Source: Mesorhizobium sp. B1-1-8
Lineage (GTDB): Bacteria > Pseudomonadota > Alphaproteobacteria > Rhizobiales > Rhizobiaceae
Length of the DNA: 64,000 nt
Reading direction: 5' to 3'
NCBI RefSeq assembly: GCF_006442795.2
Contig: NZ_CP083956.1
Span: forward strand, 5,495,501-5,559,500
Shown here: positions 1-64,000 of the stretch, one piece after another
Numbering within the stretch: the stretch's first letter is position 1
Layout of the letters: the number at the start of each line of letters is the position of its first letter
The notes under the pieces: generated by a model
The model's input: only the letters and a program-made list of their open reading frames with translations
The model's database searches: none
Told to the model about the DNA's origin: nothing
Made by a program: the position numbers and the translations under genes

Positions 1-1601
<1,601 letters not shown>

Positions 1602-1662
1602 GCGGCGAAACTGGGGAATTTTACTTCGGCACTTTTGGGGAAAATTCGAGCGGCATTGACAC

Positions 1663-2247
1663 GAGCTGGCCGATATCGAAGCGGCGGCGCGCAAGAAGGC
1701 ACACGGCGAGAAGCCCAACCTGGTCTATCCGCTCGCGGTTGAAGCCGTGAAGCGCATCGATGCCCTGTTCGATATCGAGCGCGAGATCAATGGCCTGTCG
1801 CCGGCCCAACGCCACGCTGTGCGCCAGGAGCGGAGCGCGCCGCTGGTCACCGAACTCGAGCGCTGGATGATCGAGACGCGCGACAGGCTCTCGCGCGGAC
1901 ACGATCTGACCAAGGCCTTCAACTACATGCTGCGCCGCTGGTCATCCTTCACCCGGTTCCTCGACGATGGGCGGATTTGCCTCTCGAACAATGCAGCCGA
2001 GCGAGCCCTGCGCGGCATCGCTCTCGGCAGAAAGTCATGGCTGTTCTGCGGTTCCGATCGCGGCGGACAGCGTTCTGCCGTCCTCTACAGCCTGATCTAC
2101 TCTGCCAAGCTGAATGACGTCGATCCTCAAGCCTGGCTCGCCCACGTGCTCGCCCGACTGCCCGCCTATCCGGTCCATCGGATCGATGATTTGCTGCCGT
2201 GGAATTGGAGATCCGCAAAACTGCGGACCCAACCAGCCGCGGCCTGA
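1663..2247 (+). pseudogene. IS66-family transposase TnpC, C-terminal remnant
   Basis: The frame starting right at the IS21 end reads ELADIEAAARKK and continues for about 194 residues to a stop. It carries the C-terminal IS66 TnpC sequence, including the conserved LSNNAAERALRG motif and the C-terminal RIDDLLPWNW. The N-terminal half and the tnpA/tnpB genes are missing, removed or displaced by the IS21 insertion. No start codon belongs to the fragment, so it is very unlikely to be functional. Confidence 0.9.
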
Positions 2248-2249
2248 TC

Positions 2250-2483
2250 ATGCAGCGCAATAAGGTGCATCACGTCTACACCGTCGAACGTGTCGCCAGG
2301 GACCTCGGCGTCAGCGAAGCGCTCATCCAGGACCTGACCCTCGGTCTCGAGCCCGAGGACAGTGTCATCTGGGTGTACGACGCCAACGATGACGACGGAA
2401 TCTTGGCCTTCACCGATGAAGGCCTCGAGGAGGTCAAACTCCTCCTCGAGCAATATCATCGCGTTTCCCCATCGAAAGCTTGA
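2250..2483 (+). CDS. Small accessory protein downstream of IS66 tnpC
   Basis: A 77-residue protein starting at an ATG right after the tnpC stop (MQRNKVHHVYTVERVARDLG). It has a predicted N-terminal helix-turn-helix-like stretch (VERVARDLGVSEALIQDL) and an acidic middle (EPEDSVIWVYDANDDDG). Small ORFs in this position follow tnpC in several rhizobial IS66 elements, but no biochemical role is known to me. An upstream in-frame start inside tnpC would be possible but less natural. Its 3' end overlaps the convergent NUDIX gene by about 28 bases. Confidence 0.6.
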   Translation: MQRNKVHHVYTVERVARDLGVSEALIQDLTLGLEPEDSVIWVYDANDDDGILAFTDEGLEEVKLLLEQYHRVSPSKA

Positions 2484-3373
2484 CCCCAGCACCGCAGTGC
2501 GTGGCCGCTGGAACGCACGCCTGCGGTCTTCACCGGATGGGTACGATCTAGAAGTCCCAGCTCTCGCTCAATCAATGTCTTTTTAAAAATCGCCTCTCTG
2601 TAATAATTCTTCCCCGATGAAACCGTTTCCAGCCCCATTTCCGACATGATGATTGTAATTATGAAAAAAGCGACGAGGAACATGGAGACCAGCATGCTTT
2701 CATCGGCCAACTTAAATAGACCGATCCCGCCGGTGATCAGCGCCGAGTTAAGAAGAAGAAAGAACTTCGTCCGGTCCCAAGCTAACTCGACGTTAAAGCG
2801 ACACCCTTCAAGTGAGGCTTGATAGACCTTTAGCAACAGCTCTTCGGATTTCCGAGCTGCAACCTTACGCTTTGGACGTTCGCTGGTAATGGGAAATACC
2901 TCTAGAAACGTCGGCGTGAAAGTCGTGGGATGCTTCCTAGCGAGCTGTGATACCTCAGATTCTTTCATAAGCACAAGAGAGTCGATCTCCCTTTGATTGT
3001 ATTCCGGCAAGCTCCCGACGCTGCCCGTATAGACCGTCACGAACTTGGTTGACCTCATATCCTTCATTTCAAACTCGCAGCGGAAATCGAGCGGTGTGGA
3101 CAAATACAGCTCATCTCTCAGTCTGCGGCGTGCAGCGTCAAACGGGGTCTCCCCGCTGCGCATATACCCCGCGACCGAAGAGCCAAGCAGCCGAGGACTC
3201 CGCGCATGCTCCACCGGCAGCCGTTGGAGAACAATTTGATCGCTTTGGAAGAGGAGAATATGGACCGTCCGGAAGTTTTTTCCTTCCTCCAGGACCTTGC
3301 GTCGTCTCACCCGGCCAATGGGGTGATTTTGGTCATCAACAACGTCGATTATCATATTCAGGTTTGGGGACAT
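2456..3373 (-). CDS. NUDIX hydrolase domain fused to a two-helix membrane domain (3' end altered)
   Basis: A 305-residue protein. Residues about 1-150 form a NUDIX fold of the isopentenyl-diphosphate-isomerase-like type, with a NUDIX-box-like stretch containing SGETPFDAARRRLRDEL. A basic linker and a C-terminal domain with two hydrophobic helices (about residues 205-220 and 230-255) follow, then a conserved-looking amphipathic region with NYYREA and LIERELGL. The start at 3373 follows a GAGGG motif five bases upstream; an upstream start at 3421 lacks one. The last 30 residues run into sequence that looks IS66-derived, so the natural C-terminus was probably replaced. Membrane-tethered NUDIX proteins occur in nucleotide-centred conflict systems, but that role here is inference. 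Confidence 0.65.
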   Translation of the reverse strand: MSPNLNMIIDVVDDQNHPIGRVRRRKVLEEGKNFRTVHILLFQSDQIVLQRLPVEHARSPRLLGSSVAGYMRSGETPFDAARRRLRDELYLSTPLDFRCEFEMKDMRSTKFVTVYTGSVGSLPEYNQREIDSLVLMKESEVSQLARKHPTTFTPTFLEVFPITSERPKRKVAARKSEELLLKVYQASLEGCRFNVELAWDRTKFFLLLNSALITGGIGLFKLADESMLVSMFLVAFFIITIIMSEMGLETVSSGKNYYREAIFKKTLIERELGLLDRTHPVKTAGVRSSGHALRCWGQAFDGETR

Positions 3374-3712
3374 CAAACCCTCGAATCGCCCGGCCGAGCG
3401 TGAATCGAGGAATTGCCGCAATCAATCCGTTGACCGGTGATACCTGTGGACAGTCGAGAAAAGTCCCCTGCATTAATCTTATCACACCCCATACCTCCGC
3501 AATTTCGAGACGGCACCTTCAATTGAAGGCAATCCCGGTGTCGAGAATGGGCGGAGGCTGGCAGATCCCATTGCGACTATTTCGTCTCCCCTGCTAGGCG
3601 AGGGAGACCTCGACATTCTTCGATGAGCTTGGTCAGTGACCCAAGCGCTCAAGTCTGCTCATCCGCGACCGTGGCAGCGCCCGCTTCTTGCAATCGCCGC
3701 CGTGGCTGTTCG
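3374..3712. other. Intergenic stretch, no gene recognised
   Basis: Holds the upstream region of the NUDIX gene and the 3' flank of the next minus-strand gene. No convincing coding sequence, repeat or terminator was seen. Confidence 0.5.
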
Positions 3713-4009
3713 TCACCAAGTAGCAGGGTCAAGATTGCTCTCGCTCAGCCTCCTAAATTCAGCCGTTTTACCCAGCTTTTCCCGTAGCCCCAACAATGCT
3801 GGATGGTCAGGTCGATCCTCCTCAACCGGAACCACAATGATCTCTATGAGGTGGAACATTGCCGCAGCCCACCACGCACCACGCCTGACACTGGTTCTGA
3901 ATTCAAAGCCGCCGTCTAGGGCAAGAATGCCTCGTGGGCTCTGCGTCACACGCTTGATCTCTTGGGTTTCGGCGTGGATGCCATACAGTACACTTTTTAC
4001 CTTGCGCAT
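3713..4009 (-). CDS. Hypothetical 98-aa protein
   Basis: Unrecognised small protein. The start at 4009 (MRKVKSVLYGIH) is supported by a purine-rich GGGAGAGAG just upstream; the longer frame has a Cys/Ser/Arg-rich leader with no ribosome site. It contains one hydrophobic stretch (AAAMFHLIEIIVVPV, about residues 50-65) and a charged C-terminus. It stands alone between the NUDIX gene and the end of the CHAT operon, on the same strand as both. No function can be given. Confidence 0.5.
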   Translation of the reverse strand: MRKVKSVLYGIHAETQEIKRVTQSPRGILALDGGFEFRTSVRRGAWWAAAMFHLIEIIVVPVEEDRPDHPALLGLREKLGKTAEFRRLSESNLDPATW

Positions 4010-4258
4010 TGCTCTCTCCCAAAAAAGGAGGGTAGCACGAAATCGGCTCTGCGAAGTGGACCGGTGACGAGACTGGCTGCAAAACGAAAAGACGGCGCAC
4101 ATCGGCCGGTAGAAACAAGGGAAATGCGACCTGCGCCGACGGGAAACACCGGCTAATGGTGACGTAGCGCCGTATACAGATTACGAACGTCACAGACCCG
4201 GACTGAGTGCCGCGAACCTCGCTTGCTGACTGCCTCGAATTTACCGTGCCGTATCGGG

Positions 4259-7147
4259 TTACCACACTTCGTTGCCTGACCGTTCATGAATAGCGTATGA
4301 CGCCCAGTAATATGGATGAGCAGCGTCGATAAGATCGCCTTTTATTGCCCCGCTAATTGCCGCTCTTTGGGCTTTTGCCAGGGCCAGAGCCAAATCGCCC
4401 GATTGCGCATGCTGGCAATATGCCTCAATCAACTTTTGGCCGACGGCGTCAGTCACGCGCCAGAACGACGCCAACACGGTCAAGGCACCTGCACGCAGTA
4501 GAGAATAGGGCAATCCGATCGGCGGACTGCCCGATACCGAAAACGAGTCCGCAGAATAGCACGCGGACAGTGCGATGTATCTTGGAACCCGCGGAAGCGC
4601 TTCAATGTCCTTCAATGACAAGATCACGCCTTGCCCACAATCATCTAGCACCACGAGGCCAGACGATTGCGGCTCGCCGGGATCAAAGGAACCATGGCAA
4701 GCGAAGTGGATGCGGGAGACCTTTGTCAGCCAACCGAGAATGCTGGATTTCGTGGGCTGAGGATCATCCGGAGAGTCATCGGTGAGCCTGATCACATCGC
4801 TACCAGCCTGAGCAAACCAAAACAGCGCTGCTCGACCTTCTTGGGAGACGCCTGGTAAGGGTGGAAAACTAATTGGGTTTCCACCCCTACTGGTCGCAAT
4901 ATTGACAGCCGATCTTACCGAGACCACGCACGCAGGGCCGTCCTCGGTTGGTGAGTTCTTGCTCGTGATCGTGTGGCGACTGGCAAATGTGAATGCCTCG
5001 ATTAAGTACTGACCTCCAACTCTCAAGGCACCGATTGGAAGATTGGTTAGCGGCCCATCAGTTTCGACCGAGACGCGGCCTTGGCTACCATCAAGGAGAC
5101 TAAATGTTTCCTCCATCTTCAGCGCGTCGACGATGTCCTGATTTGCCAACCGTAGGGACTCGAAAGCGCGGTCAAAATCGACCTGAATGGTTCCCGGTTC
5201 GGCAAAGCGCGCGATCGAGCTCGCTGAAGTCCACGCGCGGAGGGCGTTGTGCCATGCGTATGTCATTCCGGCCAGGTCGACTGCATCAAGAGATAGAATT
5301 CGCCACCAGACACGACTGCCCCGCCTGACAACAACAAGCGTGGTGGAGCGCAGAACGATGAAGATAACCGATTGTCCCCCGCCAAACTCCGTCGCAAACC
5401 ACTTCCTGAGAGACGACATCCATCGAGCCGGCTCTCTTGGACCTTGCGCTGTTCTCGAGCGCCTAAAGATGCGTCGGACGCGACGGCTGGCTTCGCTGTC
5501 CCTTCTGAAAAGCCGTCCTGCTCTGGTAGATAGGCCACTCGTTGCCAGGCGCGAGACCTCCACAACGTCCTGCTCCAGCTCGTCATCGTGGGGACTAATC
5601 TTGTCGATCAGATAGACCGAACGGGTGTGGATATCCATTCCCTGAGTTAGCGAGTGGATAAGACGGTCGGCCTGTTGCCTCGCTCCTTGCGCGAGGCTTT
5701 CATCGCCGCACTTAGATGCGATGCCGCTTAGGATTCGATTGCATTGCCATTCGTCCAATCTAGCCCCGAGCAATTCACACTGAGTGGCGGCAAGCTGAGC
5801 AAGCCGGTAAGCATCTTCAAATTGGCCCGCTTTGTTACACATTAGCGAGGAAAGGATGTTCATTCTTGCGATCAATATGGGCGAATCCACGGTTTGAAAT
5901 TTGGCGCGGCAAACGTCAAATGCTTCGGAAGCGGCTGCTAGATCTCCTTCATCGAGATGCATACGAATTAATGTTGCACGCTGCGCGAATTCCGAGTCGA
6001 GCTCGTAGGCAGGAACGCGAAGTGTCCACTGGGTTAGTCGCAGCGGTACCTGCTTTTCCTCATCTTCGGTTTCGGCGCGCTCCCCGTAGAGGTCAGACAA
6101 CGATTGAGTGAATTCGGCATTAAAATTCGCCGATCGGGCGACTTGTAGCGCTCGGATGAACGCGACCTCTTCGCGTACCGCCGATGTTAAGGAGCCCCAG
6201 TCAATCTTCTCTAGAAGTGCCAAGACGCTTTCGGCCCGGCTCGCTTGGTTCATAAACATGAGAACGTGTGCCGCCTGGATCAGCCAGGCAGCGATTGCCC
6301 TATTGGAGCCGACAGACCGGACCAACCCACCCACTTGTTCGAGCGAACGAACTGCAGTCGCCAGATCATCGCCCAAGATATGAAGCCGGGAAATCAGAGC
6401 CAGTCTGCGCAATTCAAGTGGGGCGAAAACAAAAGGTCTAGCGGTCGGACTAAGACACCCGAGTGATTTGGCCGTAGCGAAATCCCCTCTCTGCAAGACG
6501 ATGATGGCGTCTGCCAATTCAATCCTTTCTCGAAGGAGCAACACCGAAGCCTCCGCCGACACCACCTTTCCCAGCAAGGAGCCCGCTCGCGCGATTGTAA
6601 CTCTGGCTTGAGAGAGCAAGCCACTTGCGGCGAGCAGCAGGCCTACCGAATGATAGACTCGCGCCGCAACCTCCCGACCATCCGGTGCGTCAGGCTGCGC
6701 GGCATGCAGTATCCAAGGCTGTCGAAACTCCCAGCTTTCGAAATCTGCCGTGCCAGCCGTCGCCGCCATGCCGGTCAATTCAGGCGCAAATCGTGCTAGC
6801 GCGGCGTCCGCGCCGGCGCGGTCTCCAAGCTCTAGGGCGGAACGGGCAGAGTGAGCTGCCGCTTCGGCCTGCGAAAGGACGCGCACTCTGAAGGGTTGAT
6901 GGGAGGCATATGCTTCCGCCGTGCGGCAGAACGCTTGAGCGTCGTCATCACGATCGAGCACCATGCAGATATCAGCCGCGTCGAGCACGATCTGCAGGTC
7001 CAAACGATCGACTACCGACCCGGAAGTCAACCGTTGCACCGAGGCTTCATGCGCATCACACAGCGCAACCAGTGCACGAGCGAATTGTCGCCCCCTGATT
7101 GCCTCATTGGATCGCCAGACCGGCTCGAGGCGAGGATCAGCTGTCAC
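4259..7147 (-). CDS. TPR-CHAT protein (caspase-like cysteine protease), last gene of cassette 1
   Basis: A 962-residue protein with no signal peptide or membrane segment, so probably cytoplasmic. Residues about 1-560 are alpha-helical, Ala/Leu-rich repeat sequence resembling degenerate TPRs. A basic linker follows, and residues about 650-960 form a CHAT domain. The catalytic dyad is visible: His near 818 in HFACHG and Cys near 863 in LSACYS, with the usual LPG and HPYYWASY motifs. CHAT proteases belong to clan CD with caspases and often act as triggered effectors that cleave a neighbour's product. The start is a GTG overlapping the end of the giant protein gene by 11 bases, so it is translationally coupled in the luxI-led operon. 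A natural substrate candidate is a co-encoded protein, but that is inference. Confidence 0.88.
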   Translation of the reverse strand: MTADPRLEPVWRSNEAIRGRQFARALVALCDAHEASVQRLTSGSVVDRLDLQIVLDAADICMVLDRDDDAQAFCRTAEAYASHQPFRVRVLSQAEAAAHSARSALELGDRAGADAALARFAPELTGMAATAGTADFESWEFRQPWILHAAQPDAPDGREVAARVYHSVGLLLAASGLLSQARVTIARAGSLLGKVVSAEASVLLLRERIELADAIIVLQRGDFATAKSLGCLSPTARPFVFAPLELRRLALISRLHILGDDLATAVRSLEQVGGLVRSVGSNRAIAAWLIQAAHVLMFMNQASRAESVLALLEKIDWGSLTSAVREEVAFIRALQVARSANFNAEFTQSLSDLYGERAETEDEEKQVPLRLTQWTLRVPAYELDSEFAQRATLIRMHLDEGDLAAASEAFDVCRAKFQTVDSPILIARMNILSSLMCNKAGQFEDAYRLAQLAATQCELLGARLDEWQCNRILSGIASKCGDESLAQGARQQADRLIHSLTQGMDIHTRSVYLIDKISPHDDELEQDVVEVSRLATSGLSTRAGRLFRRDSEASRRVRRIFRRSRTAQGPREPARWMSSLRKWFATEFGGGQSVIFIVLRSTTLVVVRRGSRVWWRILSLDAVDLAGMTYAWHNALRAWTSASSIARFAEPGTIQVDFDRAFESLRLANQDIVDALKMEETFSLLDGSQGRVSVETDGPLTNLPIGALRVGGQYLIEAFTFASRHTITSKNSPTEDGPACVVSVRSAVNIATSRGGNPISFPPLPGVSQEGRAALFWFAQAGSDVIRLTDDSPDDPQPTKSSILGWLTKVSRIHFACHGSFDPGEPQSSGLVVLDDCGQGVILSLKDIEALPRVPRYIALSACYSADSFSVSGSPPIGLPYSLLRAGALTVLASFWRVTDAVGQKLIEAYCQHAQSGDLALALAKAQRAAISGAIKGDLIDAAHPYYWASYAIHERSGNEVW

Positions 7148-10100
7148 GCACGGATTTCAGACAGGAAATTGGGACAATTTGCGCGCTCTTCTCGACTGGG
7201 GCTGCGAGAGGTACGAAGCAGCCGCTAGTGACCGTGGAGGGGCTTACTATCAACAGCAAGCTCCCTTTTGTAGCAGCGAGCGCGGACAATCGTCCGGAGT
7301 CTGAATCGTCAGACCGCATACCGCCTGAATCTCCGCCATTTCCGGAAGGAGGACTATTGCATGCTGCCAAATTTGAAGCTTCCTCAGGACAGACATAGCC
7401 GGTGACAAGATGTTCCATGAAGGTGGCGTACTCGGGAGTCCACACCTTCTCCCCTCGCTCAAAGTCGGCCAATGTCGGCTTTGCAATACTACTGCGGGCC
7501 AGACCAAGACGGACGTTTGAGCTAACAATAATGTCGTCAGGCACTGCCGAAAGAACGCCGCCGGCGATCAAGGCTTCAGGATCGCGGATTTCCAACACAA
7601 CTGCGTCACGTTCGATGGTTGCGAGCACAAGAGGGTCTGACAAGTTGGCGAGCCGATATTGCGCGTCGGTGTAGATCGCGCTGGCTTTCAACAGCTCACC
7701 TGGCAGCAGCTTACGAGCCTTCACGGGTGCTGGCACATTAATCTGCACGGTCGATACATCGGCACCTGGCTCGACATGCAGACCCGTGCCTAGTCGGCGC
7801 TGACTGAGTTCTGCCAACGCGATATGATCTGACTGCAGGTTTCGCTGCCATGCTACCGCGCCCTTGTCGCGGGCAACTATGGCGGCTCGTTTCGACAATT
7901 CGGCTGCGTATTCGGACGGGCTCAATGGCCTCTTGAATAGCGCAAGCAACGGATCGGCCATTGGCCTGCCATCGCGCTGCAGACGTGTTGCCGTATCGGT
8001 TAGCGCTTCCTCGCGATTGGGGCGGAAGGCGGAGTCGAAATCGTTCTGAAGAAGCTCGGCAGTTTGGCCATCCTTGGCCGCTTCAGCCTCTGCAAGTTGC
8101 ATGCGAAGGTCTTTGCGAACACGGGCAATCGCCGCCAAGGATTTGCGAGCGTCTGGCCCCATCCCGTTCGTGAGCATGTCGGTTAGCTCGGACCGCACTT
8201 GGGCGATCGCAGCAGCGTCGAATTTTGTGTCGAGCGAGGCTTGAAGGAGCAAGGTGTCGTCGCGGCCCGCGCTCTTCAGACGCTCCAAATTGAGATCTTG
8301 AAATGCCCTAACAAGTTCGTTCAGCGCCGGCTTGCGTTTGCTGATAGCAATTACCGCTGAACCGTCGTCGGCGATAAAGTTCCCTCGAAAAGGATCCTCT
8401 GGCGAGCCAAAGGCAAGCTTGGGCGTGTCGGTCGGAGGCGGACCACCAGGCGGGCCCCGGATCATGATCGCAGCACTTCCGCTTTCGCGGGGAGTCCTGG
8501 TCACTTCGATTTCAAAAAGGTCGGCCAGCTTTTCGGAAACTTTCCCTTCCTCAACCTCGCGCGATAGAACGACGGACGGCTGTTGGAACAGATCAAGGAA
8601 GCTTGGCTTCGTATCGGCCGCCCGCATCTGCCATCCTTTAGCAATGGTTGCAGATCGCGGCGGCTGCAGCTGAAACTCGTGCCAATGGAGGCCAGCCCGG
8701 GCAAACAGTGTCTCCTTGTCGATTTGCACCACCGCATCTACCCGCGGGTCTGCAAGCAGCGTAGTCGCCCAATATTGTTGCGGCGTCCGCGATAATCCTA
8801 CCGAGAGACCTTGTGCGATCTGACGCGATAGCGGCTCAGCTTCGATCGATAGAAAATTGTCATTCGCGTTGACAGAAAGACGTGCGAGTTGTCCGTCCCC
8901 GGTCGCCGAAACTATCGACAGCGTTCCGGGGGAACCGCTCGAACTCAATTCCTGCGTGAACTGGGTGTCGCTGAGTTCAACGCCATTGCCGCGGAACAAA
9001 ACTGCTTGGTCGCTCGCAGAAATGCCACCGGAGGCGTTAATTTCGACGGCCTTGGCGGAGGAAACTACCTTTGCGCGCAACGGTGAATCGAAATTGATCG
9101 CGTACGTTTTTTGATAGCCATACTCCGGGGCAAATTTCACACTGAGCGACTCCGGGCCTTTGACCACGTCCTGCGCAGTTATCTGCCCACGCCACGCTGC
9201 GCCATGGGTGCCCAATTCTTCGATTGCCGCACGTTCGCCCAATTGTGCTGCACGAGGGAGCGACACTCCGCCCCGAAGCGAATAGGTCTGACCACTCCAA
9301 ATTTTCCCGTCATCAGGCCGACCTTCGCACCAGGTAGTGGGTGCGAACTGCCAGCCGTTGTGGATGATATGTACCGTTTCGACGGAATCCTCGGCCGGTC
9401 GTGTGAGGTGATCAAAGCAACGGAGCCAAGAAATATTCTTATTGTCGGCAACGACGTTTGCGTTCACCCATTCCGGGAACCAAAGGTTCCGCCGGACGGG
9501 TTCCTGATCCATTTCATCCGCGAGTTGCGGGGCTACAATCTGGAGATGGCCCCGAACGACGTCGAGCGCGAGAGACCATTTTGTGAGCTGGTTGAGTTGA
9601 TCGTATCTCTGTTCGAATGCCGCGATGCTAGAGAAATTGTTGTTGAAAAAATCGACCCACCTTTGATCTAGGGAGCTCGGTTGCAGCTCGCGCTCTTCAC
9701 CGGTCCCGCTATTTGAAAGAGCAAAGACCCTCGTTGCCGTTCGGCCAAATGTGACCGCCTTCTTATCGGTGTCTAAACGGAATGAATCATTTCGTAGGCC
9801 AAACCAAATCCGGGTAGCCGGAATTTCGCTGTCTGCTCTCGCCTGAACCGGGTCGGCGGTATCGAAAACCGTAGGCACCCACTCCGCAATCGCCTTTCCG
9901 TAACTGCGCGAGGCGGTGCCGTCGAAGTCCATTCCGTACAGCTTTGCGAGCAAGTCGGTATAGAAGAGTATTTGACCGACCTCTGTGCCTGCAATGCCGC
10001 CATCATATCGGGCCGTCTGAAACGATGATTCAGCGAAGATCGCGTCGTCAACGGACCGGAGCAATCCGCCGCTGCTAGCGTTGTCCGGAGATTGCACGAG

Positions 10101-11603
10101 CCCCAGCATACATCTCAGCAGTTTGGGGTTTCGCCGATCGAGAGAGTTCAGAAGCGACTGCTTGTTTGCATTCAGTCCTTTAACGAGCGCATCAATGACT
10201 TGATCTGCCACCTTCTCGGAGTCGTTCGTGGCGCCATCCTGCGCATCTGGATCCGATGCGCGCTGTAGTTCAATCAATTGAACCAGCCGACCCTTGAGAC
10301 TAGCCGTGTCACCTGCGGTGATCGCCTTAATGCTCGCGGCTAGGAGATCGAAATTGTATTCTGGGTCCAGGGAAAACCCCGGCGCGCCGCGCCGGAGCGA
10401 ACGCTCTTGTGCAGAGCCGCTGTTTTCGATTTGCTCAATGGCTTCAGTGAGGTCAAGCAGCCGTTGCTCATCAGATGATTTCGACGTCTTTTCTTCTAAT
10501 TGAGCCCTGCGCTCTACAAATGCACAACTTTTGGCGACTCCTCGCAACTTATCAATATCGTTGACTATCGATTTCTGAATCTGCGCTTTTGCCTTATTAA
10601 AACTGTTGATTATTTCAATAGCTTGGTCTCTATCGTCAGAAGCATATACCTGACTATTTACTATTTTTTTTGCCGCCTCCAAGGCGTCAGCTAAATCTTT
10701 ATTTTTCGACAACGTTTCCTTGACACGTTCTTCCGTCAATTTTTGAACTAGGGCAGTATATTTCGCTTGAGTCCGCTGCGACTCTTCATCGATTCCTTGG
10801 TAGCTCTGTAGTATCGTTGCCACGTGCTCCGGGGTTATTTGCCGAAACGCACGTGCCCGATACTTTCTACCGGTGGCCGTGAGGCGTCCTCCGTCGACGC
10901 GCAGGGAGATGAGATCATCGACTTTGCCAAGGAACCCTGCCAAATCACTTCGATTTTGAAGGCTGGACTCGACCCAGCCATAGGCGTCCGCGAAAAGCGC
11001 TTTTCCATCTATTGGTCCTATGCGTTCTAGGCTGGCGGTCCAGGCTTGCGGGACTTTTGGAGAGTTTTGGTCATTAATGCAGTAGATGATAACCTCAGCG
11101 CGCGTAGGCCTCACTGCCCGTCGAACAACAAATTCGTCCGCTGCCGCAGCGATGGCATCTTGCCGCTCAGCTTCCGTTGCGCCCAACGGGACCAACACCA
11201 CCATGGCATCGTCCGCAATGGGCGCCCAGCGAATGACCCCATTCTGAAATTCGCCAACCGAGCTTGTGTATCCAACCCGGGTGACCGGCGTCTCATAGCT
11301 ATTGCCGGCCACGTCGCTCGCGTCGGACCCGAACGAGCGTAACACGGTAAGAAGCAGCCAATCTCTGATCTGTTCGCGCGCCTCATAGGGCGTCTCCCCT
11401 AAGAAGGTTTCGCCACGAAGGGTGAGCAAAACCGGACGTCTAAAGCCGATAGGCAACGTCTCTTGGACGCCTTGGCCTGACACAGACGAGAGCGACAACG
11501 ACGCAACACTGGCAGCGGCCTCTGTCGAATTCAGAGCCCACGCATACAGCCCTCCCGCGACAAGCGCCAAGGCGGCAAAAACCGCGAGCAAGTATCTATT
11601 CAT
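7137..11603 (-). CDS. Giant membrane-anchored protein of unknown function (1488 aa)
   Basis: Residues about 4-24 form one hydrophobic helix (YLLAVFAALALVAGGLYAWAL) with few flanking charges, so the bulk should lie in the periplasm or be exported. The body is soluble: a helical, probably coiled-coil part around 270-400 (rich in Glu/Lys/Ala, e.g. VKETLSKNKDLADAL), an aromatic helical motif near 650 (WVDFFNNNFSSIAAFE), then beta-rich sequence, a Pro/Gly hinge (GPPGGPPPTD) near 1100, and a C-terminal region with four Cys. I do not recognise a catalytic motif. The ATG overlaps the preceding stop (ATGA), and its end overlaps the CHAT gene. It could be a substrate, scaffold or delivery partner of the CHAT protease. 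Confidence 0.75.
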   Translation of the reverse strand: MNRYLLAVFAALALVAGGLYAWALNSTEAAASVASLSLSSVSGQGVQETLPIGFRRPVLLTLRGETFLGETPYEAREQIRDWLLLTVLRSFGSDASDVAGNSYETPVTRVGYTSSVGEFQNGVIRWAPIADDAMVVLVPLGATEAERQDAIAAAADEFVVRRAVRPTRAEVIIYCINDQNSPKVPQAWTASLERIGPIDGKALFADAYGWVESSLQNRSDLAGFLGKVDDLISLRVDGGRLTATGRKYRARAFRQITPEHVATILQSYQGIDEESQRTQAKYTALVQKLTEERVKETLSKNKDLADALEAAKKIVNSQVYASDDRDQAIEIINSFNKAKAQIQKSIVNDIDKLRGVAKSCAFVERRAQLEEKTSKSSDEQRLLDLTEAIEQIENSGSAQERSLRRGAPGFSLDPEYNFDLLAASIKAITAGDTASLKGRLVQLIELQRASDPDAQDGATNDSEKVADQVIDALVKGLNANKQSLLNSLDRRNPKLLRCMLGLVQSPDNASSGGLLRSVDDAIFAESSFQTARYDGGIAGTEVGQILFYTDLLAKLYGMDFDGTASRSYGKAIAEWVPTVFDTADPVQARADSEIPATRIWFGLRNDSFRLDTDKKAVTFGRTATRVFALSNSGTGEERELQPSSLDQRWVDFFNNNFSSIAAFEQRYDQLNQLTKWSLALDVVRGHLQIVAPQLADEMDQEPVRRNLWFPEWVNANVVADNKNISWLRCFDHLTRPAEDSVETVHIIHNGWQFAPTTWCEGRPDDGKIWSGQTYSLRGGVSLPRAAQLGERAAIEELGTHGAAWRGQITAQDVVKGPESLSVKFAPEYGYQKTYAINFDSPLRAKVVSSAKAVEINASGGISASDQAVLFRGNGVELSDTQFTQELSSSGSPGTLSIVSATGDGQLARLSVNANDNFLSIEAEPLSRQIAQGLSVGLSRTPQQYWATTLLADPRVDAVVQIDKETLFARAGLHWHEFQLQPPRSATIAKGWQMRAADTKPSFLDLFQQPSVVLSREVEEGKVSEKLADLFEIEVTRTPRESGSAAIMIRGPPGGPPPTDTPKLAFGSPEDPFRGNFIADDGSAVIAISKRKPALNELVRAFQDLNLERLKSAGRDDTLLLQASLDTKFDAAAIAQVRSELTDMLTNGMGPDARKSLAAIARVRKDLRMQLAEAEAAKDGQTAELLQNDFDSAFRPNREEALTDTATRLQRDGRPMADPLLALFKRPLSPSEYAAELSKRAAIVARDKGAVAWQRNLQSDHIALAELSQRRLGTGLHVEPGADVSTVQINVPAPVKARKLLPGELLKASAIYTDAQYRLANLSDPLVLATIERDAVVLEIRDPEALIAGGVLSAVPDDIIVSSNVRLGLARSSIAKPTLADFERGEKVWTPEYATFMEHLVTGYVCPEEASNLAACNSPPSGNGGDSGGMRSDDSDSGRLSALAATKGSLLLIVSPSTVTSGCFVPLAAPVEKSAQIVPISCLKSVRDS

Positions 11604-11962
11604 CTGATCGCCCCCGCCTGCGTCTCTAGAATCTTCTGAGCGGCCGTGAACCGTTCGAGTTCCGCTTCGACATCCTTGGTCGGGGTATCGGGATTTCTTC
11701 GAATCCAGCGGAAGAGCGACGACCCGTAGAGCGCGAGCACGGTGCGATCTAGGTCAACGGAAGGATTTCTTGGTCGCGTGGCAAGGAACGCTTCGGCTCC
11801 TCGCATGGCCGAAATATCGAAACCCGCCTGCCAATCTTCGTCGATCTGCGCCGCCAATCTATGGCGGGTTTCAAGCATCGACCGCTGTTGATACAGCAGG
11901 TAACCGCCGTGGCCGATCGCAGCCAGCAGAAGCAAAATGATTAGCCCATAAGCTATTTTCAC
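11600..11962 (-). CDS. Small N-terminally membrane-anchored protein
   Basis: A 120-residue protein. Residues 4-24 form a hydrophobic helix (AYGLIILLLLAAIGHGGYLLY), and the remainder is a charged helical domain with no Cys. It sits 23 bases after the preceding gene, and its stop overlaps the ATG of the giant protein, so the two are translationally coupled. It has the form of a bitopic inner-membrane accessory protein. No family recognised. Confidence 0.7.
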   Translation of the reverse strand: MKIAYGLIILLLLAAIGHGGYLLYQQRSMLETRHRLAAQIDEDWQAGFDISAMRGAEAFLATRPRNPSVDLDRTVLALYGSSLFRWIRRNPDTPTKDVEAELERFTAAQKILETQAGAIR

Positions 11963-11985
11963 GGCCTTTTCTCCACCACGCAGGG

Positions 11986-13068
11986 CTAGAGCGACATGGC
12001 GTCCCCGATCGATAGCGGACCCGTCGGGGCAGACTCAGCAGCCCGAAACTGCAGGAGGTCAGGCTGGTGCTTATTTATGTTCGCAATATCAGACTGGATG
12101 TCCGAGCCACTACGCTCCACCGAGGCGGGGGGACCGACTGCGCCTCTCACTTCATTGATGTTTGCCTTGATCCCAGCGATAAGGCGGGCCTTGTCGCCGT
12201 TCGTGAAACTCTCATGCACCATGACTTCTGCGGCGAACCGCCTGTAGCTTTCGGTAATCTCCGCTTCCGAATTGGCGCCGCCTTTCAGAAGACTTCCGAC
12301 TATGCTGTCCAAAGTGGATTTTGCAGAACTTGCTATCGGATGGGTGCTCAAGTCATCCCTCTCGGATACGAAATCGAGATCAAGGAGGACAATGTCTGCT
12401 TCACCGACGATCCGGCCACGAGAGACAACGTCTGTCCCATCGAACGACAGCGTACCGGGCTCGAGTTCGTGACCGGATCCGATTAACAGGAAGCGCTTGT
12501 TCTTTTTCAAGCCGGCCGCAAAAAGCTGCACCTTAAGCCCCAGTTGCAAGGACAGTTTGTTGCGGGAAAGCAAGCCATCGATGGCGCTCTTTATCGGCCC
12601 CGCAACCGCAAACGCCGCAGACAACGACGTGTTATTGGCGACCTCCGAAATAGATTTGGCAAAATTTAGAAACTCCTGGGCCCAATCGTCACCCGGCGCC
12701 GCGTACAGCCCAATTTGGACACCGATATCACCACCACGGTAGACGCTTATCTCTGTCAGATTCTGACCACGTAAAAATACTTTATTGAGGCGGGAGCTGC
12801 TGTCTTCGCCTGGTATTTCAGGAGTTACAACGACCGTTGTGTCCTTTATATTTCCATATGATCCGAACGTGATGTTTCCGTGTATCACTGGATAGTATTC
12901 TCTGAAAAATCGCGAATAGTTCGCTATCTTCATCAATTGAAGCCTGACTTGGAAGTAACAGTTGTCCGAGACTATCTTCGCGTCATCGTCTGACCGCGGA
13001 TCGATCGCCACCCCAAGGATATCCTTGGATTCTCTTGCAAAGAACTTTTTGATCATAGGTGACGACAT
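11986..13068 (-). CDS. Unknown 360-aa protein, first cargo gene of cassette 1
   Basis: Starts at ATG 13068 (MSSPMIKKFF), preceded by GGGGTGGGC, and overlaps the 3' end of luxI by 16 bases. The N-terminal half is beta-rich with aromatic and Gly residues (NITFGSYGNIKDTTVVV, GGDIGVQIGLYAAPG). A short Ala/Ser-rich amphipathic stretch (SLSAAFAVAGPIKSAI) follows around residues 150-165, and the C-terminal third is helical and charged. No signal peptide. I do not recognise the family; I looked for gasdermin features because of the neighbouring protease and saw none. Its coupling to luxI shows it is made when the cassette is induced. Confidence 0.72.
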   Translation of the reverse strand: MSSPMIKKFFARESKDILGVAIDPRSDDDAKIVSDNCYFQVRLQLMKIANYSRFFREYYPVIHGNITFGSYGNIKDTTVVVTPEIPGEDSSSRLNKVFLRGQNLTEISVYRGGDIGVQIGLYAAPGDDWAQEFLNFAKSISEVANNTSLSAAFAVAGPIKSAIDGLLSRNKLSLQLGLKVQLFAAGLKKNKRFLLIGSGHELEPGTLSFDGTDVVSRGRIVGEADIVLLDLDFVSERDDLSTHPIASSAKSTLDSIVGSLLKGGANSEAEITESYRRFAAEVMVHESFTNGDKARLIAGIKANINEVRGAVGPPASVERSGSDIQSDIANINKHQPDLLQFRAAESAPTGPLSIGDAMSL

Positions 13069-13742
13069 AGTGCCCACCCCGAACGTGCGTCGCTGTTCAT
13101 GCGCTTTTCAGCTCTTTCCATAAACGGCAATTGGGTCCCCCGCCGCACCAGGAGCGAACGGTCGATGCCGAGCATCTTGCGGACGCTTGCCAGCGCCGCC
13201 TCATTCACGTCGATGTAGGCGACGATGTCCCATTCGCCATTCACTTCCCTGGCCATGCCCATCGGCTCGGCCCGCCACTTGAGCGCACCGTGGTGAGGCA
13301 TGAAGTAGGTCTCCTGGACACCGCCCACCGCGCTGAGGCCCTCATCGAAGGCGTACTCCATCACCGCGCAACACAGCTGGGTGAGCGTGCCTCTGAGTCC
13401 GCTGGAGCGTTTGTCGGGAACGACGAAGGTGCGCGTCAATTCGGCCCAATTAGGACGTCTTGGGACGCCGGATTTCTCACACAGGTGTGGAAAGACCTCC
13501 GAGACCATGTGCGGCTCGCTCGTTGGGATCAATCGAGCCGAGGTCACTACCCGATCGTCTTCGATACCGATCAGGTACGTGGCTGCGTCCGTATCGAACT
13601 GGTCTAATTCGCGACCGTCTGGGCTGGGAGGGCGCCACTGTTTCTGGTGCACGAAGAAGTCGTGACGGCGGCGCAAAAACTCGTCGAATTCGTTCTCGTA
13701 GAGATGCTTGTTTAGCGCATTGACAACGTGGGCCGAAATCAT
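13053..13742 (-). CDS. Acyl-homoserine-lactone synthase (LuxI family), cassette 1
   Basis: Makes an N-acyl-homoserine lactone from S-adenosylmethionine and an acyl donor. The 229-residue protein shows the invariant LuxI residues in order: Arg and Phe in RRHDFFV, Trp in KQW, the acidic set in ELDQFDTDAATY, Arg in SARLIPT and Glu/Arg in ELTRTFVV. It leads the operon 13742 to 4259 and is preceded by a perfect palindromic lux box and luxR, so positive feedback is expected. The start is ATG with a G-rich ribosome site (eight Gs). After LLVRRGTQLPF the C-terminus (22 residues) differs entirely from the other two copies, marking a cassette junction. Confidence 0.95.
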   Translation of the reverse strand: MISAHVVNALNKHLYENEFDEFLRRRHDFFVHQKQWRPPSPDGRELDQFDTDAATYLIGIEDDRVVTSARLIPTSEPHMVSEVFPHLCEKSGVPRRPNWAELTRTFVVPDKRSSGLRGTLTQLCCAVMEYAFDEGLSAVGGVQETYFMPHHGALKWRAEPMGMAREVNGEWDIVAYIDVNEAALASVRKMLGIDRSLLVRRGTQLPFMERAEKRMNSDARSGWALCRHL

Positions 13743-13800
13743 CTCGCAACCCCCCCCGATATTCTCTCAGCGGGATGATTGCAGTGATGCTAAAATACGT

Positions 13801-13822
13801 CACCTGTCCGATCGGACAGTTG
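13801..13822 (-). promoter_or_regulatory. lux box 1
   Basis: Perfect palindrome CTGTCCGATCGGACAG at 13804-13819, extending with one mismatch to 22 bp. It lies between the luxR stop and luxI start, about 60 bases before the luxI ATG, where a LuxR-AHL complex would activate luxI. The same 16-mer occurs before the other two luxI copies. Confidence 0.88.
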
Positions 13823-13828
13823 ACGCGT

Positions 13829-14551
13829 CTATGGATGGATCAAGCGCCTGCGAACGGCTTCGACGACAGCCTGGGTGGTCGTGCCAACGCCAAAGGCTTC
13901 GCGAGCCCGCATGGCATGCCATTTGACAGTTCGCTCGGTCAGGCCAACGATCTGGGACGTTTCAGACGAGGTTTTGCCAGCGGCTGCCCACAGAAGCACT
14001 TCCTTCTCACGTTCTGTCAGGACGCCATCAGCTTCGTCGTCGACGTCCGATAAGGCCTGAATTGACATGCCGGCATAGACCGCCATGGTGACTAGCTGCA
14101 CTTGCTGACGGGGCGAAAGCTTGCAGGCCTTTTGCGACGAGGCGAACGATAGAACCGACTGCCAATGGTGCACGCTAAGCATGGGCACGGCAAAGCCGCT
14201 GCAGATACCAAACTCAGTCGCTTCTCCAGCAACTCGACGCGAGCCTTCGGTTGCGGACCATTTTGCCGGGACATCGGCCCAGACAAACGGCTTCAAAGTC
14301 TTCGCCGAATAGATGCAAACGCCGTCGACAGCGGCGTGCTCGGCTTCAACGTAGCGTTCGAACCAGCCGGCGGGCCACCCGTTCAATTCCACCATTGGTG
14401 CAAGCTTTTGCCCGCCGAGCGGCACCCCGCTCAGAATGAGGTGTTCGAAGCCAAGATTCCGCACAGTTTCAAGGAGATCGCTCAAGAGCGGTCCAGTTGC
14501 CGTGTGCTTCCGGCAGCGTTCGACAAAGTCGAATACATCTGAATCGATCAT
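13829..14551 (-). CDS. LuxR-family AHL-responsive transcription factor, cassette 1
   Basis: A 240-residue regulator. Residues about 10-165 form the autoinducer-binding domain, with the aromatic/acidic ligand residues in the order W-x3-Y...D...W (GWFERYVEAEHAAVDGV, then KPFVW). Residues about 175-235 form a GerE-type HTH (LTEREKEVLLWAAAGKTS, ERTVKWH). It should bind the AHL made by the adjacent LuxI and act at the lux box 10 bases downstream of its own stop codon. It is nearly the same protein as the copy at 25265-25987, so cross-activation of all three lux boxes is likely (inference). No lux box was found before luxR itself. Confidence 0.94.
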   Translation of the reverse strand: MIDSDVFDFVERCRKHTATGPLLSDLLETVRNLGFEHLILSGVPLGGQKLAPMVELNGWPAGWFERYVEAEHAAVDGVCIYSAKTLKPFVWADVPAKWSATEGSRRVAGEATEFGICSGFAVPMLSVHHWQSVLSFASSQKACKLSPRQQVQLVTMAVYAGMSIQALSDVDDEADGVLTEREKEVLLWAAAGKTSSETSQIVGLTERTVKWHAMRAREAFGVGTTTQAVVEAVRRRLIHP

Positions 14552-14815
14552 GCCGAAGACCCCACAGCGACATGCAACTAAATCCTACTTTAGCAACATA
14601 TCATCCAAAGGCCCGCCTTTTTTCGTCGGGAACGTGTCGCTTTTTGTTGTTTCTAATGGGATGCGGAGAGGAATTGACGGGCCTAGCTGCCGCTACGAGG
14701 CCGTCATTGGATAGCGATTAGGTGCCGATGCCATAATAGTGCGCCATCGCAGGAAGGCGTGAGTGACGTGAATCTGGTCGTGTAGGTAGCGACCGGCTCT
14801 CATTCCTGCCTTGGC

Positions 14816-15265
14816 TTACTTTTTGCGCTTGGTCCCTTTGGAGGCCACCTTGCCAGTCGCTTTGCGGCCTAGACCGGCGGACTTCGCAAGCGCAGATCTC
14901 TGGGCCGCATAATTTGGCGCAACCATCGGATATTCCTTCTGCAGCCCCCACTTGGCCCGGTAGTCGTCTGGCGTCATGTTGAAATGAACGCTGAGGTGCC
15001 TCTTCAGTGATTTGAACTTCTTTCCGTCTTCCAAGCAAATGATGTAGTCGGGGAATACAGACCGCTTCGGATTGACGGCAGGAATAGGAGTAGCAGTCGG
15101 CGACGCACTAGGTCTACTAAGGCCGAGCAGCGCGGAGTTAACGCTTGCAATAAGATCCGGGAGGCCGGAGACAGGGGCCGCGTTGTTCCGGACATACGCC
15201 GCGACAATATCCGCTGTGAGACCCAAGAGGTCGTTGCTCACCTGGGTTTCTGTGTGATCTGCCAA
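14816..15265 (-). CDS. Ros/MucR-family transcriptional regulator with altered zinc site
   Basis: DNA-binding repressor of the rhizobial Ros/MucR type, about 149 residues. The N-terminal oligomerisation region is followed by the zinc-finger-like domain around residues 80-135: CLEDGKKFKSLKRHLSVHF, then MTPDDYRAKWGL. The second Cys of the classical finger is replaced by Asp, a variation known from Mesorhizobium Ros/MucR homologues that fold without the standard site. The C-terminal tail is Lys/Gly-rich. The TTG at 15265 is chosen because AGAGGAG lies eight bases upstream; GTG at 15274 is the alternative. It lies between luxR1 and a decayed mobilisation gene. Control of quorum sensing is plausible but unproven. 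Confidence 0.88.
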   Translation of the reverse strand: MADHTETQVSNDLLGLTADIVAAYVRNNAAPVSGLPDLIASVNSALLGLSRPSASPTATPIPAVNPKRSVFPDYIICLEDGKKFKSLKRHLSVHFNMTPDDYRAKWGLQKEYPMVAPNYAAQRSALAKSAGLGRKATGKVASKGTKRKK

Positions 15266-15357
15266 TGTAAACACTCCTCTTTTCCGTAGCTAAGTGTCGA
15301 AATCCAGCCTCAATAAATCGGCCAGAAGACGACATTACTAGCGGAGCTTCGGCAGTA

Positions 15358-16220
15358 CTACAAGCTATGCAACTCGACATCCTTCTTGCCCGCACGAAGC
15401 CACGGTTCCGAGAACGGCACAGGCATTGGCCTTTGACAAAACTGCGCGCCTGCGGGCAGACATTTAAAGAGCATATATGCATTTCCCGTTCCAGATGAAA
15501 TTTTCATAGTTGTCTCAAGCATCCGCTCCAACTGCCGACGGCTCGTCGTCAGAAACAAAACCACTAGGCCTTCGTCAAATCCATACTGACGCTTGTAAGA
15601 CTGGCCACCGATGAACTGTCGATATTGCAGAAGGCTTCTCAGATATGACTTGCGTTCAAACGAACTCTCAGAAACCATCTCGGTCGACCGATCAAACTCC
15701 AACAGAAAGAAAAGTTTGCGGGCTCCATAGCGAATGCCGAAAAGCTGATCAGGAATGAGTTTGTGCGAATGTCTTCGCCCTTCATAGGTGAAGGACACAA
15801 CAGCCGAGAGGCTGCGATCAGCAACGATTTCATGCCGCGGAATGAATGCGAGTGCGGATAGTCAAATGTAGCGAGTTCGATTGAGGCTAGTGCGCAGGCG
15901 AGCCCCAATTGGTGCTCCCACCAGCCCCCATGGCCTACTTCCACGTACCGCCCAGCATCACGAAGTGCCCGGAGAGAGCAGGCATTGATTGAATAGATGT
16001 TGGTGTGATCGCGCGGCAGATAGCCGCCTGGCAACGACGGAAACTGAGCAGCGGGCTTGTCGAGATACCGCCCGCCATGTGGCGTATTTTCTTCATGAAA
16101 GAGGTCGGTCAGCCTGTCTCGCGCCCTGCCCAAGCTCTTGCGGCCGAAATGGCGAGAATACTCGAGTAAGTAGGGTGATGGCAGGGGTCCGTGGCGTCCT
16201 GCCACACCGTTCGAACCTTT
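15358..16220 (-). pseudogene. Replication-relaxation family gene, frameshifted copy
   Basis: Two overlapping frames together match most of the intact 338-aa protein at 26401-27417: one carries GPLPSPYLLEYSRHFG through RDAGRYVEVGHGGWWEHQL, the other EGRRHSHKLIPDQLFGIRYG through FLTTSRRQLERM. The switch occurs near 15790-15840, and a second disruption near 16205 separates an upstream FER from the rest. It is therefore a decayed mobilisation or replication protein gene. It stands to the right of quorum-sensing cassette 1, as the intact copy stands to the right of cassette 2. Confidence 0.85.
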
Positions 16221-16314
16221 GTGGGGATCGACCGGCAGATACTAATCGAGGAAATGAAGACGGCACTTGAATCCGAACCACGGCGGGAATTGATTTTAGA
16301 GAACATAGCAATTC

Positions 16315-16485
16315 TCACTCGGGATCCGGACGGTTCACCTTCCCAGAAATCAGCTCAGCATAAACACCGATCAGTTTTGTAAGCCGTTCCGCTGCGTCAC
16401 GCGCTGATAGCTCCTCACCGTACAGCTTTTTCCAAAGGGCAATGAACTCGGCAGACCTTTCGGGGGTCACAGTCGCTCTTGACAT
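16315..16485 (-). CDS. Small helical protein (56 aa)
   Basis: Reads MSRATVTPERSAEFIALWKK and continues through LYGEELSARDAAERLTKLI to PDPE and a stop. The composition is that of an amphipathic helical protein. Similar tiny proteins often accompany mobilisation genes; here it lies just upstream of the decayed replication-relaxation gene, on the same strand. No ribosome site is obvious. The function is unknown. Confidence 0.5.
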   Translation of the reverse strand: MSRATVTPERSAEFIALWKKLYGEELSARDAAERLTKLIGVYAELISGKVNRPDPE

Positions 16486-16814
16486 CTCGCCATTCTGTCA
16501 CTGCATTACCAAGCCAAAAGACCCCCATCTCGTCCTACGTGTCACATATCGCGGCGTTGATAATTTCTGTCTCCTTTTGCTTAGGATGACGAGGTCAGGG
16601 GCGATCTGCGATTCCTAGAATTCCGCCTCAATCGCAAGCTCGCGGTCTTCCTCGCTTTCAAATATAAGGCATGGCTTGCTTCGCATTCTTGCCCATGTGC
16701 CCGATTGTATCAGATTCGACCGCCGCGACGCGCCATGTCTTCGTCGTCGATGTGAAAGGCGGTTCGCAGCAGCGGCAGCACAACAGCGGGTTCCGGTCGG
16801 AGGTCTTGTCGATA
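16486..16814. other. Intergenic stretch without a supported gene
   Basis: A minus-strand frame starts next to the stop of the following gene and ends at 16615, but it is Arg/Ala-rich and reads like non-coding sequence except for its last 20 residues. No repeat or RNA gene was seen. Confidence 0.4.
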
Positions 16815-17057
16815 TCAACTACGCGCGCGGGGTACTTTTTTCAACTTTTCAACCTCCAAGCCCAACTCGACAAAAGCGGAGCGAATGCGTGTGGGCGTGA
16901 ATTCGCTTCCCAGATCGACGATCAGTCGAGAATTGGTGCCTGACACCGAGAATTCGAAGACTATGCCCCCATCCTGCTGCTCTGCCCTTATTGAGCAATC
17001 GCCACCAAACCTTTTCAAAGCCAAGGCGATGTACCGATCGATGAAATCACCAGTCAT
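16815..17057 (-). CDS. Hypothetical 80-aa protein
   Basis: Starts at ATG 17057 (MTGDFIDRYIALALKRFGG) with a GGGTGA just before it. The sequence alternates beta-like stretches (GGIVFEFSVSG, RLIVDLGSEF) and ends with a helix (RIRSAFVELGLEVEKLKK). It has a globular, coding-like composition, but no family is recognised. It is isolated, with short flanking sequence on both sides. Confidence 0.5.
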   Translation of the reverse strand: MTGDFIDRYIALALKRFGGDCSIRAEQQDGGIVFEFSVSGTNSRLIVDLGSEFTPTRIRSAFVELGLEVEKLKKVPRARS

Positions 17058-17099
17058 TGTCACCCGGTTCCTTCATTTCGCCGCTCTCCAGATAGTCCA

Positions 17100-17282
17100 T
17101 TGCTGGCCGCTTGGTGCGCTCAGCCGCCGCCCAGCGCGCCGGCACGCATTGCGGCGGCCAATGCTGGAACTCCTTGTGGCGGTCACCCTATAGTGGGACC
17201 GCTCGAACCGCACTGGTGCAACAAACTCTTCGAATTCATTGACGAGGAACGCAAGCTAATCGCCGCTAACGACAATGCTTAG
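17100..17282 (+). CDS. Possible small ORF ending in AANDNA
   Basis: The C-terminal half (HWCNKLFEFIDEERKLIAANDNA) resembles real rhizobial small proteins, which often end in AANDN-type tails. The first 30 residues are Ala/Pro-rich, and the TTG start has no convincing ribosome site, so the gene may be a fragment. Low confidence. Confidence 0.25.
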   Translation: MLAAWCAQPPPSAPARIAAANAGTPCGGHPIVGPLEPHWCNKLFEFIDEERKLIAANDNA

Positions 17283-17421
17283 AGTAGAACCGGGTCGATG
17301 ACTAGCGAAGGTGGCAAAACTTGTCTGCGAGTCGGCCCGACAACGATTTTCAGCGCAGGTTTAAAATCTCAGCCCACTTGTACGTTTGGAAGCTGTCTCA
17401 CTAGAGGCATCCCGCAACTGT

Positions 17422-18384
17422 TCATCCTTGGGCATCCATCCATGCTCTATACTTCGTACTCATAAATGTATTTTCCCAAGCGCCGTCCTCACCGTGTTTT
17501 CTTTCGAAATACGTTTTTAGAGGATCAACAAGCCCCGTCATCATCGCCTGGAAGGCAATCTTCAGAAACTCATCTCCACCCCACTTTTCAATGAAAAGTT
17601 GGGTTGGCCGTGTGACCGATTGGAAGAATTTCAGCGCGTGCTCATATCCGCTCGCCTCGATCGGCTCACCAATCACCTCGGCGAAGACCGAGCGATCAAA
17701 CGGAGTGAGGTTTTCCACAGTGAACAGGCGCTTAATGAGCGAACCGGCCGTGATCATCACAATCCCATCCATCAAAAGGTTCAGGTTGATCGCATTAGGA
17801 ACACGCGCCGTAAGCTCTTTGTCGGAATAGGCCACACCCTCACAGTTGCGGAAACTGAATCCATACTGGCGCCGGTACACTTTTGGCTCCGATCTCTTGG
17901 CCTCACTGGCAGTGAGAGATTTATGGGGCCGTATCGCGTACAGGTGAAAGCTCGAGTAATGCAAGCAATCGTGAAGATAGGAGCGCACTGCCTCGGCAGT
18001 CCTAACCCTCACATCCTTTACGCGAGACGGATTTAGGAGCACCCCAAAACCAGCTTGATAGAGCTGATGATAACCAACGCTCCATTTGCTGTGAAACCCG
18101 CCTAGCGCTGTGGGCTTTTCGGAAATACCGAAAATATATCGCCTTGGATCGATCAATGAAAACTCTTCTGAGTACTCGTCCTGGATTATTGCCTTCGCTC
18201 TATTGACGGCGTTCCAAAATAAATCAATGTCAATGTGTGGGAACTCACCCGATTCGATGATATTGGCCACAGTAGCGTAGTTCGGCAACGTTACGATTGC
18301 AAAAGGCGCCAAACTTCTTATGTTATTCAAATATCTTTGAATGTACGTCCTGTTTTCCTCATTTCCCTCATAAATCTCGATCAT
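17422..18384 (-). CDS. Unknown 320-aa protein paired with a NUDIX gene
   Basis: A soluble protein without signal peptide. The centre carries SYLHDCLHYSSFH (about residues 135-147), a His-rich motif of HxxxH form that could bind metal, followed by a basic segment and aromatic RRQYGFSFRNCEG. Asn and charged residues are frequent and GC content is lower than in the surrounding chromosome, consistent with transfer. It starts nine bases after the upstream NUDIX gene, so the two form an operon. The pairing suggests a substrate- or nucleotide-linked role, but I do not recognise the family. Confidence 0.65.
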   Translation of the reverse strand: MIEIYEGNEENRTYIQRYLNNIRSLAPFAIVTLPNYATVANIIESGEFPHIDIDLFWNAVNRAKAIIQDEYSEEFSLIDPRRYIFGISEKPTALGGFHSKWSVGYHQLYQAGFGVLLNPSRVKDVRVRTAEAVRSYLHDCLHYSSFHLYAIRPHKSLTASEAKRSEPKVYRRQYGFSFRNCEGVAYSDKELTARVPNAINLNLLMDGIVMITAGSLIKRLFTVENLTPFDRSVFAEVIGEPIEASGYEHALKFFQSVTRPTQLFIEKWGGDEFLKIAFQAMMTGLVDPLKTYFERKHGEDGAWENTFMSTKYRAWMDAQG

Positions 18385-18393
18385 CTCTGCGCC

Positions 18394-18852
18394 CTACCAG
18401 GTACTAGCGATCGGGGTTTCACCTAGGTACTCTTGAATACGCCTCTTTGTTCCAGGAGAGGCATCACTCGGAAGAACATTCCAAGCGAAAAAGGCGTTCG
18501 CATCAATTTCGAAATGTTTTTTATGGCGCTGCGAAAAGTTAGTGATTACGTATACCGTTATCACATCCCGCTTGTACTCTTGAGTGCTGACGTAAGTGCC
18601 CAGGGCGCGATCCACAGACGCTACGGATATCCCCAGCTCCTCCCACAATTCGCGCTCGATGGCGACTAAGCTTGCCTCACCGCGTCGAACTTTCCCACCA
18701 GGAAGATACCAGCCCCGACCATATTTATGTCTAACAAGCAGGACTTTTTTTTCACTATTCAATATGATTGCTCTGACGCCGAACGTCTGGGGCTGAAAGA
18801 CACGCCAATACAGACGCCTTATTCGCAGAGCTAGGTCGAGCAGAGTTTTCAT
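18394..18852 (-). CDS. NUDIX hydrolase
   Basis: About 152 residues with a complete NUDIX box (G at GKVRRGE, then RELWEELGI), so it should hydrolyse a nucleoside diphosphate linked to another moiety using Mg ions. The N-terminal 25 residues are basic and hydrophobic (LLDLALRIRRLYWRVF) and may associate with the membrane. ATG 18852 is chosen, with ATG 18855 and TTG 18870 as alternatives; AAGAAGG lies just upstream. It is the first gene of a two-gene operon with the unknown 320-aa protein. Confidence 0.8.
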   Translation of the reverse strand: MKTLLDLALRIRRLYWRVFQPQTFGVRAIILNSEKKVLLVRHKYGRGWYLPGGKVRRGEASLVAIERELWEELGISVASVDRALGTYVSTQEYKRDVITVYVITNFSQRHKKHFEIDANAFFAWNVLPSDASPGTKRRIQEYLGETPIASTW

Positions 18853-19264
18853 CATCCTTCTTTTTAGCAAAGATCAGGCGGGATGCCAATCGTTAGCGGG
18901 TGATAGGTTTCGTAAGGCAAGCTGTAGTGATGGCTCAACAGAGCGGCCCGGCTCTGACACGCGTCATCCGCAGACTGAAAAGGGCACTTGCTGGGGTTGA
19001 TCCCGGGCGTTACAGGTTGGAGCCGAGAGGCCAAGGTGCAGCGGCCTGACAGCGTGCTGGCGAGGCGCGCGTAGCCATTCCGATACGGCTGAACGGCCAC
19101 TCCTAGAGCGATGTTTCGAAGTCGCAAATAAAACGGCATCATTCGCTTTCGTCTTCGGTTTGCGGCTTCTCACAACAATCCAGCGCTCCTATTAAGCAAT
19201 ACGAAGTTGCCAGAGACCAGTATTCGATATAATCTTTGCCGGTAAAAAACCTTTGGGGGATGTC
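18853..19264. other. Intergenic stretch between divergent genes
   Basis: Separates the minus-strand NUDIX pair from the plus-strand lysozyme and should hold both promoters. A minus-strand frame of 92 codons occurs within it, but I could not support it as a gene. The final 60 bases before the lysozyme are AT-rich. Confidence 0.4.
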
Positions 19265-19708
19265 ATGATCCGGCGTGTAACGGACAATGCACGTGGCTTG
19301 ATCGAGCAATGGGAAGGGCTGAGGCTGACCGCCTACACGGACAGTGTGGGCGTATGGACCGTCGGCTACGGCCATACCGGGCCGGAGGTTCACAAAGGTT
19401 ACACGATAACAGCCCCCCAGGCCGATCAGCTGCTCACAAACGACCTGGCCGGTTCCGAACAAGCTGTGTCAAGCTTGGTAAACGTCAATTTGAACGACAA
19501 TCAATTCGGCGCCCTGGTGAGCTTTGCCTTCAATCTCGGTGCCGGTGCGCTACAAAGCTCGACGCTTCTCAAGCGCATCAACAAGGGCGATTTCGATGTC
19601 GCTAACGAATTCCTGAAATGGGACCACGGACATGTCCACGGGCATCTAGTCGAGATTCCGGGACTTAAAACCAGGCGCAAGGCCGAGGCGAAACTATTCG
19701 CGTCTTAA
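19265..19708 (+). CDS. Phage-type lysozyme (GH24 endolysin)
   Basis: A 147-residue muramidase that cleaves the N-acetylmuramic acid to N-acetylglucosamine bond. The GH24 catalytic residues are visible: Glu in IEQWEGLRL near residue 15, then the WTVGYGHTG motif near residues 31-40. The C-terminal FNLGAGALQSSTLLKRIN is typical of phage R-type lysozymes. No signal peptide is evident. ATG 19265 is preceded by GGGGGA at good spacing. No holin, spanin or phage structural gene is near, so it is a stand-alone endolysin that may be domesticated or a phage remnant. Confidence 0.9.
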   Translation: MIRRVTDNARGLIEQWEGLRLTAYTDSVGVWTVGYGHTGPEVHKGYTITAPQADQLLTNDLAGSEQAVSSLVNVNLNDNQFGALVSFAFNLGAGALQSSTLLKRINKGDFDVANEFLKWDHGHVHGHLVEIPGLKTRRKAEAKLFAS

Positions 19709-19749
19709 ATTCCGACAACTGAGCTGATGCACTCTCTTTGGTAGACCCT

Positions 19750-19913
19750 GGCTTTCCGCTTTGCAGGCATTTTTTGGTCGGCTCTGGCGCAGCCTTACAT
19801 CCTAGGTCAACGATTTTGCCACTGCCCGACCGCGCAGCGGGATAGCTTGGCGCAACCATAAAGTAGTCCTTGGTCAATCCCGTTTGGTGCGGTACCTCTC
19901 CTCATTTCTCAAA
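19750..19913 (-). pseudogene. MucR-family regulator remnant
   Basis: Reads GLTKDYFMVAPSYPAARSG and on to KIVDLGCK, matching the C-terminal part of Ros/MucR proteins (compare the KWGLQKEYPMVAPNYAAQRS region of the regulator at 14816-15265). The zinc-finger part is absent, and an in-frame stop lies just upstream. A decayed fragment. Confidence 0.7.
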
Positions 19914-19917
19914 GGCT

Positions 19918-20727
19918 CTACCGATGTTTCCAGCCGCTGCCGATCGCCTTTCTGACGACGGTGGTGCCTAGCGGTGCTGCGCCCTCGATGTTCTCGATGG
20001 TCCGCAGCAACGTGTAGTGATCGATCCTCTCGGCGTAACGACCGGGCTTGACGCCCGCGCCGTAGAGCACTGTAAAAATGTGGTTCTCAAAACCGTAGTC
20101 ATCCTCGTCGAAGGTAACGATCAACAGGCTGTTGTGCTTGCGCGACCAGTTGGCATAGGCGCCCAGATGGGCTTTCAGCCAGGCATCGGCCTCCCCGATC
20201 GTGCCGTCATGCATGTCGTGGCGAAGGTTGGGGATAACGAAGCTGACGGCTGGCAGCCGTGCATAGTCGCTCGGAAATTCGGTCAGTGACTTTCCGGCCC
20301 CTCTAGCGTCGGCGAAGGATTCCCACGGATTGTGCTTGCGCGGTGACCTTGCCTCGACATAGCCCACGAATGTCTTATTGGCAGCCTGAAGGCGGCCGGC
20401 AAGGTTGGGCGCGGCGATCTCGTGGACGCCGTCGTCGCGTATCCCGTGCGTCGAGCCACTGAACAGCGCTAGGTAGTTGGGCTGGCTGGGATGAGCGACC
20501 CCATGCGAATTATCGAAAAGGGCACCGTTCCTCGCCAGCTTCTGCAGATAGGGAGCCACGCCCGGTTGCGCGATCTGTTCGAAGGAATGGTTCTCCATGA
20601 CGACGACAACGACATGGTCGTATCTCGGTGGCGCGTCAGCCATGGCGACTGCGCCCCGATCCAAGGCAATGCCGAGGGCCAGGACAAGCAACACGGAGAA
20701 CCGTTGAAGAAGATTATGTTGACGCAC
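19918..20727 (-). CDS. Exported phosphoesterase (phospholipase C/acid phosphatase family)
   Basis: About 269 residues. A signal peptide (FSVLLVLALGIALDRGAVAMADA) is followed by the alkaline-phosphatase-superfamily phosphoesterase domain: VVVVVMENHSFEQI with the metal-binding Glu-Asn, HPSQPNYLALFSGS, and later IVTFDEDDYG and ENHIFTVLYG. Expected to hydrolyse phosphate esters in the periplasm. GTG 20727 is chosen because GAGAGAGG lies five bases upstream; ATG 20745 and a start at 20763 are alternatives. The gene stands alone, downstream of the end of cassette 2 cargo on the same strand. Confidence 0.87.
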   Translation of the reverse strand: MRQHNLLQRFSVLLVLALGIALDRGAVAMADAPPRYDHVVVVVMENHSFEQIAQPGVAPYLQKLARNGALFDNSHGVAHPSQPNYLALFSGSTHGIRDDGVHEIAAPNLAGRLQAANKTFVGYVEARSPRKHNPWESFADARGAGKSLTEFPSDYARLPAVSFVIPNLRHDMHDGTIGEADAWLKAHLGAYANWSRKHNSLLIVTFDEDDYGFENHIFTVLYGAGVKPGRYAERIDHYTLLRTIENIEGAAPLGTTVVRKAIGSGWKHR

Positions 20728-21120
20728 GCTCACCTCTCTCGACATATTCGTCCGACGCTTCACGCAATTATGTGATCGTCATTCTCAGCAAGCGCGCCGT
20801 GTATCCAAACGACATACGCCTGCTACTGCGGCCAGTCGGTAGCTCTCAAGACCAAGTTCAGAGCGGTCAGATCGTCGCGAAAATCTCCATCAGCACAATT
20901 CAAGCCTGAGCGAGAAGCGCTGAGGCGATTGAGGCTATCCGTACCGAGATCGCGCCTAATCTGCCATGCGGGTCATGCATTTGGCTATCCTCCTACCGCC
21001 CCACTATTTGAACGACGGCCATGCGTTAAGCCAAGAAGCCAATCGCTTTGCCCGAGGTCTCAAAAGAGAGGCGGTAGCCCGATTGCTCCAACGACCTCAA
21101 ATGGTTCAGTTGCCCTCCGG
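20728..21120. other. Intergenic stretch, nothing recognised
   Basis: Lies between the phosphoesterase start and the last gene of the cassette 2 operon. No gene, terminator or repeat could be supported on either strand. Confidence 0.4.
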
Positions 21121-22359
21121 TTAGTACAACCTTCGAATCTCGAAAAAACCCGATTTTTTTGGTTCTTCGCTTGTAGAGTAGGCGATCTGGCAGACCTGAT
21201 ACGCTAGATCTATCTTGCCCATATCTTCCGGAGCCGCGGGAAGGCCACCCAACGACTTGAAATCTAATGTCCTGCTTGTGTTGCCTGCTATCACTAGGTC
21301 TCTCTCCAAGGGACTAACTATCTCTGGGAACTGCATCCCTGCTTTGTCCGCTATCCTTTGCCCTTTTGAGTCGTAAGCGTAACATCCATAGTTCCCAAAG
21401 AGAGAAACGCTTACGCTCCCAGAATTTTCTATCGAAATGCTATACACGGGAAAACCGTCGGCAGCCTCGCGCTCCTCAACAATATGGCCTGATAGGAGTG
21501 CTTGCCCCCGCCCTATTTGCTTAATCCAAGGATCATTCGCCTCGAGTTGCGATTTCGTTACACCGAGCGTAACATCTTCATTGTGCTGGCGCGTCAAATC
21601 AAAAAGTGCTGCCTCATTCGCCGTCAACGCCTTCTGGAACTGTTTTTTTCCAGCCAAATAGGCAATAATTGCACTTGCCTTGAGCTGTTGATTTTTGCCT
21701 TGATCCAGTAAACGCTTGACCTCTGGCAGCGTTAGAGGCTTGATGTTCACGTCTGCCTTGTTAGAAAAATTAACAAATATTTCGCTCAAGACTCGAAGCA
21801 AGTCTTCATCGATACCTAGAGATAATCCGTTTGACTTTCTATATAGGTAGTCATTGGCAATCATCCAACCATTTATTGCACGAAGGTGATTCGGCGCCCA
21901 TTTGTCTGCAAGCTCCAACTTATGAGCTAGTGACTGGCAAGTATAGAACATCGAGAAGGCGATCACACGGTTGGTAGGTGTCCTGGCAACACATTCTCTA
22001 GCGACTATTTCTTTAGTCGGACTGAGGTCTGGGGCACGACTAAGGCGCACCTCCTCTGGCTGCTGCTGGGCGCTGAACGTGGCCACAATTGGAAATCCCG
22101 TTGTCGTACCATCCGTCCAAGTCACAAAGAGCTGGCGCGACGCGGCCGATGGATCAACGGGAATGTTTACAAGGTCGCCTTTTGGGCTGAAGGGGTCCGT
22201 GATCTCATCGTCGCTCGTCGTTCCGCTGACGCGAAGCGTGGTCGCCTCGTTGTTCGGAGTAACAACAACTTTGAATACAATAGCCTCTTGGGCCGACGCG
22301 GCGTTGCAAACCAAAACGCTCAGAACCAGTACAAGCGAGGGAATTCGGCGCAAGGTCAT
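21121..22359 (-). CDS. Exported protein of unknown function, last gene of cassette 2
   Basis: A 412-residue protein starting at ATG 22359 (MTLRRIPSLVLVLSVL), 19 bases after the upstream stop. Cleavage is likely after the AASAQ. The N-terminal 110 residues look beta-rich (EAIVFKVVVTPNNEATTLRV), the centre is helical and Lys/Gln-rich, and the last 120 residues are again beta-rich (SVSLFGNYGCYAYDSKGQRI). Two Cys pairs could form disulphides. No catalytic motif seen. It is probably a periplasmic effector or sensor component. Confidence 0.68.
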   Translation of the reverse strand: MTLRRIPSLVLVLSVLVCNAASAQEAIVFKVVVTPNNEATTLRVSGTTSDDEITDPFSPKGDLVNIPVDPSAASRQLFVTWTDGTTTGFPIVATFSAQQQPEEVRLSRAPDLSPTKEIVARECVARTPTNRVIAFSMFYTCQSLAHKLELADKWAPNHLRAINGWMIANDYLYRKSNGLSLGIDEDLLRVLSEIFVNFSNKADVNIKPLTLPEVKRLLDQGKNQQLKASAIIAYLAGKKQFQKALTANEAALFDLTRQHNEDVTLGVTKSQLEANDPWIKQIGRGQALLSGHIVEEREAADGFPVYSISIENSGSVSVSLFGNYGCYAYDSKGQRIADKAGMQFPEIVSPLERDLVIAGNTSRTLDFKSLGGLPAAPEDMGKIDLAYQVCQIAYSTSEEPKKSGFFEIRRLY

Positions 22360-22378
22360 CTTATCGATCTTCCCCTCT

Positions 22379-22876
22379 TCAGCCCTTCTTGGCATCGCCA
22401 ATCTTTAGCCCAACTATCAGCATTACGTAGGTCGCAAGGTTGCCAGCGGCAGAAATAAACAATTGGGACGTAACGCCCTTGTTGTCGCTCGGAGAGAAGG
22501 TATTAAAAATAGCGGCGTCGACCAGGCAAATGAAAATGGTGAACAGCGGCAATATGAACAAGTATGTGACGACTCCGCGGACTCGTAACGCCGAGGTATT
22601 TGCGGCTGTTATTACTGCCGCTACGGGCATAATCATCTGGTGAAGCACGTTGGTATATATTCCTGGATCTTTCGCTATTGCCGTTACCAGTTGTAGGACT
22701 AAAGTTTCGTCGAGTTTTGACGAAAGGTTTTGTGCTGGGCTGTCATGAATCGAGATGAGTGCCGCAAATATTACAACAATTGGGCCGAGGCAATAAAATA
22801 ATAGTAGAAGTAAGAGCAACACGAATTGTTGTGTAGCCCTGTTATCGGTGTCTGGCTGAGCTTCTGTCGCTGTCAT
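22379..22876 (-). CDS. Small multi-pass membrane protein, cassette 2
   Basis: A 165-residue protein with about four hydrophobic helices: residues 17-40 (FVLLLLLLLFYCLGPIVVIFAAL), 80-95, 103-122 (VVTYLFILPLFTIFICLVDA) and 143-160. It is Ala/Leu/Ile-rich with a short charged C-terminus. Encoded 46 bases after the hydrolase gene, so in the same operon. Could act as a membrane pore, immunity or transporter-like partner; nothing in the sequence decides this. Confidence 0.68.
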   Translation of the reverse strand: MTATEAQPDTDNRATQQFVLLLLLLLFYCLGPIVVIFAALISIHDSPAQNLSSKLDETLVLQLVTAIAKDPGIYTNVLHQMIMPVAAVITAANTSALRVRGVVTYLFILPLFTIFICLVDAAIFNTFSPSDNKGVTSQLFISAAGNLATYVMLIVGLKIGDAKKG

Positions 22877-22922
22877 AAATTCGGTCCCGCTTGGATTTTT
22901 TGGCTCTGATGTTTACCACAGG

Positions 22923-23765
22923 TTACGGCCAAGTCTGTGATTTGCCTTCGAATGCCCGGTTCATAAACTCCGCAGCCTTCGTCCATCTGCTGCTAGGATC
23001 TGGAAACAGGGCGCTAGGGTTGCTCGGTGGCAGGTAGTCGCCATGGTCGTATTCGCATTTATCGGGGATTTGCCACGGGGGAACAGCTGAGCCAACCGCC
23101 CCTGGCGGACCGGCATAACCTAAGGCTGATGCAAATGGTCTGTGGTCGGGATGCAGAATATCTGCGATCGGGTCGCCAATCGGGAAAGCCAATTTAAGCA
23201 CCCGATCCCGGCGCGAGGCAAGAACGGAAACCACAGAGGTATTGGCGAATGCACTGGCATATTCCGATGTCAGGCAGTCATCATTGATTGCTCCGGCCGT
23301 GAGACAGAGAGAGCGAACTCTGCGGTTGAGTTTCGACGCCGCTTCTAGGGCGAGTCTGGCACCGAGACTGTGAGTGACAAAGGAGACGCTCGCCGCCCCG
23401 GTGAGACGTCGATTGCAAAAGCTAGCCAAGCGACGACCACATTCAATCGATGTTGAGCCTTCAAACGGGTAATTTAGGATCGGCAACCATGAATCGCCGG
23501 GCCAAAGGACAGCAATGAAGTGGCACGTTGAAGGCAGGCTCAGCGCCACCTCTAGCCGACCAAGCGTGCATACGCCTTGCATGAACGAGACGTTGAAGCC
23601 ATGCACGCCAAAAAGTACGTCACGATTGGCAACCATCGTGCCAAACTGTTCTTCAGAAAGATCGCGAAGGCTCGGGGAAGCAGTCGTGCCGTCGCCCTGC
23701 AGAAGCGTTGGGCTCTTGACGCCACCACCGACAGTTTTCTGGCGAAAAGTCATGTAGACCGTCAT
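22923..23765 (-). CDS. Alpha/beta hydrolase (DUF900-like), cassette 2
   Basis: A 280-residue hydrolase. LFGVHGFNVSF near residue 55 is the oxyanion strand, THSLGAR gives nucleophile Ser 133, Asp 187 lies in SRRDRV and His 241 in YDHGDY, completing a catalytic triad. DUF900 proteins are lipase- or esterase-like. No signal peptide, so cytoplasmic unless moved by another route. It is encoded five bases after the membrane-protein gene and 46 bases before the next one. A lipid-directed activity would fit a membrane-active cassette, but the substrate is unknown. Confidence 0.84.
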   Translation of the reverse strand: MTVYMTFRQKTVGGGVKSPTLLQGDGTTASPSLRDLSEEQFGTMVANRDVLFGVHGFNVSFMQGVCTLGRLEVALSLPSTCHFIAVLWPGDSWLPILNYPFEGSTSIECGRRLASFCNRRLTGAASVSFVTHSLGARLALEAASKLNRRVRSLCLTAGAINDDCLTSEYASAFANTSVVSVLASRRDRVLKLAFPIGDPIADILHPDHRPFASALGYAGPPGAVGSAVPPWQIPDKCEYDHGDYLPPSNPSALFPDPSSRWTKAAEFMNRAFEGKSQTWP

Positions 23766-23770
23766 GGATT

Positions 23771-24451
23771 TCAGCCTTTTGCGGCTTTCATCGCGGAGAC
23801 GGCTATGCCGAGCGCGCTTGCCAGATCTTTGGCAATTGGCGCCACCGGCGTCGACACAATCCCGATCAACAAGGCAGCTAGAAAATTGCTGGTGCCATCT
23901 TCACCGCTGTAACCATACATCACTCCGATAGCGAGAACCGCGAGCGCTATGGCAAACCCGGCGGCCAGAACTTTAGCGGAGTTGCGATATTTCTGGTCTG
24001 CACGCTCGAAACTGGCATCCATTTGAGCATCGACGATGGTGTCGAAGCGCCCCAGTACATTGATGTCGTCCTCGGTCAAAGGTTGAGCGCTGTCCACCTT
24101 CGACGAGGCCGTTTTAAGAGCTCCTGCGTTAACTCCAGGAGCTGCTGCTGCTAATTCGTCAACAGTCGTTGCCGTGAGTCCCAGCCGAATGAGTGACTTC
24201 ACGGTTGCTTTTTGGTCAGACTTGGAGACGCCGTTCAGCCAATTTGCGCGGATCGTCGCCAGCGGATCGGACTTATTCACCAGCTTCAGAGCGGCTTTGT
24301 ATGGAGTGACGGCATCCCTGATAAACCCGAAGCCAATGTTGGACACGCCGCCCCGATACACCTTAGTCGCATCAACAAGACCGAACGCCGCCGTTCCCAA
24401 CGCACCTATGGACGACACTATCGTCCCGAGGTTGTCTGCGCTTATCAACAT
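23771..24451 (-). CDS. Membrane protein of unknown function, first cargo gene of cassette 2
   Basis: A 226-residue protein starting at ATG 24451, with GGGGGAAG just before it. It has a Gly/Ala-rich N-terminal amphipathic stretch (IVSSIGALGTAAFGLVDATK), a soluble helical middle, and two C-terminal hydrophobic helices around residues 166-185 (VLAAGFAIALAVLAIGVMYG) and 193-210. It lies 29 bases after luxI2. Such paired helices with a Gly/Ala N-terminus are compatible with a pore or membrane scaffold; I cannot assign a family. Confidence 0.7.
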   Translation of the reverse strand: MLISADNLGTIVSSIGALGTAAFGLVDATKVYRGGVSNIGFGFIRDAVTPYKAALKLVNKSDPLATIRANWLNGVSKSDQKATVKSLIRLGLTATTVDELAAAAPGVNAGALKTASSKVDSAQPLTEDDINVLGRFDTIVDAQMDASFERADQKYRNSAKVLAAGFAIALAVLAIGVMYGYSGEDGTSNFLAALLIGIVSTPVAPIAKDLASALGIAVSAMKAAKG

Positions 24452-24480
24452 GTTGCTTCCCCCGATTTGCTCCGACGTGA

Positions 24481-25182
24481 TTAACTTGGCGAAACTCCGG
24501 CTGTTGATGCCGGAACCCGGACACTCTTCGTCGACCCCCACGCGTTTCTCAGGACAGGGGAGAACGGCATTTGCGTGCCACGCCGAACCAGCAGCGACCG
24601 CTCAATGCCTAGGATCTTGCGGACGCTCGCCAGCGCCGCCTCGTTCACATCGATGTATGCGACGATGTACCACTCGCCATTTTTTTCCCTGGCCATGCCC
24701 ATCGGCTCGGCCCGCCACTTGAGCGCACCGTGGGGAGGCATGAAGTAGGTCTCCTGGACGCCACCCACCGCACTGAGGCCCTCCTCGAGGGCGTATTCCA
24801 TCACCTTGCAGCATAGCTGGGTCAGCGTGCCGCGTAGTCCGGTAGAGCGCTTGTCGGGGACGACGAAGGTGCGTGTCCACTCGGCCCAATCGGGCCGTCT
24901 CGGGACGCCCGATTTCTCGCACATATGAGGGAAGACCTCCGAGACCATGTGCGGTTCACTCGTTGGGATCAATCGAGCCGAGGTCACGACGCGACCGTCT
25001 TCAATACCGAGCAGGTAGGTTGCCGCGTCAGTATCGAACTGATCGAGCTCGCGACCGCCCGGGCTTGCAGGGCGCCAGTGTTTCTGATGCACGAAGAAAT
25101 CGTGCCGGCGGCGCAAGAACTCGTCGAATTCGTTTTCGTAAAGGTGCTTGTTCAGCGCATTGACGACGTGAGCCGAAATCAA
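24481..25182 (-). CDS. Acyl-homoserine-lactone synthase (LuxI family), cassette 2
   Basis: A 233-residue LuxI protein with the conserved Arg/Phe/Trp, the acidic ELDQFDTDAATY stretch, SARLIPT and the W-TRTFVV region. Almost identical to copy 1 up to LLVRRGTQMPF, after which a 26-residue Ser/Pro/Val-rich tail replaces the other C-termini. The start codon is TTG, unlike the ATG of copies 1 and 3, and the ribosome-binding run of Gs lies in a perfect 20-nt palindrome, so translation should be restrained. Leads the operon 25182 to 21121. Confidence 0.95.
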   Translation of the reverse strand: MISAHVVNALNKHLYENEFDEFLRRRHDFFVHQKHWRPASPGGRELDQFDTDAATYLLGIEDGRVVTSARLIPTSEPHMVSEVFPHMCEKSGVPRRPDWAEWTRTFVVPDKRSTGLRGTLTQLCCKVMEYALEEGLSAVGGVQETYFMPPHGALKWRAEPMGMAREKNGEWYIVAYIDVNEAALASVRKILGIERSLLVRRGTQMPFSPVLRNAWGSTKSVRVPASTAGVSPS

Positions 25183-25191
25183 AGCTCAATC

Positions 25192-25211
25192 CCCCCGATA
25201 CGTATCGGGGG
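25192..25211 (-). promoter_or_regulatory. luxI2 leader hairpin covering the ribosome-binding site
   Basis: Perfect palindrome CCCCCGATACGTATCGGGGG. In the luxI2 mRNA its 3' arm supplies the G-run eight bases before the TTG start, so folding would hide the ribosome site. Leaders of luxI1 and luxI3 lack it. Confidence 0.65.
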
Positions 25212-25237
25212 ATAGTTGCAGCCGTGCTAAAACACGT

Positions 25238-25259
25238 CACCTGTCCGATCGGACAGTTG
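25238..25259 (-). promoter_or_regulatory. lux box 2
   Basis: Core CTGTCCGATCGGACAG at 25241-25256, identical to boxes 1 and 3, between the luxR2 stop and luxI2. Confidence 0.88.
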
Positions 25260-25264
25260 ACAGT

Positions 25265-25987
25265 CTATGGATGAATCAGGCGCCTGCGCACAGCCTCGAT
25301 CACCGCTTGCGTCGTCGTGCCGACGCCGAACGCTTCGCGGGCTCGGGTGGTATGCCATTTGACCGTGCGTTCGGTCAGGCCAAGGATCTGGGATGTTTCG
25401 GATGAGGTCTTGCCGGCAGCAGCCCACAACAGCACCTCTTTTTCACGATCCGTTAGGACGCCGTCTGCTTCGCCGTCGACGTCCGAAAATGCCTGGATCG
25501 ACATACCAGCGTAGACCGCCATCGTTACCAGTTGCACCTGTTGACGTGGCGACAGACTGATGGCCTTTTGCGAAGAGGCGAAGGAGAGGACAGACTGCCA
25601 ATGATGGACGCTGAGCATTGGCACGGCGAAGCCGCTCCAAATGCCAAACTCCGTCGCCTCACCCGCAACGCGTCGGGAGGCCTGTGTGTCAGACCATTTT
25701 GCCGGCACTTCGGCCCAGAGGAACGGCTTCAGGGTTTTTGCCGAGTAGATGCAAACACCGTCGACCGCGGCATGCTCTGCTTCGATGTAACGTTCGAGCC
25801 AGCCCTCAGGCCAGCCGTTCAGTTCGACCATCGGTGCCAACTTCTGACCGCCAAGCGGAACGCCGCTCAAGATGAGATGCTCAAAGCCGAGGTTCCTCAC
25901 GGTTTCGAGAAGGTCGTCCAGTAGCGGCTCGGTTGCCTTGTGCTTCCTGCAACGCTCGACAAAGTCGAACACGTCCGAATCTATCAT
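25265..25987 (-). CDS. LuxR-family AHL-responsive transcription factor, cassette 2
   Basis: A 240-residue regulator nearly the same as that at 13829-14551: autoinducer-binding domain with GWLERYIEAEHAAVDGV and KPFLW, then a GerE HTH (LTDREKEVLLWAAAGKTS, ERTVKWH). The start at 25987 (MIDSDVFDF) is set by homology; a longer in-frame start exists at 26068. It ends just before lux box 2. Because the ligand pocket and recognition helix match copy 1, the two receptors probably share a signal and operator. Confidence 0.94.
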   Translation of the reverse strand: MIDSDVFDFVERCRKHKATEPLLDDLLETVRNLGFEHLILSGVPLGGQKLAPMVELNGWPEGWLERYIEAEHAAVDGVCIYSAKTLKPFLWAEVPAKWSDTQASRRVAGEATEFGIWSGFAVPMLSVHHWQSVLSFASSQKAISLSPRQQVQLVTMAVYAGMSIQAFSDVDGEADGVLTDREKEVLLWAAAGKTSSETSQILGLTERTVKWHTTRAREAFGVGTTTQAVIEAVRRRLIHP

Positions 25988-26400
25988 GCCAGAGACCCCG
26001 CCTCTCTGCCGCGATGCAAGACGCAGGTAAATTAGCATCTCGGAATGTCTTAGTAGAAAAGCGGGCATTTGCCAATGATTAAAGGGGGGTTAAATGGCGT
26101 TCCTTGATGAAAGGTTTGACGTCATTGGTACACACGATCAAGACGTTGTACGCGTACATTATTCAATATACATACCGATCCGGATGTCATGGCACGGCAG
26201 CATGGCATTGGCCTAGCCTCTCTTTGGATACGCTTAAATTTTCTTGAAGGAGTTACGAAGTATATTATTTCATTTTTACATTTAGGCTTAATTGATAGTG
26301 CAAATTTCAATTACTTTATTGTTGACCTACACCACCGATTCCTATTGTCAACTTAACCGTTCCAACCTCTCGTTTTCGCTGGCAGCGGGAGGTCATCCGA
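25988..26400. other. AT-rich intergenic region between luxR2 and the mobilisation gene
   Basis: Distinctly AT-rich from about 26190 to 26345, unlike its neighbours. Short inverted motifs such as GTACGCGTAC occur near 26147. It could hold the luxR2 promoter or, being next to a replication-relaxation gene, a transfer-origin-like site, but no known consensus is recognised. A 62-codon minus frame inside it is not supported. Confidence 0.4.
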
Positions 26401-27417
26401 TCACTCAGGCTCACGGAGACTGAGGTCCCCCTTGCCTGCCCTTCTCCAACGGCCGGCAACCAAGTCAAGTATCGGGCTTGGCAGTGCGCCTTTTGTTGCG
26501 AACCTAGATTCACATCTAAACAGCACATAATTGTTCCCCTTGCCCTCTGTGACACGCATGACAAGGTCGATCATGTTCTGCAGCTGACGCTCGGTGGTGG
26601 TCAGAAAGAGCACGACCATCCCCTCTTCTATGCCATAATGCTGCTTGTACGTTTGGCCACCAACGAAGTGCCGATATTGCAAGAAGCTTCTCAGGAACGA
26701 TTTCCGCTCGAAAGATCCATGCGAAACCAGCTCGGTGGAGCGATCGACCTCGAGCAGGAAGTAGAGTTTCTTGTCGCCGTAGCGGATTCCGAAAAGTTGA
26801 TCGGGAATGAGCTTCAAGGAATGGCTTCGGCCTCCGTGAGTAAACGGCGCGACCGCCGAGAGCTGCCTATCGCCGATCGCCTGGTGTCGAGGAATGAAGC
26901 CGAGCGAAGGATTCGCCAATATCGCCAGTTCTATCGACGCCGTCACGCAGGAGACCATCAATTGATGGTCCCACCAGCCGGCGTGCGTGGTTGAAACGAG
27001 GCGGCCGGCTTCCGCGAGCGCTTTTTTGGAGGCGGCGGTAAGGGCATATACGTTAGTGTGGTTGCGGGGAACGTAGCCACCAGGGAGCTGCGGATACTGA
27101 GCCGCCGGCTTGTCAAGATAGCGGCCGCCATGGGCGGTGTTTTGCTCATGGCCGAGATCGGTCAGCCGGTCTCTGGCTCGTCCAATACTCTTATGCCCGA
27201 AGTACCGAGAATACTCGATGAGATAGGGAGATGGCAGAGGTCCGTGCCAGTTGAGGCGCTCGAACAAAAAGAGATCACGCGGCATTGCCGTAATGAATTT
27301 ACCCGTTGAGACCGGCCGAACCGGCATCCGACGCTGGAGACTATCCCATGCTTTTGGCGAGGCAATCCGCATGGCGCCGACATAGGCCAAATCCCCTGCC
27401 GGCGAAACGTGCGGCAT
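26401..27417 (-). CDS. Replication-relaxation family protein (intact copy)
   Basis: A 338-residue protein of the replication-relaxation type, associated with mobile-element replication or mobilisation. Visible features are an N-terminal winged-helix-like region (GPLPSPYLIEYSRYFG, IGRARDRLTDL) and a conserved nuclease-like centre LKLIPDQLFGIRYG then YFLLEVDRSTE near residues 205-230. The start is uncertain: ATG 27417 and ATG 27369 both lack a clear ribosome site. It is encoded 71 bases after the coupling-protein-like ATPase, so probably the third gene of a mobilisation operon. Two decayed relatives lie at 15358-16220 and 38390-38770. Confidence 0.8.
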   Translation of the reverse strand: MPHVSPAGDLAYVGAMRIASPKAWDSLQRRMPVRPVSTGKFITAMPRDLFLFERLNWHGPLPSPYLIEYSRYFGHKSIGRARDRLTDLGHEQNTAHGGRYLDKPAAQYPQLPGGYVPRNHTNVYALTAASKKALAEAGRLVSTTHAGWWDHQLMVSCVTASIELAILANPSLGFIPRHQAIGDRQLSAVAPFTHGGRSHSLKLIPDQLFGIRYGDKKLYFLLEVDRSTELVSHGSFERKSFLRSFLQYRHFVGGQTYKQHYGIEEGMVVLFLTTTERQLQNMIDLVMRVTEGKGNNYVLFRCESRFATKGALPSPILDLVAGRWRRAGKGDLSLREPE

Positions 27418-27488
27418 ATTCGGCTGTGAGTTGAGGTCAACACCCTTGGTGCACCATGCGCAATCTTCACAATGTGTTGCAGAATACG

Positions 27489-29645
27489 TTAGCGCGGGGT
27501 GATGTCGCCCTCATCCAGGTCTTTTGGTTTCGGGCGAATGTCTCCGGTTTCCTGGAGACGATCTGATGAGGGTGGTCCGGCCGGCGACCGCTCGTCTCTC
27601 AATCTCAAAGGCTGGGCGTAGGTAGCGCGCATCCTGTTGCGCACCTCGCGCGCCTCGTCTTGCGACATCGTCTCCAGTTTCTCCATGAAGCCGAATGGTA
27701 CCGTGAGCGATACCGCGGTCGGCGTGACGTTACGAACAAAGGCGGCAAACGAGCCCTGGCGCTGCGCGTGCACAAAATCGTGGCCTGTGCGCATTTCCTT
27801 GGCCAGGCGTCCGGCGTCGGCATGGCTGGCTCCGCCGACAAACTTGATTGAGGTGTTGGCGGCGATGCTATCCGCGGTCTTCGTTGACAGATCGCCGAGC
27901 ATCTGATGCGCTACGATCATGCCAATCCGGCGCTTGCGCGCCTGCTGGAAGATGTTGGTGATGAAGCTGTCGGCGTTCGCGGCATAGTCGCCGAACTCGT
28001 CGATATAGACGAAGCAGGGCAGCGCATATTCGTCGCGCTCCTGAGCGGCAAGCGCGATCATGGCGATGAAGAAACGGCCAAAGATCTCCGTGCCGCTCTG
28101 CTGCAACAGGCTCTTGTCGGCATTTATCAGGATAACCTTGCCTGCCGCCATCTCAGTGAACAGGTCGAACTTGCTGGTCGCCGACGACATCATGCGTTCG
28201 AAAGCACTATTTTCGAGGAGACCCCATAGACGGCGCAGAACTTGCCGCCGTGTCTCCCCATACTGCTTTGCATCGGAGTACTCGGTTTCGAAGAACAGTC
28301 GCGCCGAACCGGACAGGCCCATAAGGTGTTCGCGGAATTTTTCTTCGCCGTTGGGCTCCAACAGTTCCCGGAACGTGTGGATCGTTGCGTCCGGAATGAT
28401 CAGCATGGCGCGAATTAAAAACGAGAACAGTGTGCCCTGCTTGGCTGTCATTTCGGCGCTCATCAGGCTACCCAGTGCGAACGAAAGCAATTCCACCAAC
28501 GCGTTCTGCAGCCGCTCCCGGTCGATCGGCGCGTAGGTTTTGAGACGCTCCTTGCCGACTGAGAACAAACCGAGCGTTATCGGAAATTCGATGTCGGTGG
28601 GATCGATCACGACTAGCCTGTCGCTGAGCGGTTGGCCGCGGGCGAACAGTTTCAGTCGGCTAATTTTGCGGATCAGGTCGCCTTGGCTGTCAATCACGAC
28701 GATCGAGGCTTCGCCGTGGGCCACCTTGACTAGGTCCATGGTGATGAAGTGCTGCAGGGTCTGGGTCTTGCCGTGGCCACTGCCGGCGACGATGTGATGA
28801 TGTTCGAAACGAACCCGTTCCGGGATCGAAAAGGGAATTCTGGCGCCTAGAATGTCGAGAAGGGGGGTATCCTTGAGATAGGCGAAGATCGGATTGTTGC
28901 CCTTGTAGGCCGTCGGCAGCACCGGCTCGCCGAACAGCTTTCCACCTTTGGCTACGCCAGACACCTCCAATACATTCTGGTCAATCTGCTCACGAAGGCC
29001 GGCCAAGAGGTTGCGGCTGATCACCTCGTCTTTGAAGAAAGAGAGGATCATGCCTTCGATCAGAGGCCTACAGTCCATGACATCCGACAATCTCGTGCTC
29101 AATCGGGTTGGATCGTCGGCATCGACCTCGGGCGTATGCAGGGCAACGGCACGCCATGCCGTCAGCAACGTCTTGTGAAGAAGGTCCGGAGCGGTGCGAT
29201 CGCAGACCTTTGCGCCTTGCTCGCTTAGGTAGTCCAAATACCGCCATCCCGCAGGGCAGTCGCACACGGGGGGCGGCTCCGCAATGGGCTCAGAAAATCC
29301 CTCGGCCTCATAAAGCCTGGCTGACGCAAGTGCGATTTCATCCGCCAGGTTCGTTGGCAGACCCGACGGAAGACGCTCAAAAATGCCGACGGCAAACTCC
29401 TGCGGCGAAGGAAAATCCGGCCGTCGACGCAGGATTTCATCGTAGCGATGCTGCGCGTTTGCCTTTGCCTTCCGTTCCCGCGCGGCATCCGTGTTTGAAA
29501 ATGCCAAGCCTACCTTGTATGCGATCCACATCAGGCTGATCGGCACTACGATGAACAACATCAGCGGCACGACGGCCGCCATCAACATTGTTACGATGGC
29601 GGCCCCGGCCAGCGCAGTACCGACGTCGGGCCCTTTGTCGCTCAC
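27489..29645 (-). CDS. Type IV coupling-protein-like conjugation ATPase (TraG/VirD4/TraD type)
   Basis: About 718 residues. Two N-terminal membrane helices (LAGAAIVTMLMAAVVPLML, IVVPISLMWIAYKV) precede a RecA-like motor domain with Walker A GSGHGKTQT and Walker B CFVYIDEFGDY, then QQARKRRIGMIVAHQ and an SIAANTSIKFVGG motif typical of coupling proteins. It should pump or recruit relaxase-bound DNA to a secretion channel. GTG 29645 follows the upstream stop by about ten bases; 29705 would overlap it. No mating-pair-formation genes are visible, so transfer would depend on another element. Confidence 0.85.
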   Translation of the reverse strand: MSDKGPDVGTALAGAAIVTMLMAAVVPLMLFIVVPISLMWIAYKVGLAFSNTDAARERKAKANAQHRYDEILRRRPDFPSPQEFAVGIFERLPSGLPTNLADEIALASARLYEAEGFSEPIAEPPPVCDCPAGWRYLDYLSEQGAKVCDRTAPDLLHKTLLTAWRAVALHTPEVDADDPTRLSTRLSDVMDCRPLIEGMILSFFKDEVISRNLLAGLREQIDQNVLEVSGVAKGGKLFGEPVLPTAYKGNNPIFAYLKDTPLLDILGARIPFSIPERVRFEHHHIVAGSGHGKTQTLQHFITMDLVKVAHGEASIVVIDSQGDLIRKISRLKLFARGQPLSDRLVVIDPTDIEFPITLGLFSVGKERLKTYAPIDRERLQNALVELLSFALGSLMSAEMTAKQGTLFSFLIRAMLIIPDATIHTFRELLEPNGEEKFREHLMGLSGSARLFFETEYSDAKQYGETRRQVLRRLWGLLENSAFERMMSSATSKFDLFTEMAAGKVILINADKSLLQQSGTEIFGRFFIAMIALAAQERDEYALPCFVYIDEFGDYAANADSFITNIFQQARKRRIGMIVAHQMLGDLSTKTADSIAANTSIKFVGGASHADAGRLAKEMRTGHDFVHAQRQGSFAAFVRNVTPTAVSLTVPFGFMEKLETMSQDEAREVRNRMRATYAQPLRLRDERSPAGPPSSDRLQETGDIRPKPKDLDEGDITPR

Positions 29646-29655
29646 GACACTTTTT

Positions 29656-30060
29656 TCAGATATCGAACACCTGCTCTCGACCGTCAAAGGTTGCTGCGGT
29701 TGCAAGGAACCCCTTCAGGTTCTGGCACGCCGTCATGACTGCTTCCTCAGCCGCCATAATCTCGGAGAGATCTTTCCCCTCGATCAGCTGCCCCCTTGTC
29801 AAGCTGTCGACCGTGATAACGAGCGAGAGCTTCGTCAGTGCCAACTCTTTCAGAGTGCGGAACAGACCACCGCCCGAACTTGCGGCGGCAGCGTGCGATT
29901 TAGCTGCCTCACTCGCGTAGACGACTTCCTTCCCGAGGCCGTATTTACGAACGTATTCCGCTTCCTCATGCCGCAATTCAGCGCGGGCATCGAGAACAAA
30001 GACGGCGACCTTTGACAGCAAACCCGACGTTTTCTGTGAGCGCCTCAGACGCAACTGCAT
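29656..30060 (-). CDS. Hypothetical 134-aa protein, first gene of the mobilisation operon
   Basis: The N-terminus is basic (MQLRLRRSQKTSG) and a charged helical body follows, with an Ala/Ser/Gly-rich stretch (HAAAASSGGGLF) in the middle. No signal peptide. It directly precedes the coupling-protein gene on the same strand, so a mobilisation accessory role is likely from context only. Confidence 0.6.
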   Translation of the reverse strand: MQLRLRRSQKTSGLLSKVAVFVLDARAELRHEEAEYVRKYGLGKEVVYASEAAKSHAAAASSGGGLFRTLKELALTKLSLVITVDSLTRGQLIEGKDLSEIMAAEEAVMTACQNLKGFLATAATFDGREQVFDI

Positions 30061-30590
30061 GGTGATTCCTCCCTTTCGAGCATAGGTGAGAAAAGTCTTT
30101 CACGTCTCCGCCGGCGGCGGCGTGAGATGGATTCTGCGATGTCTAAATAGACGCTTGTCCTCCAAGCACGGAGCGTTTCCAATAGACACAAACGAAGTGA
30201 CGTGGATGGCATCCGCAATCTAATTAGAGTAGGAGTCGTCTTTTTTGAGCGACGGTTTTACGTGCTTCAATGTGCAAGCATGGACAGCTATATTCCCAGC
30301 TGGAACCCTCTCCATCGATGGGGATACTAGGATCGCGCCCCTATCCCCACTTGTTCCCAAGAAAAGAAGCCCTGCCGCTCCGCTTCAACGCCGTCCTGAA
30401 AGCCACGTTCATGCTTCATCGATAAGCAGCACGCTGACCATTGCGGCACCGCCGACAATCGTCGGCGCCGAGCTACGAATGTGCCCGGCGTTGACTGCCT
30501 CGCCGCCCTACTACGCCACAGCGCCCGCGCGGATTTGGACGGCACGCAGACTGAGGCTGACCCCAACGAGATCGCTGCAATTGGAAGCCC
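30061..30590. other. Intergenic region between the mobilisation operon and cassette 3
   Basis: Contains the upstream region of the mobilisation operon and the 3' flank of the GH25 gene. Frames on either strand are Pro/Arg-rich and not supported as genes. No repeats or clear terminator. Confidence 0.4.
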
Positions 30591-31217
30591 CTATGAAGTT
30601 TCCGAAGCCCAGAACCCTCTCAGTTTTGCTTCATCTCCGTTGAACATGTCGCGGTCAGAACGACCAACGCCACGAACAGTATGGGGATCCGGGCCAAACG
30701 CCCCATCGGTGTACTGCCACATGGTCCAACTTGGCCAATTAGGTGGAACGACAGGAGTCGGACCATACTGAGCCAACCAGAACCAACATTTCGCTAAAAT
30801 GGGATCAGTCTTGGTGCCGAGCAGTTGCTTGATATAGTGCCCGGAATATAAACCGGGAAAGTGACCCGTCTTGTCGTGGACGTGAGTGACAAAGGCTCTC
30901 GCCTCTTCCAGGCTCATGCTTGGACCCGTTGGATTTGGCTCGAGATCGAGGACAAGAAGGGCTTTGCGATCTCCAACTACGCCGAGGAAATTTTCTGCTT
31001 GTCTGACTCCATCGCTGCCGGTGCCAAAGTGGTAGGCGCCCCATAGCAGCTGTGCAGTCTCCGCACGCCCGCGATTCCTGGCATAGGTCGGATCGACGCC
31101 CGTCTGGCCTTGGGTAGCTTTCTGGATGACTCCAACGATTCCGTCAGTTTTGGCGGTGGCCAAATTGACGTTGCCGTTGTGATGCGAAATGTCGATTACC
31201 CCATTGAAATTAGGCAT
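30591..31217 (-). CDS. GH25 muramidase (lysozyme), last gene of cassette 3
   Basis: A 208-residue N-acetylmuramidase. GH25 hallmarks: VIDISHHNG with Asp 9 and the LVLDLEPN motif with the catalytic Asp 91 and Glu 93, followed by GLYSGHYI and WQYTDG. No signal peptide, so export would need lysis or a dedicated route. ATG 31217 has GAGGGAG upstream. It follows the L,D-transpeptidase-like gene by 49 bases, so two cell-wall enzymes end this luxI-led operon. Confidence 0.92.
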   Translation of the reverse strand: MPNFNGVIDISHHNGNVNLATAKTDGIVGVIQKATQGQTGVDPTYARNRGRAETAQLLWGAYHFGTGSDGVRQAENFLGVVGDRKALLVLDLEPNPTGPSMSLEEARAFVTHVHDKTGHFPGLYSGHYIKQLLGTKTDPILAKCWFWLAQYGPTPVVPPNWPSWTMWQYTDGAFGPDPHTVRGVGRSDRDMFNGDEAKLRGFWASETS

Positions 31218-31266
31218 TGCCCGCTCCCTCTTGCTTAATGCACTGCTCGCGTGAGTACCGATACGT

Positions 31267-31809
31267 TCAGGGCTCCCCGTCGATCGCAACCCATGCGTTG
31301 TCGATGGGTTGTCCGTTGTGATGGGGGAACGCATTTCCTGCGAATGCTCGGAGGTCATCGATCGCCGCGATGATGCGGTCGCGGCTGTCCACGAATGGTA
31401 TGTCGGTGTTGGCGCTCGCCAAAGCGCTCGTCAGGTTGATGCAACCGATACTCGCCAGAAATCCGTGGCCAGGATGTACGAGTATTTCGCGACGGTTGCC
31501 CGTCTGCCGCAATTCCAGACCTGGTTTCGGAGTCTGGTCACAATCGTTGCTGACCAAATAGCCTATGGTCAAATAGTGTGAGCCAGCCTGCGTGGCCAAA
31601 GGATATCTACCCGCCTCGATCCTTCGGCCATTTCCCGCCACGTTATTGTCGCCGGGTCCTTTCGCTTCAACCGAAGTACCTTTGAGTTTCGCCTGGGCAG
31701 TTCCATTGTGATAAATCTGATAGGTGCCGATGGTGCGAATTCTGCCCCGTCTTTGCTGAACAATTTGTCGGACTATGTGCAGTTCCCATCCTAGTCCCGC
31801 GATCGGCAT
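31267..31809 (-). CDS. L,D-transpeptidase-like (YkuD/DUF5675-like) protein, cassette 3
   Basis: A 180-residue protein. The central beta-rich region carries the YkuD-type active-site order ILVHPGHGFLASIGCINL, with His 112 and Cys 123, and an upstream IEAGRYPLATQAG. Such proteins cross-link or modify peptidoglycan, or belong to the related DUF5675 family of unknown activity. No signal peptide. ATG 31809 is preceded by GGAAGGA at eight bases. Gap to the upstream gene is 112 bases, larger than elsewhere in the operon. Confidence 0.75.
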   Translation of the reverse strand: MPIAGLGWELHIVRQIVQQRRGRIRTIGTYQIYHNGTAQAKLKGTSVEAKGPGDNNVAGNGRRIEAGRYPLATQAGSHYLTIGYLVSNDCDQTPKPGLELRQTGNRREILVHPGHGFLASIGCINLTSALASANTDIPFVDSRDRIIAAIDDLRAFAGNAFPHHNGQPIDNAWVAIDGEP

Positions 31810-31921
31810 GTGCTTGTCCTTCCCATCGATCCCTGGCGAGTTGGTCAATACGATTGACGTTGGAAACGATCCGCTCGTGACCTCTCTCCATTGCGGCGAG
31901 GCCTTCGTCTTGCACCAAGTG

Positions 31922-32281
31922 CTAAAGTTCGGGCAGAGTCAGAAGACCCTTGGTTGCAGTCGAGAGCGCTTTGTTGATAGCTCCCCAAAGTACTTTGACG
32001 GCGGCATTCCACACCTTCTCCACCGTGAGAATGGTCAGTGCTGCTACGTCACTCGCTAGGCTTCTAACGGAGTCGGCCAACTGATCGGCAAACCAGCCCC
32101 TAAGATCATCCTTGAGGGTGCCAGCGATACTGCTTTCGGCGATCCAGGCAGCCTGTTGCGCCATCATTTTAGATTGCTGTGTGACCAATGTGGATATTTT
32201 GGTCCAGCCTTGTTTCGCTTGTTTTTGAATCGCATCAACCAAGGCGTTAACTGTCGCGTTTACATCGATGATAGCGGCCAA
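31922..32281 (-). CDS. Small helical protein, cassette 3
   Basis: A 119-residue Ala-rich helical protein with amphipathic stretches (LVDAIQKQAKQGWTKI) and a moderately hydrophobic segment (VAALTILTVEKVWNAAVKVLW) that may associate with membranes. The TTG start has a clear AGGAGA six bases upstream. It lies nine bases after the lipoprotein gene. Size and composition resemble holin-like or spacer proteins, but no family is recognised. Confidence 0.62.
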   Translation of the reverse strand: MAAIIDVNATVNALVDAIQKQAKQGWTKISTLVTQQSKMMAQQAAWIAESSIAGTLKDDLRGWFADQLADSVRSLASDVAALTILTVEKVWNAAVKVLWGAINKALSTATKGLLTLPEL

Positions 32282-32290
32282 GACAATCTC

Positions 32291-32845
32291 CTATCGCTGC
32301 AAGGCAGACTCGAATACCAAGATGCGGCTCATTTCTATTTCGTATTGGTATTTGAACCCGCCTATGCCATTTGACCCCGTGACGAAGTTGCCCTTCAACT
32401 CTCCGCTTTGGTGAATGTCACGCATCTTGGTCAACACTTTGATCACCTGATCCAGATGATGGGGCGTTGGGTTCACGCAGTTGGTCGGATCATTCCCGCA
32501 AACGCTATTCAAGTGGGCGATCTTGAGAACCCTTTGGCTGGGAGCCGGAACATCGCGCGATGCCGTTTCCATACGCGCGGCCGAGAATCCCCCAATGAGT
32601 TGGTCATATGTGGCCTTGTATTTCGCAAAGTCCCCCGCCGTGCCGCCTTGAGAAAGTGAGGCCATGAGCGTTTCAGTTTTCACATTAAGGTCAGAAATAC
32701 TGGTGAAGGTCGCCTGGTTGTAGGCTGGTGAAAGCTGGATCGCGCAGCTGGAAAGGACTAGGGCGATAAGAATTACGAGAGACCGAATAGCAGATGCTAC
32801 GGGCGGTGTACGGTCTGGCCGGGATACCGAACGCGCTTGATACAT
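32291..32845 (-). CDS. Predicted lipoprotein, first cargo gene of cassette 3
   Basis: About 184 residues. A basic N-terminus and hydrophobic helix (SLVILIALVLSSC) end in a lipobox with Cys near residue 34, so the mature protein should be lipid-anchored in the envelope. The rest is helical (LNVKTETLMASLSQGG, YKATYDQLIGGF) with two further Cys (VCGNDPTNC). ATG 32845 is chosen; a TTG at 32860 is in frame. It lies 44 bases after luxI3. Possibly an envelope partner, or an immunity protein, for the downstream wall enzymes (inference). Confidence 0.75.
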   Translation of the reverse strand: MYQARSVSRPDRTPPVASAIRSLVILIALVLSSCAIQLSPAYNQATFTSISDLNVKTETLMASLSQGGTAGDFAKYKATYDQLIGGFSAARMETASRDVPAPSQRVLKIAHLNSVCGNDPTNCVNPTPHHLDQVIKVLTKMRDIHQSGELKGNFVTGSNGIGGFKYQYEIEMSRILVFESALQR

Positions 32846-32889
32846 CACATCAACATCCAATTTGGATCGGACCGGCCAATGGGGAACTG

Positions 32890-33546
32890 CTAGGCGACTC
32901 TGCTTAGCTTCTCGACAGGTCCGGTGAACGGCACCTGCCTTCCCCGCCGCACCAGCAATGAATGCTCAATCTTCAGTATCTTCCTGACACTCAACATCGC
33001 CGCCTCGTTCACATCGATATAGGCGACGATGTACCATTCGCCGTTTTCTTCCCTAGCCATGCCGAGCGGCTCGGCATGCCATTTCAGCGCGCCGTGGTGG
33101 GGCATGAAATAGGTCTCCTGGACGCCGCCAACCGCGCTCAGGCCCTCGTCGAGGGCGTATTCCATCACGGCGCAGCACAGTTGCGTCAGCGTGCCTCGAA
33201 GCCCGGTCGCGCGCTTGTCGGGAACGACGAAAGTGCGGGTCCATTCGGCCCAATCGGGGCGCCTCGGAACGCCTGTCCGCTCGCACATGTGAGGAAAAAC
33301 CTCCGAGACCATGTGTGGCTCGCTCGTTGGGATTAGTCGAGCCGAGGTCACGACACGGCCCTCTTCAATACCGAGCAGATAAGTCGCTGCATCGGTATCG
33401 AACTGGTCTAGCTCGCGACCGTCGGGGCTCGGAGGGCGCCACTGTTTCTGGTGCACAAAGAAGTCGTGACGACGGCGCAAAAACTCGTCGAATTCGTTCT
33501 CGTAGAGAAGCTTGTTGAGCGCATTGACGACATGGACCGAAATCAT
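32890..33546 (-). CDS. Acyl-homoserine-lactone synthase (LuxI family), cassette 3, without its luxR
   Basis: A 218-residue LuxI with the conserved Arg/Phe/Trp, acidic and SARLIPT residues. Matches copies 1 and 2 up to LLVRRGRQVPF and then has its own short tail (TGPVEKLSRVA). It starts with ATG after GGGGG and leads the operon 33546 to 30591. No luxR follows the lux box: homology stops just beyond it, and an IS256 remnant and IS630 lie further on. Induction would then depend on a LuxR from cassette 1 or 2. Confidence 0.95.
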   Translation of the reverse strand: MISVHVVNALNKLLYENEFDEFLRRRHDFFVHQKQWRPPSPDGRELDQFDTDAATYLLGIEEGRVVTSARLIPTSEPHMVSEVFPHMCERTGVPRRPDWAEWTRTFVVPDKRATGLRGTLTQLCCAVMEYALDEGLSAVGGVQETYFMPHHGALKWHAEPLGMAREENGEWYIVAYIDVNEAAMLSVRKILKIEHSLLVRRGRQVPFTGPVEKLSRVA

Positions 33547-33623
33547 CGCGCAACCCCCAATGTTTTCCCAGCAGGATGATTGCAGTGATGCTAAAATACG
33601 TCACCTGTCCGATCGGACAGTTG
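32926..33623 (-). repeat. Quorum-sensing cassette repeat, copy 3 (lux box-luxI only)
   Basis: Partial direct repeat of the luxI and lux box part of copies 1 and 2. The leader between lux box and luxI is closest to copy 1. Confidence 0.8.
33602..33623 (-). promoter_or_regulatory. lux box 3
   Basis: Core CTGTCCGATCGGACAG at 33605-33620, identical to the other two. Similarity to the other cassettes ends a few bases to its right. Confidence 0.88.
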
Positions 33624-34230
33624 ACGGGTGCAACTTGCACGTTCTTAAGCTTCGCAACGAACAAATCCGGCTTCCCTTGTTTATGGCCTATGGCTCGCTA
33701 TCCGGCCTGGTTAAAGCTGCGGTCTGCCGCCCTCAATGCCAGATAACACAGGGGCGAGAATAATGAAGGGGGCTATCCCGAGAGCTCGCGCCCGATTATC
33801 TACACGACCAACGCCATCGAAGCATTTGAACTCCAAGCTGCGACGCGCCGTCCGAACCAGGGGCCACTTTCCGTCACTGGGGAAATCCAGTGGGTTCGGG
33901 CGTACGGCTGCTCTATTCGAAGAGAGTTGCGGCCAGGGCGAAGAAGGCCATTTAACGACGCCTCATCAGCGTACCAACTACAGCGCATCCCCGAAGTCAT
34001 GACAGGACCTTCTCCATAGCAATGGTCACCTTGTACGCCAACCGGTCCCCCATATTGGCAAGCGATCACTTGAATCGAAAACCTACATATTCATTCGATC
34101 TAGACCGACCAAACGACAATCAGCTCCCGGGCGCTGCTGTCAGGAGATCTTGCGTAGTGGCTTTAAGGTGATATAGCCGGCAAACAGATTGCAGCAATCA
34201 AATCCAGGTTGGTCACTCTTTTGTTGCAGC
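33624..34230. other. Decayed region with transposase debris replacing luxR
   Basis: Occupies the position where luxR lies in copies 1 and 2. Apart from the IS256 fragment at 33795-33876, no gene is recognisable; no luxR remnant could be read in any frame. Confidence 0.5.
33795..33876 (+). pseudogene. IS256-family transposase remnant
   Basis: Reads IIYTTNAIEA in one frame and, after a one-base shift, NSKLRRAVRTRGHFPS in another; together they match the conserved C-terminal motif of IS256/Mutator-type transposases. Only this short piece survives. Confidence 0.85.
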
Positions 34231-35309
34231 TAGTGGATTGATTCCAACGCTTGGTGCCCACGTTTGACAGCGGCGATTATCTGATTTGGATCGGCTTTCC
34301 AGATGAAGGGGTGCGAGGCCTGATTGTGCTCCTTGATGAAGCGATTGATGGCGGCCTGGAGGTCGACGACGGAATGGAAGACGCCATGTTTCAGGCGTCT
34401 GAGTGTCAGCTTGGCGAAGAAGCCCTCGACGGCATTGAGCCATGAGCAGGAGGTTGGCACGAAGTGGAAGGTCCATCGTGGATGCCGGGCCAGCCAGGCG
34501 CGGACTTTGGGCTGTTTGTGCGTGGCATAGTTGTCGAGAATGATATGGACAGCCTTGTCGGCCGGCAGTTCGGCCTCGATGGCGTTGAGGAAGCGGATGA
34601 ATTCCTGATGGCGGTGGCGCTGCATGTTCTTGCCGATGACGGTACCGTCGAGAACGTTGAGGGCGGCAAACAGCGTGGTCGTGCCATGCCGTTTGTAGTC
34701 ATGGGTCATGGTGCCGAGCCGCCCCTTCTTCATGGGCAGGCCGGGCTGCGTGCGGTCGAGCGCCTGGATCTGGCTCTTCTCATCCACCGACAGCACGATG
34801 GCGTGGGCCGGCGGCGAGACGTAGAGCCCGACCACGTCGTGCAGCTTTTCGGCAAACGCCTTGTCATTGGACCGCTTGAAGCTGCGCCAGCGATGCGGGG
34901 CAAGACCATGATCGTGCCAGATCTTCACGACGGAAGACGCGGCAATGCCAGCAACCTTGGCCATTGCACGGACGGTCCAGTGCGTCGCTTCGTGCCGGGG
35001 CGGTTCCAGCGTCAGCGCGACGACCTTGTCGACCAAGGGGCGCTCCAGTGGAGCAACACCAGGAGGCCGGGTCTTGTCGCGCAGCAGGCCATCGACGCCT
35101 TCGGCCATGAACCGCTCCTGCCATCGCCAGACGCAGGTCTTCGACTTGCCCGTCGCCGCCATGATCGCAATGGTCCCCAGGCCATCGCCACTCAAAAGGA
35201 TGATGCGGGCGCGCCATACATGCTTCTGGGGCGAACTCCGAGCCGCCGCGACCGCCTCAAGTCGCGCCCTGTCCGAAGCCGTGATGTCGATCGTGATACC
35301 CGTGCGCAT
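34230..35309 (-). CDS. IS630-family transposase
   Basis: A DDE transposase of about 359 residues: N-terminal HTH (LGTIAIMAATGKSKTCVWRW), then the catalytic Asp in LSVDEKSQ, Asp in IILDNYATHK and Glu in WLNAVEGFF. Intact over its whole length. ATG 35309 (MRTGITIDITAS) is chosen, with a GTG at 35333 as alternative. The stop codon TAG is formed by the TA of the target duplication plus one flanking base, so the frame ends exactly at the element edge. Confidence 0.93.
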   Translation of the reverse strand: MRTGITIDITASDRARLEAVAAARSSPQKHVWRARIILLSGDGLGTIAIMAATGKSKTCVWRWQERFMAEGVDGLLRDKTRPPGVAPLERPLVDKVVALTLEPPRHEATHWTVRAMAKVAGIAASSVVKIWHDHGLAPHRWRSFKRSNDKAFAEKLHDVVGLYVSPPAHAIVLSVDEKSQIQALDRTQPGLPMKKGRLGTMTHDYKRHGTTTLFAALNVLDGTVIGKNMQRHRHQEFIRFLNAIEAELPADKAVHIILDNYATHKQPKVRAWLARHPRWTFHFVPTSCSWLNAVEGFFAKLTLRRLKHGVFHSVVDLQAAINRFIKEHNQASHPFIWKADPNQIIAAVKRGHQALESIH

Positions 35310-35378
35310 TCCCCATCGTCGCACGATGGCCACATAAGGGGAATCCCAAATCGGACTCTTCCGTCTCGATCAATCCAC
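34233..35378 (-). mobile_element. IS630-family insertion sequence, complete
   Basis: Terminal inverted repeats GTGGATTGAT at 34233-34242 and its complement at 35369-35378, flanked by TA at 34231-34232 and 35379-35380, the expected IS630/Tc1-type target duplication. It contains one intact transposase and lies between the caspase operon and cassette 3. Confidence 0.9.
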
Positions 35379-35402
35379 TAGTGCGCCCACACGCGACCAA
35401 GT

Positions 35403-36218
35403 TTAGCAAGGCGTTCCAGCCCGGCACTCCCACGTTGTCATTGTCCCCAGAAACGTCGCGCCACAAAAACAGTCGCCCACCTCGTCGCCTAAGTCACCCT
35501 TGAAGTTCACAAATGCTGCGTCACTCGCGAATGCCGCATACTTCTTTTGGGCATCCTTCAGCAAGGCAACCAACTTCTCCGGTCGTTGCTCTTCTGGGAC
35601 TTCGTCGATTCCCCGCTTTAACGCCTCGCCCACGGTATCACTGCTTGCCATTATCGCGTATGCCTTGTCGCTAGAAATATCGAACCGCGTCGTAAGAATG
35701 GAGTAAATGCCCCCCAGTCCTCCGCGTTCCACATATACGGACAAAGCGGTAATAATTCTCCGCGTTCCCTGGGGTAAATATGTGATGCTCGACGGCTTTA
35801 CCAGGTCAAAGGTAACTGGGCGACTCACGTCATTATTCTTAATGAAGCCACTGACTTCAGTATTATTGCGTAGCGAGTCAAAACGCACCGACAGTTGGTT
35901 TGCGATTGCCGCAATAGCTCGGTCCCCTTCACCAGGCGCCACTGCTTCGGCTGCTCTCCACACCTGATCGAGCTTTCGGATGCCAGGAAACAACTTCCAA
36001 AGAGCAGCTGATCTCGGCTGAAATCCTATGCCCTGAATAACAGGCGATAGCGCATCATTCGCCGGCAGCTCGTATCTCGCAACTGCATCCAGCACCCCCC
36101 TTGTAAGCTCATCCTGCGTCGCGCTTGTGGCGGTCCCTAACAGACCACCCAAAAGCACAACCATCGTTGCGATTAGCGTGAAAACCCTCTTCTCACATTG
36201 ACGGAGCAACGGAAACAT
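35403..36218 (-). CDS. Exported or membrane-anchored protein in the caspase operon
   Basis: A 271-residue protein starting at ATG 36218 with GGAGG five bases upstream, inside the 3' end of the caspase gene. Residues about 12-33 are hydrophobic (VFTLIATMVVLLGGLLGTATSA), a signal peptide or anchor. The body is helical and charged, and the C-terminus ends in a Cys-rich stretch (GDCFCGATFLG...CRAGTPC) with four Cys. No family recognised. It may be the effector or substrate of the caspase (inference). IS630 inserted about 22 bases past its stop. Confidence 0.68.
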   Translation of the reverse strand: MFPLLRQCEKRVFTLIATMVVLLGGLLGTATSATQDELTRGVLDAVARYELPANDALSPVIQGIGFQPRSAALWKLFPGIRKLDQVWRAAEAVAPGEGDRAIAAIANQLSVRFDSLRNNTEVSGFIKNNDVSRPVTFDLVKPSSITYLPQGTRRIITALSVYVERGGLGGIYSILTTRFDISSDKAYAIMASSDTVGEALKRGIDEVPEEQRPEKLVALLKDAQKKYAAFASDAAFVNFKGDLGDEVGDCFCGATFLGTMTTWECRAGTPC

Positions 36219-37431
36219 CGACACCTCCATGCCGTTCACGATAGTCATCTTCGATTTGCGTAACTAGGTTATCTGCTTTGTATTTGTATTCGGCAGGTAT
36301 TCTTCTTGCGACCAGACAGGCCAAGATGGCCATTGTCTTATGACCCTGCAATCCTGCTTCGTCGAAAAGAGACCGCCAGAAAGCTAATGACGTTGAGCTC
36401 AGAACCAAATTTCCACGGCTAATTCGAACCGCCCCCGAATCAGCGCGCCTCAATATCGAATTCGCTCTATCCACCATCGCGAGAGCTTTGCTTATGTCGT
36501 AGAGGATATCACTGACTGTCTCGAGGTAAGTCTCCGTTATTATATCAGATCCTACAATTCCAACATTTCGCAGGTTATCAAAACAGCAACTTTCTAATTC
36601 ATCGGTGAGTACTGGATTCGGTTCTGGCGCCGTCAGGAGGGTTGATACGCGATCGGCAAAGTTAGGGAATATAGCGAGTTCAGCCGCATCTACCCCCTTC
36701 TGGCGGGGAGAATGAACCTCGGGCCTCACGCCCGTTAGCCCATGTCTTGATCGAATTGCTTCCTGCGTTGCCCTTTCGATATCATGAAGGGTAAGGTTGT
36801 CTGGCGCTCCCGGTATGCCATCTCTCAAAACGTTCAGAAATGCTTCAGAGAACATCGTGTACTTTTTACCCACCGGCGATATCGCAGGTTCGTCCTTTGA
36901 CGACGCCACTAACAACGCGGTTCCCGCCTTCGGAAGCGCATCGAAGGTCTTCGCTTCCACTATCGCATTTAACTCATTTGACTGGAATATCTTCACTGCT
37001 TCTCCTGCGAAGCAGCAGTCCAATATTATGAACAAATTTCTGTCCGCGATAAACTGACTAAGCGTCTCAGCCAAGGCCCGTATACGAAGACCAGTCGTGT
37101 GCTCGCGCCTTTTGCGGGTTGATTGTATAGTCAGATAGTACTCTCTATCTGACAAGAACCCCCCGTGACCGGTATAAAATAGCAATATGTTTCCTATGGT
37201 GTTCGCCGTTAGAAATCGCGATATTCTCTCGTCCAAATCGATCACGTTCGACGGGTCGTCAAAGAGATTCAATATTTGTTCCGCTCGCATGTCTAGGCCG
37301 TCTTGCAAATACGAAAGCAAGGCGTCATTGGACGCGCCAAACGCTTTGTTGTCCAGCGACCGATGATCTGGATACGTTTGAGCACCCAGTAATATCGCAA
37401 CGAACTCTGGTTCAGTGCTACCGTCACTCAC
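36193..37431 (-). CDS. Caspase-family (C14) protease
   Basis: A 412-residue protein. The N-terminal caspase p20-like domain (residues about 8-240) begins FVAILLGAQTYPDH, with catalytic His near 89 in YTGHGG and Cys near 140 in LDCCFAG, followed by the substrate-loop region ALLVASSKDEPA. The C-terminal 170 residues are helical and unrecognised. No signal peptide. GTG 37431 follows the EACC1-like stop by four bases. Bacterial caspases paired with small constant components act as triggered suicide effectors in predicted conflict systems. Confidence 0.88.
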   Translation of the reverse strand: MSDGSTEPEFVAILLGAQTYPDHRSLDNKAFGASNDALLSYLQDGLDMRAEQILNLFDDPSNVIDLDERISRFLTANTIGNILLFYTGHGGFLSDREYYLTIQSTRKRREHTTGLRIRALAETLSQFIADRNLFIILDCCFAGEAVKIFQSNELNAIVEAKTFDALPKAGTALLVASSKDEPAISPVGKKYTMFSEAFLNVLRDGIPGAPDNLTLHDIERATQEAIRSRHGLTGVRPEVHSPRQKGVDAAELAIFPNFADRVSTLLTAPEPNPVLTDELESCCFDNLRNVGIVGSDIITETYLETVSDILYDISKALAMVDRANSILRRADSGAVRISRGNLVLSSTSLAFWRSLFDEAGLQGHKTMAILACLVARRIPAEYKYKADNLVTQIEDDYRERHGGVDVSVAPSM

Positions 37432-37435
37432 TGTT

Positions 37436-37801
37436 CTATTTTTCTTCCTGGATAGCTGCCATCGTCTTGGCAACGTCGATATTCTTTGCGCCGTCCCCGG
37501 TCGCGATTACCTTGCCGTTTTTTGTTTCAATAATTACGCGATCACCCCATTTGGAAATGAAGTTGTGAAGTCCCTTTGCTATCGCAAACGCAGCTGGGGT
37601 TCCAAGGACCAGGATAAGGGTGGCCCCCAGATCCTGAGTAACATCGCTGTCACGAGCGATCTGAATCGAGCCGCTTGGGCCAACACTAGGCGCCAAAAGT
37701 CTCTCTAGCTCCTTCGACCGTTTATTGGCGTCCGCCACACTTAACCCTTCAAAACGAACTCGCAGCTCGTGCAGATTGCTATTTTCCATTTCTGTCATCA
37801 T
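37436..37801 (-). CDS. EACC1-like small protein (effector-associated constant component)
   Basis: A 121-residue protein starting at ATG 37801 after GAGGA. It has an N-terminal charged helix (FEGLSVADANKRSKELERLL), a central hydrophobic helix (LILVLGTPAAFAIAKGLHNFI) and a short beta pair ending GKVIATGDGAKN. This layout, and its place directly before a caspase gene, fit the EACC1 component described in predicted NTP-dependent and caspase/trypsin conflict systems, where it links effectors to a regulatory core. The family match is by eye. No NTPase regulatory gene lies next to it. Confidence 0.6.
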   Translation of the reverse strand: MMTEMENSNLHELRVRFEGLSVADANKRSKELERLLAPSVGPSGSIQIARDSDVTQDLGATLILVLGTPAAFAIAKGLHNFISKWGDRVIIETKNGKVIATGDGAKNIDVAKTMAAIQEEK

Positions 37802-38389
37802 GAAATCCTCAAGATACACGAATAAGAATCGGTACCATCCAAGATCACCCTATTGGGTGCCTCACGCATCCGTTTGGCTTCAGGACGCCCTCGTCATCGC
37901 TGCCCTTGCAGCATCCCATGATGACCGGGGAATCGTTATTCTTTCGCTGGTCTTCCGGGACCGCCGCATCCAACCGCGCACTTGGGTACAGCGGTCACAC
38001 TGTATCATGCGACATCATCTAATAACATAAGCAACGACTAAACGATAGTCCGTAGCGGCGGGTTTGTTGGGCGGCGGTAAGGAATACCGTACAGCTCAGA
38101 CCAGAAGGGGTTGGCGCTTCGGTTCACCAGACCGTGGTCCGCAAGCGGTTCGGCCGTCACCGTAGGTGTGATCATATTGACAAGACATCCTTTCACTGGC
38201 CTGCGGGTGAGAGTGCAGCTCAATCGAATGACAAATAGCCACGAGGTAATCAGCGAGCACATCTGAGACACCGACACGTCATCCGAGCATCGGCACGGAG
38301 TAGGAATGCAAGACGAGGGGCCTGCGTGCGCTGCAAAAGAGAGGAAATAGCGAAATCTGCCATGGCTGGCAGAGGAGGTTCAATGAGAG
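37802..38389. other. Region upstream of the caspase operon, no gene supported
   Basis: Should hold the promoter of the EACC1-caspase operon. A minus frame at 38038-38277 ends PRYRRPTNPP-like and could be a decayed protein fragment, but no family was recognised. No lux box was found here. Confidence 0.4.
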
Positions 38390-38770
38390 TGAAGACCCAA
38401 ACTGTACCTCTGCCTGCAACGTCGGGTGCGTGTTGAAGAGGAAATAGTTTGTTCCCCTTCCCCTTCGTGACGCGCAATGCCCTCCTGCAACCCGTGGTGC
38501 TTCCTATGCATTTGGCTACCGGCAAACTGCCGGTATCGCAAGAAGCTCCTGGAGATCGATTTTCGCTTCACACGACGCGTACGAATCGGCGCTAGATCGG
38601 TCGCTCTTCGAGCGAGAAGAGCGACCTTTTGTCCCCGTATGCGATTCCGAAGAGCCGGTCGGGGATACGCTTGTGGGAATGGCTTTGATCTGGGTGAGCA
38701 AATGGCAATCCCGCCGCTGTCGCGGGTATCTGACTATCGCGTTCCCGTCGAGCCTCGGGCTTCTATGACT
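38390..38770 (-). pseudogene. Replication-relaxation family gene, degraded third copy
   Basis: Scattered frames match the intact copy at 26401-27417: KRIPDRLFGIAYGDK, KRKSISRSFLRYRQFAG, HHGLQEGI and RVTKGKGNKL. Several frameshifts separate the pieces, and both ends are missing. Confidence 0.8.
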
Positions 38771-38799
38771 CTTGTCGCCTCCCGCACATGACTGGGAAC

Positions 38800-38831
38800 A
38801 AAAAAAGCCCCCGGCTTTGGATGCCGGGGGC
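38800..38831 (-). terminator. Rho-independent terminator after alpA-type gene
   Basis: Nine-base-pair GC-rich stem GCCCCCGGC/GCCGGGGGC with a seven-base loop, followed on the minus strand by a run of seven Ts. It lies about ten bases after the alpA-type stop codon. Confidence 0.9.
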
Positions 38832-38840
38832 CGCTCCTGA

Positions 38841-39041
38841 TCATTCGTCAGGAGTGTCGGTGAGTGATCTGCTGTCAATGCGTACCTGAAGCCAGGCTCG
38901 TACTTCATCGAGGACCCAGCACACCCGGCACTGGCCGAGAGTTACCCTCAAGGGGAACTGGTTGGCCTGTTCAAGGCGGCCGATATGCTGTCTGGAATAC
39001 GGAACAATGGTTTTCAGTTCTTTCCAGCTTATGCACCTCAT
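38841..39041 (-). CDS. AlpA-family regulator, probable excisionase
   Basis: A 66-residue winged-helix protein: MRCISWKELKTIVPYSRQHI, RLEQANQFPLRVTLGQ and VCWVLDEVRAWLQ follow the AlpA/excisionase pattern, in which the HTH reads out a site near the attachment core. AlpA proteins act as recombination directionality factors or integrase activators. It lies 102 bases downstream of the integrase gene, reads in the same direction, and has its own terminator, so control of island excision is the likely role. Confidence 0.85.
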   Translation of the reverse strand: MRCISWKELKTIVPYSRQHIGRLEQANQFPLRVTLGQCRVCWVLDEVRAWLQVRIDSRSLTDTPDE

Positions 39042-39143
39042 CGCGGTAGCTCCTGCAAGGGAGCATCGCGATGCCCAATGGACGACAATCCAATTGGCGC
39101 GAAGAAAGTATCATTCCACAAGTAGCTTGGCGAGCGGCTCGCA

Positions 39144-40286
39144 TCATGTCTTCAGAAGGTTGACCAAGTGGGTCTCGTACTTCGTCACGGCGTCGCGCAT
39201 TTCAGGCAGATACTCATAGACGTTGTAAACTTGGGCTATGTCTGACTGCGACTGCTTGGACACGTGATTCAAAAGTTTCTCTACGACGAGCTGCGGGACT
39301 TTGAGTGGCGCCATGTGGGTGCTGAGCGACCGCCGCAGGTCGTGGAGTGTGTAGGGTCGAACTCCATCAAGTCCTTCGTCGAATATGAGCTTGGCCTTGC
39401 CCCATCCATTGAACGTCGTGGTGGGTTTGCCCCTCACGTGGTCGCGTGACGCCGGAAACACATACCGCGCGTTGCCAACGATCGGAATGCTTTCGAGGAC
39501 AGCTGCGGCCAGGTCTCCGTACGGAAAGACGTGCTCTTTGTGGTTCTTAGTGATGCTGCCGGGAAGGGTGATCGTGCGGTTGGTCCGGTCGATCCATTCC
39601 CATTCCAGCGCGGCGATCTCACCCCTCCTCTGCCCTGTCAGCAAGCAGAGGGCGACAATCGGACCATACGGATAGGAGGTAGTGAGGCTCCGAGCCAGTA
39701 CTTTGCCCAGTTCCTCGTGTGAGAGAGCGTGCTTGCGCTTCTTGGCCGATGATGGGACTTGCAGCCCCTCACAGGGGCTGTGCGCGAGATACTCCTCGCG
39801 AACAACCCAATTGAAAAAGACCTTGATGGCGACAAGCGCGTGGCGCCTCTCGGAGGGAACGCGGTCGAGTTTGGCGAGACGTTTCTTGATGTCCTGCTTG
39901 GCAATGTCGCCGAGCTTGGTATTCCCAAACGCGAAATGTCGCATCAGGCGCGAATAGTCGCGGTGCGTCCGGACGCGGTTCTTGCTTTTAACCTCGCCGA
40001 GGAACTCCTTCCTTGCCTCGTTGTATGATACGGTTTTGGGGCGGTTCTTCCCAAGCGTCTTTTCGGCCAACAACCGCTTCGCTTCGGTTCTGGCTTCAGA
40101 TAGCGTGATTATGGGAAAGCGGCCGATTGTTATCCGTTCCCGCGTGGGGCCGCACACGACGACGAAAGTTTTGGTTCCGCCTTGTGAGACACGCACGCCG
40201 AATCCGGGAAGCGCTTCGTCAGAGTAGGTCTTCTGGCCTGTGTTAGGTGCCTGGAGCGCTCGCACAGCAATGTCGGTGAGGCGCAT
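39144..40286 (-). CDS. P4-type tyrosine recombinase (island integrase)
   Basis: A 380-residue integrase. The N-terminal DUF4102-type arm-binding domain (LTDIAVRALQAPNTGQK, LPGFGVRVS) is followed by a core-binding domain and the catalytic domain with Arg near 220 in LTGQRRGE, His/Arg near 315-318 in LHDLRRS, His near 341 in LLNHVSK and Tyr near 354 in VYNVYEY. ATG 40286 has AGGAG upstream; 40310 is an alternative. It starts 157 bases from the tRNA-Phe 3' fragment and reads away from it, so it is the integrase of the island at the attachment site. Complete and probably active. Confidence 0.93.
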   Translation of the reverse strand: MRLTDIAVRALQAPNTGQKTYSDEALPGFGVRVSQGGTKTFVVVCGPTRERITIGRFPIITLSEARTEAKRLLAEKTLGKNRPKTVSYNEARKEFLGEVKSKNRVRTHRDYSRLMRHFAFGNTKLGDIAKQDIKKRLAKLDRVPSERRHALVAIKVFFNWVVREEYLAHSPCEGLQVPSSAKKRKHALSHEELGKVLARSLTTSYPYGPIVALCLLTGQRRGEIAALEWEWIDRTNRTITLPGSITKNHKEHVFPYGDLAAAVLESIPIVGNARYVFPASRDHVRGKPTTTFNGWGKAKLIFDEGLDGVRPYTLHDLRRSLSTHMAPLKVPQLVVEKLLNHVSKQSQSDIAQVYNVYEYLPEMRDAVTKYETHLVNLLKT

Positions 40287-40442
40287 TTCTTGGACTCCTC
40301 TTAGGCTCACCCTAGGCTCCGGAATGAGGCGTGTAGGGTTGGTTTTCGATGTGCTCCTATGTTCGATTATACCATTGATTTTGATAAGAAAAAACGTTCA
40401 GCATCCGTAGCTATGTTACCCCTTGAACACACACTTGGAAGA

Positions 40443-40488
40443 ACTGAAAATCCGCGTGTCGGTGGTTCGAATCCGCCTCTGGGCACCA
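40443..40488 (+). other. tRNA-Phe 3' fragment, island attachment site
   Basis: Begins in the anticodon loop (ACTGAAAATCCGC), then the T arm GGTGG-TTCGAAT-CCGCC, acceptor strand TCTGGGC, discriminator A and CCA: the 3' part of tRNA-Phe(GAA). No 5' half lies upstream. The island lies on its 5' side, so this is the chromosomal attR-type end, and the restored tRNA gene should be at the far end of the island. tRNA-Phe is the target of Mesorhizobium symbiosis islands. No second copy lies in the window. Confidence 0.82.
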
Positions 40489-40613
40489 TCCCCTCTTGGG
40501 TCCATTCTGGGCACATGGGTTGCGGTTTATACCGGCGGGGCAAGTGCACTTCCGACCCGCAACTGCTTGCGGCGGTGGCCGGCTTTGGCTCCAACCGAGC
40601 GCCGCAAGACCCT

Positions 40614-41327
40614 TCAATACGCCATCTCAAAGGATTCGCCCGCAGCAATATTCGCCAACAGCCGCGTTACTGCCGGGAAGCCGCCGTGGCCTGCAATCCA
40701 CCTGCTCACCCGGCAGGCGGCCTTGGCGTAGAGCCCGGCCGACGCCGCACTTTCGATCCAAACGCTCCTCGTCGTCGGCAGCGCGCCATCCGGTTCCACC
40801 AGGCAACGATCGGGGGACGATGTTGGCCTCAGGTAGCGGCCGTCGTCCGAAACGATGACCGCAACCCCCTCGTCAAACCATTGTGGCACGTCACGACGGA
40901 AAGTCTTGATCAGCCCGATCCGGGAATGAAGTTCAATGTGCGACATCTCGTGTGATGCAATGGTGACGGACGTTCCTCGGGGCGAGAGGAACAATGCGAG
41001 ATTGAGAAGCGCCATGCCGCGCGATCGGCCGCCGCCGATCCTGCGGTAGCAATCGTCGTCGCCGCAGACGAAGATTTCGGGATCGCTTTCCGTCGTCCCG
41101 TAGAACCCGCGAAGTCGATCGCGAGCCATGGCGATCGTCTGGAGCACCATGGCCTGCTCTTGAGGCGCCATCCCATCCTCGACGTAGACTTGACCGAAGG
41201 CCTTCCTGAACCCAAGGCAGTTCGGGCACATTATGGCCGCCGCCGCCGGATAGGTGGCTGCGAGGCCGGCGGCTGTCGTCGCGGCCAGAGCGATTGCGAG
41301 CGCGGTCGCCTTCCATCGTGACGCCAT
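40614..41327 (-). CDS. Exported gluzincin-like metallopeptidase
   Basis: A 237-residue protein with a signal peptide (LAIALAATTAAGLAATYPAAAA), a CPNC motif just after it, and the zinc motif HEMSH in IASHEMSHIELH (HExxH) with a downstream WFDEGVAV supplying the third ligand region. Probably a periplasmic zinc peptidase of the MA type. ATG 41327 follows AAGGA. It lies seven bases after the membrane-protein gene, so the two are co-transcribed. This is the first gene outside the island. Confidence 0.75.
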   Translation of the reverse strand: MASRWKATALAIALAATTAAGLAATYPAAAAIMCPNCLGFRKAFGQVYVEDGMAPQEQAMVLQTIAMARDRLRGFYGTTESDPEIFVCGDDDCYRRIGGGRSRGMALLNLALFLSPRGTSVTIASHEMSHIELHSRIGLIKTFRRDVPQWFDEGVAVIVSDDGRYLRPTSSPDRCLVEPDGALPTTRSVWIESAASAGLYAKAACRVSRWIAGHGGFPAVTRLLANIAAGESFEMAY

Positions 41328-41334
41328 GGTCCTT

Positions 41335-41874
41335 CTAGTGCCTCGCAATCTGGGATGCTGCCGCATCGCCGGCGAAAGAGGAAAGGGCGTTCGACCGAGA
41401 ACGTGCAAGCAGGTAGAAAGCGGCGAGGTGCGTGATCATCTGCAATGGCATGTAGATGATCGGGAACGCGTACATGGCGCCGAGTTCGCCTGCGACCGCA
41501 GGAAGGTCGACCCGGACCGCGTCGTAAAAGTCGACGGCGATGTCGGCCACCCCGACGAGATTGAAGGCGAGGATGAACAGCCAAAACAGCGGTCGTATCC
41601 TGACCGCGAGCAGTGCCAGCATGGCCAGCACCCCGGTTGCGAAGTTGGCATAGGCCGCGAAGGTGGCGAAGCCGTCAGGCAGATTGGGGCCAACCACGCC
41701 GGGAAGGAGGAAGGCGAGCCCAAAGAAACGGAAGCTGTGCAGGGCCGCGATGGCCCGCTGTGCATCGAAATGATCCATCGCTTTGAGCCTTGGCCAGATA
41801 AATGCGCCGAAGCAAAGCAGCCACGGGACATAACCCAGGATGAGATGGGTCAGGAAGACGATTTGCGACGACAT
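41335..41874 (-). CDS. Integral membrane protein of unknown function
   Basis: A 179-residue protein with about five hydrophobic helices, beginning IVFLTHLILGYVPWLLCFGAFIW and including FWLFILAFNLVGVADIAV. No enzymatic motif is seen. It precedes the zinc peptidase gene by seven bases. Confidence 0.7.
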   Translation of the reverse strand: MSSQIVFLTHLILGYVPWLLCFGAFIWPRLKAMDHFDAQRAIAALHSFRFFGLAFLLPGVVGPNLPDGFATFAAYANFATGVLAMLALLAVRIRPLFWLFILAFNLVGVADIAVDFYDAVRVDLPAVAGELGAMYAFPIIYMPLQMITHLAAFYLLARSRSNALSSFAGDAAASQIARH

Positions 41875-41956
41875 GCGAGCTCCCGCCATTGGATTTCGTT
41901 CACGAGGCCGCGGCGCGAAACACCGCGGTCGGCATGCCGAGCCGAGCTTTCTTCGA

Positions 41957-43069
41957 CTATAGGCTGCGAAGGAAGTCGATCATCGCCGAGTTCACCTCCG
42001 GCGCACGCTCCTGCTGGGTCCAATGGCCACAGCCCGGCAGGATGATTGCCGGCCGGAGCTTGGGAACCAGCGCCGATTGCTTGGCGATAATTGGCCGAAA
42101 CACGTCAAGGATGATATCGCGGTCGCCCGCGACATAGAGCGCTGGAACGGCGACCTCTGCCTGGCCGAAGGCGGCCATGAGTTCCCAACTGCGATCGATG
42201 TTGCGCCACCAGTTCAGGGCGCCGCGGAATCCACTCCGGGCGAACTCCTCGACATAAATGTCGATATCGGACTCGCTGATCCAGGAAGGCAGGGACGCCG
42301 GATTGGTCAGGAAATCCCCGTTGCGAGGGACCATCCCCGCGGCGAATCCTCCGGCGTTCGTCGCCGGCGGGCTGTCGCCCGAAAGCGAGTAGAACATGGA
42401 GCGGAAGGTGCGACGAAGATCGTGTTCCAAGGCGGCCTCGGCCTCCGGGCTCTGGAAGTAGAGCTGGTAAAACAAGGCGTCTTCGGTCCGCGGCATCAGC
42501 GTCGTCGGCGGCCCCGCGTCACCAAACCCCCGCGAGCGGAACGGCGGGCTGAACGCGATCACGGCGCGGAAGCGGTCGGGGCGCAGCAGCGCCGTTTGCC
42601 AAGCGATCGCGGCGCCGATGTCGTGGCCGGCGATCACAGCTTGTTTGGCGTCCAGAGCGTCGACGAGGCCGACCATGTCGCCGATGTCGTCGAGGATCGT
42701 ATATTTCTCGAGCTCCTCCGGACGATCGCTCCGCCCATAGCCGCGCAAATCGGGCGCCACGGCGCGAAACCCGGCCTTCGCCAGCGCGCCAAGCTGATGA
42801 CGCCAGGAATACCAGCATTCGGGAAAGCCGTGACAGAGGATGACGAGCGGACCTTCACCCTGTTCGGCCACATGCAAGCGGATCCCGTTCGTCTCGATCA
42901 TGCGATGCGTAACCTCGGGCATCGCAGAATCCACCCAGGACGTCGGCTCCGCGCCGCCTCCGCTGCGTTCCGCGGCGGCGAGCTTGAGCGGCCCGGCGAA
43001 AGCAGCACCGACGGTAAGCGCGCCCCCGGCCCAAAGGACGTCACGTCGGGAAAATGTCGCGTCTCGCAT
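41957..43069 (-). CDS. Tat-exported epoxide hydrolase-like alpha/beta hydrolase
   Basis: A 370-residue protein. The N-terminus carries a twin-arginine signal (FSRRDVLWAGGALTVGAAF), so it is exported folded. The core shows HGFPECWYSW, nucleophile Asp in AGHDIGAAIAW, and the catalytic His in GCGHWTQQE, with the lid between: the epoxide hydrolase arrangement in the alpha/beta hydrolase family. ATG 43069 follows AGGAGA eight bases upstream. Stands alone. Confidence 0.9.
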   Translation of the reverse strand: MRDATFSRRDVLWAGGALTVGAAFAGPLKLAAAERSGGGAEPTSWVDSAMPEVTHRMIETNGIRLHVAEQGEGPLVILCHGFPECWYSWRHQLGALAKAGFRAVAPDLRGYGRSDRPEELEKYTILDDIGDMVGLVDALDAKQAVIAGHDIGAAIAWQTALLRPDRFRAVIAFSPPFRSRGFGDAGPPTTLMPRTEDALFYQLYFQSPEAEAALEHDLRRTFRSMFYSLSGDSPPATNAGGFAAGMVPRNGDFLTNPASLPSWISESDIDIYVEEFARSGFRGALNWWRNIDRSWELMAAFGQAEVAVPALYVAGDRDIILDVFRPIIAKQSALVPKLRPAIILPGCGHWTQQERAPEVNSAMIDFLRSL

Positions 43070-43449
43070 TGTGTGTCTCTCCTGAACATTGCGCATCTGG
43101 GCCTCGATTGCGCCGCACGCTGCCGAATTGCGGCCTGTCCAGATTTGCCCACCGAATGTAAGGCTGCTACCCGCGATCGACTATTGGCGATAACGTCAAT
43201 GGGCTGTGAAGCAGAGCTTCACAATCAGACAGAGTGCGCTCGACAAGGCGGGCCTGGAGCGGAGTGATCGGCTCCTGAAAAGAAACCAACGTTCGGAACA
43301 ATTAGCTGCGTTGAATGTTCTTTAGGGCCGATTGGCTCGAATCCTGCGCGAGGGGGAGATGACGTGCGCCGGTGCAATCGGCCCGACTGCCCAGACCGCC
43401 GAAATCTCCAACAGCAACGATGTTCTCCCTTCGGGTCGAGGAGCAAAAG
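43070..43449. other. Intergenic region between divergent genes
   Basis: Promoter region for the hydrolase and for the small gene at 43450. No RNA gene or repeat recognised. Confidence 0.4.
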
Positions 43450-43680
43450 ATGCCGATCTATCGCGTAGAGCAGATGCAGGGCGACGAGGTCCTCGCAGCG
43501 CAAACCGTCGATGCGCCTACCCCCTCCGAGGCGGCAACCGGCATGAGCGGAAAAGATGTGACGTTAGGAAGATGGGAGGAGAACTGGTTCCGTGTGATCG
43601 ACGAAAATTGGGGCAAGGTGTTCGCCTACAGCTTCGCATCCGATCAGCCGGCTGCCGGGAATTCTCAGAAAACCGACTGA
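43450..43680 (+). CDS. Hypothetical 76-aa protein
   Basis: Starts at ATG 43450 (MPIYRVEQMQGDEVLAAQTV) with GAGGAG upstream; an in-frame ATG 30 bases earlier is possible. The sequence is compact and coding-like (LGRWEENWFRVIDENWGKVF). It precedes the biosynthetic operon by 185 bases and may be unrelated to it. No family recognised. Confidence 0.6.
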   Translation: MPIYRVEQMQGDEVLAAQTVDAPTPSEAATGMSGKDVTLGRWEENWFRVIDENWGKVFAYSFASDQPAAGNSQKTD

Positions 43681-43865
43681 GCCGCCAACATGCGGGTTGT
43701 TGGCACTGGGAGACGATCCACGTCGCAATTATTACCAGCGTGCAGACCAGGCCTGGCAGCGAATTTGGGGGTCTCGCCCCGCAAGCCAAATACATCATCA
43801 GAATGATTGATGAAAATCACGATGCGTAGAGCCATAACCGGGTATCACTCTGGTTCAGGCAAACC

Positions 43866-46592
43866 ATGCTCCCGGCATATTTGAACGCATTAGCGGCCGA
43901 TCAGAACCTTCACGAGGATTCTCTTCCGCCTGCAATCTACAGATGGCAAAGCATGCCCGACTATCCCCTCGACCACGGGGGACCGGCCTTGCGCCCATAT
44001 CAGCGACTGGGGCCCGGGTTCGCAGACGAGGCGATCGGTGCCCAGCTCAAAAAAATTGCTGGGCAATATCCTGATAAACCCGCTGTCAATGACGGCGTGG
44101 ATGAACTGTCCTACGCGGCGCTCGATGCCGCTGTCGAGACATTGTCCCGCCACATCACGACCGTCGTCCCCGAGGGACGGCCGGTCGGCATTCATCAGCC
44201 CACTTCCGTCTGGTACGTTGTTGCCCTCCTCGCAACCATAGTTGCGGGACGAATTTCAGTCCCGCTCAATGCCAGGGATCCAGCCAACCGGATCAATGAG
44301 ATTGTATCCGCGGCGCGGCTCTCGGCCATTCTCGGCAGAGAAAGCCGGCCTGACGGTTTGGCTGGCGACGTCCAATGGATCGACATGGCGGCAAGTCCGT
44401 CGGCACATCCGTCTGCCGCGCCGCTGCCGTCGCCTTCCGTCGATGCCCCGGCTATTATTCTCTATACATCGGGCAGTACCGGGCGACCCAAGGGCATCGT
44501 CAACAGCCAGCGGAGCCTGCTCTGGCGGGTACACCAATACGTCGATGCATGTCACATCGATTCCGAGGACGTTTTCCTTCCGTTGACCGGGCCCGCCACC
44601 ATTGCGGGCTGCCGGGAGATTTTGGCTGCGGTCCTCACCGGAGCCAAGCTGCATCTCGTCGAGGTGGAGGCGATCGGCCTGCGCGGCGTTCGCGCCCGAA
44701 TGCAGGACCAGGGCACGACCGTCACCTACATCGTGCCCGCCTTGCTTCGCGCGCTCATGGCCGATGCTCCAGCCGACACGTTCCGGTCGCTCAGGGTGGT
44801 CCGCATCGGCGGTGAAAAAGTGCTTTGGAGCGATATTGCCCTGTTGCGGAAGGCAACCACGGCGAATTGTCTCTTCCAGATCGGCTATTCGTCGACGGAG
44901 ACGACCGGCTCACAAGGGTTCTTGCCTCGAGCACCAAAGTCCGACACCGACGTGCCGGTGGGCCGGCTTTTGCCGGGGATAAACTTCGCGATCGTCAACG
45001 AGGAAGGACGCTGCGTCCCGCCCGGAGAGACCGGAGAGCTTGTGATAAAGAGCCCCTATGTGCTGCTTGGGCATTGGGAAAACGGGGCCGTCATCCCTGC
45101 CGAAGCAGACCCTGACGATCCGCATCAACGGATCTTTCCGACTGGCGACCTCGTGCAATTGGACAGTCGGGGCCTGTTGAGGATCATCGGTCGCAAGGGC
45201 CGACAGATAAAGATCAACGGTCGACGTATCGAGCCCGCCGAACTCGAAAGGGTGCTTCGATCCGCCCCATCCGTCCGCGAGGCCGTGGCTATCGTGACCG
45301 AGGCGAGTGAACTTGTAGCCTTCGCGATCCCCAACGGTTCTGCCGGCCCAGCCTTTGCGGACGAGCTTCGCGAGCGCATCGCAACGACGCTGCCCTCGCC
45401 CCTGCGTCCCCTGCGGCTTCACCGCGTCGAGGAAATTCCACGCCTGGCGAGCGGAAAAGTGGATCTGGCGAAGCTCGGGAAAATGGACCTTTTGGCCAGA
45501 AAGCCGACGCAGGTCGCCGATCCGCCCGCTCCGGGAAGCGACCTGAAAGTCCTTCAGGTGGTGCAACATGCCTGGGGCAAAGTCCTCAACACGCGGGCAG
45601 CCGTAGGCCGGTGGGACGAGGCCGGCGGAGATTCGCTGAAGCTGCTGCACTGCGTGATGGAGATCGAGAACCTCATCGGACAGGAGCTCGGCCTTGAGAC
45701 CTTCACCGTTGGGATGACCGCGGACGAGATGGCGAAGGCGATCGTCTCGGCACAAGCAGCCACCCACCGCAAAGGTGCGCAGGAGCATGAACCCCCGATC
45801 CTGTTCCTGTTTCCCGGCTCCGTCGGCTATGGCCCGAGCCTCGCTGCCTTCGCCTCGGCCATGGGCAAGGTCGCAAGAGTCGTGCCGATAAGATATCCCG
45901 GCCTCACAATGATCCTCAAGGGACAGAAAGATCTTGCGAACATGGCGGAAGCCGCGGTCGACCAGGTCAGCCGCGCCCAGCCGTCGGGTCATATCAGGCT
46001 TCTCGGTCACTCGCTCGGCGGAGCGGTCGCGTTGGAAGTGGCCGTGCGCCTGCTCGAGGCGGGACGATCGGTAAAGTTTGTCGGCATCCTCGACACCAGC
46101 CTTGAGGGAGAGCGGTCCCGTCGCCGGGACACGATCATCCGCACGTGGCGCCGGATCCGGTCCAACCGCATATCGTTCTACCGTGTCGCTTGCCGCGCCC
46201 TGGCGAAAATTGCAGTGAAAATGGGGTACGAAACGCGTCTCGCAAAGGCGATCGACCGTTACACCGAAGGGCAGTTCAACGCGGCGTGCTTCAGGATCAA
46301 GCTGGAGCTGCAGGAAGTCTTGCGCGCCCAGGCCTTTTTCCGCTGGCTGGCGGAGCCGAAAGCGGCACTGCCGATCACCGGCACGCTGTTTCGCTGCGCT
46401 CGTCCGGGCATGTCCCTGGCCATTGGATGGGATCGCGTATTCGCGGACCTGCAGGTAATCCCGATCGTCGGCACGCACATCGACCTGGTCGTGGAGCCTC
46501 ATATAGCGACCAACCGCCCGCTGATCGAAAAGGCCGTCATGCAAACCTATACGCCGGCCGAATCCCTGCGTTTGGAGGACAGGCAAGCGTGA
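43866..46592 (+). CDS. NRPS-like protein: adenylation, carrier and thioesterase domains
   Basis: A 908-residue protein. The AMP-binding domain spans residues about 50-550, with core motif YTSGSTGRPKG near 200-210 and GYSSTETTGS, then GRKGRQIKINGRRIEP. A phosphopantetheine carrier domain follows with GGDSLKLL near 587, then an alpha/beta thioesterase with GHSLGG near 717. No condensation domain is present, so it probably activates one substrate and releases or transfers it. Its stop overlaps the next GTG start. It leads a five-gene operon that converges on the exopolysaccharide operon, suggesting a link to surface-polymer decoration or a secreted small molecule. Confidence 0.9.
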   Translation: MLPAYLNALAADQNLHEDSLPPAIYRWQSMPDYPLDHGGPALRPYQRLGPGFADEAIGAQLKKIAGQYPDKPAVNDGVDELSYAALDAAVETLSRHITTVVPEGRPVGIHQPTSVWYVVALLATIVAGRISVPLNARDPANRINEIVSAARLSAILGRESRPDGLAGDVQWIDMAASPSAHPSAAPLPSPSVDAPAIILYTSGSTGRPKGIVNSQRSLLWRVHQYVDACHIDSEDVFLPLTGPATIAGCREILAAVLTGAKLHLVEVEAIGLRGVRARMQDQGTTVTYIVPALLRALMADAPADTFRSLRVVRIGGEKVLWSDIALLRKATTANCLFQIGYSSTETTGSQGFLPRAPKSDTDVPVGRLLPGINFAIVNEEGRCVPPGETGELVIKSPYVLLGHWENGAVIPAEADPDDPHQRIFPTGDLVQLDSRGLLRIIGRKGRQIKINGRRIEPAELERVLRSAPSVREAVAIVTEASELVAFAIPNGSAGPAFADELRERIATTLPSPLRPLRLHRVEEIPRLASGKVDLAKLGKMDLLARKPTQVADPPAPGSDLKVLQVVQHAWGKVLNTRAAVGRWDEAGGDSLKLLHCVMEIENLIGQELGLETFTVGMTADEMAKAIVSAQAATHRKGAQEHEPPILFLFPGSVGYGPSLAAFASAMGKVARVVPIRYPGLTMILKGQKDLANMAEAAVDQVSRAQPSGHIRLLGHSLGGAVALEVAVRLLEAGRSVKFVGILDTSLEGERSRRRDTIIRTWRRIRSNRISFYRVACRALAKIAVKMGYETRLAKAIDRYTEGQFNAACFRIKLELQEVLRAQAFFRWLAEPKAALPITGTLFRCARPGMSLAIGWDRVFADLQVIPIVGTHIDLVVEPHIATNRPLIEKAVMQTYTPAESLRLEDRQA

Positions 46593-47569
46593 TTTCGTTC
46601 ACCAAGGATGTGCTCGAACTGGATGCCGCTGCGGAAATAGACCGGATCGTGGAGTCGATGCGCGAACAGGTTTTGGCGACGCTTCGGCGACGCGGCGTGG
46701 TTGTCGGGCTTTCAGGCGGGATCGACAGTTCCGTCGTCGCGTCGTTATGCGTGCGTGCCTTCGGCAAGGACAAGGTGCTGGGGGTCTTCATGCCGGAGCG
46801 CCACTCCTCCGGCGATTCGCTGAGACTCGGTCGCGTCATCGCGGCTCAGCTCGGCATCGATACCCTGGTGGAGGATATAGCGCCGGCGCTGGACGCCATC
46901 GGCGCCTATCGCCGGCAGATCGAGGCGATCCGCTCCGTCGTTCCGGACTATGGCGAGGGCTGGAAATGCAAGCTGGTGCTCGCCTCGGTGCTGGAGAACC
47001 AGGGCCTCAACATCACTCGTCTCACGGTTCAGGACCCCGAGGGGAAGATCGATACGGTTCGGCTGCCTTCGGCAGCCTATCTGCAGATAGTGGCGGCGAC
47101 CAACTACAAGCAGCGCATTCGCAAGATGACCGAGTATTATCATGCCGATCGCCTCGGCTATGCGGTCGCGGGAACGCCGAACCGGCTTGAATACGACCAG
47201 GGCTTCTTCGTCAAGCAAGGCGATGGGATCGCCGACGTGATGCCGATCGTGCACCTCTACAAGACGCAGGTGTACCAGCTGGCGGAATATCTCGGGGTGG
47301 ACGAAGAAATCCGGCGCAGGCCTCCGACCAGCGATACGTTCTCCATGGCGCAAAGCCAGGAGGAATTCTACTTCGCGCTGCCCTATCATCTGACGGACCT
47401 GTGCCTTTACGGCGTCAACCACGGCATCCGCGCCGACGAGGTCGCCGCGGCGGCGGGGCTTACCGGAGGCCAGGTTCAGAAGGTCTTCAAGGACATCGAG
47501 GCCAAGCGTCGGGCGGCACGTTATCTGCACGCCCAGCCCTTGCCGTCCGTGCCACTGACCGTGGACTGA
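46589..47569 (+). CDS. NAD-synthase-like ATP pyrophosphatase
   Basis: A 326-residue member of the NAD synthetase family: PP-loop GLSGGIDSSV near residue 37, AVAGTPNRLEYDQGFFVKQGDG and YKTQVYQLAEYLGV. No glutaminase domain, so it would use ammonia or a partner's ammonia. GTG 46589 overlaps the preceding stop by four bases. A duplicate NadE inside a biosynthetic operon, next to an asparagine-synthase-like gene, suggests amidation of a pathway acid rather than NAD supply (inference). Confidence 0.85.
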   Translation: MISFTKDVLELDAAAEIDRIVESMREQVLATLRRRGVVVGLSGGIDSSVVASLCVRAFGKDKVLGVFMPERHSSGDSLRLGRVIAAQLGIDTLVEDIAPALDAIGAYRRQIEAIRSVVPDYGEGWKCKLVLASVLENQGLNITRLTVQDPEGKIDTVRLPSAAYLQIVAATNYKQRIRKMTEYYHADRLGYAVAGTPNRLEYDQGFFVKQGDGIADVMPIVHLYKTQVYQLAEYLGVDEEIRRRPPTSDTFSMAQSQEEFYFALPYHLTDLCLYGVNHGIRADEVAAAAGLTGGQVQKVFKDIEAKRRAARYLHAQPLPSVPLTVD

Positions 47570-47574
47570 CCCGG

Positions 47575-49596
47575 ATGTGCGGGATCGCCGGAATAGTGGC
47601 GCTGAACGCCGCCGCCCCACCACCTTCACGCGAGGCGCTGTTGCGCATGGTGGGCACACTCGCGCATCGCGGCCCCGACGAGCGAGGCCTGTATCGCGAC
47701 AGACGTGCAGGGCTGGCGCATGCCCGCCTTTCGATCGTCGATCTGTTGCACGGCCAGCAGCCTCTCACAAACGATGACGGCTCGACCTGGATCGTCTTCA
47801 ATGGCGAAATCTTCAACTACCTAGAACTGCGCGACAGACTGATCTCGCTTGGCCACAGGTTCCGCACCCATAGCGACACCGAAGTGGTCCTTCATGCCTA
47901 TCTGGCCTGGGGGCAGGCCGCTTTTGAACGGATGAACGGCCAATGGGCATTGGCAATCTGGGACTCGGCCGCCGGCCGCCTGGTGTTGTCGCGCGATCGC
48001 TACGGCATCTGTCCTCTGCATTTCTGCGAGCATGGCGGCCGCCTCTTCTTCGCGAGCGAAGTCAAGGCGATTTTCGCGGCTGAGACCGCGATCCGCCGCG
48101 CTTTCGATCCTGCCGGCATCGATCAGACTTTCACCTTGTGGACGGTTGTTGCGCCGCAGAACGTGTTCCAGGGCATCCGGGAACTCCCGCCTGGACATAT
48201 TCGCGTTTATGAGAATGGCGTGACGCGCGAGAGGGCCTTCTGGGAGCCTCGCTACCCGGAGATCCCGAGCTCCGATCAGGACCGCTTCGCCGGCTCATGC
48301 GGCGAAGCCGTCGAAGAGGTTCGCGCGGCGCTGGAAACCGCGACGGCGCTGCGCATGGTGCAGGCCGACGTGCCGGTCGGCTGCTATCTGTCGGGAGGGT
48401 TGGACAGCTCTCTTGTCGCGACCCTTGGCAGGCGTTTCGCCGGCGAGCGCTTCCAGACCTTCTCCTTGCGGTTCGCGGATGCCGAATATGACGAGACGCG
48501 CTTCCAGCGGCTGGTTGCCGCTGCAATCGGCAGCGAACACCACGAGGTGATGGTGTCGCGCAACGACATCGCCGCGATCTTTCCCGAGGTGGTCCACCAC
48601 ACAGAGAGGCCAATCCTCAGGACCGCGCCGGCGCCGCTTTTCCTGCTGTCCAGGCTGGTGCGCGAACGCGGCGTCAAGGTGGTGCTGACCGGCGAAGGCG
48701 CCGACGAGATGTTTGCCGGCTATGACCTCTTCCGCGAAGGCAAGGTGCGGCGCTTCTGGGGGCGCCAGCCAGCATCGATGCGCCGCGCCCGGCTGCTTGA
48801 GCGGCTCTACCCCTATCTCTCGCGCTCGCCGGTTCACCAGCAGGCATTGGCGCGTCAGTTCTTCGGGCGCAACATTCAAGCCCATGACATGCCCGGATTC
48901 GCGCACGACACACGCTGGCGCACGACGAGCGCCATCAAACGTCTGTTCTGCCCGGACATGCGCGCCGCCTCGGAGCACCGCGATGCGGTCTCTGAGCTCC
49001 TTGCTTGCCTGCCTGCCGAATTCCCGCGATGGAGTTCGCTTGCCCAGGACCAGTATCTCGAGATCCGGACCTTGATGTCGGGTTATCTGCTGTCCTCGCA
49101 AGGCGACAGGATGCTGATGGCTCACTCCGTCGAGGGACGCTTCCCCTTTCTGGACGACAATCTGGTGGCGTTGGCGAATTCGCTTCCGGACACTTACAAA
49201 TTGCGGATCCTCGATGAGAAGCATGTGCTGAAGCGCGTCGCGGCGCCGATCGTGCCGACGCAGGTCGTTGCCCGGAAGAAGCAGCCCTACCGGGCGCCCA
49301 ACGCGCTCAGTTTCGTCGCCCGCGATGCCCCGGAATACGTCCTTGACGCGCTGTCGGAGACGGCATTGCGCGCGGCCGGCATCTTCGATCCAAAATCGGT
49401 TGCCGGCCTGCTTGGAAAGTGCCGCGCCAAAACGGGCGACGGCGATCTGTCCAATTCCGATAACATGGCGCTGGTGGGCGTGCTGTCGACGCAGCTTCTG
49501 CATCAGCAATTCATCGCGGGCCGTCCCGGCGATACGCGCAGGGTAGAGCTCCGCATCGACGTCGATCACGAACACCGGGAAAGGGCGCTTGCATGA
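47575..49596 (+). CDS. asnB: Asparagine synthase-like glutamine amidotransferase
   Basis: A 673-residue protein. Cys 2 in MCGIAGIV is the glutaminase nucleophile, with GPDERGLY and FNGEIFNY; the C-terminal synthetase domain has the PP-loop YLSGGLDSSLVA near residue 274 and GEGADEMFAGY. The family amidates a carboxylate with glutamine-derived ammonia and ATP. Homologues in polysaccharide and exosortase-type clusters modify unknown substrates. It starts five bases after the NAD-synthase-like gene and overlaps the next gene by four bases. Confidence 0.88.
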   Translation: MCGIAGIVALNAAAPPPSREALLRMVGTLAHRGPDERGLYRDRRAGLAHARLSIVDLLHGQQPLTNDDGSTWIVFNGEIFNYLELRDRLISLGHRFRTHSDTEVVLHAYLAWGQAAFERMNGQWALAIWDSAAGRLVLSRDRYGICPLHFCEHGGRLFFASEVKAIFAAETAIRRAFDPAGIDQTFTLWTVVAPQNVFQGIRELPPGHIRVYENGVTRERAFWEPRYPEIPSSDQDRFAGSCGEAVEEVRAALETATALRMVQADVPVGCYLSGGLDSSLVATLGRRFAGERFQTFSLRFADAEYDETRFQRLVAAAIGSEHHEVMVSRNDIAAIFPEVVHHTERPILRTAPAPLFLLSRLVRERGVKVVLTGEGADEMFAGYDLFREGKVRRFWGRQPASMRRARLLERLYPYLSRSPVHQQALARQFFGRNIQAHDMPGFAHDTRWRTTSAIKRLFCPDMRAASEHRDAVSELLACLPAEFPRWSSLAQDQYLEIRTLMSGYLLSSQGDRMLMAHSVEGRFPFLDDNLVALANSLPDTYKLRILDEKHVLKRVAAPIVPTQVVARKKQPYRAPNALSFVARDAPEYVLDALSETALRAAGIFDPKSVAGLLGKCRAKTGDGDLSNSDNMALVGVLSTQLLHQQFIAGRPGDTRRVELRIDVDHEHRERALA

Positions 49597-51146
49597 TGCA
49601 CGGTGCAGTACCGCTTCTGCAGGATTACCTCATCCACTCAGCCGGGCGGCTCAGCGCCAAGGTGGCATTGGTTTGCGGCAAGCAACGCGTCACCTATGCC
49701 GAGCTCGACGAGCGCTCCAATGGGGTCGCCCAATCTTTGGCAAAGGCCGGCGTGCAGCGCGGCGACCGCGTGATGATCTTCGCCGACAACACGGTCGAAA
49801 CCGTTGTCGGCTTCTGGGCGGTGCTCAAGGCCAATGCTGTCGTGTGCATCGTCAACCCGCTGACAAAAAGCGAAAAGCTCGACTACCTGCTCAATGATTG
49901 TCGGCCGACGGCGCTGATCACGGACAAGCACCTGCAATCGGTCTTCGGCGAACCGGTGCACAATTGTCCGTCCTTGCTCCGGGTAATCGTATCGGGAGTG
50001 ATCGACGAGGACGAACTCGGCCGCCTGCCGCATGCAATGCGCTGGGAAACGGCCGCCGAGAGAAACGCGGCCGCGCCGGCGCGCAGGTCGATCGACATTG
50101 ATCTTGCCGCGATCATCTACACTTCCGGTTCAACGGGCGAACCGAAGGGAGTGATGCTGACGCACCGCAACATGACGGCCGCGTGCACCTCGATCGCTTC
50201 TTATCTGGAGCTTCGTGAAGACGAGGTGATCCTGAATGTGCTGCCTCTTGCCTTCGATTACGGCCTCTACCAGATGCTCATGGCCTTCCGCACGGGCGCC
50301 CGGCTCGTCCTCGAACGCTCTTTCGCTTTTCCGGCGCAGATTCTTCAGATCATCAGGGAAGAGAAGGTTACCGGCTTTCCCGGAGTACCAACCATCTTTG
50401 CCGCGCTCTCGGAGCTCAAGTCGCTGAAGGATCACGATTTTTCCAGCATCCGCTACGTCACCAACACGGCAGCTGCGCTATCGCTCAAGCATATCACCAT
50501 GCTTAGGGAGCTATTTTCCAGCGCCCGCATCTATTCGATGTACGGCCTCACCGAGTGCAAGCGCTGCACCTACCTGCCGCCGGAAGATCTCGGACGAAAG
50601 CCCCTGAGCGTCGGCATCGCCATTCCGAACACGGAAATGTGGATCGTCGACGAGGATGACAGGCGGGTGCCCGCCGGTACGGTCGGCCAGCTCGTCATCC
50701 GTGGTGCGACGGTGATGAAGGGCTATTGGGGCAAACCCGAAGCGACAGCCAGGAAGCTCAAGCCCGGCCCGCTGCCGGGCGAGCAGGTCCTTTATACCGG
50801 CGATTACTGCCGGATGGATGCGGAGGGCTACCTCTACTTCGTCGGGCGTGGCGACGAGATCATAAAATCCCGGGGCGAGAAGGTCGCGCCGAAGGAAGTA
50901 GAGAATGTGCTGATGAATATCCCGGGCGTAAGGGAGGCGGCGGTGATCGGCGTTCCCGACGAGCTTCTCGGGCAGGCAGTCAAGGCGTTCGTCGTGATCG
51001 AGCAAGGCAGGATCGTCGGCGAGAGGCAACTCCAGAAGGAGTGCCAGAAACGGCTCGAAAGTTTCATGGTTCCGAAGTCCATCGTCATCGTGCCCAGTCT
51101 GCCGATGACGGATACCGGAAAACTCAAGAAGGTGGCCCTGTCGTAG
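49593..51146 (+). CDS. AMP-forming acyl/aryl ligase
   Basis: A 517-residue acyl-CoA synthetase-type enzyme with ATP motif YTSGSTGEPKGV near residue 175, MYGLTECKRCTYLPP and the C-terminal GRGDEIIKSRGEKVAPKEVE hinge, ending DTGKLKK with the catalytic Lys. Likely loads a carboxylic acid onto the carrier protein encoded next. The start overlaps the previous stop (ATGA). Confidence 0.92.
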   Translation: MMHGAVPLLQDYLIHSAGRLSAKVALVCGKQRVTYAELDERSNGVAQSLAKAGVQRGDRVMIFADNTVETVVGFWAVLKANAVVCIVNPLTKSEKLDYLLNDCRPTALITDKHLQSVFGEPVHNCPSLLRVIVSGVIDEDELGRLPHAMRWETAAERNAAAPARRSIDIDLAAIIYTSGSTGEPKGVMLTHRNMTAACTSIASYLELREDEVILNVLPLAFDYGLYQMLMAFRTGARLVLERSFAFPAQILQIIREEKVTGFPGVPTIFAALSELKSLKDHDFSSIRYVTNTAAALSLKHITMLRELFSSARIYSMYGLTECKRCTYLPPEDLGRKPLSVGIAIPNTEMWIVDEDDRRVPAGTVGQLVIRGATVMKGYWGKPEATARKLKPGPLPGEQVLYTGDYCRMDAEGYLYFVGRGDEIIKSRGEKVAPKEVENVLMNIPGVREAAVIGVPDELLGQAVKAFVVIEQGRIVGERQLQKECQKRLESFMVPKSIVIVPSLPMTDTGKLKKVALS

Positions 51147-51197
51147 CCTTGACGGGCACCGATTCATTTATCCCTTTTGAACGGGAGGACACATCAG

Positions 51198-51473
51198 ATG
51201 GATTCAATGTTGGAGACAAAGGAAGCAGGCGAGATCTACCACGGGCAAATTCGCGCTTTCCTGGCCTCGAATTTCTATATCGCGGACGTGAAATCTCTGA
51301 GCAGCACCGCGTCGCTGCTCGATCAGGGTATCGTCGACTCGACAGGGGTGCTCGAGGTGATCGGCTTCATCGAAGAGACCTTCGGCATCATCGTCGAAGA
51401 CAGCGAACTCCTGCCGGAAAACCTCGATTCCATCCAGGGAATAGCGCAGTTCATCGCCCGCAAGAGGGCATGA
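51198..51473 (+). CDS. Acyl carrier protein
   Basis: A 91-residue carrier protein. The phosphopantetheine Ser is in LLDQGIVDSTGVLEV, with the usual helix II and an FGIIVEDSEL follow-on. ATG 51198 has GGGAGG about ten bases upstream. It is the last gene of the operon and the probable partner of the adjacent AMP ligase. Confidence 0.88.
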   Translation: MDSMLETKEAGEIYHGQIRAFLASNFYIADVKSLSSTASLLDQGIVDSTGVLEVIGFIEETFGIIVEDSELLPENLDSIQGIAQFIARKRA

Positions 51474-51493
51474 CGCCCGGCCCGTGATCCGGT

Positions 51494-52186
51494 TCAGGTG
51501 CGTGGCTTGGCGGATCCGAGCACCACGCGTGCTTCACCGGCGTGGTTGGTGACGGAGCGGATGTTCTCGTAGCCCTTGCTGCGTTCCAGAAGACCTGCGA
51601 CCTGGCGGTCCTGGCCGAGGCCTACCTCGAACAGCAGGACACCGCCGGGCCGCAGATACCGAAGTGCGTCCTTCACCACTCGCATGTGGATGCTGAGCCC
51701 ATAGGGCCCCGCCGCAAAGGCCTCGCGGGGCTCAAGCGCGACCAGATGGGAACGGTCGCCCTCAAGCCGTTTTTCCGAAATGTAGGGCGGATTGCAGACG
51801 ACGGCGTCGATGGTGCCGTGAAGCGCCAGGCCGGACAAGGCTTCGAACAAATCGCCCTTAAGAACGGATAGCCGGCCGGCCAGGTCGTGATGAGCGACAT
51901 TGCGGCGCGTTGCCTCGACACACCCATCGGTGAGGTCGCTGGCCCAGACCCGCGCGGCCGGGACGTGATGCGCGATGGCACAGGCGAGATTGCCGGCACC
52001 GCAGCACATGTCGATCACCCGCGGCGCCGGCAGGTTCATCTGGTGCAGGACGTCGACGGCGACCGTGCCCAGCAGCTCCGTCTCCGGCCGCGGGACCAGT
52101 GCGCCGGCAGCGACAAGCATCTCCACTCCCATGAAGACAGTGCTGCCTTTGCTGTAAGCGTCGGCGACGCTGATCTCTTCGCTCAC
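51494..52186 (-). CDS. PrmC/HemK-like methyltransferase
   Basis: A 230-residue SAM-dependent methyltransferase with VPRPETELL near residue 30, SAM motif VIDMCCGAGNLACA and catalytic NPPYISEKRL near 133. The NPPY motif marks N-methylation of Gln/Asn-type amides. It lacks the N-terminal helical domain of release-factor PrmC, so its target is probably different. GTG 52186. It is the last gene of the exopolysaccharide operon and converges on the carrier-protein operon. Confidence 0.8.
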   Translation of the reverse strand: MSEEISVADAYSKGSTVFMGVEMLVAAGALVPRPETELLGTVAVDVLHQMNLPAPRVIDMCCGAGNLACAIAHHVPAARVWASDLTDGCVEATRRNVAHHDLAGRLSVLKGDLFEALSGLALHGTIDAVVCNPPYISEKRLEGDRSHLVALEPREAFAAGPYGLSIHMRVVKDALRYLRPGGVLLFEVGLGQDRQVAGLLERSKGYENIRSVTNHAGEARVVLGSAKPRT

Positions 52187-52231
52187 GACTTGTGCACCCG
52201 CAACGACTTCAACGCTTTCGCCCGCAGCGGC

Positions 52232-53494
52232 CTACTGGACCGCTGCGCTTTCGAGCTCACTGCTGAACCGGACCTCGACCGTATCCCCGGGCGCCACCTC
52301 GGCGTCTTCGTCCGCCGGCTCCTTGCGCCATTGCGCATCGACCTTGCGAATGATCGTCACCTGGGCCCGAACGGTTTCGCCGGCGAGCGGCAACGACGGA
52401 GCGGTTGCTCCCGCGGGTTGCAGTTTCTGGCTCGCCGCGCGAAGTCTGGAGGTGATGTCGGCAAGCCGCACCTCGGTGTCCCGCAAGTCGTTCAGCAGGC
52501 CGACGCGCCTCTGGTTGTCGTTGCGCTCGAGCTGCCTGGCAAAATCCTCCTGCTGGCGCCGCGTTCGCATGAGTTCGACCGATGTTTCCAGCGCCCGGCT
52601 GGACGAAAGAAGCACGGAACGCCGGACATCGGAGAGCCTGTTGTTGGTCAGGTTGCCGGCCTTGAACAGCTTGGTCACCTGCTCCAGGTCCTCTTCATCG
52701 GCTTTCACCCCATCGGCCTCATCCTGCGTGCGTTTGAGCAACGCTTCGACCTGCGTCGCGGCATCCTTGGCACCTTTTTCGACGAAGCTCTGCTCCTGCT
52801 GGAAATTTTCCAGGGAGAGCTTGAGCGCCTCCGCCTCGGCCTGCGCCACCCCCGCCGCGAAAGCGGGAGAAAGGGGGGATCCTTGCGGCGGCTGCATATC
52901 GAAACTTGCCTGTTTTTGAAGTTCCGCGCGTATGCGGGCGCTGTGGAAATAGTCCCTGGTGTATTCTCCCCAGATCATCTCATAGTCGCGCCGCAGGTCC
53001 GTGGGATCGGGTCCTGCCTGGTTCGCCCGTGACCGCAAGAGGCTGAAACCGCCAGCTACCGCTATCGCCTGACGGACGGTCATAAGCGGGCGATAGGCTT
53101 GCTGTCCGGGGGTAAGCACATCGCCGGTCACGTAGATCGGCCGATATTCAGCGATGATCGCCGTTACGTCGCTCGGTCTGACGACCGCCATCTGCTCGCG
53201 GCCGTCAGGCATGCGTATGTGGAAGATCTTGGTCGGCAGTATCGTCTGCATGCGCATTTGCAATTCCGGCGGGGTCAGGCCGCCCACCGATACTGTGCCG
53301 GCGTCGGGGAGCACGATCGTGCCGTCCATCTGGACCACCGCACGCTGCGTCCGGTCGGGAATTGAGGTTATGCCGATTTCGACCGTGTCTCCGGGTGAAA
53401 TCCGGTAGGCCGTCGGCAGATCGGCGGCGGCGGCCATCGACAGGGCGGCCGGCATGGCGAGTGTGGCAAGGAAAAATCGGCTAGGGTTGACCAT
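52232..53494 (-). CDS. ExoF/Wza-type polysaccharide export protein
   Basis: A 420-residue protein with a signal peptide (FFLATLAMPAALSMAAAA) and a polysaccharide export domain (YRISPGDTVEIGI near residue 30; YVTGDVLTPGQQAYRP, an SLBB-type segment near 130). A long helical coiled-coil region (residues about 200-350) precedes a C-terminal beta region, as in ExoF-like proteins. ATG 53494 overlaps the previous gene by 14 bases; a longer start at 53554 is less likely. Confidence 0.85.
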   Translation of the reverse strand: MVNPSRFFLATLAMPAALSMAAAADLPTAYRISPGDTVEIGITSIPDRTQRAVVQMDGTIVLPDAGTVSVGGLTPPELQMRMQTILPTKIFHIRMPDGREQMAVVRPSDVTAIIAEYRPIYVTGDVLTPGQQAYRPLMTVRQAIAVAGGFSLLRSRANQAGPDPTDLRRDYEMIWGEYTRDYFHSARIRAELQKQASFDMQPPQGSPLSPAFAAGVAQAEAEALKLSLENFQQEQSFVEKGAKDAATQVEALLKRTQDEADGVKADEEDLEQVTKLFKAGNLTNNRLSDVRRSVLLSSSRALETSVELMRTRRQQEDFARQLERNDNQRRVGLLNDLRDTEVRLADITSRLRAASQKLQPAGATAPSLPLAGETVRAQVTIIRKVDAQWRKEPADEDAEVAPGDTVEVRFSSELESAAVQ

Positions 53495-54749
53495 TCGCAA
53501 CAATCTCCTTCCGGTTCTGTTGTTTGGGCCAATCGACACGGGAGACGAAGTCATAAACGGGGCCGCCCGGCACGCCCCAGTTGCTTGACCAGATCACCTG
53601 GGATCCATCCGGAGACGGCGAGGCATGCGTCTCGCTCCAATAGTCGGAGGGAGGATTTCGTGTCTGCAATATCCGAAGAACGGCACCGCTGCCGTCGATG
53701 CGAAGCGCGATGACTTCGCGGGCATACGGAGCCGCGGTCGGATCGCCTGATATTTCGCGCGGATCGCCGCCATAGCTTATGAATGCCCAACCGGGCCTGT
53801 CCAGCGCGCGGGTCGATGTATGCTCGGCCTCACCATGCGCAGTGAGGGAGGTGACCTTTCCGTCCGAAAGCCGGCGCTTGATTATCTGGTACTTGTCCGG
53901 ATCGGATTTGCTGACGCCAACGTAGACTTCGCTGCCGTCGTCGTCGAGCGTGAGGTCGCCGTGGCCTGGCCGATGATGGTCCGTCCACCTCTGACGCAAG
54001 GTGCCATCGACCGCGAAGATGGCCCTCTGCTCGGTCCCGTCCCAAAGGTTTTGAAAACACAGAATATTCGCGCCAAGTGGGGAGATCGTGCAGGAACTGG
54101 TTGTTCCGGGAACCTGGGCAAGATCTATGTCGGGGAACTTCTGCCGCTGATTGAGATCATAGGCAAAGACAACTGCCTTGCCGTCCTTGCGAGTTGCGCG
54201 CACCGCGATGCGCCCGCCGTCCCGGCTTGGATTGCCTTTCGATGGTCCAAACTGCAGATCGTGGTAATCCGTCGAGGTGAACAGGACGTCTTCGTGGTTT
54301 GTCCGTGGCGCCCAGGTCGAAATCTTCCGGTCTTGAACACAGATCATCAGATCCGCGTTTCGCGGATGCCATTCGCATTCACCCCCCCGGTAACGGCGAA
54401 ACAACGCGACATAGGTGTGCCCGTCGAGAAAGCACAGCCCGTTGCAGCCGTTCATGAGAACGAGCAAACTCTGGTCGGCGTTCCAGGCTTGAGCGCTCGA
54501 ATAACGATGGCTGCAATATTTGGGGCCGCAAACCACACCATTCCCGAGAGACCCCGGCTTGGTGATGCGAACGAAGCTTGTGCCGAATGCCGGGTCGGAC
54601 GCGGGACGAAGATAATCCGGCAGATCCATCGGCACCGGCGCGACGAACCCGGTCAACAGGTTGCGTCCGTGACTGCCGGCCACCCGCAGATCTAAAAATG
54701 CGGCAGCGGCAATCAGGAACAATACCGCTGCAAGCGAGTGAAACCTCAT
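53481..54749 (-). CDS. Exported beta-propeller protein
   Basis: A 422-residue protein with an N-terminal signal (LAAVLFLIAAAAFLDL) and repeated blade-like motifs (AWNADQSLLVLMNG, SPLGANILCF, LTLDDDGSEVYVG, SPSPDGSQVIWSSNWG), fitting a seven-bladed propeller in the periplasm. Several Cys occur in the first half. It resembles polymer-binding or lyase-like propellers, but the catalytic residues are not clear. Coupled by overlapping stop and start codons to the epimerase gene. Confidence 0.75.
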   Translation of the reverse strand: MRFHSLAAVLFLIAAAAFLDLRVAGSHGRNLLTGFVAPVPMDLPDYLRPASDPAFGTSFVRITKPGSLGNGVVCGPKYCSHRYSSAQAWNADQSLLVLMNGCNGLCFLDGHTYVALFRRYRGGECEWHPRNADLMICVQDRKISTWAPRTNHEDVLFTSTDYHDLQFGPSKGNPSRDGGRIAVRATRKDGKAVVFAYDLNQRQKFPDIDLAQVPGTTSSCTISPLGANILCFQNLWDGTEQRAIFAVDGTLRQRWTDHHRPGHGDLTLDDDGSEVYVGVSKSDPDKYQIIKRRLSDGKVTSLTAHGEAEHTSTRALDRPGWAFISYGGDPREISGDPTAAPYAREVIALRIDGSGAVLRILQTRNPPSDYWSETHASPSPDGSQVIWSSNWGVPGGPVYDFVSRVDWPKQQNRKEIVANGQP

Positions 54750-55750
54750 GTCATATAGCCCATTTCATGACGCACCCGGCCCGCGCTGAGGCGCGCGCGC
54801 CACCACGCGATGGTTCGGGCCAAGCCTTCGCGCAGGCTCGTTTGCGCCCTCCATCCGGTTGCGACCTCGAGCCGGGATGAATTCGCCAGCAAGGCGCGGA
54901 CTTCGGAATTTTGCGGCCTCAATCGGCTTTCGTCTCGATGGACCGGCTTGTTGGAACCGCTCAACTCGAGCACCAGCTCCAGCACATCCGATATGGTCAC
55001 TGCGCGCTGGCTTCCGGCATTGTAGGCGTGACCGAATTCGAGTTCGGCCGAGCCCGACTTCAGAAAAGCCGCCGCGGTGTCTTCAACGAAGGTAAGGTCG
55101 CGGACCGGGCTGGTATCTCCCACCATGATCGCGGCACATTTCGGATCGAGGGCCTGCCTGATGATCGTCGGCACGATTGCCCGTTCGCTTTGCCGGGGCC
55201 CAAACGTATTGAAGGGACGAAGGATCACGACCGGCACATCGAACGATCGAGCGTAGGATTCCGCCATCATGTCGGCGCCGATCTTGGAAGCCGAGTATGG
55301 CGATTGCCCCTGCAGCGGGTGGGACTCGCTGATCGGCATGCTCAAGGCGGTGCCGTAAACCTCGCTGGTCGAGGTGTGCACCACACGTTCCGTTTCCCAC
55401 TGGCGCGCCGCTTCGAGGACATTCACCGTGCCCATGACGTTGGTCTCCACATATGACTGGGCGGCCGCATACGAGTATGGAATGGCAATCAGCGCGGCGA
55501 GATGGAAGACGACAGCCTGGCCGCGCACGATCCGGTTCAGGAACGCACTGTCGCGGACGTCGCCGCGGACGAGTTTGAGGTGATTTCGGATGTCTTCCGG
55601 CAGGTCATCCAGCCAGCCGTGACTATCGAAAGAATTGTAGAGGGCCAACGCCGTGACATCCGCTCCGTTGCGGACGAGCGCTTCGGTCAGATGTGATCCG
55701 ATGAATCCATCTGCGCCGGTGACGAGAACTTTCTTGCCCTTATAGTTCAT
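54746..55750 (-). CDS. NAD-dependent sugar-nucleotide epimerase/dehydratase
   Basis: A 334-residue short-chain dehydrogenase of the extended type, with the nucleotide motif VTGADGFIGSHL at residues 10-21 and catalytic YSASK near 152, with Ser/Thr in HTSTSEVYG. Produces a modified sugar nucleotide for the polymer. ATG overlaps the preceding stop. Confidence 0.92.
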   Translation of the reverse strand: MNYKGKKVLVTGADGFIGSHLTEALVRNGADVTALALYNSFDSHGWLDDLPEDIRNHLKLVRGDVRDSAFLNRIVRGQAVVFHLAALIAIPYSYAAAQSYVETNVMGTVNVLEAARQWETERVVHTSTSEVYGTALSMPISESHPLQGQSPYSASKIGADMMAESYARSFDVPVVILRPFNTFGPRQSERAIVPTIIRQALDPKCAAIMVGDTSPVRDLTFVEDTAAAFLKSGSAELEFGHAYNAGSQRAVTISDVLELVLELSGSNKPVHRDESRLRPQNSEVRALLANSSRLEVATGWRAQTSLREGLARTIAWWRARLSAGRVRHEMGYMT

Positions 55751-56493
55751 GGACCGGACAATCCTCGCATAATTTGGGTTCTGACCTTGCGAATGAGCTC
55801 TGAGGACATGCGGAACGCCGCCCTATCGGTCAGACGCGGCAAACCCAGCTCAAGAACAACGAAAACGCCCCGCACGATGAGCCCAATGTCCGAGACAATC
55901 GTGCGTCGAGAATAATAGGAGAGATCTATCCTCGCCTTTGCCGGGAACAAAACTTCCTTGTAGAAACTTATTGGATCCACATCACGAGGATAAAAAAGGG
56001 CCTCGCGGCGGAAGAAGATCTGCGCTGGACCAAGCAAGCCCGGTTTGTATTGCAAAACCGCTTCGTAGCCGTCCCTGAAACACTCGGCGAAATCAAGACT
56101 TTCGGGTCGCGGTCCGATTATTGCCATCTCACCTTTCAGAACGTTCCAAAGCTGCGGCAATTCATCGAGCTTGGCGAGGGCAAGGACCCGACCTATCGTC
56201 GTCATGCGACTGTCATCGGCAAGTGTCAGCGCGAGACCTCCCGATTCACAGCGAACAGCAAATTTTCGGAACTTGTACATGCGGAAGAGCCGGCCGCCGG
56301 CGCCCAGGCGGGGCTGAACAAAGAGCACGGGCCACCCGCCTTCGAGCCAAAGCGCGATGGCGATCAGCAGCATCAGCGGCATTAGAACGGCGGCGGCCAC
56401 ACATGCGACGGTAATGTCCATCGCTCGCCTGACAAACCCGTGATTTGTCCCTGTCACGGGCGGCTGGAGGATGGAAAAGTCAAATGCATTCAT
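55747..56493 (-). CDS. Sugar transferase (initiating phosphoglycosyltransferase)
   Basis: A 248-residue bacterial sugar transferase (WbaP/ExoY-like, monotopic type). An N-terminal hydrophobic re-entrant helix (DITVACVAAAVLMPLMLLIAIAL) is followed by PRLGAGGRLFRMYKFR, LDELPQLWNVLKGEM and IGPRPE. It transfers sugar-1-phosphate to undecaprenyl phosphate to start the repeat unit. Overlaps both neighbours by four bases. Confidence 0.92.
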   Translation of the reverse strand: MNAFDFSILQPPVTGTNHGFVRRAMDITVACVAAAVLMPLMLLIAIALWLEGGWPVLFVQPRLGAGGRLFRMYKFRKFAVRCESGGLALTLADDSRMTTIGRVLALAKLDELPQLWNVLKGEMAIIGPRPESLDFAECFRDGYEAVLQYKPGLLGPAQIFFRREALFYPRDVDPISFYKEVLFPAKARIDLSYYSRRTIVSDIGLIVRGVFVVLELGLPRLTDRAAFRMSSELIRKVRTQIMRGLSGP

Positions 56494-57626
56494 GCGGCGG
56501 CTCCTGCCCGGGCGGCGTCCTCGAGCGCGGCTGCCAGAGCGTCCACGACCGCCTCCGCCACTGGCGATGTAATCTGGGGATGCAGCGGAATCGTCAGTTC
56601 GCGCTCGGCGAAATCCTCGGTGCGCGGCAGGTGAACCCCCGGGCAGCGTTCCCGGTACAACGTCATCTGATGCACGGGCGGATAATGAATTGTGGTCTGT
56701 ATGCCCTGGGCGCGCAATTCATCGATGACACATTGCCTGTCGACGTGGCGCGGCAAGAGGACCGGCATGATGTGGTATGCCGAGGTGCGCGGTTCGCCAA
56801 ATGGCATTGTGATGGACGGACAGCGCGCCGTGATGAGGCGCCGATACAGGGCAACCAGGATGCGCCTGACCTCATTCCATTCCTGCAGGTTGCGCAACTG
56901 AACCAGGCCGATTGCGGCCCGCATCTCGTCCATGCGGTAGTTGAAGCCGAGCATGGTCACATCATATTGCGGCGTGCGGCTGTTCAGCCTCTGGCGCGTT
57001 CCGCTAGTCATACCGTGCCCCCGGGCCAGGCGTATCTTCTCCCGCAGGTCAGGATCCCGTGTAATGACGACCCCGCCCTCCGCGGTGGTCATGTTCTTGT
57101 TGCCATAGAAGCTGAACGCTGCACCGGCACCAAACGTCCCAACGTCTTTCAAGCCGGGAGCATGGGCTGCGTCCTCGACGATGTAGAGCCCCCGTACGCT
57201 AGCGAACGCCTGCCATTCCGCCTTGTCGGCGAGATAGCCCGCGAAATGGACGAGGATCACGGCCCTGGTCCGCGAGGTGCAGCGTGCCTCTGCTTCCGCT
57301 ATCGACATCAGCGGCACGTCCGCGGATTCTATGTCGACGAAAACCGGCTTGGCGCCGACATAGAGGACCGCGTTCACGGTCGCCACGAAGGTCAGCGAAG
57401 GCACCAGGACCTCGTCGCCAGGGCCGATTCCAAGCCCATACAGGATGAGGTGAAGCGCTGCCGTGCAGGAGTTGACCGCGACGCAGTCTTCGGCGCCATG
57501 CATTACGGCAAACGCCTCTTCAAACGACCTCACCCGCTCGCCCATAGTCAGCCAACCGCTGTCGATCACCTTGGACAAAGCAACTTTCTCTGGCACGCCC
57601 AAGACGGGAGCACTCACCAAGAGCAT
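56490..57626 (-). CDS. DegT/DnrJ/EryC1-family PLP aminotransferase
   Basis: A 378-residue sugar aminotransferase. PLP residues: VEDAAHAPGL (Asp/His) and the Schiff-base Lys in SFYGNKNMTTAEGG near 188. It installs an amino group on a keto-sugar nucleotide. ATG 57626 has AAGGAGG ideally placed; the longer frame upstream overlaps the nucleotidyltransferase and is rejected. Confidence 0.93.
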   Translation of the reverse strand: MLLVSAPVLGVPEKVALSKVIDSGWLTMGERVRSFEEAFAVMHGAEDCVAVNSCTAALHLILYGLGIGPGDEVLVPSLTFVATVNAVLYVGAKPVFVDIESADVPLMSIAEAEARCTSRTRAVILVHFAGYLADKAEWQAFASVRGLYIVEDAAHAPGLKDVGTFGAGAAFSFYGNKNMTTAEGGVVITRDPDLREKIRLARGHGMTSGTRQRLNSRTPQYDVTMLGFNYRMDEMRAAIGLVQLRNLQEWNEVRRILVALYRRLITARCPSITMPFGEPRTSAYHIMPVLLPRHVDRQCVIDELRAQGIQTTIHYPPVHQMTLYRERCPGVHLPRTEDFAERELTIPLHPQITSPVAEAVVDALAAALEDAARAGAAA

Positions 57627-57669
57627 TCTTACCTCCTTGATGGTCTTTGCGGCTGTGTCGACAAGCGCC

Positions 57670-58392
57670 TCATGCTGCCGCGGCGGCGACCTCGATCGAA
57701 GCCGACTGCTCCTCCCAGGAAATCTCCTGCGCCTTCTGGAAATCTTCGACGCGGCCGATGTCCAGCCAAAGACCGTCGTGCTTATAGACGTGCACAGCGC
57801 TTCCGCCTTGAAGCATCTGCAGCATGAGATCGTCAAACCCGAAAGGTATGCCCGAGGGAATGAACTGCAGAACGTCCGGATTCATGCAGTATATGCCCAT
57901 GCTTACCAGGTGAGTGAACGCCGGTTTTTCCCGGAAAACCTGCACGGTATTGTTCACTTCATCAATAACACCGAAGTCCATTTTGGTGATGCGCGAGGCG
58001 GTCGCTATCGTGACCGAATCCTTGTGCTGGCGGTGCGCCGCCACAAATCGACTGAGGCTCAAGTCGGTGAGCACGTCGCCGTTGAGGACAAGAAACGGCT
58101 CGTCCAGCTCATCCCTGATCAGGGAGAGTGGACCGATGGTCCCGAGCGGCTCCATCTCCTGCGTGTATCGGATCTTCAGGTTCCACTGCGAACCGTCGCC
58201 GCAGACGCTGCGGATCAAATGACCGAGATAACCGGTTGTGACATACACGTCCGCGATGCCGTTGCGCCGCAGCCATTTGAGCAGCAACTCAAGGACCGGC
58301 CGGGCGCCGATGGGCATCAGAGGCTTCGGCAGAACCGACGTGAATGGCCGAAGGCGCATCCCCATTCCGCCGCATTGAATAACCGCTTTCAT
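57670..58392 (-). CDS. Sugar nucleotidyltransferase
   Basis: A 240-residue GT-A-fold nucleotidyltransferase with AVIQCGGMGMRLRPFT, LPKPLMPIGARP and the metal site VLNGDVLTD. It makes an NDP-sugar precursor. ATG 58392 follows TAGGAGG. First gene of the exopolysaccharide operon that runs to 51494. Confidence 0.93.
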   Translation of the reverse strand: MKAVIQCGGMGMRLRPFTSVLPKPLMPIGARPVLELLLKWLRRNGIADVYVTTGYLGHLIRSVCGDGSQWNLKIRYTQEMEPLGTIGPLSLIRDELDEPFLVLNGDVLTDLSLSRFVAAHRQHKDSVTIATASRITKMDFGVIDEVNNTVQVFREKPAFTHLVSMGIYCMNPDVLQFIPSGIPFGFDDLMLQMLQGGSAVHVYKHDGLWLDIGRVEDFQKAQEISWEEQSASIEVAAAAA

Positions 58393-58856
58393 ACGATCCT
58401 CCTACGCACAGCCGACAACGGCCACGATCAAAGTCAGCGTCCGGAAGCTCCTATCCGTCGACAGGATCAGTGAAATCCCATCGGCTCACGGCCTGCCGGA
58501 CATGCAGCAATCCGAACTTGGTAGGGAAAATTATGCCCCTGGCGGCAGACTGTCGTCGTGCGTTCGAATGGCAATCTCGATCCATTTTTCTGCTCAAATC
58601 CGTATGATCCCCATTCGCATCGCTGGCGGCCAATGGGTGCCCTGCGGGTCCGCCGAGGGACCAAGGTCCGACTTGAATCTTGGTTAACCGAGGAGCACTT
58701 TGCTAAGTTAGACAGGTCGAATTAAAAGGAGGGATCCGGGGGCAGGCATGTTTTGACTAACCGTAGGCTGTGTGGACCGTCACATATCCATGCCTTCTGG
58801 GGGTGTAAGACGATTGCGGTTGGTGCCCGATAGGGCAGTGTGAGCGTTGGGGTCAC
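58393..58856. other. Divergent intergenic region
   Basis: Separates the start of the exopolysaccharide operon (minus) from the response regulator (plus) and should hold both promoters. No small RNA, riboswitch or clear repeat was seen. Confidence 0.4.
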
Positions 58857-59516
58857 ATGTATAAGATTATCATCGCCGATGATCACGGTCTGTATCGACG
58901 TGGCCTGCGCCTGGCCTTGACTGCGGGCATCCCGGGCGTAGAAATATTCGAGGCGACGTGTTTCGATGCCGTGGTCGGCCTTCTTGCGGAACAAGGGCCC
59001 ATCGATCTTGCAATGCTGGACCTGAACATGCCGGGACTCCTCAATCAGGAGGTGCTCGGCGATGTCTTGGTGGCTTATCCAGAAACGCGGTTTGCGATCG
59101 TTACCGGAAACGATTCCCGTTCGGAAATTCTGACGGCTCTCTCGGTGGGACTCCACGGCTACATCGTCAAATCGCAAAAAGACGAAGAGGTCGTGCTGGC
59201 GGTCAAAGAGATCCTGTCAGGTCGAATTTACGTGCCCGCCCTTCTATCCCGAAACTCCGGAGGCCAGGAGCCGCAACCGCTCGAGGTTCCACATCGAAAT
59301 GGCATCGGCGCCCGCTTCCTGGAGAGACTGACGTCCCGGCAGAAGGATGTCCTGAAGCTGATGGCCGAAGGGTATTCGAACAAGGAAATCGCCCGGGATC
59401 TTGATATCGCCGAGGCAACAACGAAAATTCATGCGGCCGCAATCTTGCGGGAACTGGGCGTTCGCAATCGCACGGAAGCGGCCGTTTTGATAAAGACATG
59501 GTTGGGCACGATATGA
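58857..59516 (+). CDS. NarL/FixJ-type response regulator
   Basis: A 219-residue regulator. The receiver domain has IIIADDHGLYRRG, the phosphoacceptor Asp in LAMLDLNMPG near 55, and HGYIVKSQKD; a LuxR-type HTH (LTSRQKDVLKLMAEGYSNKEIA) fills residues 150-215. The histidine kinase lies immediately downstream on the other strand, one base apart, so they are probable partners, and the promoter faces the exopolysaccharide operon. Confidence 0.93.
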   Translation: MYKIIIADDHGLYRRGLRLALTAGIPGVEIFEATCFDAVVGLLAEQGPIDLAMLDLNMPGLLNQEVLGDVLVAYPETRFAIVTGNDSRSEILTALSVGLHGYIVKSQKDEEVVLAVKEILSGRIYVPALLSRNSGGQEPQPLEVPHRNGIGARFLERLTSRQKDVLKLMAEGYSNKEIARDLDIAEATTKIHAAAILRELGVRNRTEAAVLIKTWLGTI

Positions 59517-59517
59517 G

Positions 59518-61239
59518 TCAGGCCTGGATTTCCTTCCGCGACAGGCGGAGGGAATATCGCAGCCCGCCATCGGTCATTTCCAGTTTTGAAGAGTGACCTA
59601 CCAGCGGCGTTCCGTCGGCACCCAGAACCATTGACCCGAAACCATGGCGTGTGATCGGAGAGACGCTTGGGTGGCCGGTCTCGATCCACTCGAACACGAC
59701 CTCGCCTTCCGGGCTGGAGGCGAAAGCCCAACGAACCTCGACCTTGCCTTGTGAACTGCCAAGCACGCCGTGCTTTACCGAATTGGTCGTAAGTTCGTGG
59801 ACGATCATCGCGAAGCTCTCGGCCGCGCCGCTTGAAATTTTGATCTGAGGGCCCGTCACCGCTGTTCTGCCTGCTTCGGCAAAGGGCCGAAGCTCCTGGA
59901 GGACAAGATCATGGACGGTGGCAGATGCATTGGCGCTGCCCAGCAGCAGCAGATGCGTCGCCTGGAGCACGCGAATTCGCTCGAGGAGAGTCTCCTTGTA
60001 CTTGACGAGGTTATCGTCCGGCGCGTCGACCAAATTCACCACGGCCGCGATCACCGGGAACAAATTGCTGAATCTATGCCGCTGTTCGAGCATCAGGCGT
60101 TCCTGCTTTCTTACCGCCGCACGCAAGAGGATCGTTTGCGTTCGCTCGGTCAAGTCCGCCGCGACGCCAATCCGCTGGTTGTGACCGTTGCGGTTTTCCT
60201 GCCGCCCCCGCAAGGCAATCCAGCGGATCTGCCCGTTCGCACGCCGGAGCCGGATCTCCGCGTCATAGTTGGTTGCCGACGCATCCCTTGCCGGAGGAGA
60301 CGCGAGTTTTGGCCAGTCCGCCGGGTGGACGTGCACTTGCATGTCGTCCAGAGAATGGAGCGCAGCCTGGGGTAGACCGAGAATTTCCCAAAACTGGCTT
60401 GAACCTGAAATGACCCCTTCGTCGTAGTCTATTCGCCACGTGCCCAGCCTCCCGGCAGACAGTGCAAGGTCAAGCCACGCTTTCTGAGCCACCAGTGCTT
60501 CGCGGGCAGCTCGTGGTTCGGTGATGTCGTCCACGACGACAAACACGCTGTCCGATGGCACCGTTTCCGGCGTTGACAGAGAAAGCGTCAGGCGGGCCCA
60601 GAACGTGGAACCGTCCTGTCTTATCAAACGGATTTCTGATCCGAACGAAGGCGTATCGGCGCTCAAAGCCCGCAGCGATTTCATGAATGAATGACTGTCG
60701 TCCGGATGAATGAGCGTTTCCATCTGCCGGCCGACGAGGTCGCCTTCGCCATAGCCCGACATTCCGCAAAGGCGCCTGTTCAACCACAGCAACTCGCCTT
60801 TCGCATTGGCGGTGGCAAACCCCATGGCAGCCCGTTCAAAAGCCCGGCGGTATCGCGACTCGGCAGCCTCGACTGCAGCCAGCCTGACATCGAGTGCTTC
60901 GCGCAAGCTCCGCTTCGACCGATGGAACAGGAAGGCAATCATCCCCCCCGAAAGCAACAGGAGAATGGCGCGTGCCCAATCTTCGGCCCGCAACTGGCCA
61001 TTGGTCAGCGTCCGGACGCCCAAGCCGACAGCCACCATCACGACGGTCGCAGCGACCGCAGGCCAGCGGTCCTCCAGGAAAGCGATGATGACTATCGCCG
61101 GCACAAACTCAAGAAAACCCAGGTCGGCGCCGCCCGCCAGAAAGGCCTTCGCCTCGAAGAGTAGCGTCGCGAGCAATACGACTGTCGACGCCAGGTGGGT
61201 CCGTATGCTGTCCGACAGGATTGGACCGGGCAACCTCAT
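59518..61239 (-). CDS. PAS-containing HWE/HisKA_2-type sensor histidine kinase
   Basis: A 573-residue membrane kinase. The N-terminal 110 residues hold about four membrane helices (LASTVVLLATLLFEA, FVPAIVIIAFLEDRW, ILLLLSGGMIAFLF). Two PAS/PAC units follow (residues about 120-250 and 255-375), then the dimerisation region with phospho-His in LEQRHRFSNLF near 395 and an ATPase domain (VHELTTNSVKHG). HisKA_2-type kinases typically drive general-stress or developmental regulators. Confidence 0.92.
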   Translation of the reverse strand: MRLPGPILSDSIRTHLASTVVLLATLLFEAKAFLAGGADLGFLEFVPAIVIIAFLEDRWPAVAATVVMVAVGLGVRTLTNGQLRAEDWARAILLLLSGGMIAFLFHRSKRSLREALDVRLAAVEAAESRYRRAFERAAMGFATANAKGELLWLNRRLCGMSGYGEGDLVGRQMETLIHPDDSHSFMKSLRALSADTPSFGSEIRLIRQDGSTFWARLTLSLSTPETVPSDSVFVVVDDITEPRAAREALVAQKAWLDLALSAGRLGTWRIDYDEGVISGSSQFWEILGLPQAALHSLDDMQVHVHPADWPKLASPPARDASATNYDAEIRLRRANGQIRWIALRGRQENRNGHNQRIGVAADLTERTQTILLRAAVRKQERLMLEQRHRFSNLFPVIAAVVNLVDAPDDNLVKYKETLLERIRVLQATHLLLLGSANASATVHDLVLQELRPFAEAGRTAVTGPQIKISSGAAESFAMIVHELTTNSVKHGVLGSSQGKVEVRWAFASSPEGEVVFEWIETGHPSVSPITRHGFGSMVLGADGTPLVGHSSKLEMTDGGLRYSLRLSRKEIQA

Positions 61240-61450
61240 GCCATCTAACTACAACGTTCGGCCTAGCCCGTCGAGCTTAGACCCTCGAGTGCCCAATCTA
61301 GTACGCCTGTTCGCTTCCGTGCATCAAAGTCGCGCCTTATTAAAATCAAAAGCGAAACTTTCTGGCTATGGAACGCAAATTGACCCGGCCAGCAGCAGCT
61401 TGGCGTCAGTGCACCGGTAGCCAGAGATTACACAACGATGGTGATGGGCG

Positions 61451-62149
61451 ATGAATCCGATCGGTGGGCAGAACGACACGGGGTACAAGACGCGACATAT
61501 AGTGGCGGCAGGCCATGGCAGCAGGCCGCCTGCCCTGGGCTACGCGCACAGCTTTGATCACAAAGCCGACAAGCCGAGCATCGCGAGCGAAAGCAGGCGG
61601 CCCGGACTGGATACAATAACAGGTATGCTCGATCGCATAGGCTGCGGCTGGCTTGTGCTGAGCGAATCCAAGAGAGTGCTCCAATGGAACGCGGCTGCTG
61701 AAACCATTCTCGAAAATTATGGGGACACCGTGGATCAACCGAGCGGTCTTTCGGGGGCGCTGAGGAGCCTGATAGCCAACGTGCCCACTCATTTTGTCCC
61801 AGGCTCGTTGTCCTGGATCGTAATACGCAGCGTTGGCGATCGCCCGGTCATCCTTGACGAGCAGGGAGTTGCTACTCCAGACAGGTCGATCATAGTGGCA
61901 TTGCTCGACCGCCAGCCCAGGTCCGGGCCGAACCCTCTGACCCTGCAAAAGATGTTCGGCTTGACCGGCGCCGAAACGCATCTGGCGTTGCGCCTAGCGC
62001 GAGGCGATGCCCCCTTGGAAATCGCCGAGCGTTGCCGGCTTAGCCGAACCACCATCCGTACTCAGCTCGCCTCGTTGTTCGCCAAGACGGAGACGAGGCG
62101 CCAGGCGGAATTGGTCGCTCTTTTAGGGCGCATCTCGGTATTGCCGTAA
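61451..62149 (+). CDS. LuxR-type HTH transcription factor without a recognised AHL domain
   Basis: A 232-residue protein: a PAS-like N-terminal region (GCGWLVLSESKRVLQWN) and a C-terminal HTH (FGLTGAETHLALRLARGDAPLEI, LSRTTIRTQL). The AHL-binding residues seen in the island LuxR proteins are absent. It is divergent from the kinase gene. Confidence 0.85.
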   Translation: MNPIGGQNDTGYKTRHIVAAGHGSRPPALGYAHSFDHKADKPSIASESRRPGLDTITGMLDRIGCGWLVLSESKRVLQWNAAAETILENYGDTVDQPSGLSGALRSLIANVPTHFVPGSLSWIVIRSVGDRPVILDEQGVATPDRSIIVALLDRQPRSGPNPLTLQKMFGLTGAETHLALRLARGDAPLEIAERCRLSRTTIRTQLASLFAKTETRRQAELVALLGRISVLP

Positions 62150-62379
62150 ACGCTGCGACCCGTTTCGGTCACAGCCAGGCAAGCAAAAAATCGATCGCGC
62201 GGCTGGCGGCAGCCTTTAAACTCGCAATCCGCCCGGACGCGAGATGCGAGATGCATGCAGCTGAATCGGGAATGCGCCAGACCGGTTCATCGTTTCACGG
62301 AAACGCCGACCGGCTCTGTCTCTTTTGATGACGCAATTCCGGACGGAAAACCGCTTCACACTTTTCCTGGAATTGCTCT

Positions 62380-63501
62380 CTAACCCGCCAGCTCGCCGCT
62401 TTGCCCTGCGCGTCTGCGGGTCTGCAACGGGCCGAGTTTCGGGCGGATCCTGAACAGATATTCCCGGACGTATTGATTGGCAATTCTCATAACCGATGGG
62501 CGAAGAATTTGCACCGCATCCCGCATGGTTGCCCGCCAGGACTGATACCTGAACCTGGCCGGAATGCGGGCAACGCGCAGCGCGCGCAGGAGGGTCTCCG
62601 GATCGGGGAGGCCTTCCCTGTCCTCGATGAGACGCCAATTGAGCTGTTTCACAGCCAGGGTCACCTCGTCCACATCCTCATAGCTCTTCGTTGTCGTGAT
62701 GCTCGGATGACGCGTCGCATCGTAGAAGATCAGACCTTCATTGATGGCAACCATCTCCCCGTGCCGGGCCAGATCCACGAAGAACAATTGGTCGACGCCG
62801 GCGGGGATCGACTTATGCGCCCGCATCCGGCATCCGGCGTGAATGACGTTGCTGTTTATCAAGAGCGTCGACGGTATGATGCCCAGGCTCCTGGTGGTGC
62901 GGACCAGATAAAGGTCGGTCAGGCACTGCTGGCTCGAATAGAGCGAAACTTGATTATCTTCCGGCGGCGCCGAGCGCAGTATCACCCGGCCCTCCTCGAC
63001 AACGTTGGCTGCGCAGGTCATGAATGCCGCCGAGGGGTGTTTCAGGGAGATTTCGGCAAATCTCTTGAGAGCTCCCGGGGCCAACCAATCATCGTCGTGC
63101 AGCAACTTGATCCAGTTTCCGGTGCACGCAAGCATGGCGTTGTTGGTATTCTCCACCTGCCCTCGCTCGCCGTGGTTTTCCACGATCCGAACGCGAGGGT
63201 CATTTCGGGCGTATTCGTCCAGGATCGCCCAACTCGGCCCCTGCCGTCCCTCGTCATCGCTGACAACCAGTTCCCAGTTCGAAAAATCCTGTCCCAGGAT
63301 GCTATCGATGGTGCGGCTGATGGTGTCAGGGCGGCGGAAGGTCGGGACGGCGACTGAAATGAATGGACGTGCATTCGAAGCATCCGGCTGAAGTCGATCA
63401 AGCCGTGACAGCTTCGTCTCGTCGTCGTCTCGCGACGGGAAACCCGTGGCCGGCCGAGCCCCCCCTGCGGGACCTGCATCGCTACTCACGAGAGGCTTCA
63501 T
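62380..63501 (-). CDS. Family 2 glycosyltransferase
   Basis: A 373-residue GT-A glycosyltransferase with SVAVPTFRRPDTISRTIDS, the nucleotide-binding VVSDDEG, and the metal-binding KLLHDDDWLAPG near 140. Adds a sugar to the growing repeat unit. ATG 63501 overlaps the flippase stop by four bases (ATGA); the longer frame upstream is rejected. Confidence 0.92.
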   Translation of the reverse strand: MKPLVSSDAGPAGGARPATGFPSRDDDETKLSRLDRLQPDASNARPFISVAVPTFRRPDTISRTIDSILGQDFSNWELVVSDDEGRQGPSWAILDEYARNDPRVRIVENHGERGQVENTNNAMLACTGNWIKLLHDDDWLAPGALKRFAEISLKHPSAAFMTCAANVVEEGRVILRSAPPEDNQVSLYSSQQCLTDLYLVRTTRSLGIIPSTLLINSNVIHAGCRMRAHKSIPAGVDQLFFVDLARHGEMVAINEGLIFYDATRHPSITTTKSYEDVDEVTLAVKQLNWRLIEDREGLPDPETLLRALRVARIPARFRYQSWRATMRDAVQILRPSVMRIANQYVREYLFRIRPKLGPLQTRRRAGQSGELAG

Positions 63502-64000
63502 TGTGTCTTTCCTTGCGATGGTGCATGAGCTTGGGGCAGGAGCGCCGGTGCCAACTCCACATCGGCCTTCAAAAGGTACAGCGAGGCCGCGGTCTTGAGA
63601 GCAAAGCCGACCGTGCCGCCTGCCGCCATGAGATAGATGACGTTGAGAGGCTCCCAACCGGCCCTGGCCCCGGCGAGCAGCGGACCAAACACAAGCGCGA
63701 TCCGCGCGGCGTCGACGACAAGCCGCACCTCCTGCCGCCGCAGCAGGGCCGGGACTTCGCTGAGCGGCGTCGACAACGCCTGCACGGCGCCCATGAACGC
63801 CAGGGCGGTCATGATCTGTGCGGTGGGCATCCAGGCCGGGCCTAGAAGCGGAACGACAAGATAGGGCGCTGCCAGTCCGAGCGCCAATATCGGCAGTGAG
63901 GTAAGACAGGCTGCGAGGATCAAGAGGCCCCATGCGATGCCGAGCATGTGGCCGCGATTGCTGTTCTTGTTCGCCTCGGCGACAAAGACGTTGCTGAGCG
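63498..64000 (-). CDS. Polysaccharide flippase (partial, N-terminus beyond window)
   Basis: The frame is open to the window edge (LSNVFVAEANKNSNRGHM...). At least four hydrophobic helices are visible (LLILAACLTSLPILALGLAAPYLVV, IMTALAFMGAVQAL), fitting the C-terminal part of a MATE/MviN-superfamily lipid-linked oligosaccharide flippase. Coupled to the glycosyltransferase. Confidence 0.85.
   Translation of the reverse strand, partial: LSNVFVAEANKNSNRGHMLGIAWGLLILAACLTSLPILALGLAAPYLVVPLLGPAWMPTAQIMTALAFMGAVQALSTPLSEVPALLRRQEVRLVVDAARIALVFGPLLAGARAGWEPLNVIYLMAAGGTVGFALKTAASLYLLKADVELAPALLPQAHAPSQGKTQ

Follow-up and report, generated by a model that had tools for sequence, protein, structure and literature searches.

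Why does one stretch of Mesorhizobium DNA carry three nearly identical luxI genes, each with different genes behind it? The window analysed here, 64,000 nucleotides of Mesorhizobium sp. B1-1-8, had been predicted to contain three luxI-led operons with a common lux box and unrelated cargo. We assign them, at a probability of about 0.6, to a family that is spread through Mesorhizobium and in which a quorum-gated expression head would drive effector cargo that can be exchanged; how the genes are regulated and what they do are the inferred parts of this reading.

Three quorum-sensing heads and their cargo

In unit 1, luxR1 (13829-14551, minus strand; 240 aa, Autoind_bind 75.6 bits, GerE 42.9 bits) is followed by the 16-bp palindrome CTGTCCGATCGGACAG (box 1, an exact match at 13804-13819) and by luxI1 (13053-13742, minus strand; 229 aa, Autoind_synth 73.3 bits). 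Unit 2 has the same organization. It contains luxR2 (25265-26068, minus strand), which is homologous to luxR1 from codon 28 on and encodes a protein 91% identical to LuxR1, an exact copy of the box (25241-25256) and luxI2 (24481-25182, minus strand; TTG start, 70.3 bits). In unit 3, a third exact copy (33605-33620; no strand is assigned to any of the boxes) precedes luxI3 (32890-33546, minus strand; 73.4 bits), and no luxR adjoins either of them. An IS630 transposase gene (34230-35333) is located upstream of luxI3. Autoind_synth scores above the Pfam cut-off in all three LuxI products, and the LuxR proteins adjoining luxI in units 1 and 2 combine AHL-binding and GerE domains.

Among own-genome matches, LuxI2 (about 90-91% identity) and LuxI3 (86%) are close to LuxI1, while two further matches reach identities of only 31% and 37%. 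As predicted, the identical palindrome precedes each luxI; these are its three exact copies in the 6.19-Mb genome, and a tolerance of up to 2 mismatches adds two sites, both with 2 mismatches. Within the window, up to 3 mismatches give 5 matches, against a mean of 0.54 in shuffled sequences, 1 of 100 of which reached 5. The two inexact window sites lie inside luxI3 and at 60548. The same box, near-identical LuxI proteins and two near-identical LuxR proteins agree with the proposal that one signal could fire all three units. The nearest solved synthases are 5w8a ('Autoinducer synthase'), which we take to be BjaI, and 6wn0 (4-coumaroyl-HSL synthase). Gene order and domains correspond to those of canonical LuxR-LuxI systems; the difference is that the head is repeated within the genome, each copy being joined to different cargo.

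Each luxI heads a run of genes on its own (minus) strand and the three runs are unrelated, as the original prediction stated. Cassette 1 begins with a 363-aa ORF without a Pfam family (11986-13077; if a later start is used, it has 356 aa and shares 4 bp with luxI1) and a 120-aa protein with an N-terminal hydrophobic segment (11600-11962). A 1488-aa protein (7137-11603) and a 962-aa CHAT protease (4259-7147) follow. The latter was predicted to be a TPR-CHAT protein; the CHAT assignment holds (123.4 bits), but Pfam detects no TPR in it. The His of its FACHG motif and the Cys of LSACYS presumably fill the corresponding CHAT roles, and a sequence search gave no PDB match. The giant protein, described as anchored, has an N-terminal hydrophobic segment and a second one flagged near the C-terminus, and no Pfam family above cut-off. 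It has nine relatives at E <= 0.001 among 7992 scored candidates, the best 93% identical and from Mesorhizobium sp., the remaining eight at 25-35%. It occurs in 2 of 146 genomes, its own included, the other being a weak match.

Cassette 2 contains the predicted hydrolase and membrane proteins: a 256-aa protein with hydrophobic segments (23771-24541; its ORF overlaps luxI2 by 61 bp), a DUF900 alpha/beta hydrolase (22923-23765; 43 bits, cut-off 20.5), a 165-aa membrane protein (22379-22876) and a 426-aa protein with a signal-peptide-like start (21121-22401), found in 3 of 146 genomes including this one. A phosphoesterase (19918-20763, minus strand; 138 bits) may form its tail. It is preceded by a 357-bp gap in which a 45-aa opposite-strand ORF is called, and at locus L146 a relative of 74% identity belongs to the run that follows the luxI there. 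Cassette 3 encodes a 189-aa putative lipoprotein (32291-32860; crude lipobox scan), a 119-aa protein (31922-32281), a DUF5675-like protein (31267-31848) and a GH25 lysozyme-like enzyme (30591-31358; 107 bits, no signal peptide by crude scan). The GH25 assignment stands. The supposed L,D-transpeptidase-like protein scores 20.3 bits for DUF5675, below the cut-off of 26.7, and has no PDB match by sequence search; it displays an S-I-G-C-I motif, which we take to resemble that of L,D-transpeptidases.

A conserved head and the junction at the luxI 3' end

The head is widespread in the genus. Among 146 Mesorhizobium genomes, luxI is present at >=85% identity in 32 (38 copies), and the extended box, with up to 3 mismatches, in 33. 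From 42 luxI rows, 34 entered the DNA comparison; the eight dropped are L050 (71%), L165 (68%), the broken second luxI of L148, and L151, L155, L159, L160 and L163, whose cargo resembles that of another row. Common cargo persists in the retained pairs L132/L134 and L140/L149. Across the 34 copies, the box and the promoter blocks close to it hardly vary, and the median dN/dS is 0.049 (525 of 561 pairs of copies). Distant luxI loci (35-53% identity) carry palindromes of other sequence, and 11 of the 16 loci L051-L066 have, as the ORF next after luxI, one of opposite orientation (crude ORF list); our claim is therefore kept to Mesorhizobium.

The conservation ends abruptly. DNA identity between luxI copies is 0.81-0.93 up to nucleotide 570, drops to 0.58 at 600-630 and is 0.25-0.28 beyond, which past nucleotide 630 equals the chance level. 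Alignments frequently stop at 620, at least nine codons short of the luxI stop. Tandem copies in two genomes are 99.7-99.9% identical up to the junction and unrelated beyond it; one pair matches over 798 bp with 1 mismatch, the other over 1191 bp with 4, and both matches stop at +620. At several loci, common flanks, one of which is the 3' end of tRNA-Gln or tRNA-Phe, enclose different cargo, and no cargo cluster is common to all cassettes. Since the recurring part is the luxR-box-luxI head and the cargo is locus-specific, looking in genomes for luxI with CHAT, DUF900 or GH25 genes behind it would miss the family.

tRNA genes are insertion hot spots, and luxRI could be a self-contained circuit at such a site, with neighbours that arrived at random and bring their own promoters. 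The arrangement behind luxI argues against this: in 32 of 34 copies the first downstream gene has the same orientation as luxI (gene caller; median gap 87), and 24 of these 32 genes start within 203 bp of luxI. In addition, the box occurs without luxI, immediately ahead of cargo genes, in three genomes (G301, G304 and G334; 1 and 2 mismatches in 27); the loci are near-identical and thus count as one event. On the other side, six of the 34 copies have no clear cargo adjoining luxI, which favours random arrival over an expression head. The gap to the next gene is 1068 bp in L138, 600 bp in L141 and 606 bp in L045. L139 and L143 have an ORF of opposite orientation in first place. In L136, an integrase and its neighbours follow luxI behind a 17-nt copy of tRNA-Gln; we rejected this integrase as cargo and read it as part of another element, owing to its position behind the tRNA fragment. 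The 67%-identical loci L046, L047 and L166, where the gene after luxI is an IS110 gene of opposite orientation, also count against an expression head and are left out of the cargo table.

Cargo make-up and the carrier element

The cargo itself leans towards hydrolases and oxidases, which counts against random neighbours. Of 134 cargo genes, 50, hand-chosen across clusters (48 of >=220 aa; two from L136), were searched with Pfam, and the window's own cargo was scanned apart from this sample. Twenty genes, one per cluster, drawn at random from the 164 that lie in these loci but not in a cargo run, formed a small control, a few of whose members lie between luxI and the tRNA. Hydrolase or redox families were found in 22 of 50 cargo genes and 2 of 20 control genes (Fisher p 0.005, with Ppx-GppA counted as a phosphatase in the control); the cargo was searched at E 0.01 and the control at 1e-5, and the compared counts use 1e-5 for both. 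Curated cut-offs give 20 of 50 (p 0.012), and for hydrolases alone 12 of 50 against 1 of 20 (p 0.06); among the 14 hydrolase matches, GDSL and one trypsin-like match fall below the curated cut-off of the counted family. The oxidases include tyrosinase, multicopper oxidase and GMC oxidoreductase.

Several observations weaken the expression-head reading. Nramp, periplasmic-binding and nucleoside phosphorylase genes also occur as cargo, and many cargo enzymes have no signal peptide in a crude scan. Relatives of the 165-aa and 426-aa proteins of cassette 2 sit side by side in two genomes without head or box, and of 30 luxI loci scanned for tRNAs, 13 have one and 17 have none within the stretch. 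Promoter and terminator scans stayed near the shuffled level and do not speak against promoters of the neighbours' own. We regard random arrival beside a self-contained circuit as unlikely.

The window's three units are contained in a 72.5-kb element bounded by perfect 48-bp repeats of the tRNA-Phe 3' end (right copy 40443-40490, plus strand; left copy G000:C1:5463492-5463539). The original prediction mentions neither this element nor the absence of a third luxR. A tyrosine integrase gene (39144-40310, minus strand; Phage_integrase, Arm-DNA-bind_3) beside these direct repeats marks it as a tRNA-site integrative element. A tRNA scan of the window found none, because the right repeat is a tRNA fragment only. 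Two genes between cassettes 2 and 3 (26401-29705) are of mobility type: a Replic_Relax gene (26401-27417, minus strand; 27.3, cut-off 25.3) and a TraG-like gene (27489-29705, minus strand; TrwB/TraG domains below cut-off). A broken relative of the former, in two ORFs of 59% and 69% identity, lies upstream of luxR1 (15358-16205, minus strand). The element also carries restriction- and SIR2-type genes. A comparison with viral contigs confirmed no relative, although a pattern was matched by one stretch.

Such a setting could mean that the luxRI copies control transfer of the carrier element, as TraR-TraI does in Mesorhizobium symbiosis elements, and that the cargo is passenger DNA. PMC8627217 reports that ICEMlSymR7A, the symbiosis element of strain R7A, inserts at tRNA-Phe and that quorum sensing activates it. 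The TraR-TraI and R1-I1 circuits (PMC8627217, PMC10470506) also resemble the present one in genus, in luxRI homologs, and in duplications and losses of quorum-sensing genes. We nevertheless consider transfer control improbable. The genome's only exact boxes precede luxI and its cargo, and searches allowing up to 3 mismatches in the window and up to 2 in the genome placed no box ahead of the integrase gene, the TraG-like gene or the Replic_Relax gene; the box before cargo without luxI, described above, points the same way. Furthermore, in the genome that we read as MAFF 303099 from its plasmid coordinates (G315), the best luxI match has 34% identity, so the window's LuxI is unlike any in that strain. 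Self-lysis or suicide defence at high density, rather than attack or digestion, is hardly likely either: CHAT and caspase genes, cell-wall enzymes without signal peptides by crude scan (GH25 among them) and the restriction- and SIR2-type genes would suit it, but PADLOC (E 0.01) matched none of the described anti-phage defence set in 9 of 10 window proteins and gave one weak caspase match (0.0017), several cargo proteins have export signals in the same crude scan, and the three oxidase types fit poorly.

A proposed quorum-gated head with exchangeable cargo

We therefore favour the quorum-gated expression head. Its unit would consist of luxR, the 16-bp LuxR box in a conserved promoter and luxI, joined near the luxI 3' end to cargo. 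LuxI would produce an acyl-homoserine lactone, and at high density LuxR on the box would switch on luxI along with the genes of the run that follows. All cassettes of a cell, even the one that lacks luxR, should respond at the same time, since box, LuxR and LuxI hardly differ between copies. Proteases, oxidases and hydrolases of cell wall or lipids make up much of the cargo, and lipoproteins or membrane proteins often accompany them; the likeliest reading is that these are density-gated effectors, used against competitors or in shared digestion. New cargo may arrive at tRNA genes within integrative elements.

Integron cassettes and other swap platforms likewise combine a conserved head with exchangeable downstream cargo; exchange here seems instead to be tied to tRNA-site elements and head homology. 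Polymorphic toxin and conflict systems with CHAT or caspase proteins also place protease, lipase and cell-wall effectors in variable loci. They differ in that we found no module for delivery or immunity that all the cassettes share, and the PADLOC result is nearly empty; several cassettes do contain putative lipoproteins by the crude scan. In luxR-linked biosynthetic gene clusters, closely related LuxR proteins are linked to different clusters (PMC5872303). That survey concerns metabolite clusters, whereas here many cargo genes are hydrolases and oxidases, attached near a single point of luxI, and no metabolite pathway genes were recognised in the window's cargo. At locus L045, however, the run beginning 606 bp after luxI includes genes for an aminotransferase, a transketolase and a radical SAM protein. 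Searches of the open-licence PMC literature yielded no description of luxI-headed cassettes with such cargo, in line with the original prediction, whose interpretation is partly supported overall.

More tentatively, and with somewhat less than even odds, the head with its fixed luxI 3'-end junction may be a genus-wide platform where effector cargo is recruited and exchanged at tRNA genes. Species would then have different arsenals but the same signal, and could be cross-triggered. If true, quorum sensing would be a reusable control unit common to species, behind which effectors are exchanged, and the family would offer a testable case of why competitors keep a common signal yet change their weapons. 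The head and its sharp junction would then serve as a search handle for many unknown enzymes, and plant-associated bacteria would provide a naturally modular set of promoters and receptors.

The luxI units of the window and their element

The palindrome CTGTCCGATCGGACAG is found at three exact sites in the window, each ending about 60 bp upstream of a luxI gene. With up to two mismatches allowed, the whole genome contains only two more sites, each with two mismatches. The synthase family is matched by all three LuxI proteins; over the part that aligns, LuxI1 shares 91% identity with LuxI2 and 86% with LuxI3. LuxR1 and LuxR2 share 91% identity and differ little in their DNA-binding end. Since units 1 and 2 are homologous from about 820 bp upstream of luxI to luxI nucleotide 620, they are copies of one head (luxR, box and luxI). 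The third luxI lacks a luxR; its homology to unit 1 starts only about 82 bp upstream of luxI, and an IS630 transposase lies upstream. The cargo genes behind the three luxI genes are unrelated to each other. These comparisons confirm, and the genus-wide search below widens, the original observation of one palindrome preceding three luxI genes with differing cargo. Two more luxI genes in the genome (G000:C2:491438-492031 and G000:C1:5642372-5642881; 37% and 31% identity) are each adjoined by a luxR relative.

Unit 1 carries genes for a CHAT protease, in which both catalytic motifs can be seen, a 1488-aa protein whose N-terminus has a hydrophobic segment, a 363-aa protein and a 120-aa membrane protein. 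The cargo of unit 2 includes a DUF900 hydrolase, membrane proteins of 256 and 165 aa and a 426-aa protein that begins with a signal-like stretch. A phosphoesterase may also belong to it; a 74% relative of this enzyme occurs in a gene run following another luxI. Unit 3 contains a putative lipoprotein, a 119-aa protein, a DUF5675-like protein and a GH25 lysozyme-like enzyme. The 165-aa and 426-aa pair of unit 2 also occurs without head or box in two other genomes (G302 and G387), so cargo need not always be under the control of the head. Loci with the pair but no luxRI or box are L202 10422-12202 and L203 9524-11754; in the latter locus, a gene for a 485-aa protein precedes the pair.

The units lie inside a 72.5-kb element with an integrase at one end. 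It is enclosed by a tRNA-Phe gene (7462-7537 of L196, the locus covering its left part) and a 48-bp perfect copy of the tRNA end (window 40443-40490). GC content is 50-59% at 2-40 kb of the window versus 58-64% elsewhere in it; the part of the element to the left is less uniform (53-65%). An operon-like run on the element (window 35403-37819) encodes a 127-aa protein, a Peptidase_C14 caspase-family protein and a 281-aa protein whose start is signal-like. No box was found for it at up to three mismatches, and it may once have been a cassette with a head. Also on this island, GmrSD N-terminal, SIR2-like, DEAD/ResIII helicase and HATPase genes stand side by side at L196 9774-15358 and resemble a defence cluster.

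A cassette family with a fixed junction

We searched 146 Mesorhizobium genomes with a 27-bp extended box at up to three mismatches, each strand pair taken as one site, and matched 33, including the genome studied here. A LuxI protein at least 85% identical is present in 32 of the 146, in 38 copies when a 58-residue fragment in G340 is excluded. Every extended-box site lies before luxI or a luxI fragment, before the cargo of a luxRI locus (G301, G304, G334) or behind luxR; the last is G396, whose short contig carries the box and a piece of luxR but no close luxI. Among the named carriers in a genome collection are M. carmichaelinearum, M. helmanticense, M. metallidurans, M. qingshengii, M. plurifarium, M. 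huakuii and M. ciceri bv. biserrulae WSM1271. The head is also borne by two M. huakuii plasmids, pMHb of 7653R and p_2 of 583; on p_2 an S8 peptidase and a caspase gene come after luxRI. A luxRI pair at 67% identity is found on Mesorhizobium plasmids (L046 and L047); in L046 an annotated phazolicin-family bacteriocin cluster lies about 6-9 kb upstream of luxR.

Mean pairwise DNA identity among 34 copies is 0.81-0.93 over luxI nucleotides 0-570, 0.73 at 570-600 and 0.58 at 600-630, then falls to chance (0.25-0.28). Bins 603-629 hold the ends of 435 of 561 pair alignments, and the few pairs with common cargo run further. Recent copies show the junction best: tandem copies in G347 (798 bp in common, 1 mismatch) and G303 (1191 bp, 4 mismatches) both match as far as nucleotide 620 and continue into unrelated cargo. 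Unlike this fixed right end, the left ends of homology differ between copies. With LuxI 216-238 aa long, approximately the last 9-31 codons therefore belong to each cargo. The right end may be a recombination point, or may merely mark the end of the needed protein; the median dN/dS of 0.049 (525 of 561 pairs) indicates strong purifying selection on LuxI.

Cargo also differs at the same site. L132, L135 and L145 have both flanks in common (~93-95% identity) and different genes between luxI and tRNA-Phe; the pairs L153/L154, L150/L154, L143/L139 and L144/L147 likewise combine common flanks with different genes at a tRNA-Gln. Of 32 loci scanned with ARAGORN, 14 have a tRNA, including 13 luxI loci; in 17 luxI loci none was detected within the scanned stretch. 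Partial tRNA-Gln copies follow the cargo or precede luxR in L136, L143, L152 and L156. The head-and-cargo structure is well supported.

For M. japonicum the R1-I1 circuit has been described, and for MAFF 303099 a set of four luxI genes (PMC10470506); in the genome read as that strain because its plasmid coordinates match, the best match to the window LuxI is 34%. Also described are TraR-TraI control of symbiosis elements with tRNA-Phe integration (PMC8627217) and luxR-linked metabolite clusters (PMC5872303). Searches of the open-licence PMC library brought up no account of such luxRI-headed cassettes.

Cargo composition and proposed function

Pfam was run on 50 of 134 cargo genes, with families counted at E 1e-5 and sorted by us. 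Hydrolases account for 14 (four S8, three trypsin-like, astacin, Rv2525c-like, PG_binding_1, amidase, patatin, GDSL and metallophosphatase) and redox families for 8 (tyrosinase, LodA, FAD protein, ferritin-like, cytochrome c, GMC, gluconate dehydrogenase subunit 3 and multicopper oxidase). The 20 control genes, taken from these loci but outside the cargo, contained one phosphatase and one monooxygenase. The difference is 22/50 versus 2/20 for both classes (p 0.005) and 14/50 versus 1/20 for hydrolases alone (p 0.03); curated cut-offs give 20/50 (p 0.012) and 12/50 (p 0.06). The cargo thus likely leans to hydrolases and redox enzymes, judged against a small control. Several clusters turn up again beside different partners (S8 c22, GDSL c23, lipoprotein c24, trypsin/S8 c170-172 and the small proteins c19, c25 and c43), so cargo seems mixed and matched.

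Small cargo proteins at L158 6565-6978, L145 13377-13796, L142 6286-6543 and L135 4578-5171 have W-P-F-P-W near the C-terminus. As a multicopper oxidase or tyrosinase is in the same run at two of these four loci, they could be oxidase substrates or peptides. The first cargo protein of L152 (4256-4702; 148 aa), with a cysteine-rich tail, is perhaps a peptide precursor.

We propose that LuxR with AHL would bind the box and drive luxI together with the cargo. The tight same-strand arrangement of the first downstream gene (32 of 34 copies, our gene caller) and the invariant promoter blocks of the head argue for this, as do boxes without luxI in the near-identical loci of G301, G304 and G334. These boxes, with one and two mismatches, lie about 140-150 bp upstream of a run with a tyrosinase relative and of a small signal-bearing protein. 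The solved synthases nearest to LuxI are 5w8a, which we take to be BjaI, and a coumaroyl-HSL synthase; this similarity hints at a CoA-type substrate, which is a guess. Many cargo enzymes have no signal peptide predicted in a crude scan, so secretion alone does not easily account for the cargo. Judged by its mix of secreted proteases, oxidases and cell-wall enzymes, the cargo would more probably serve attack on competitors or shared digestion of food than killing of the producer.
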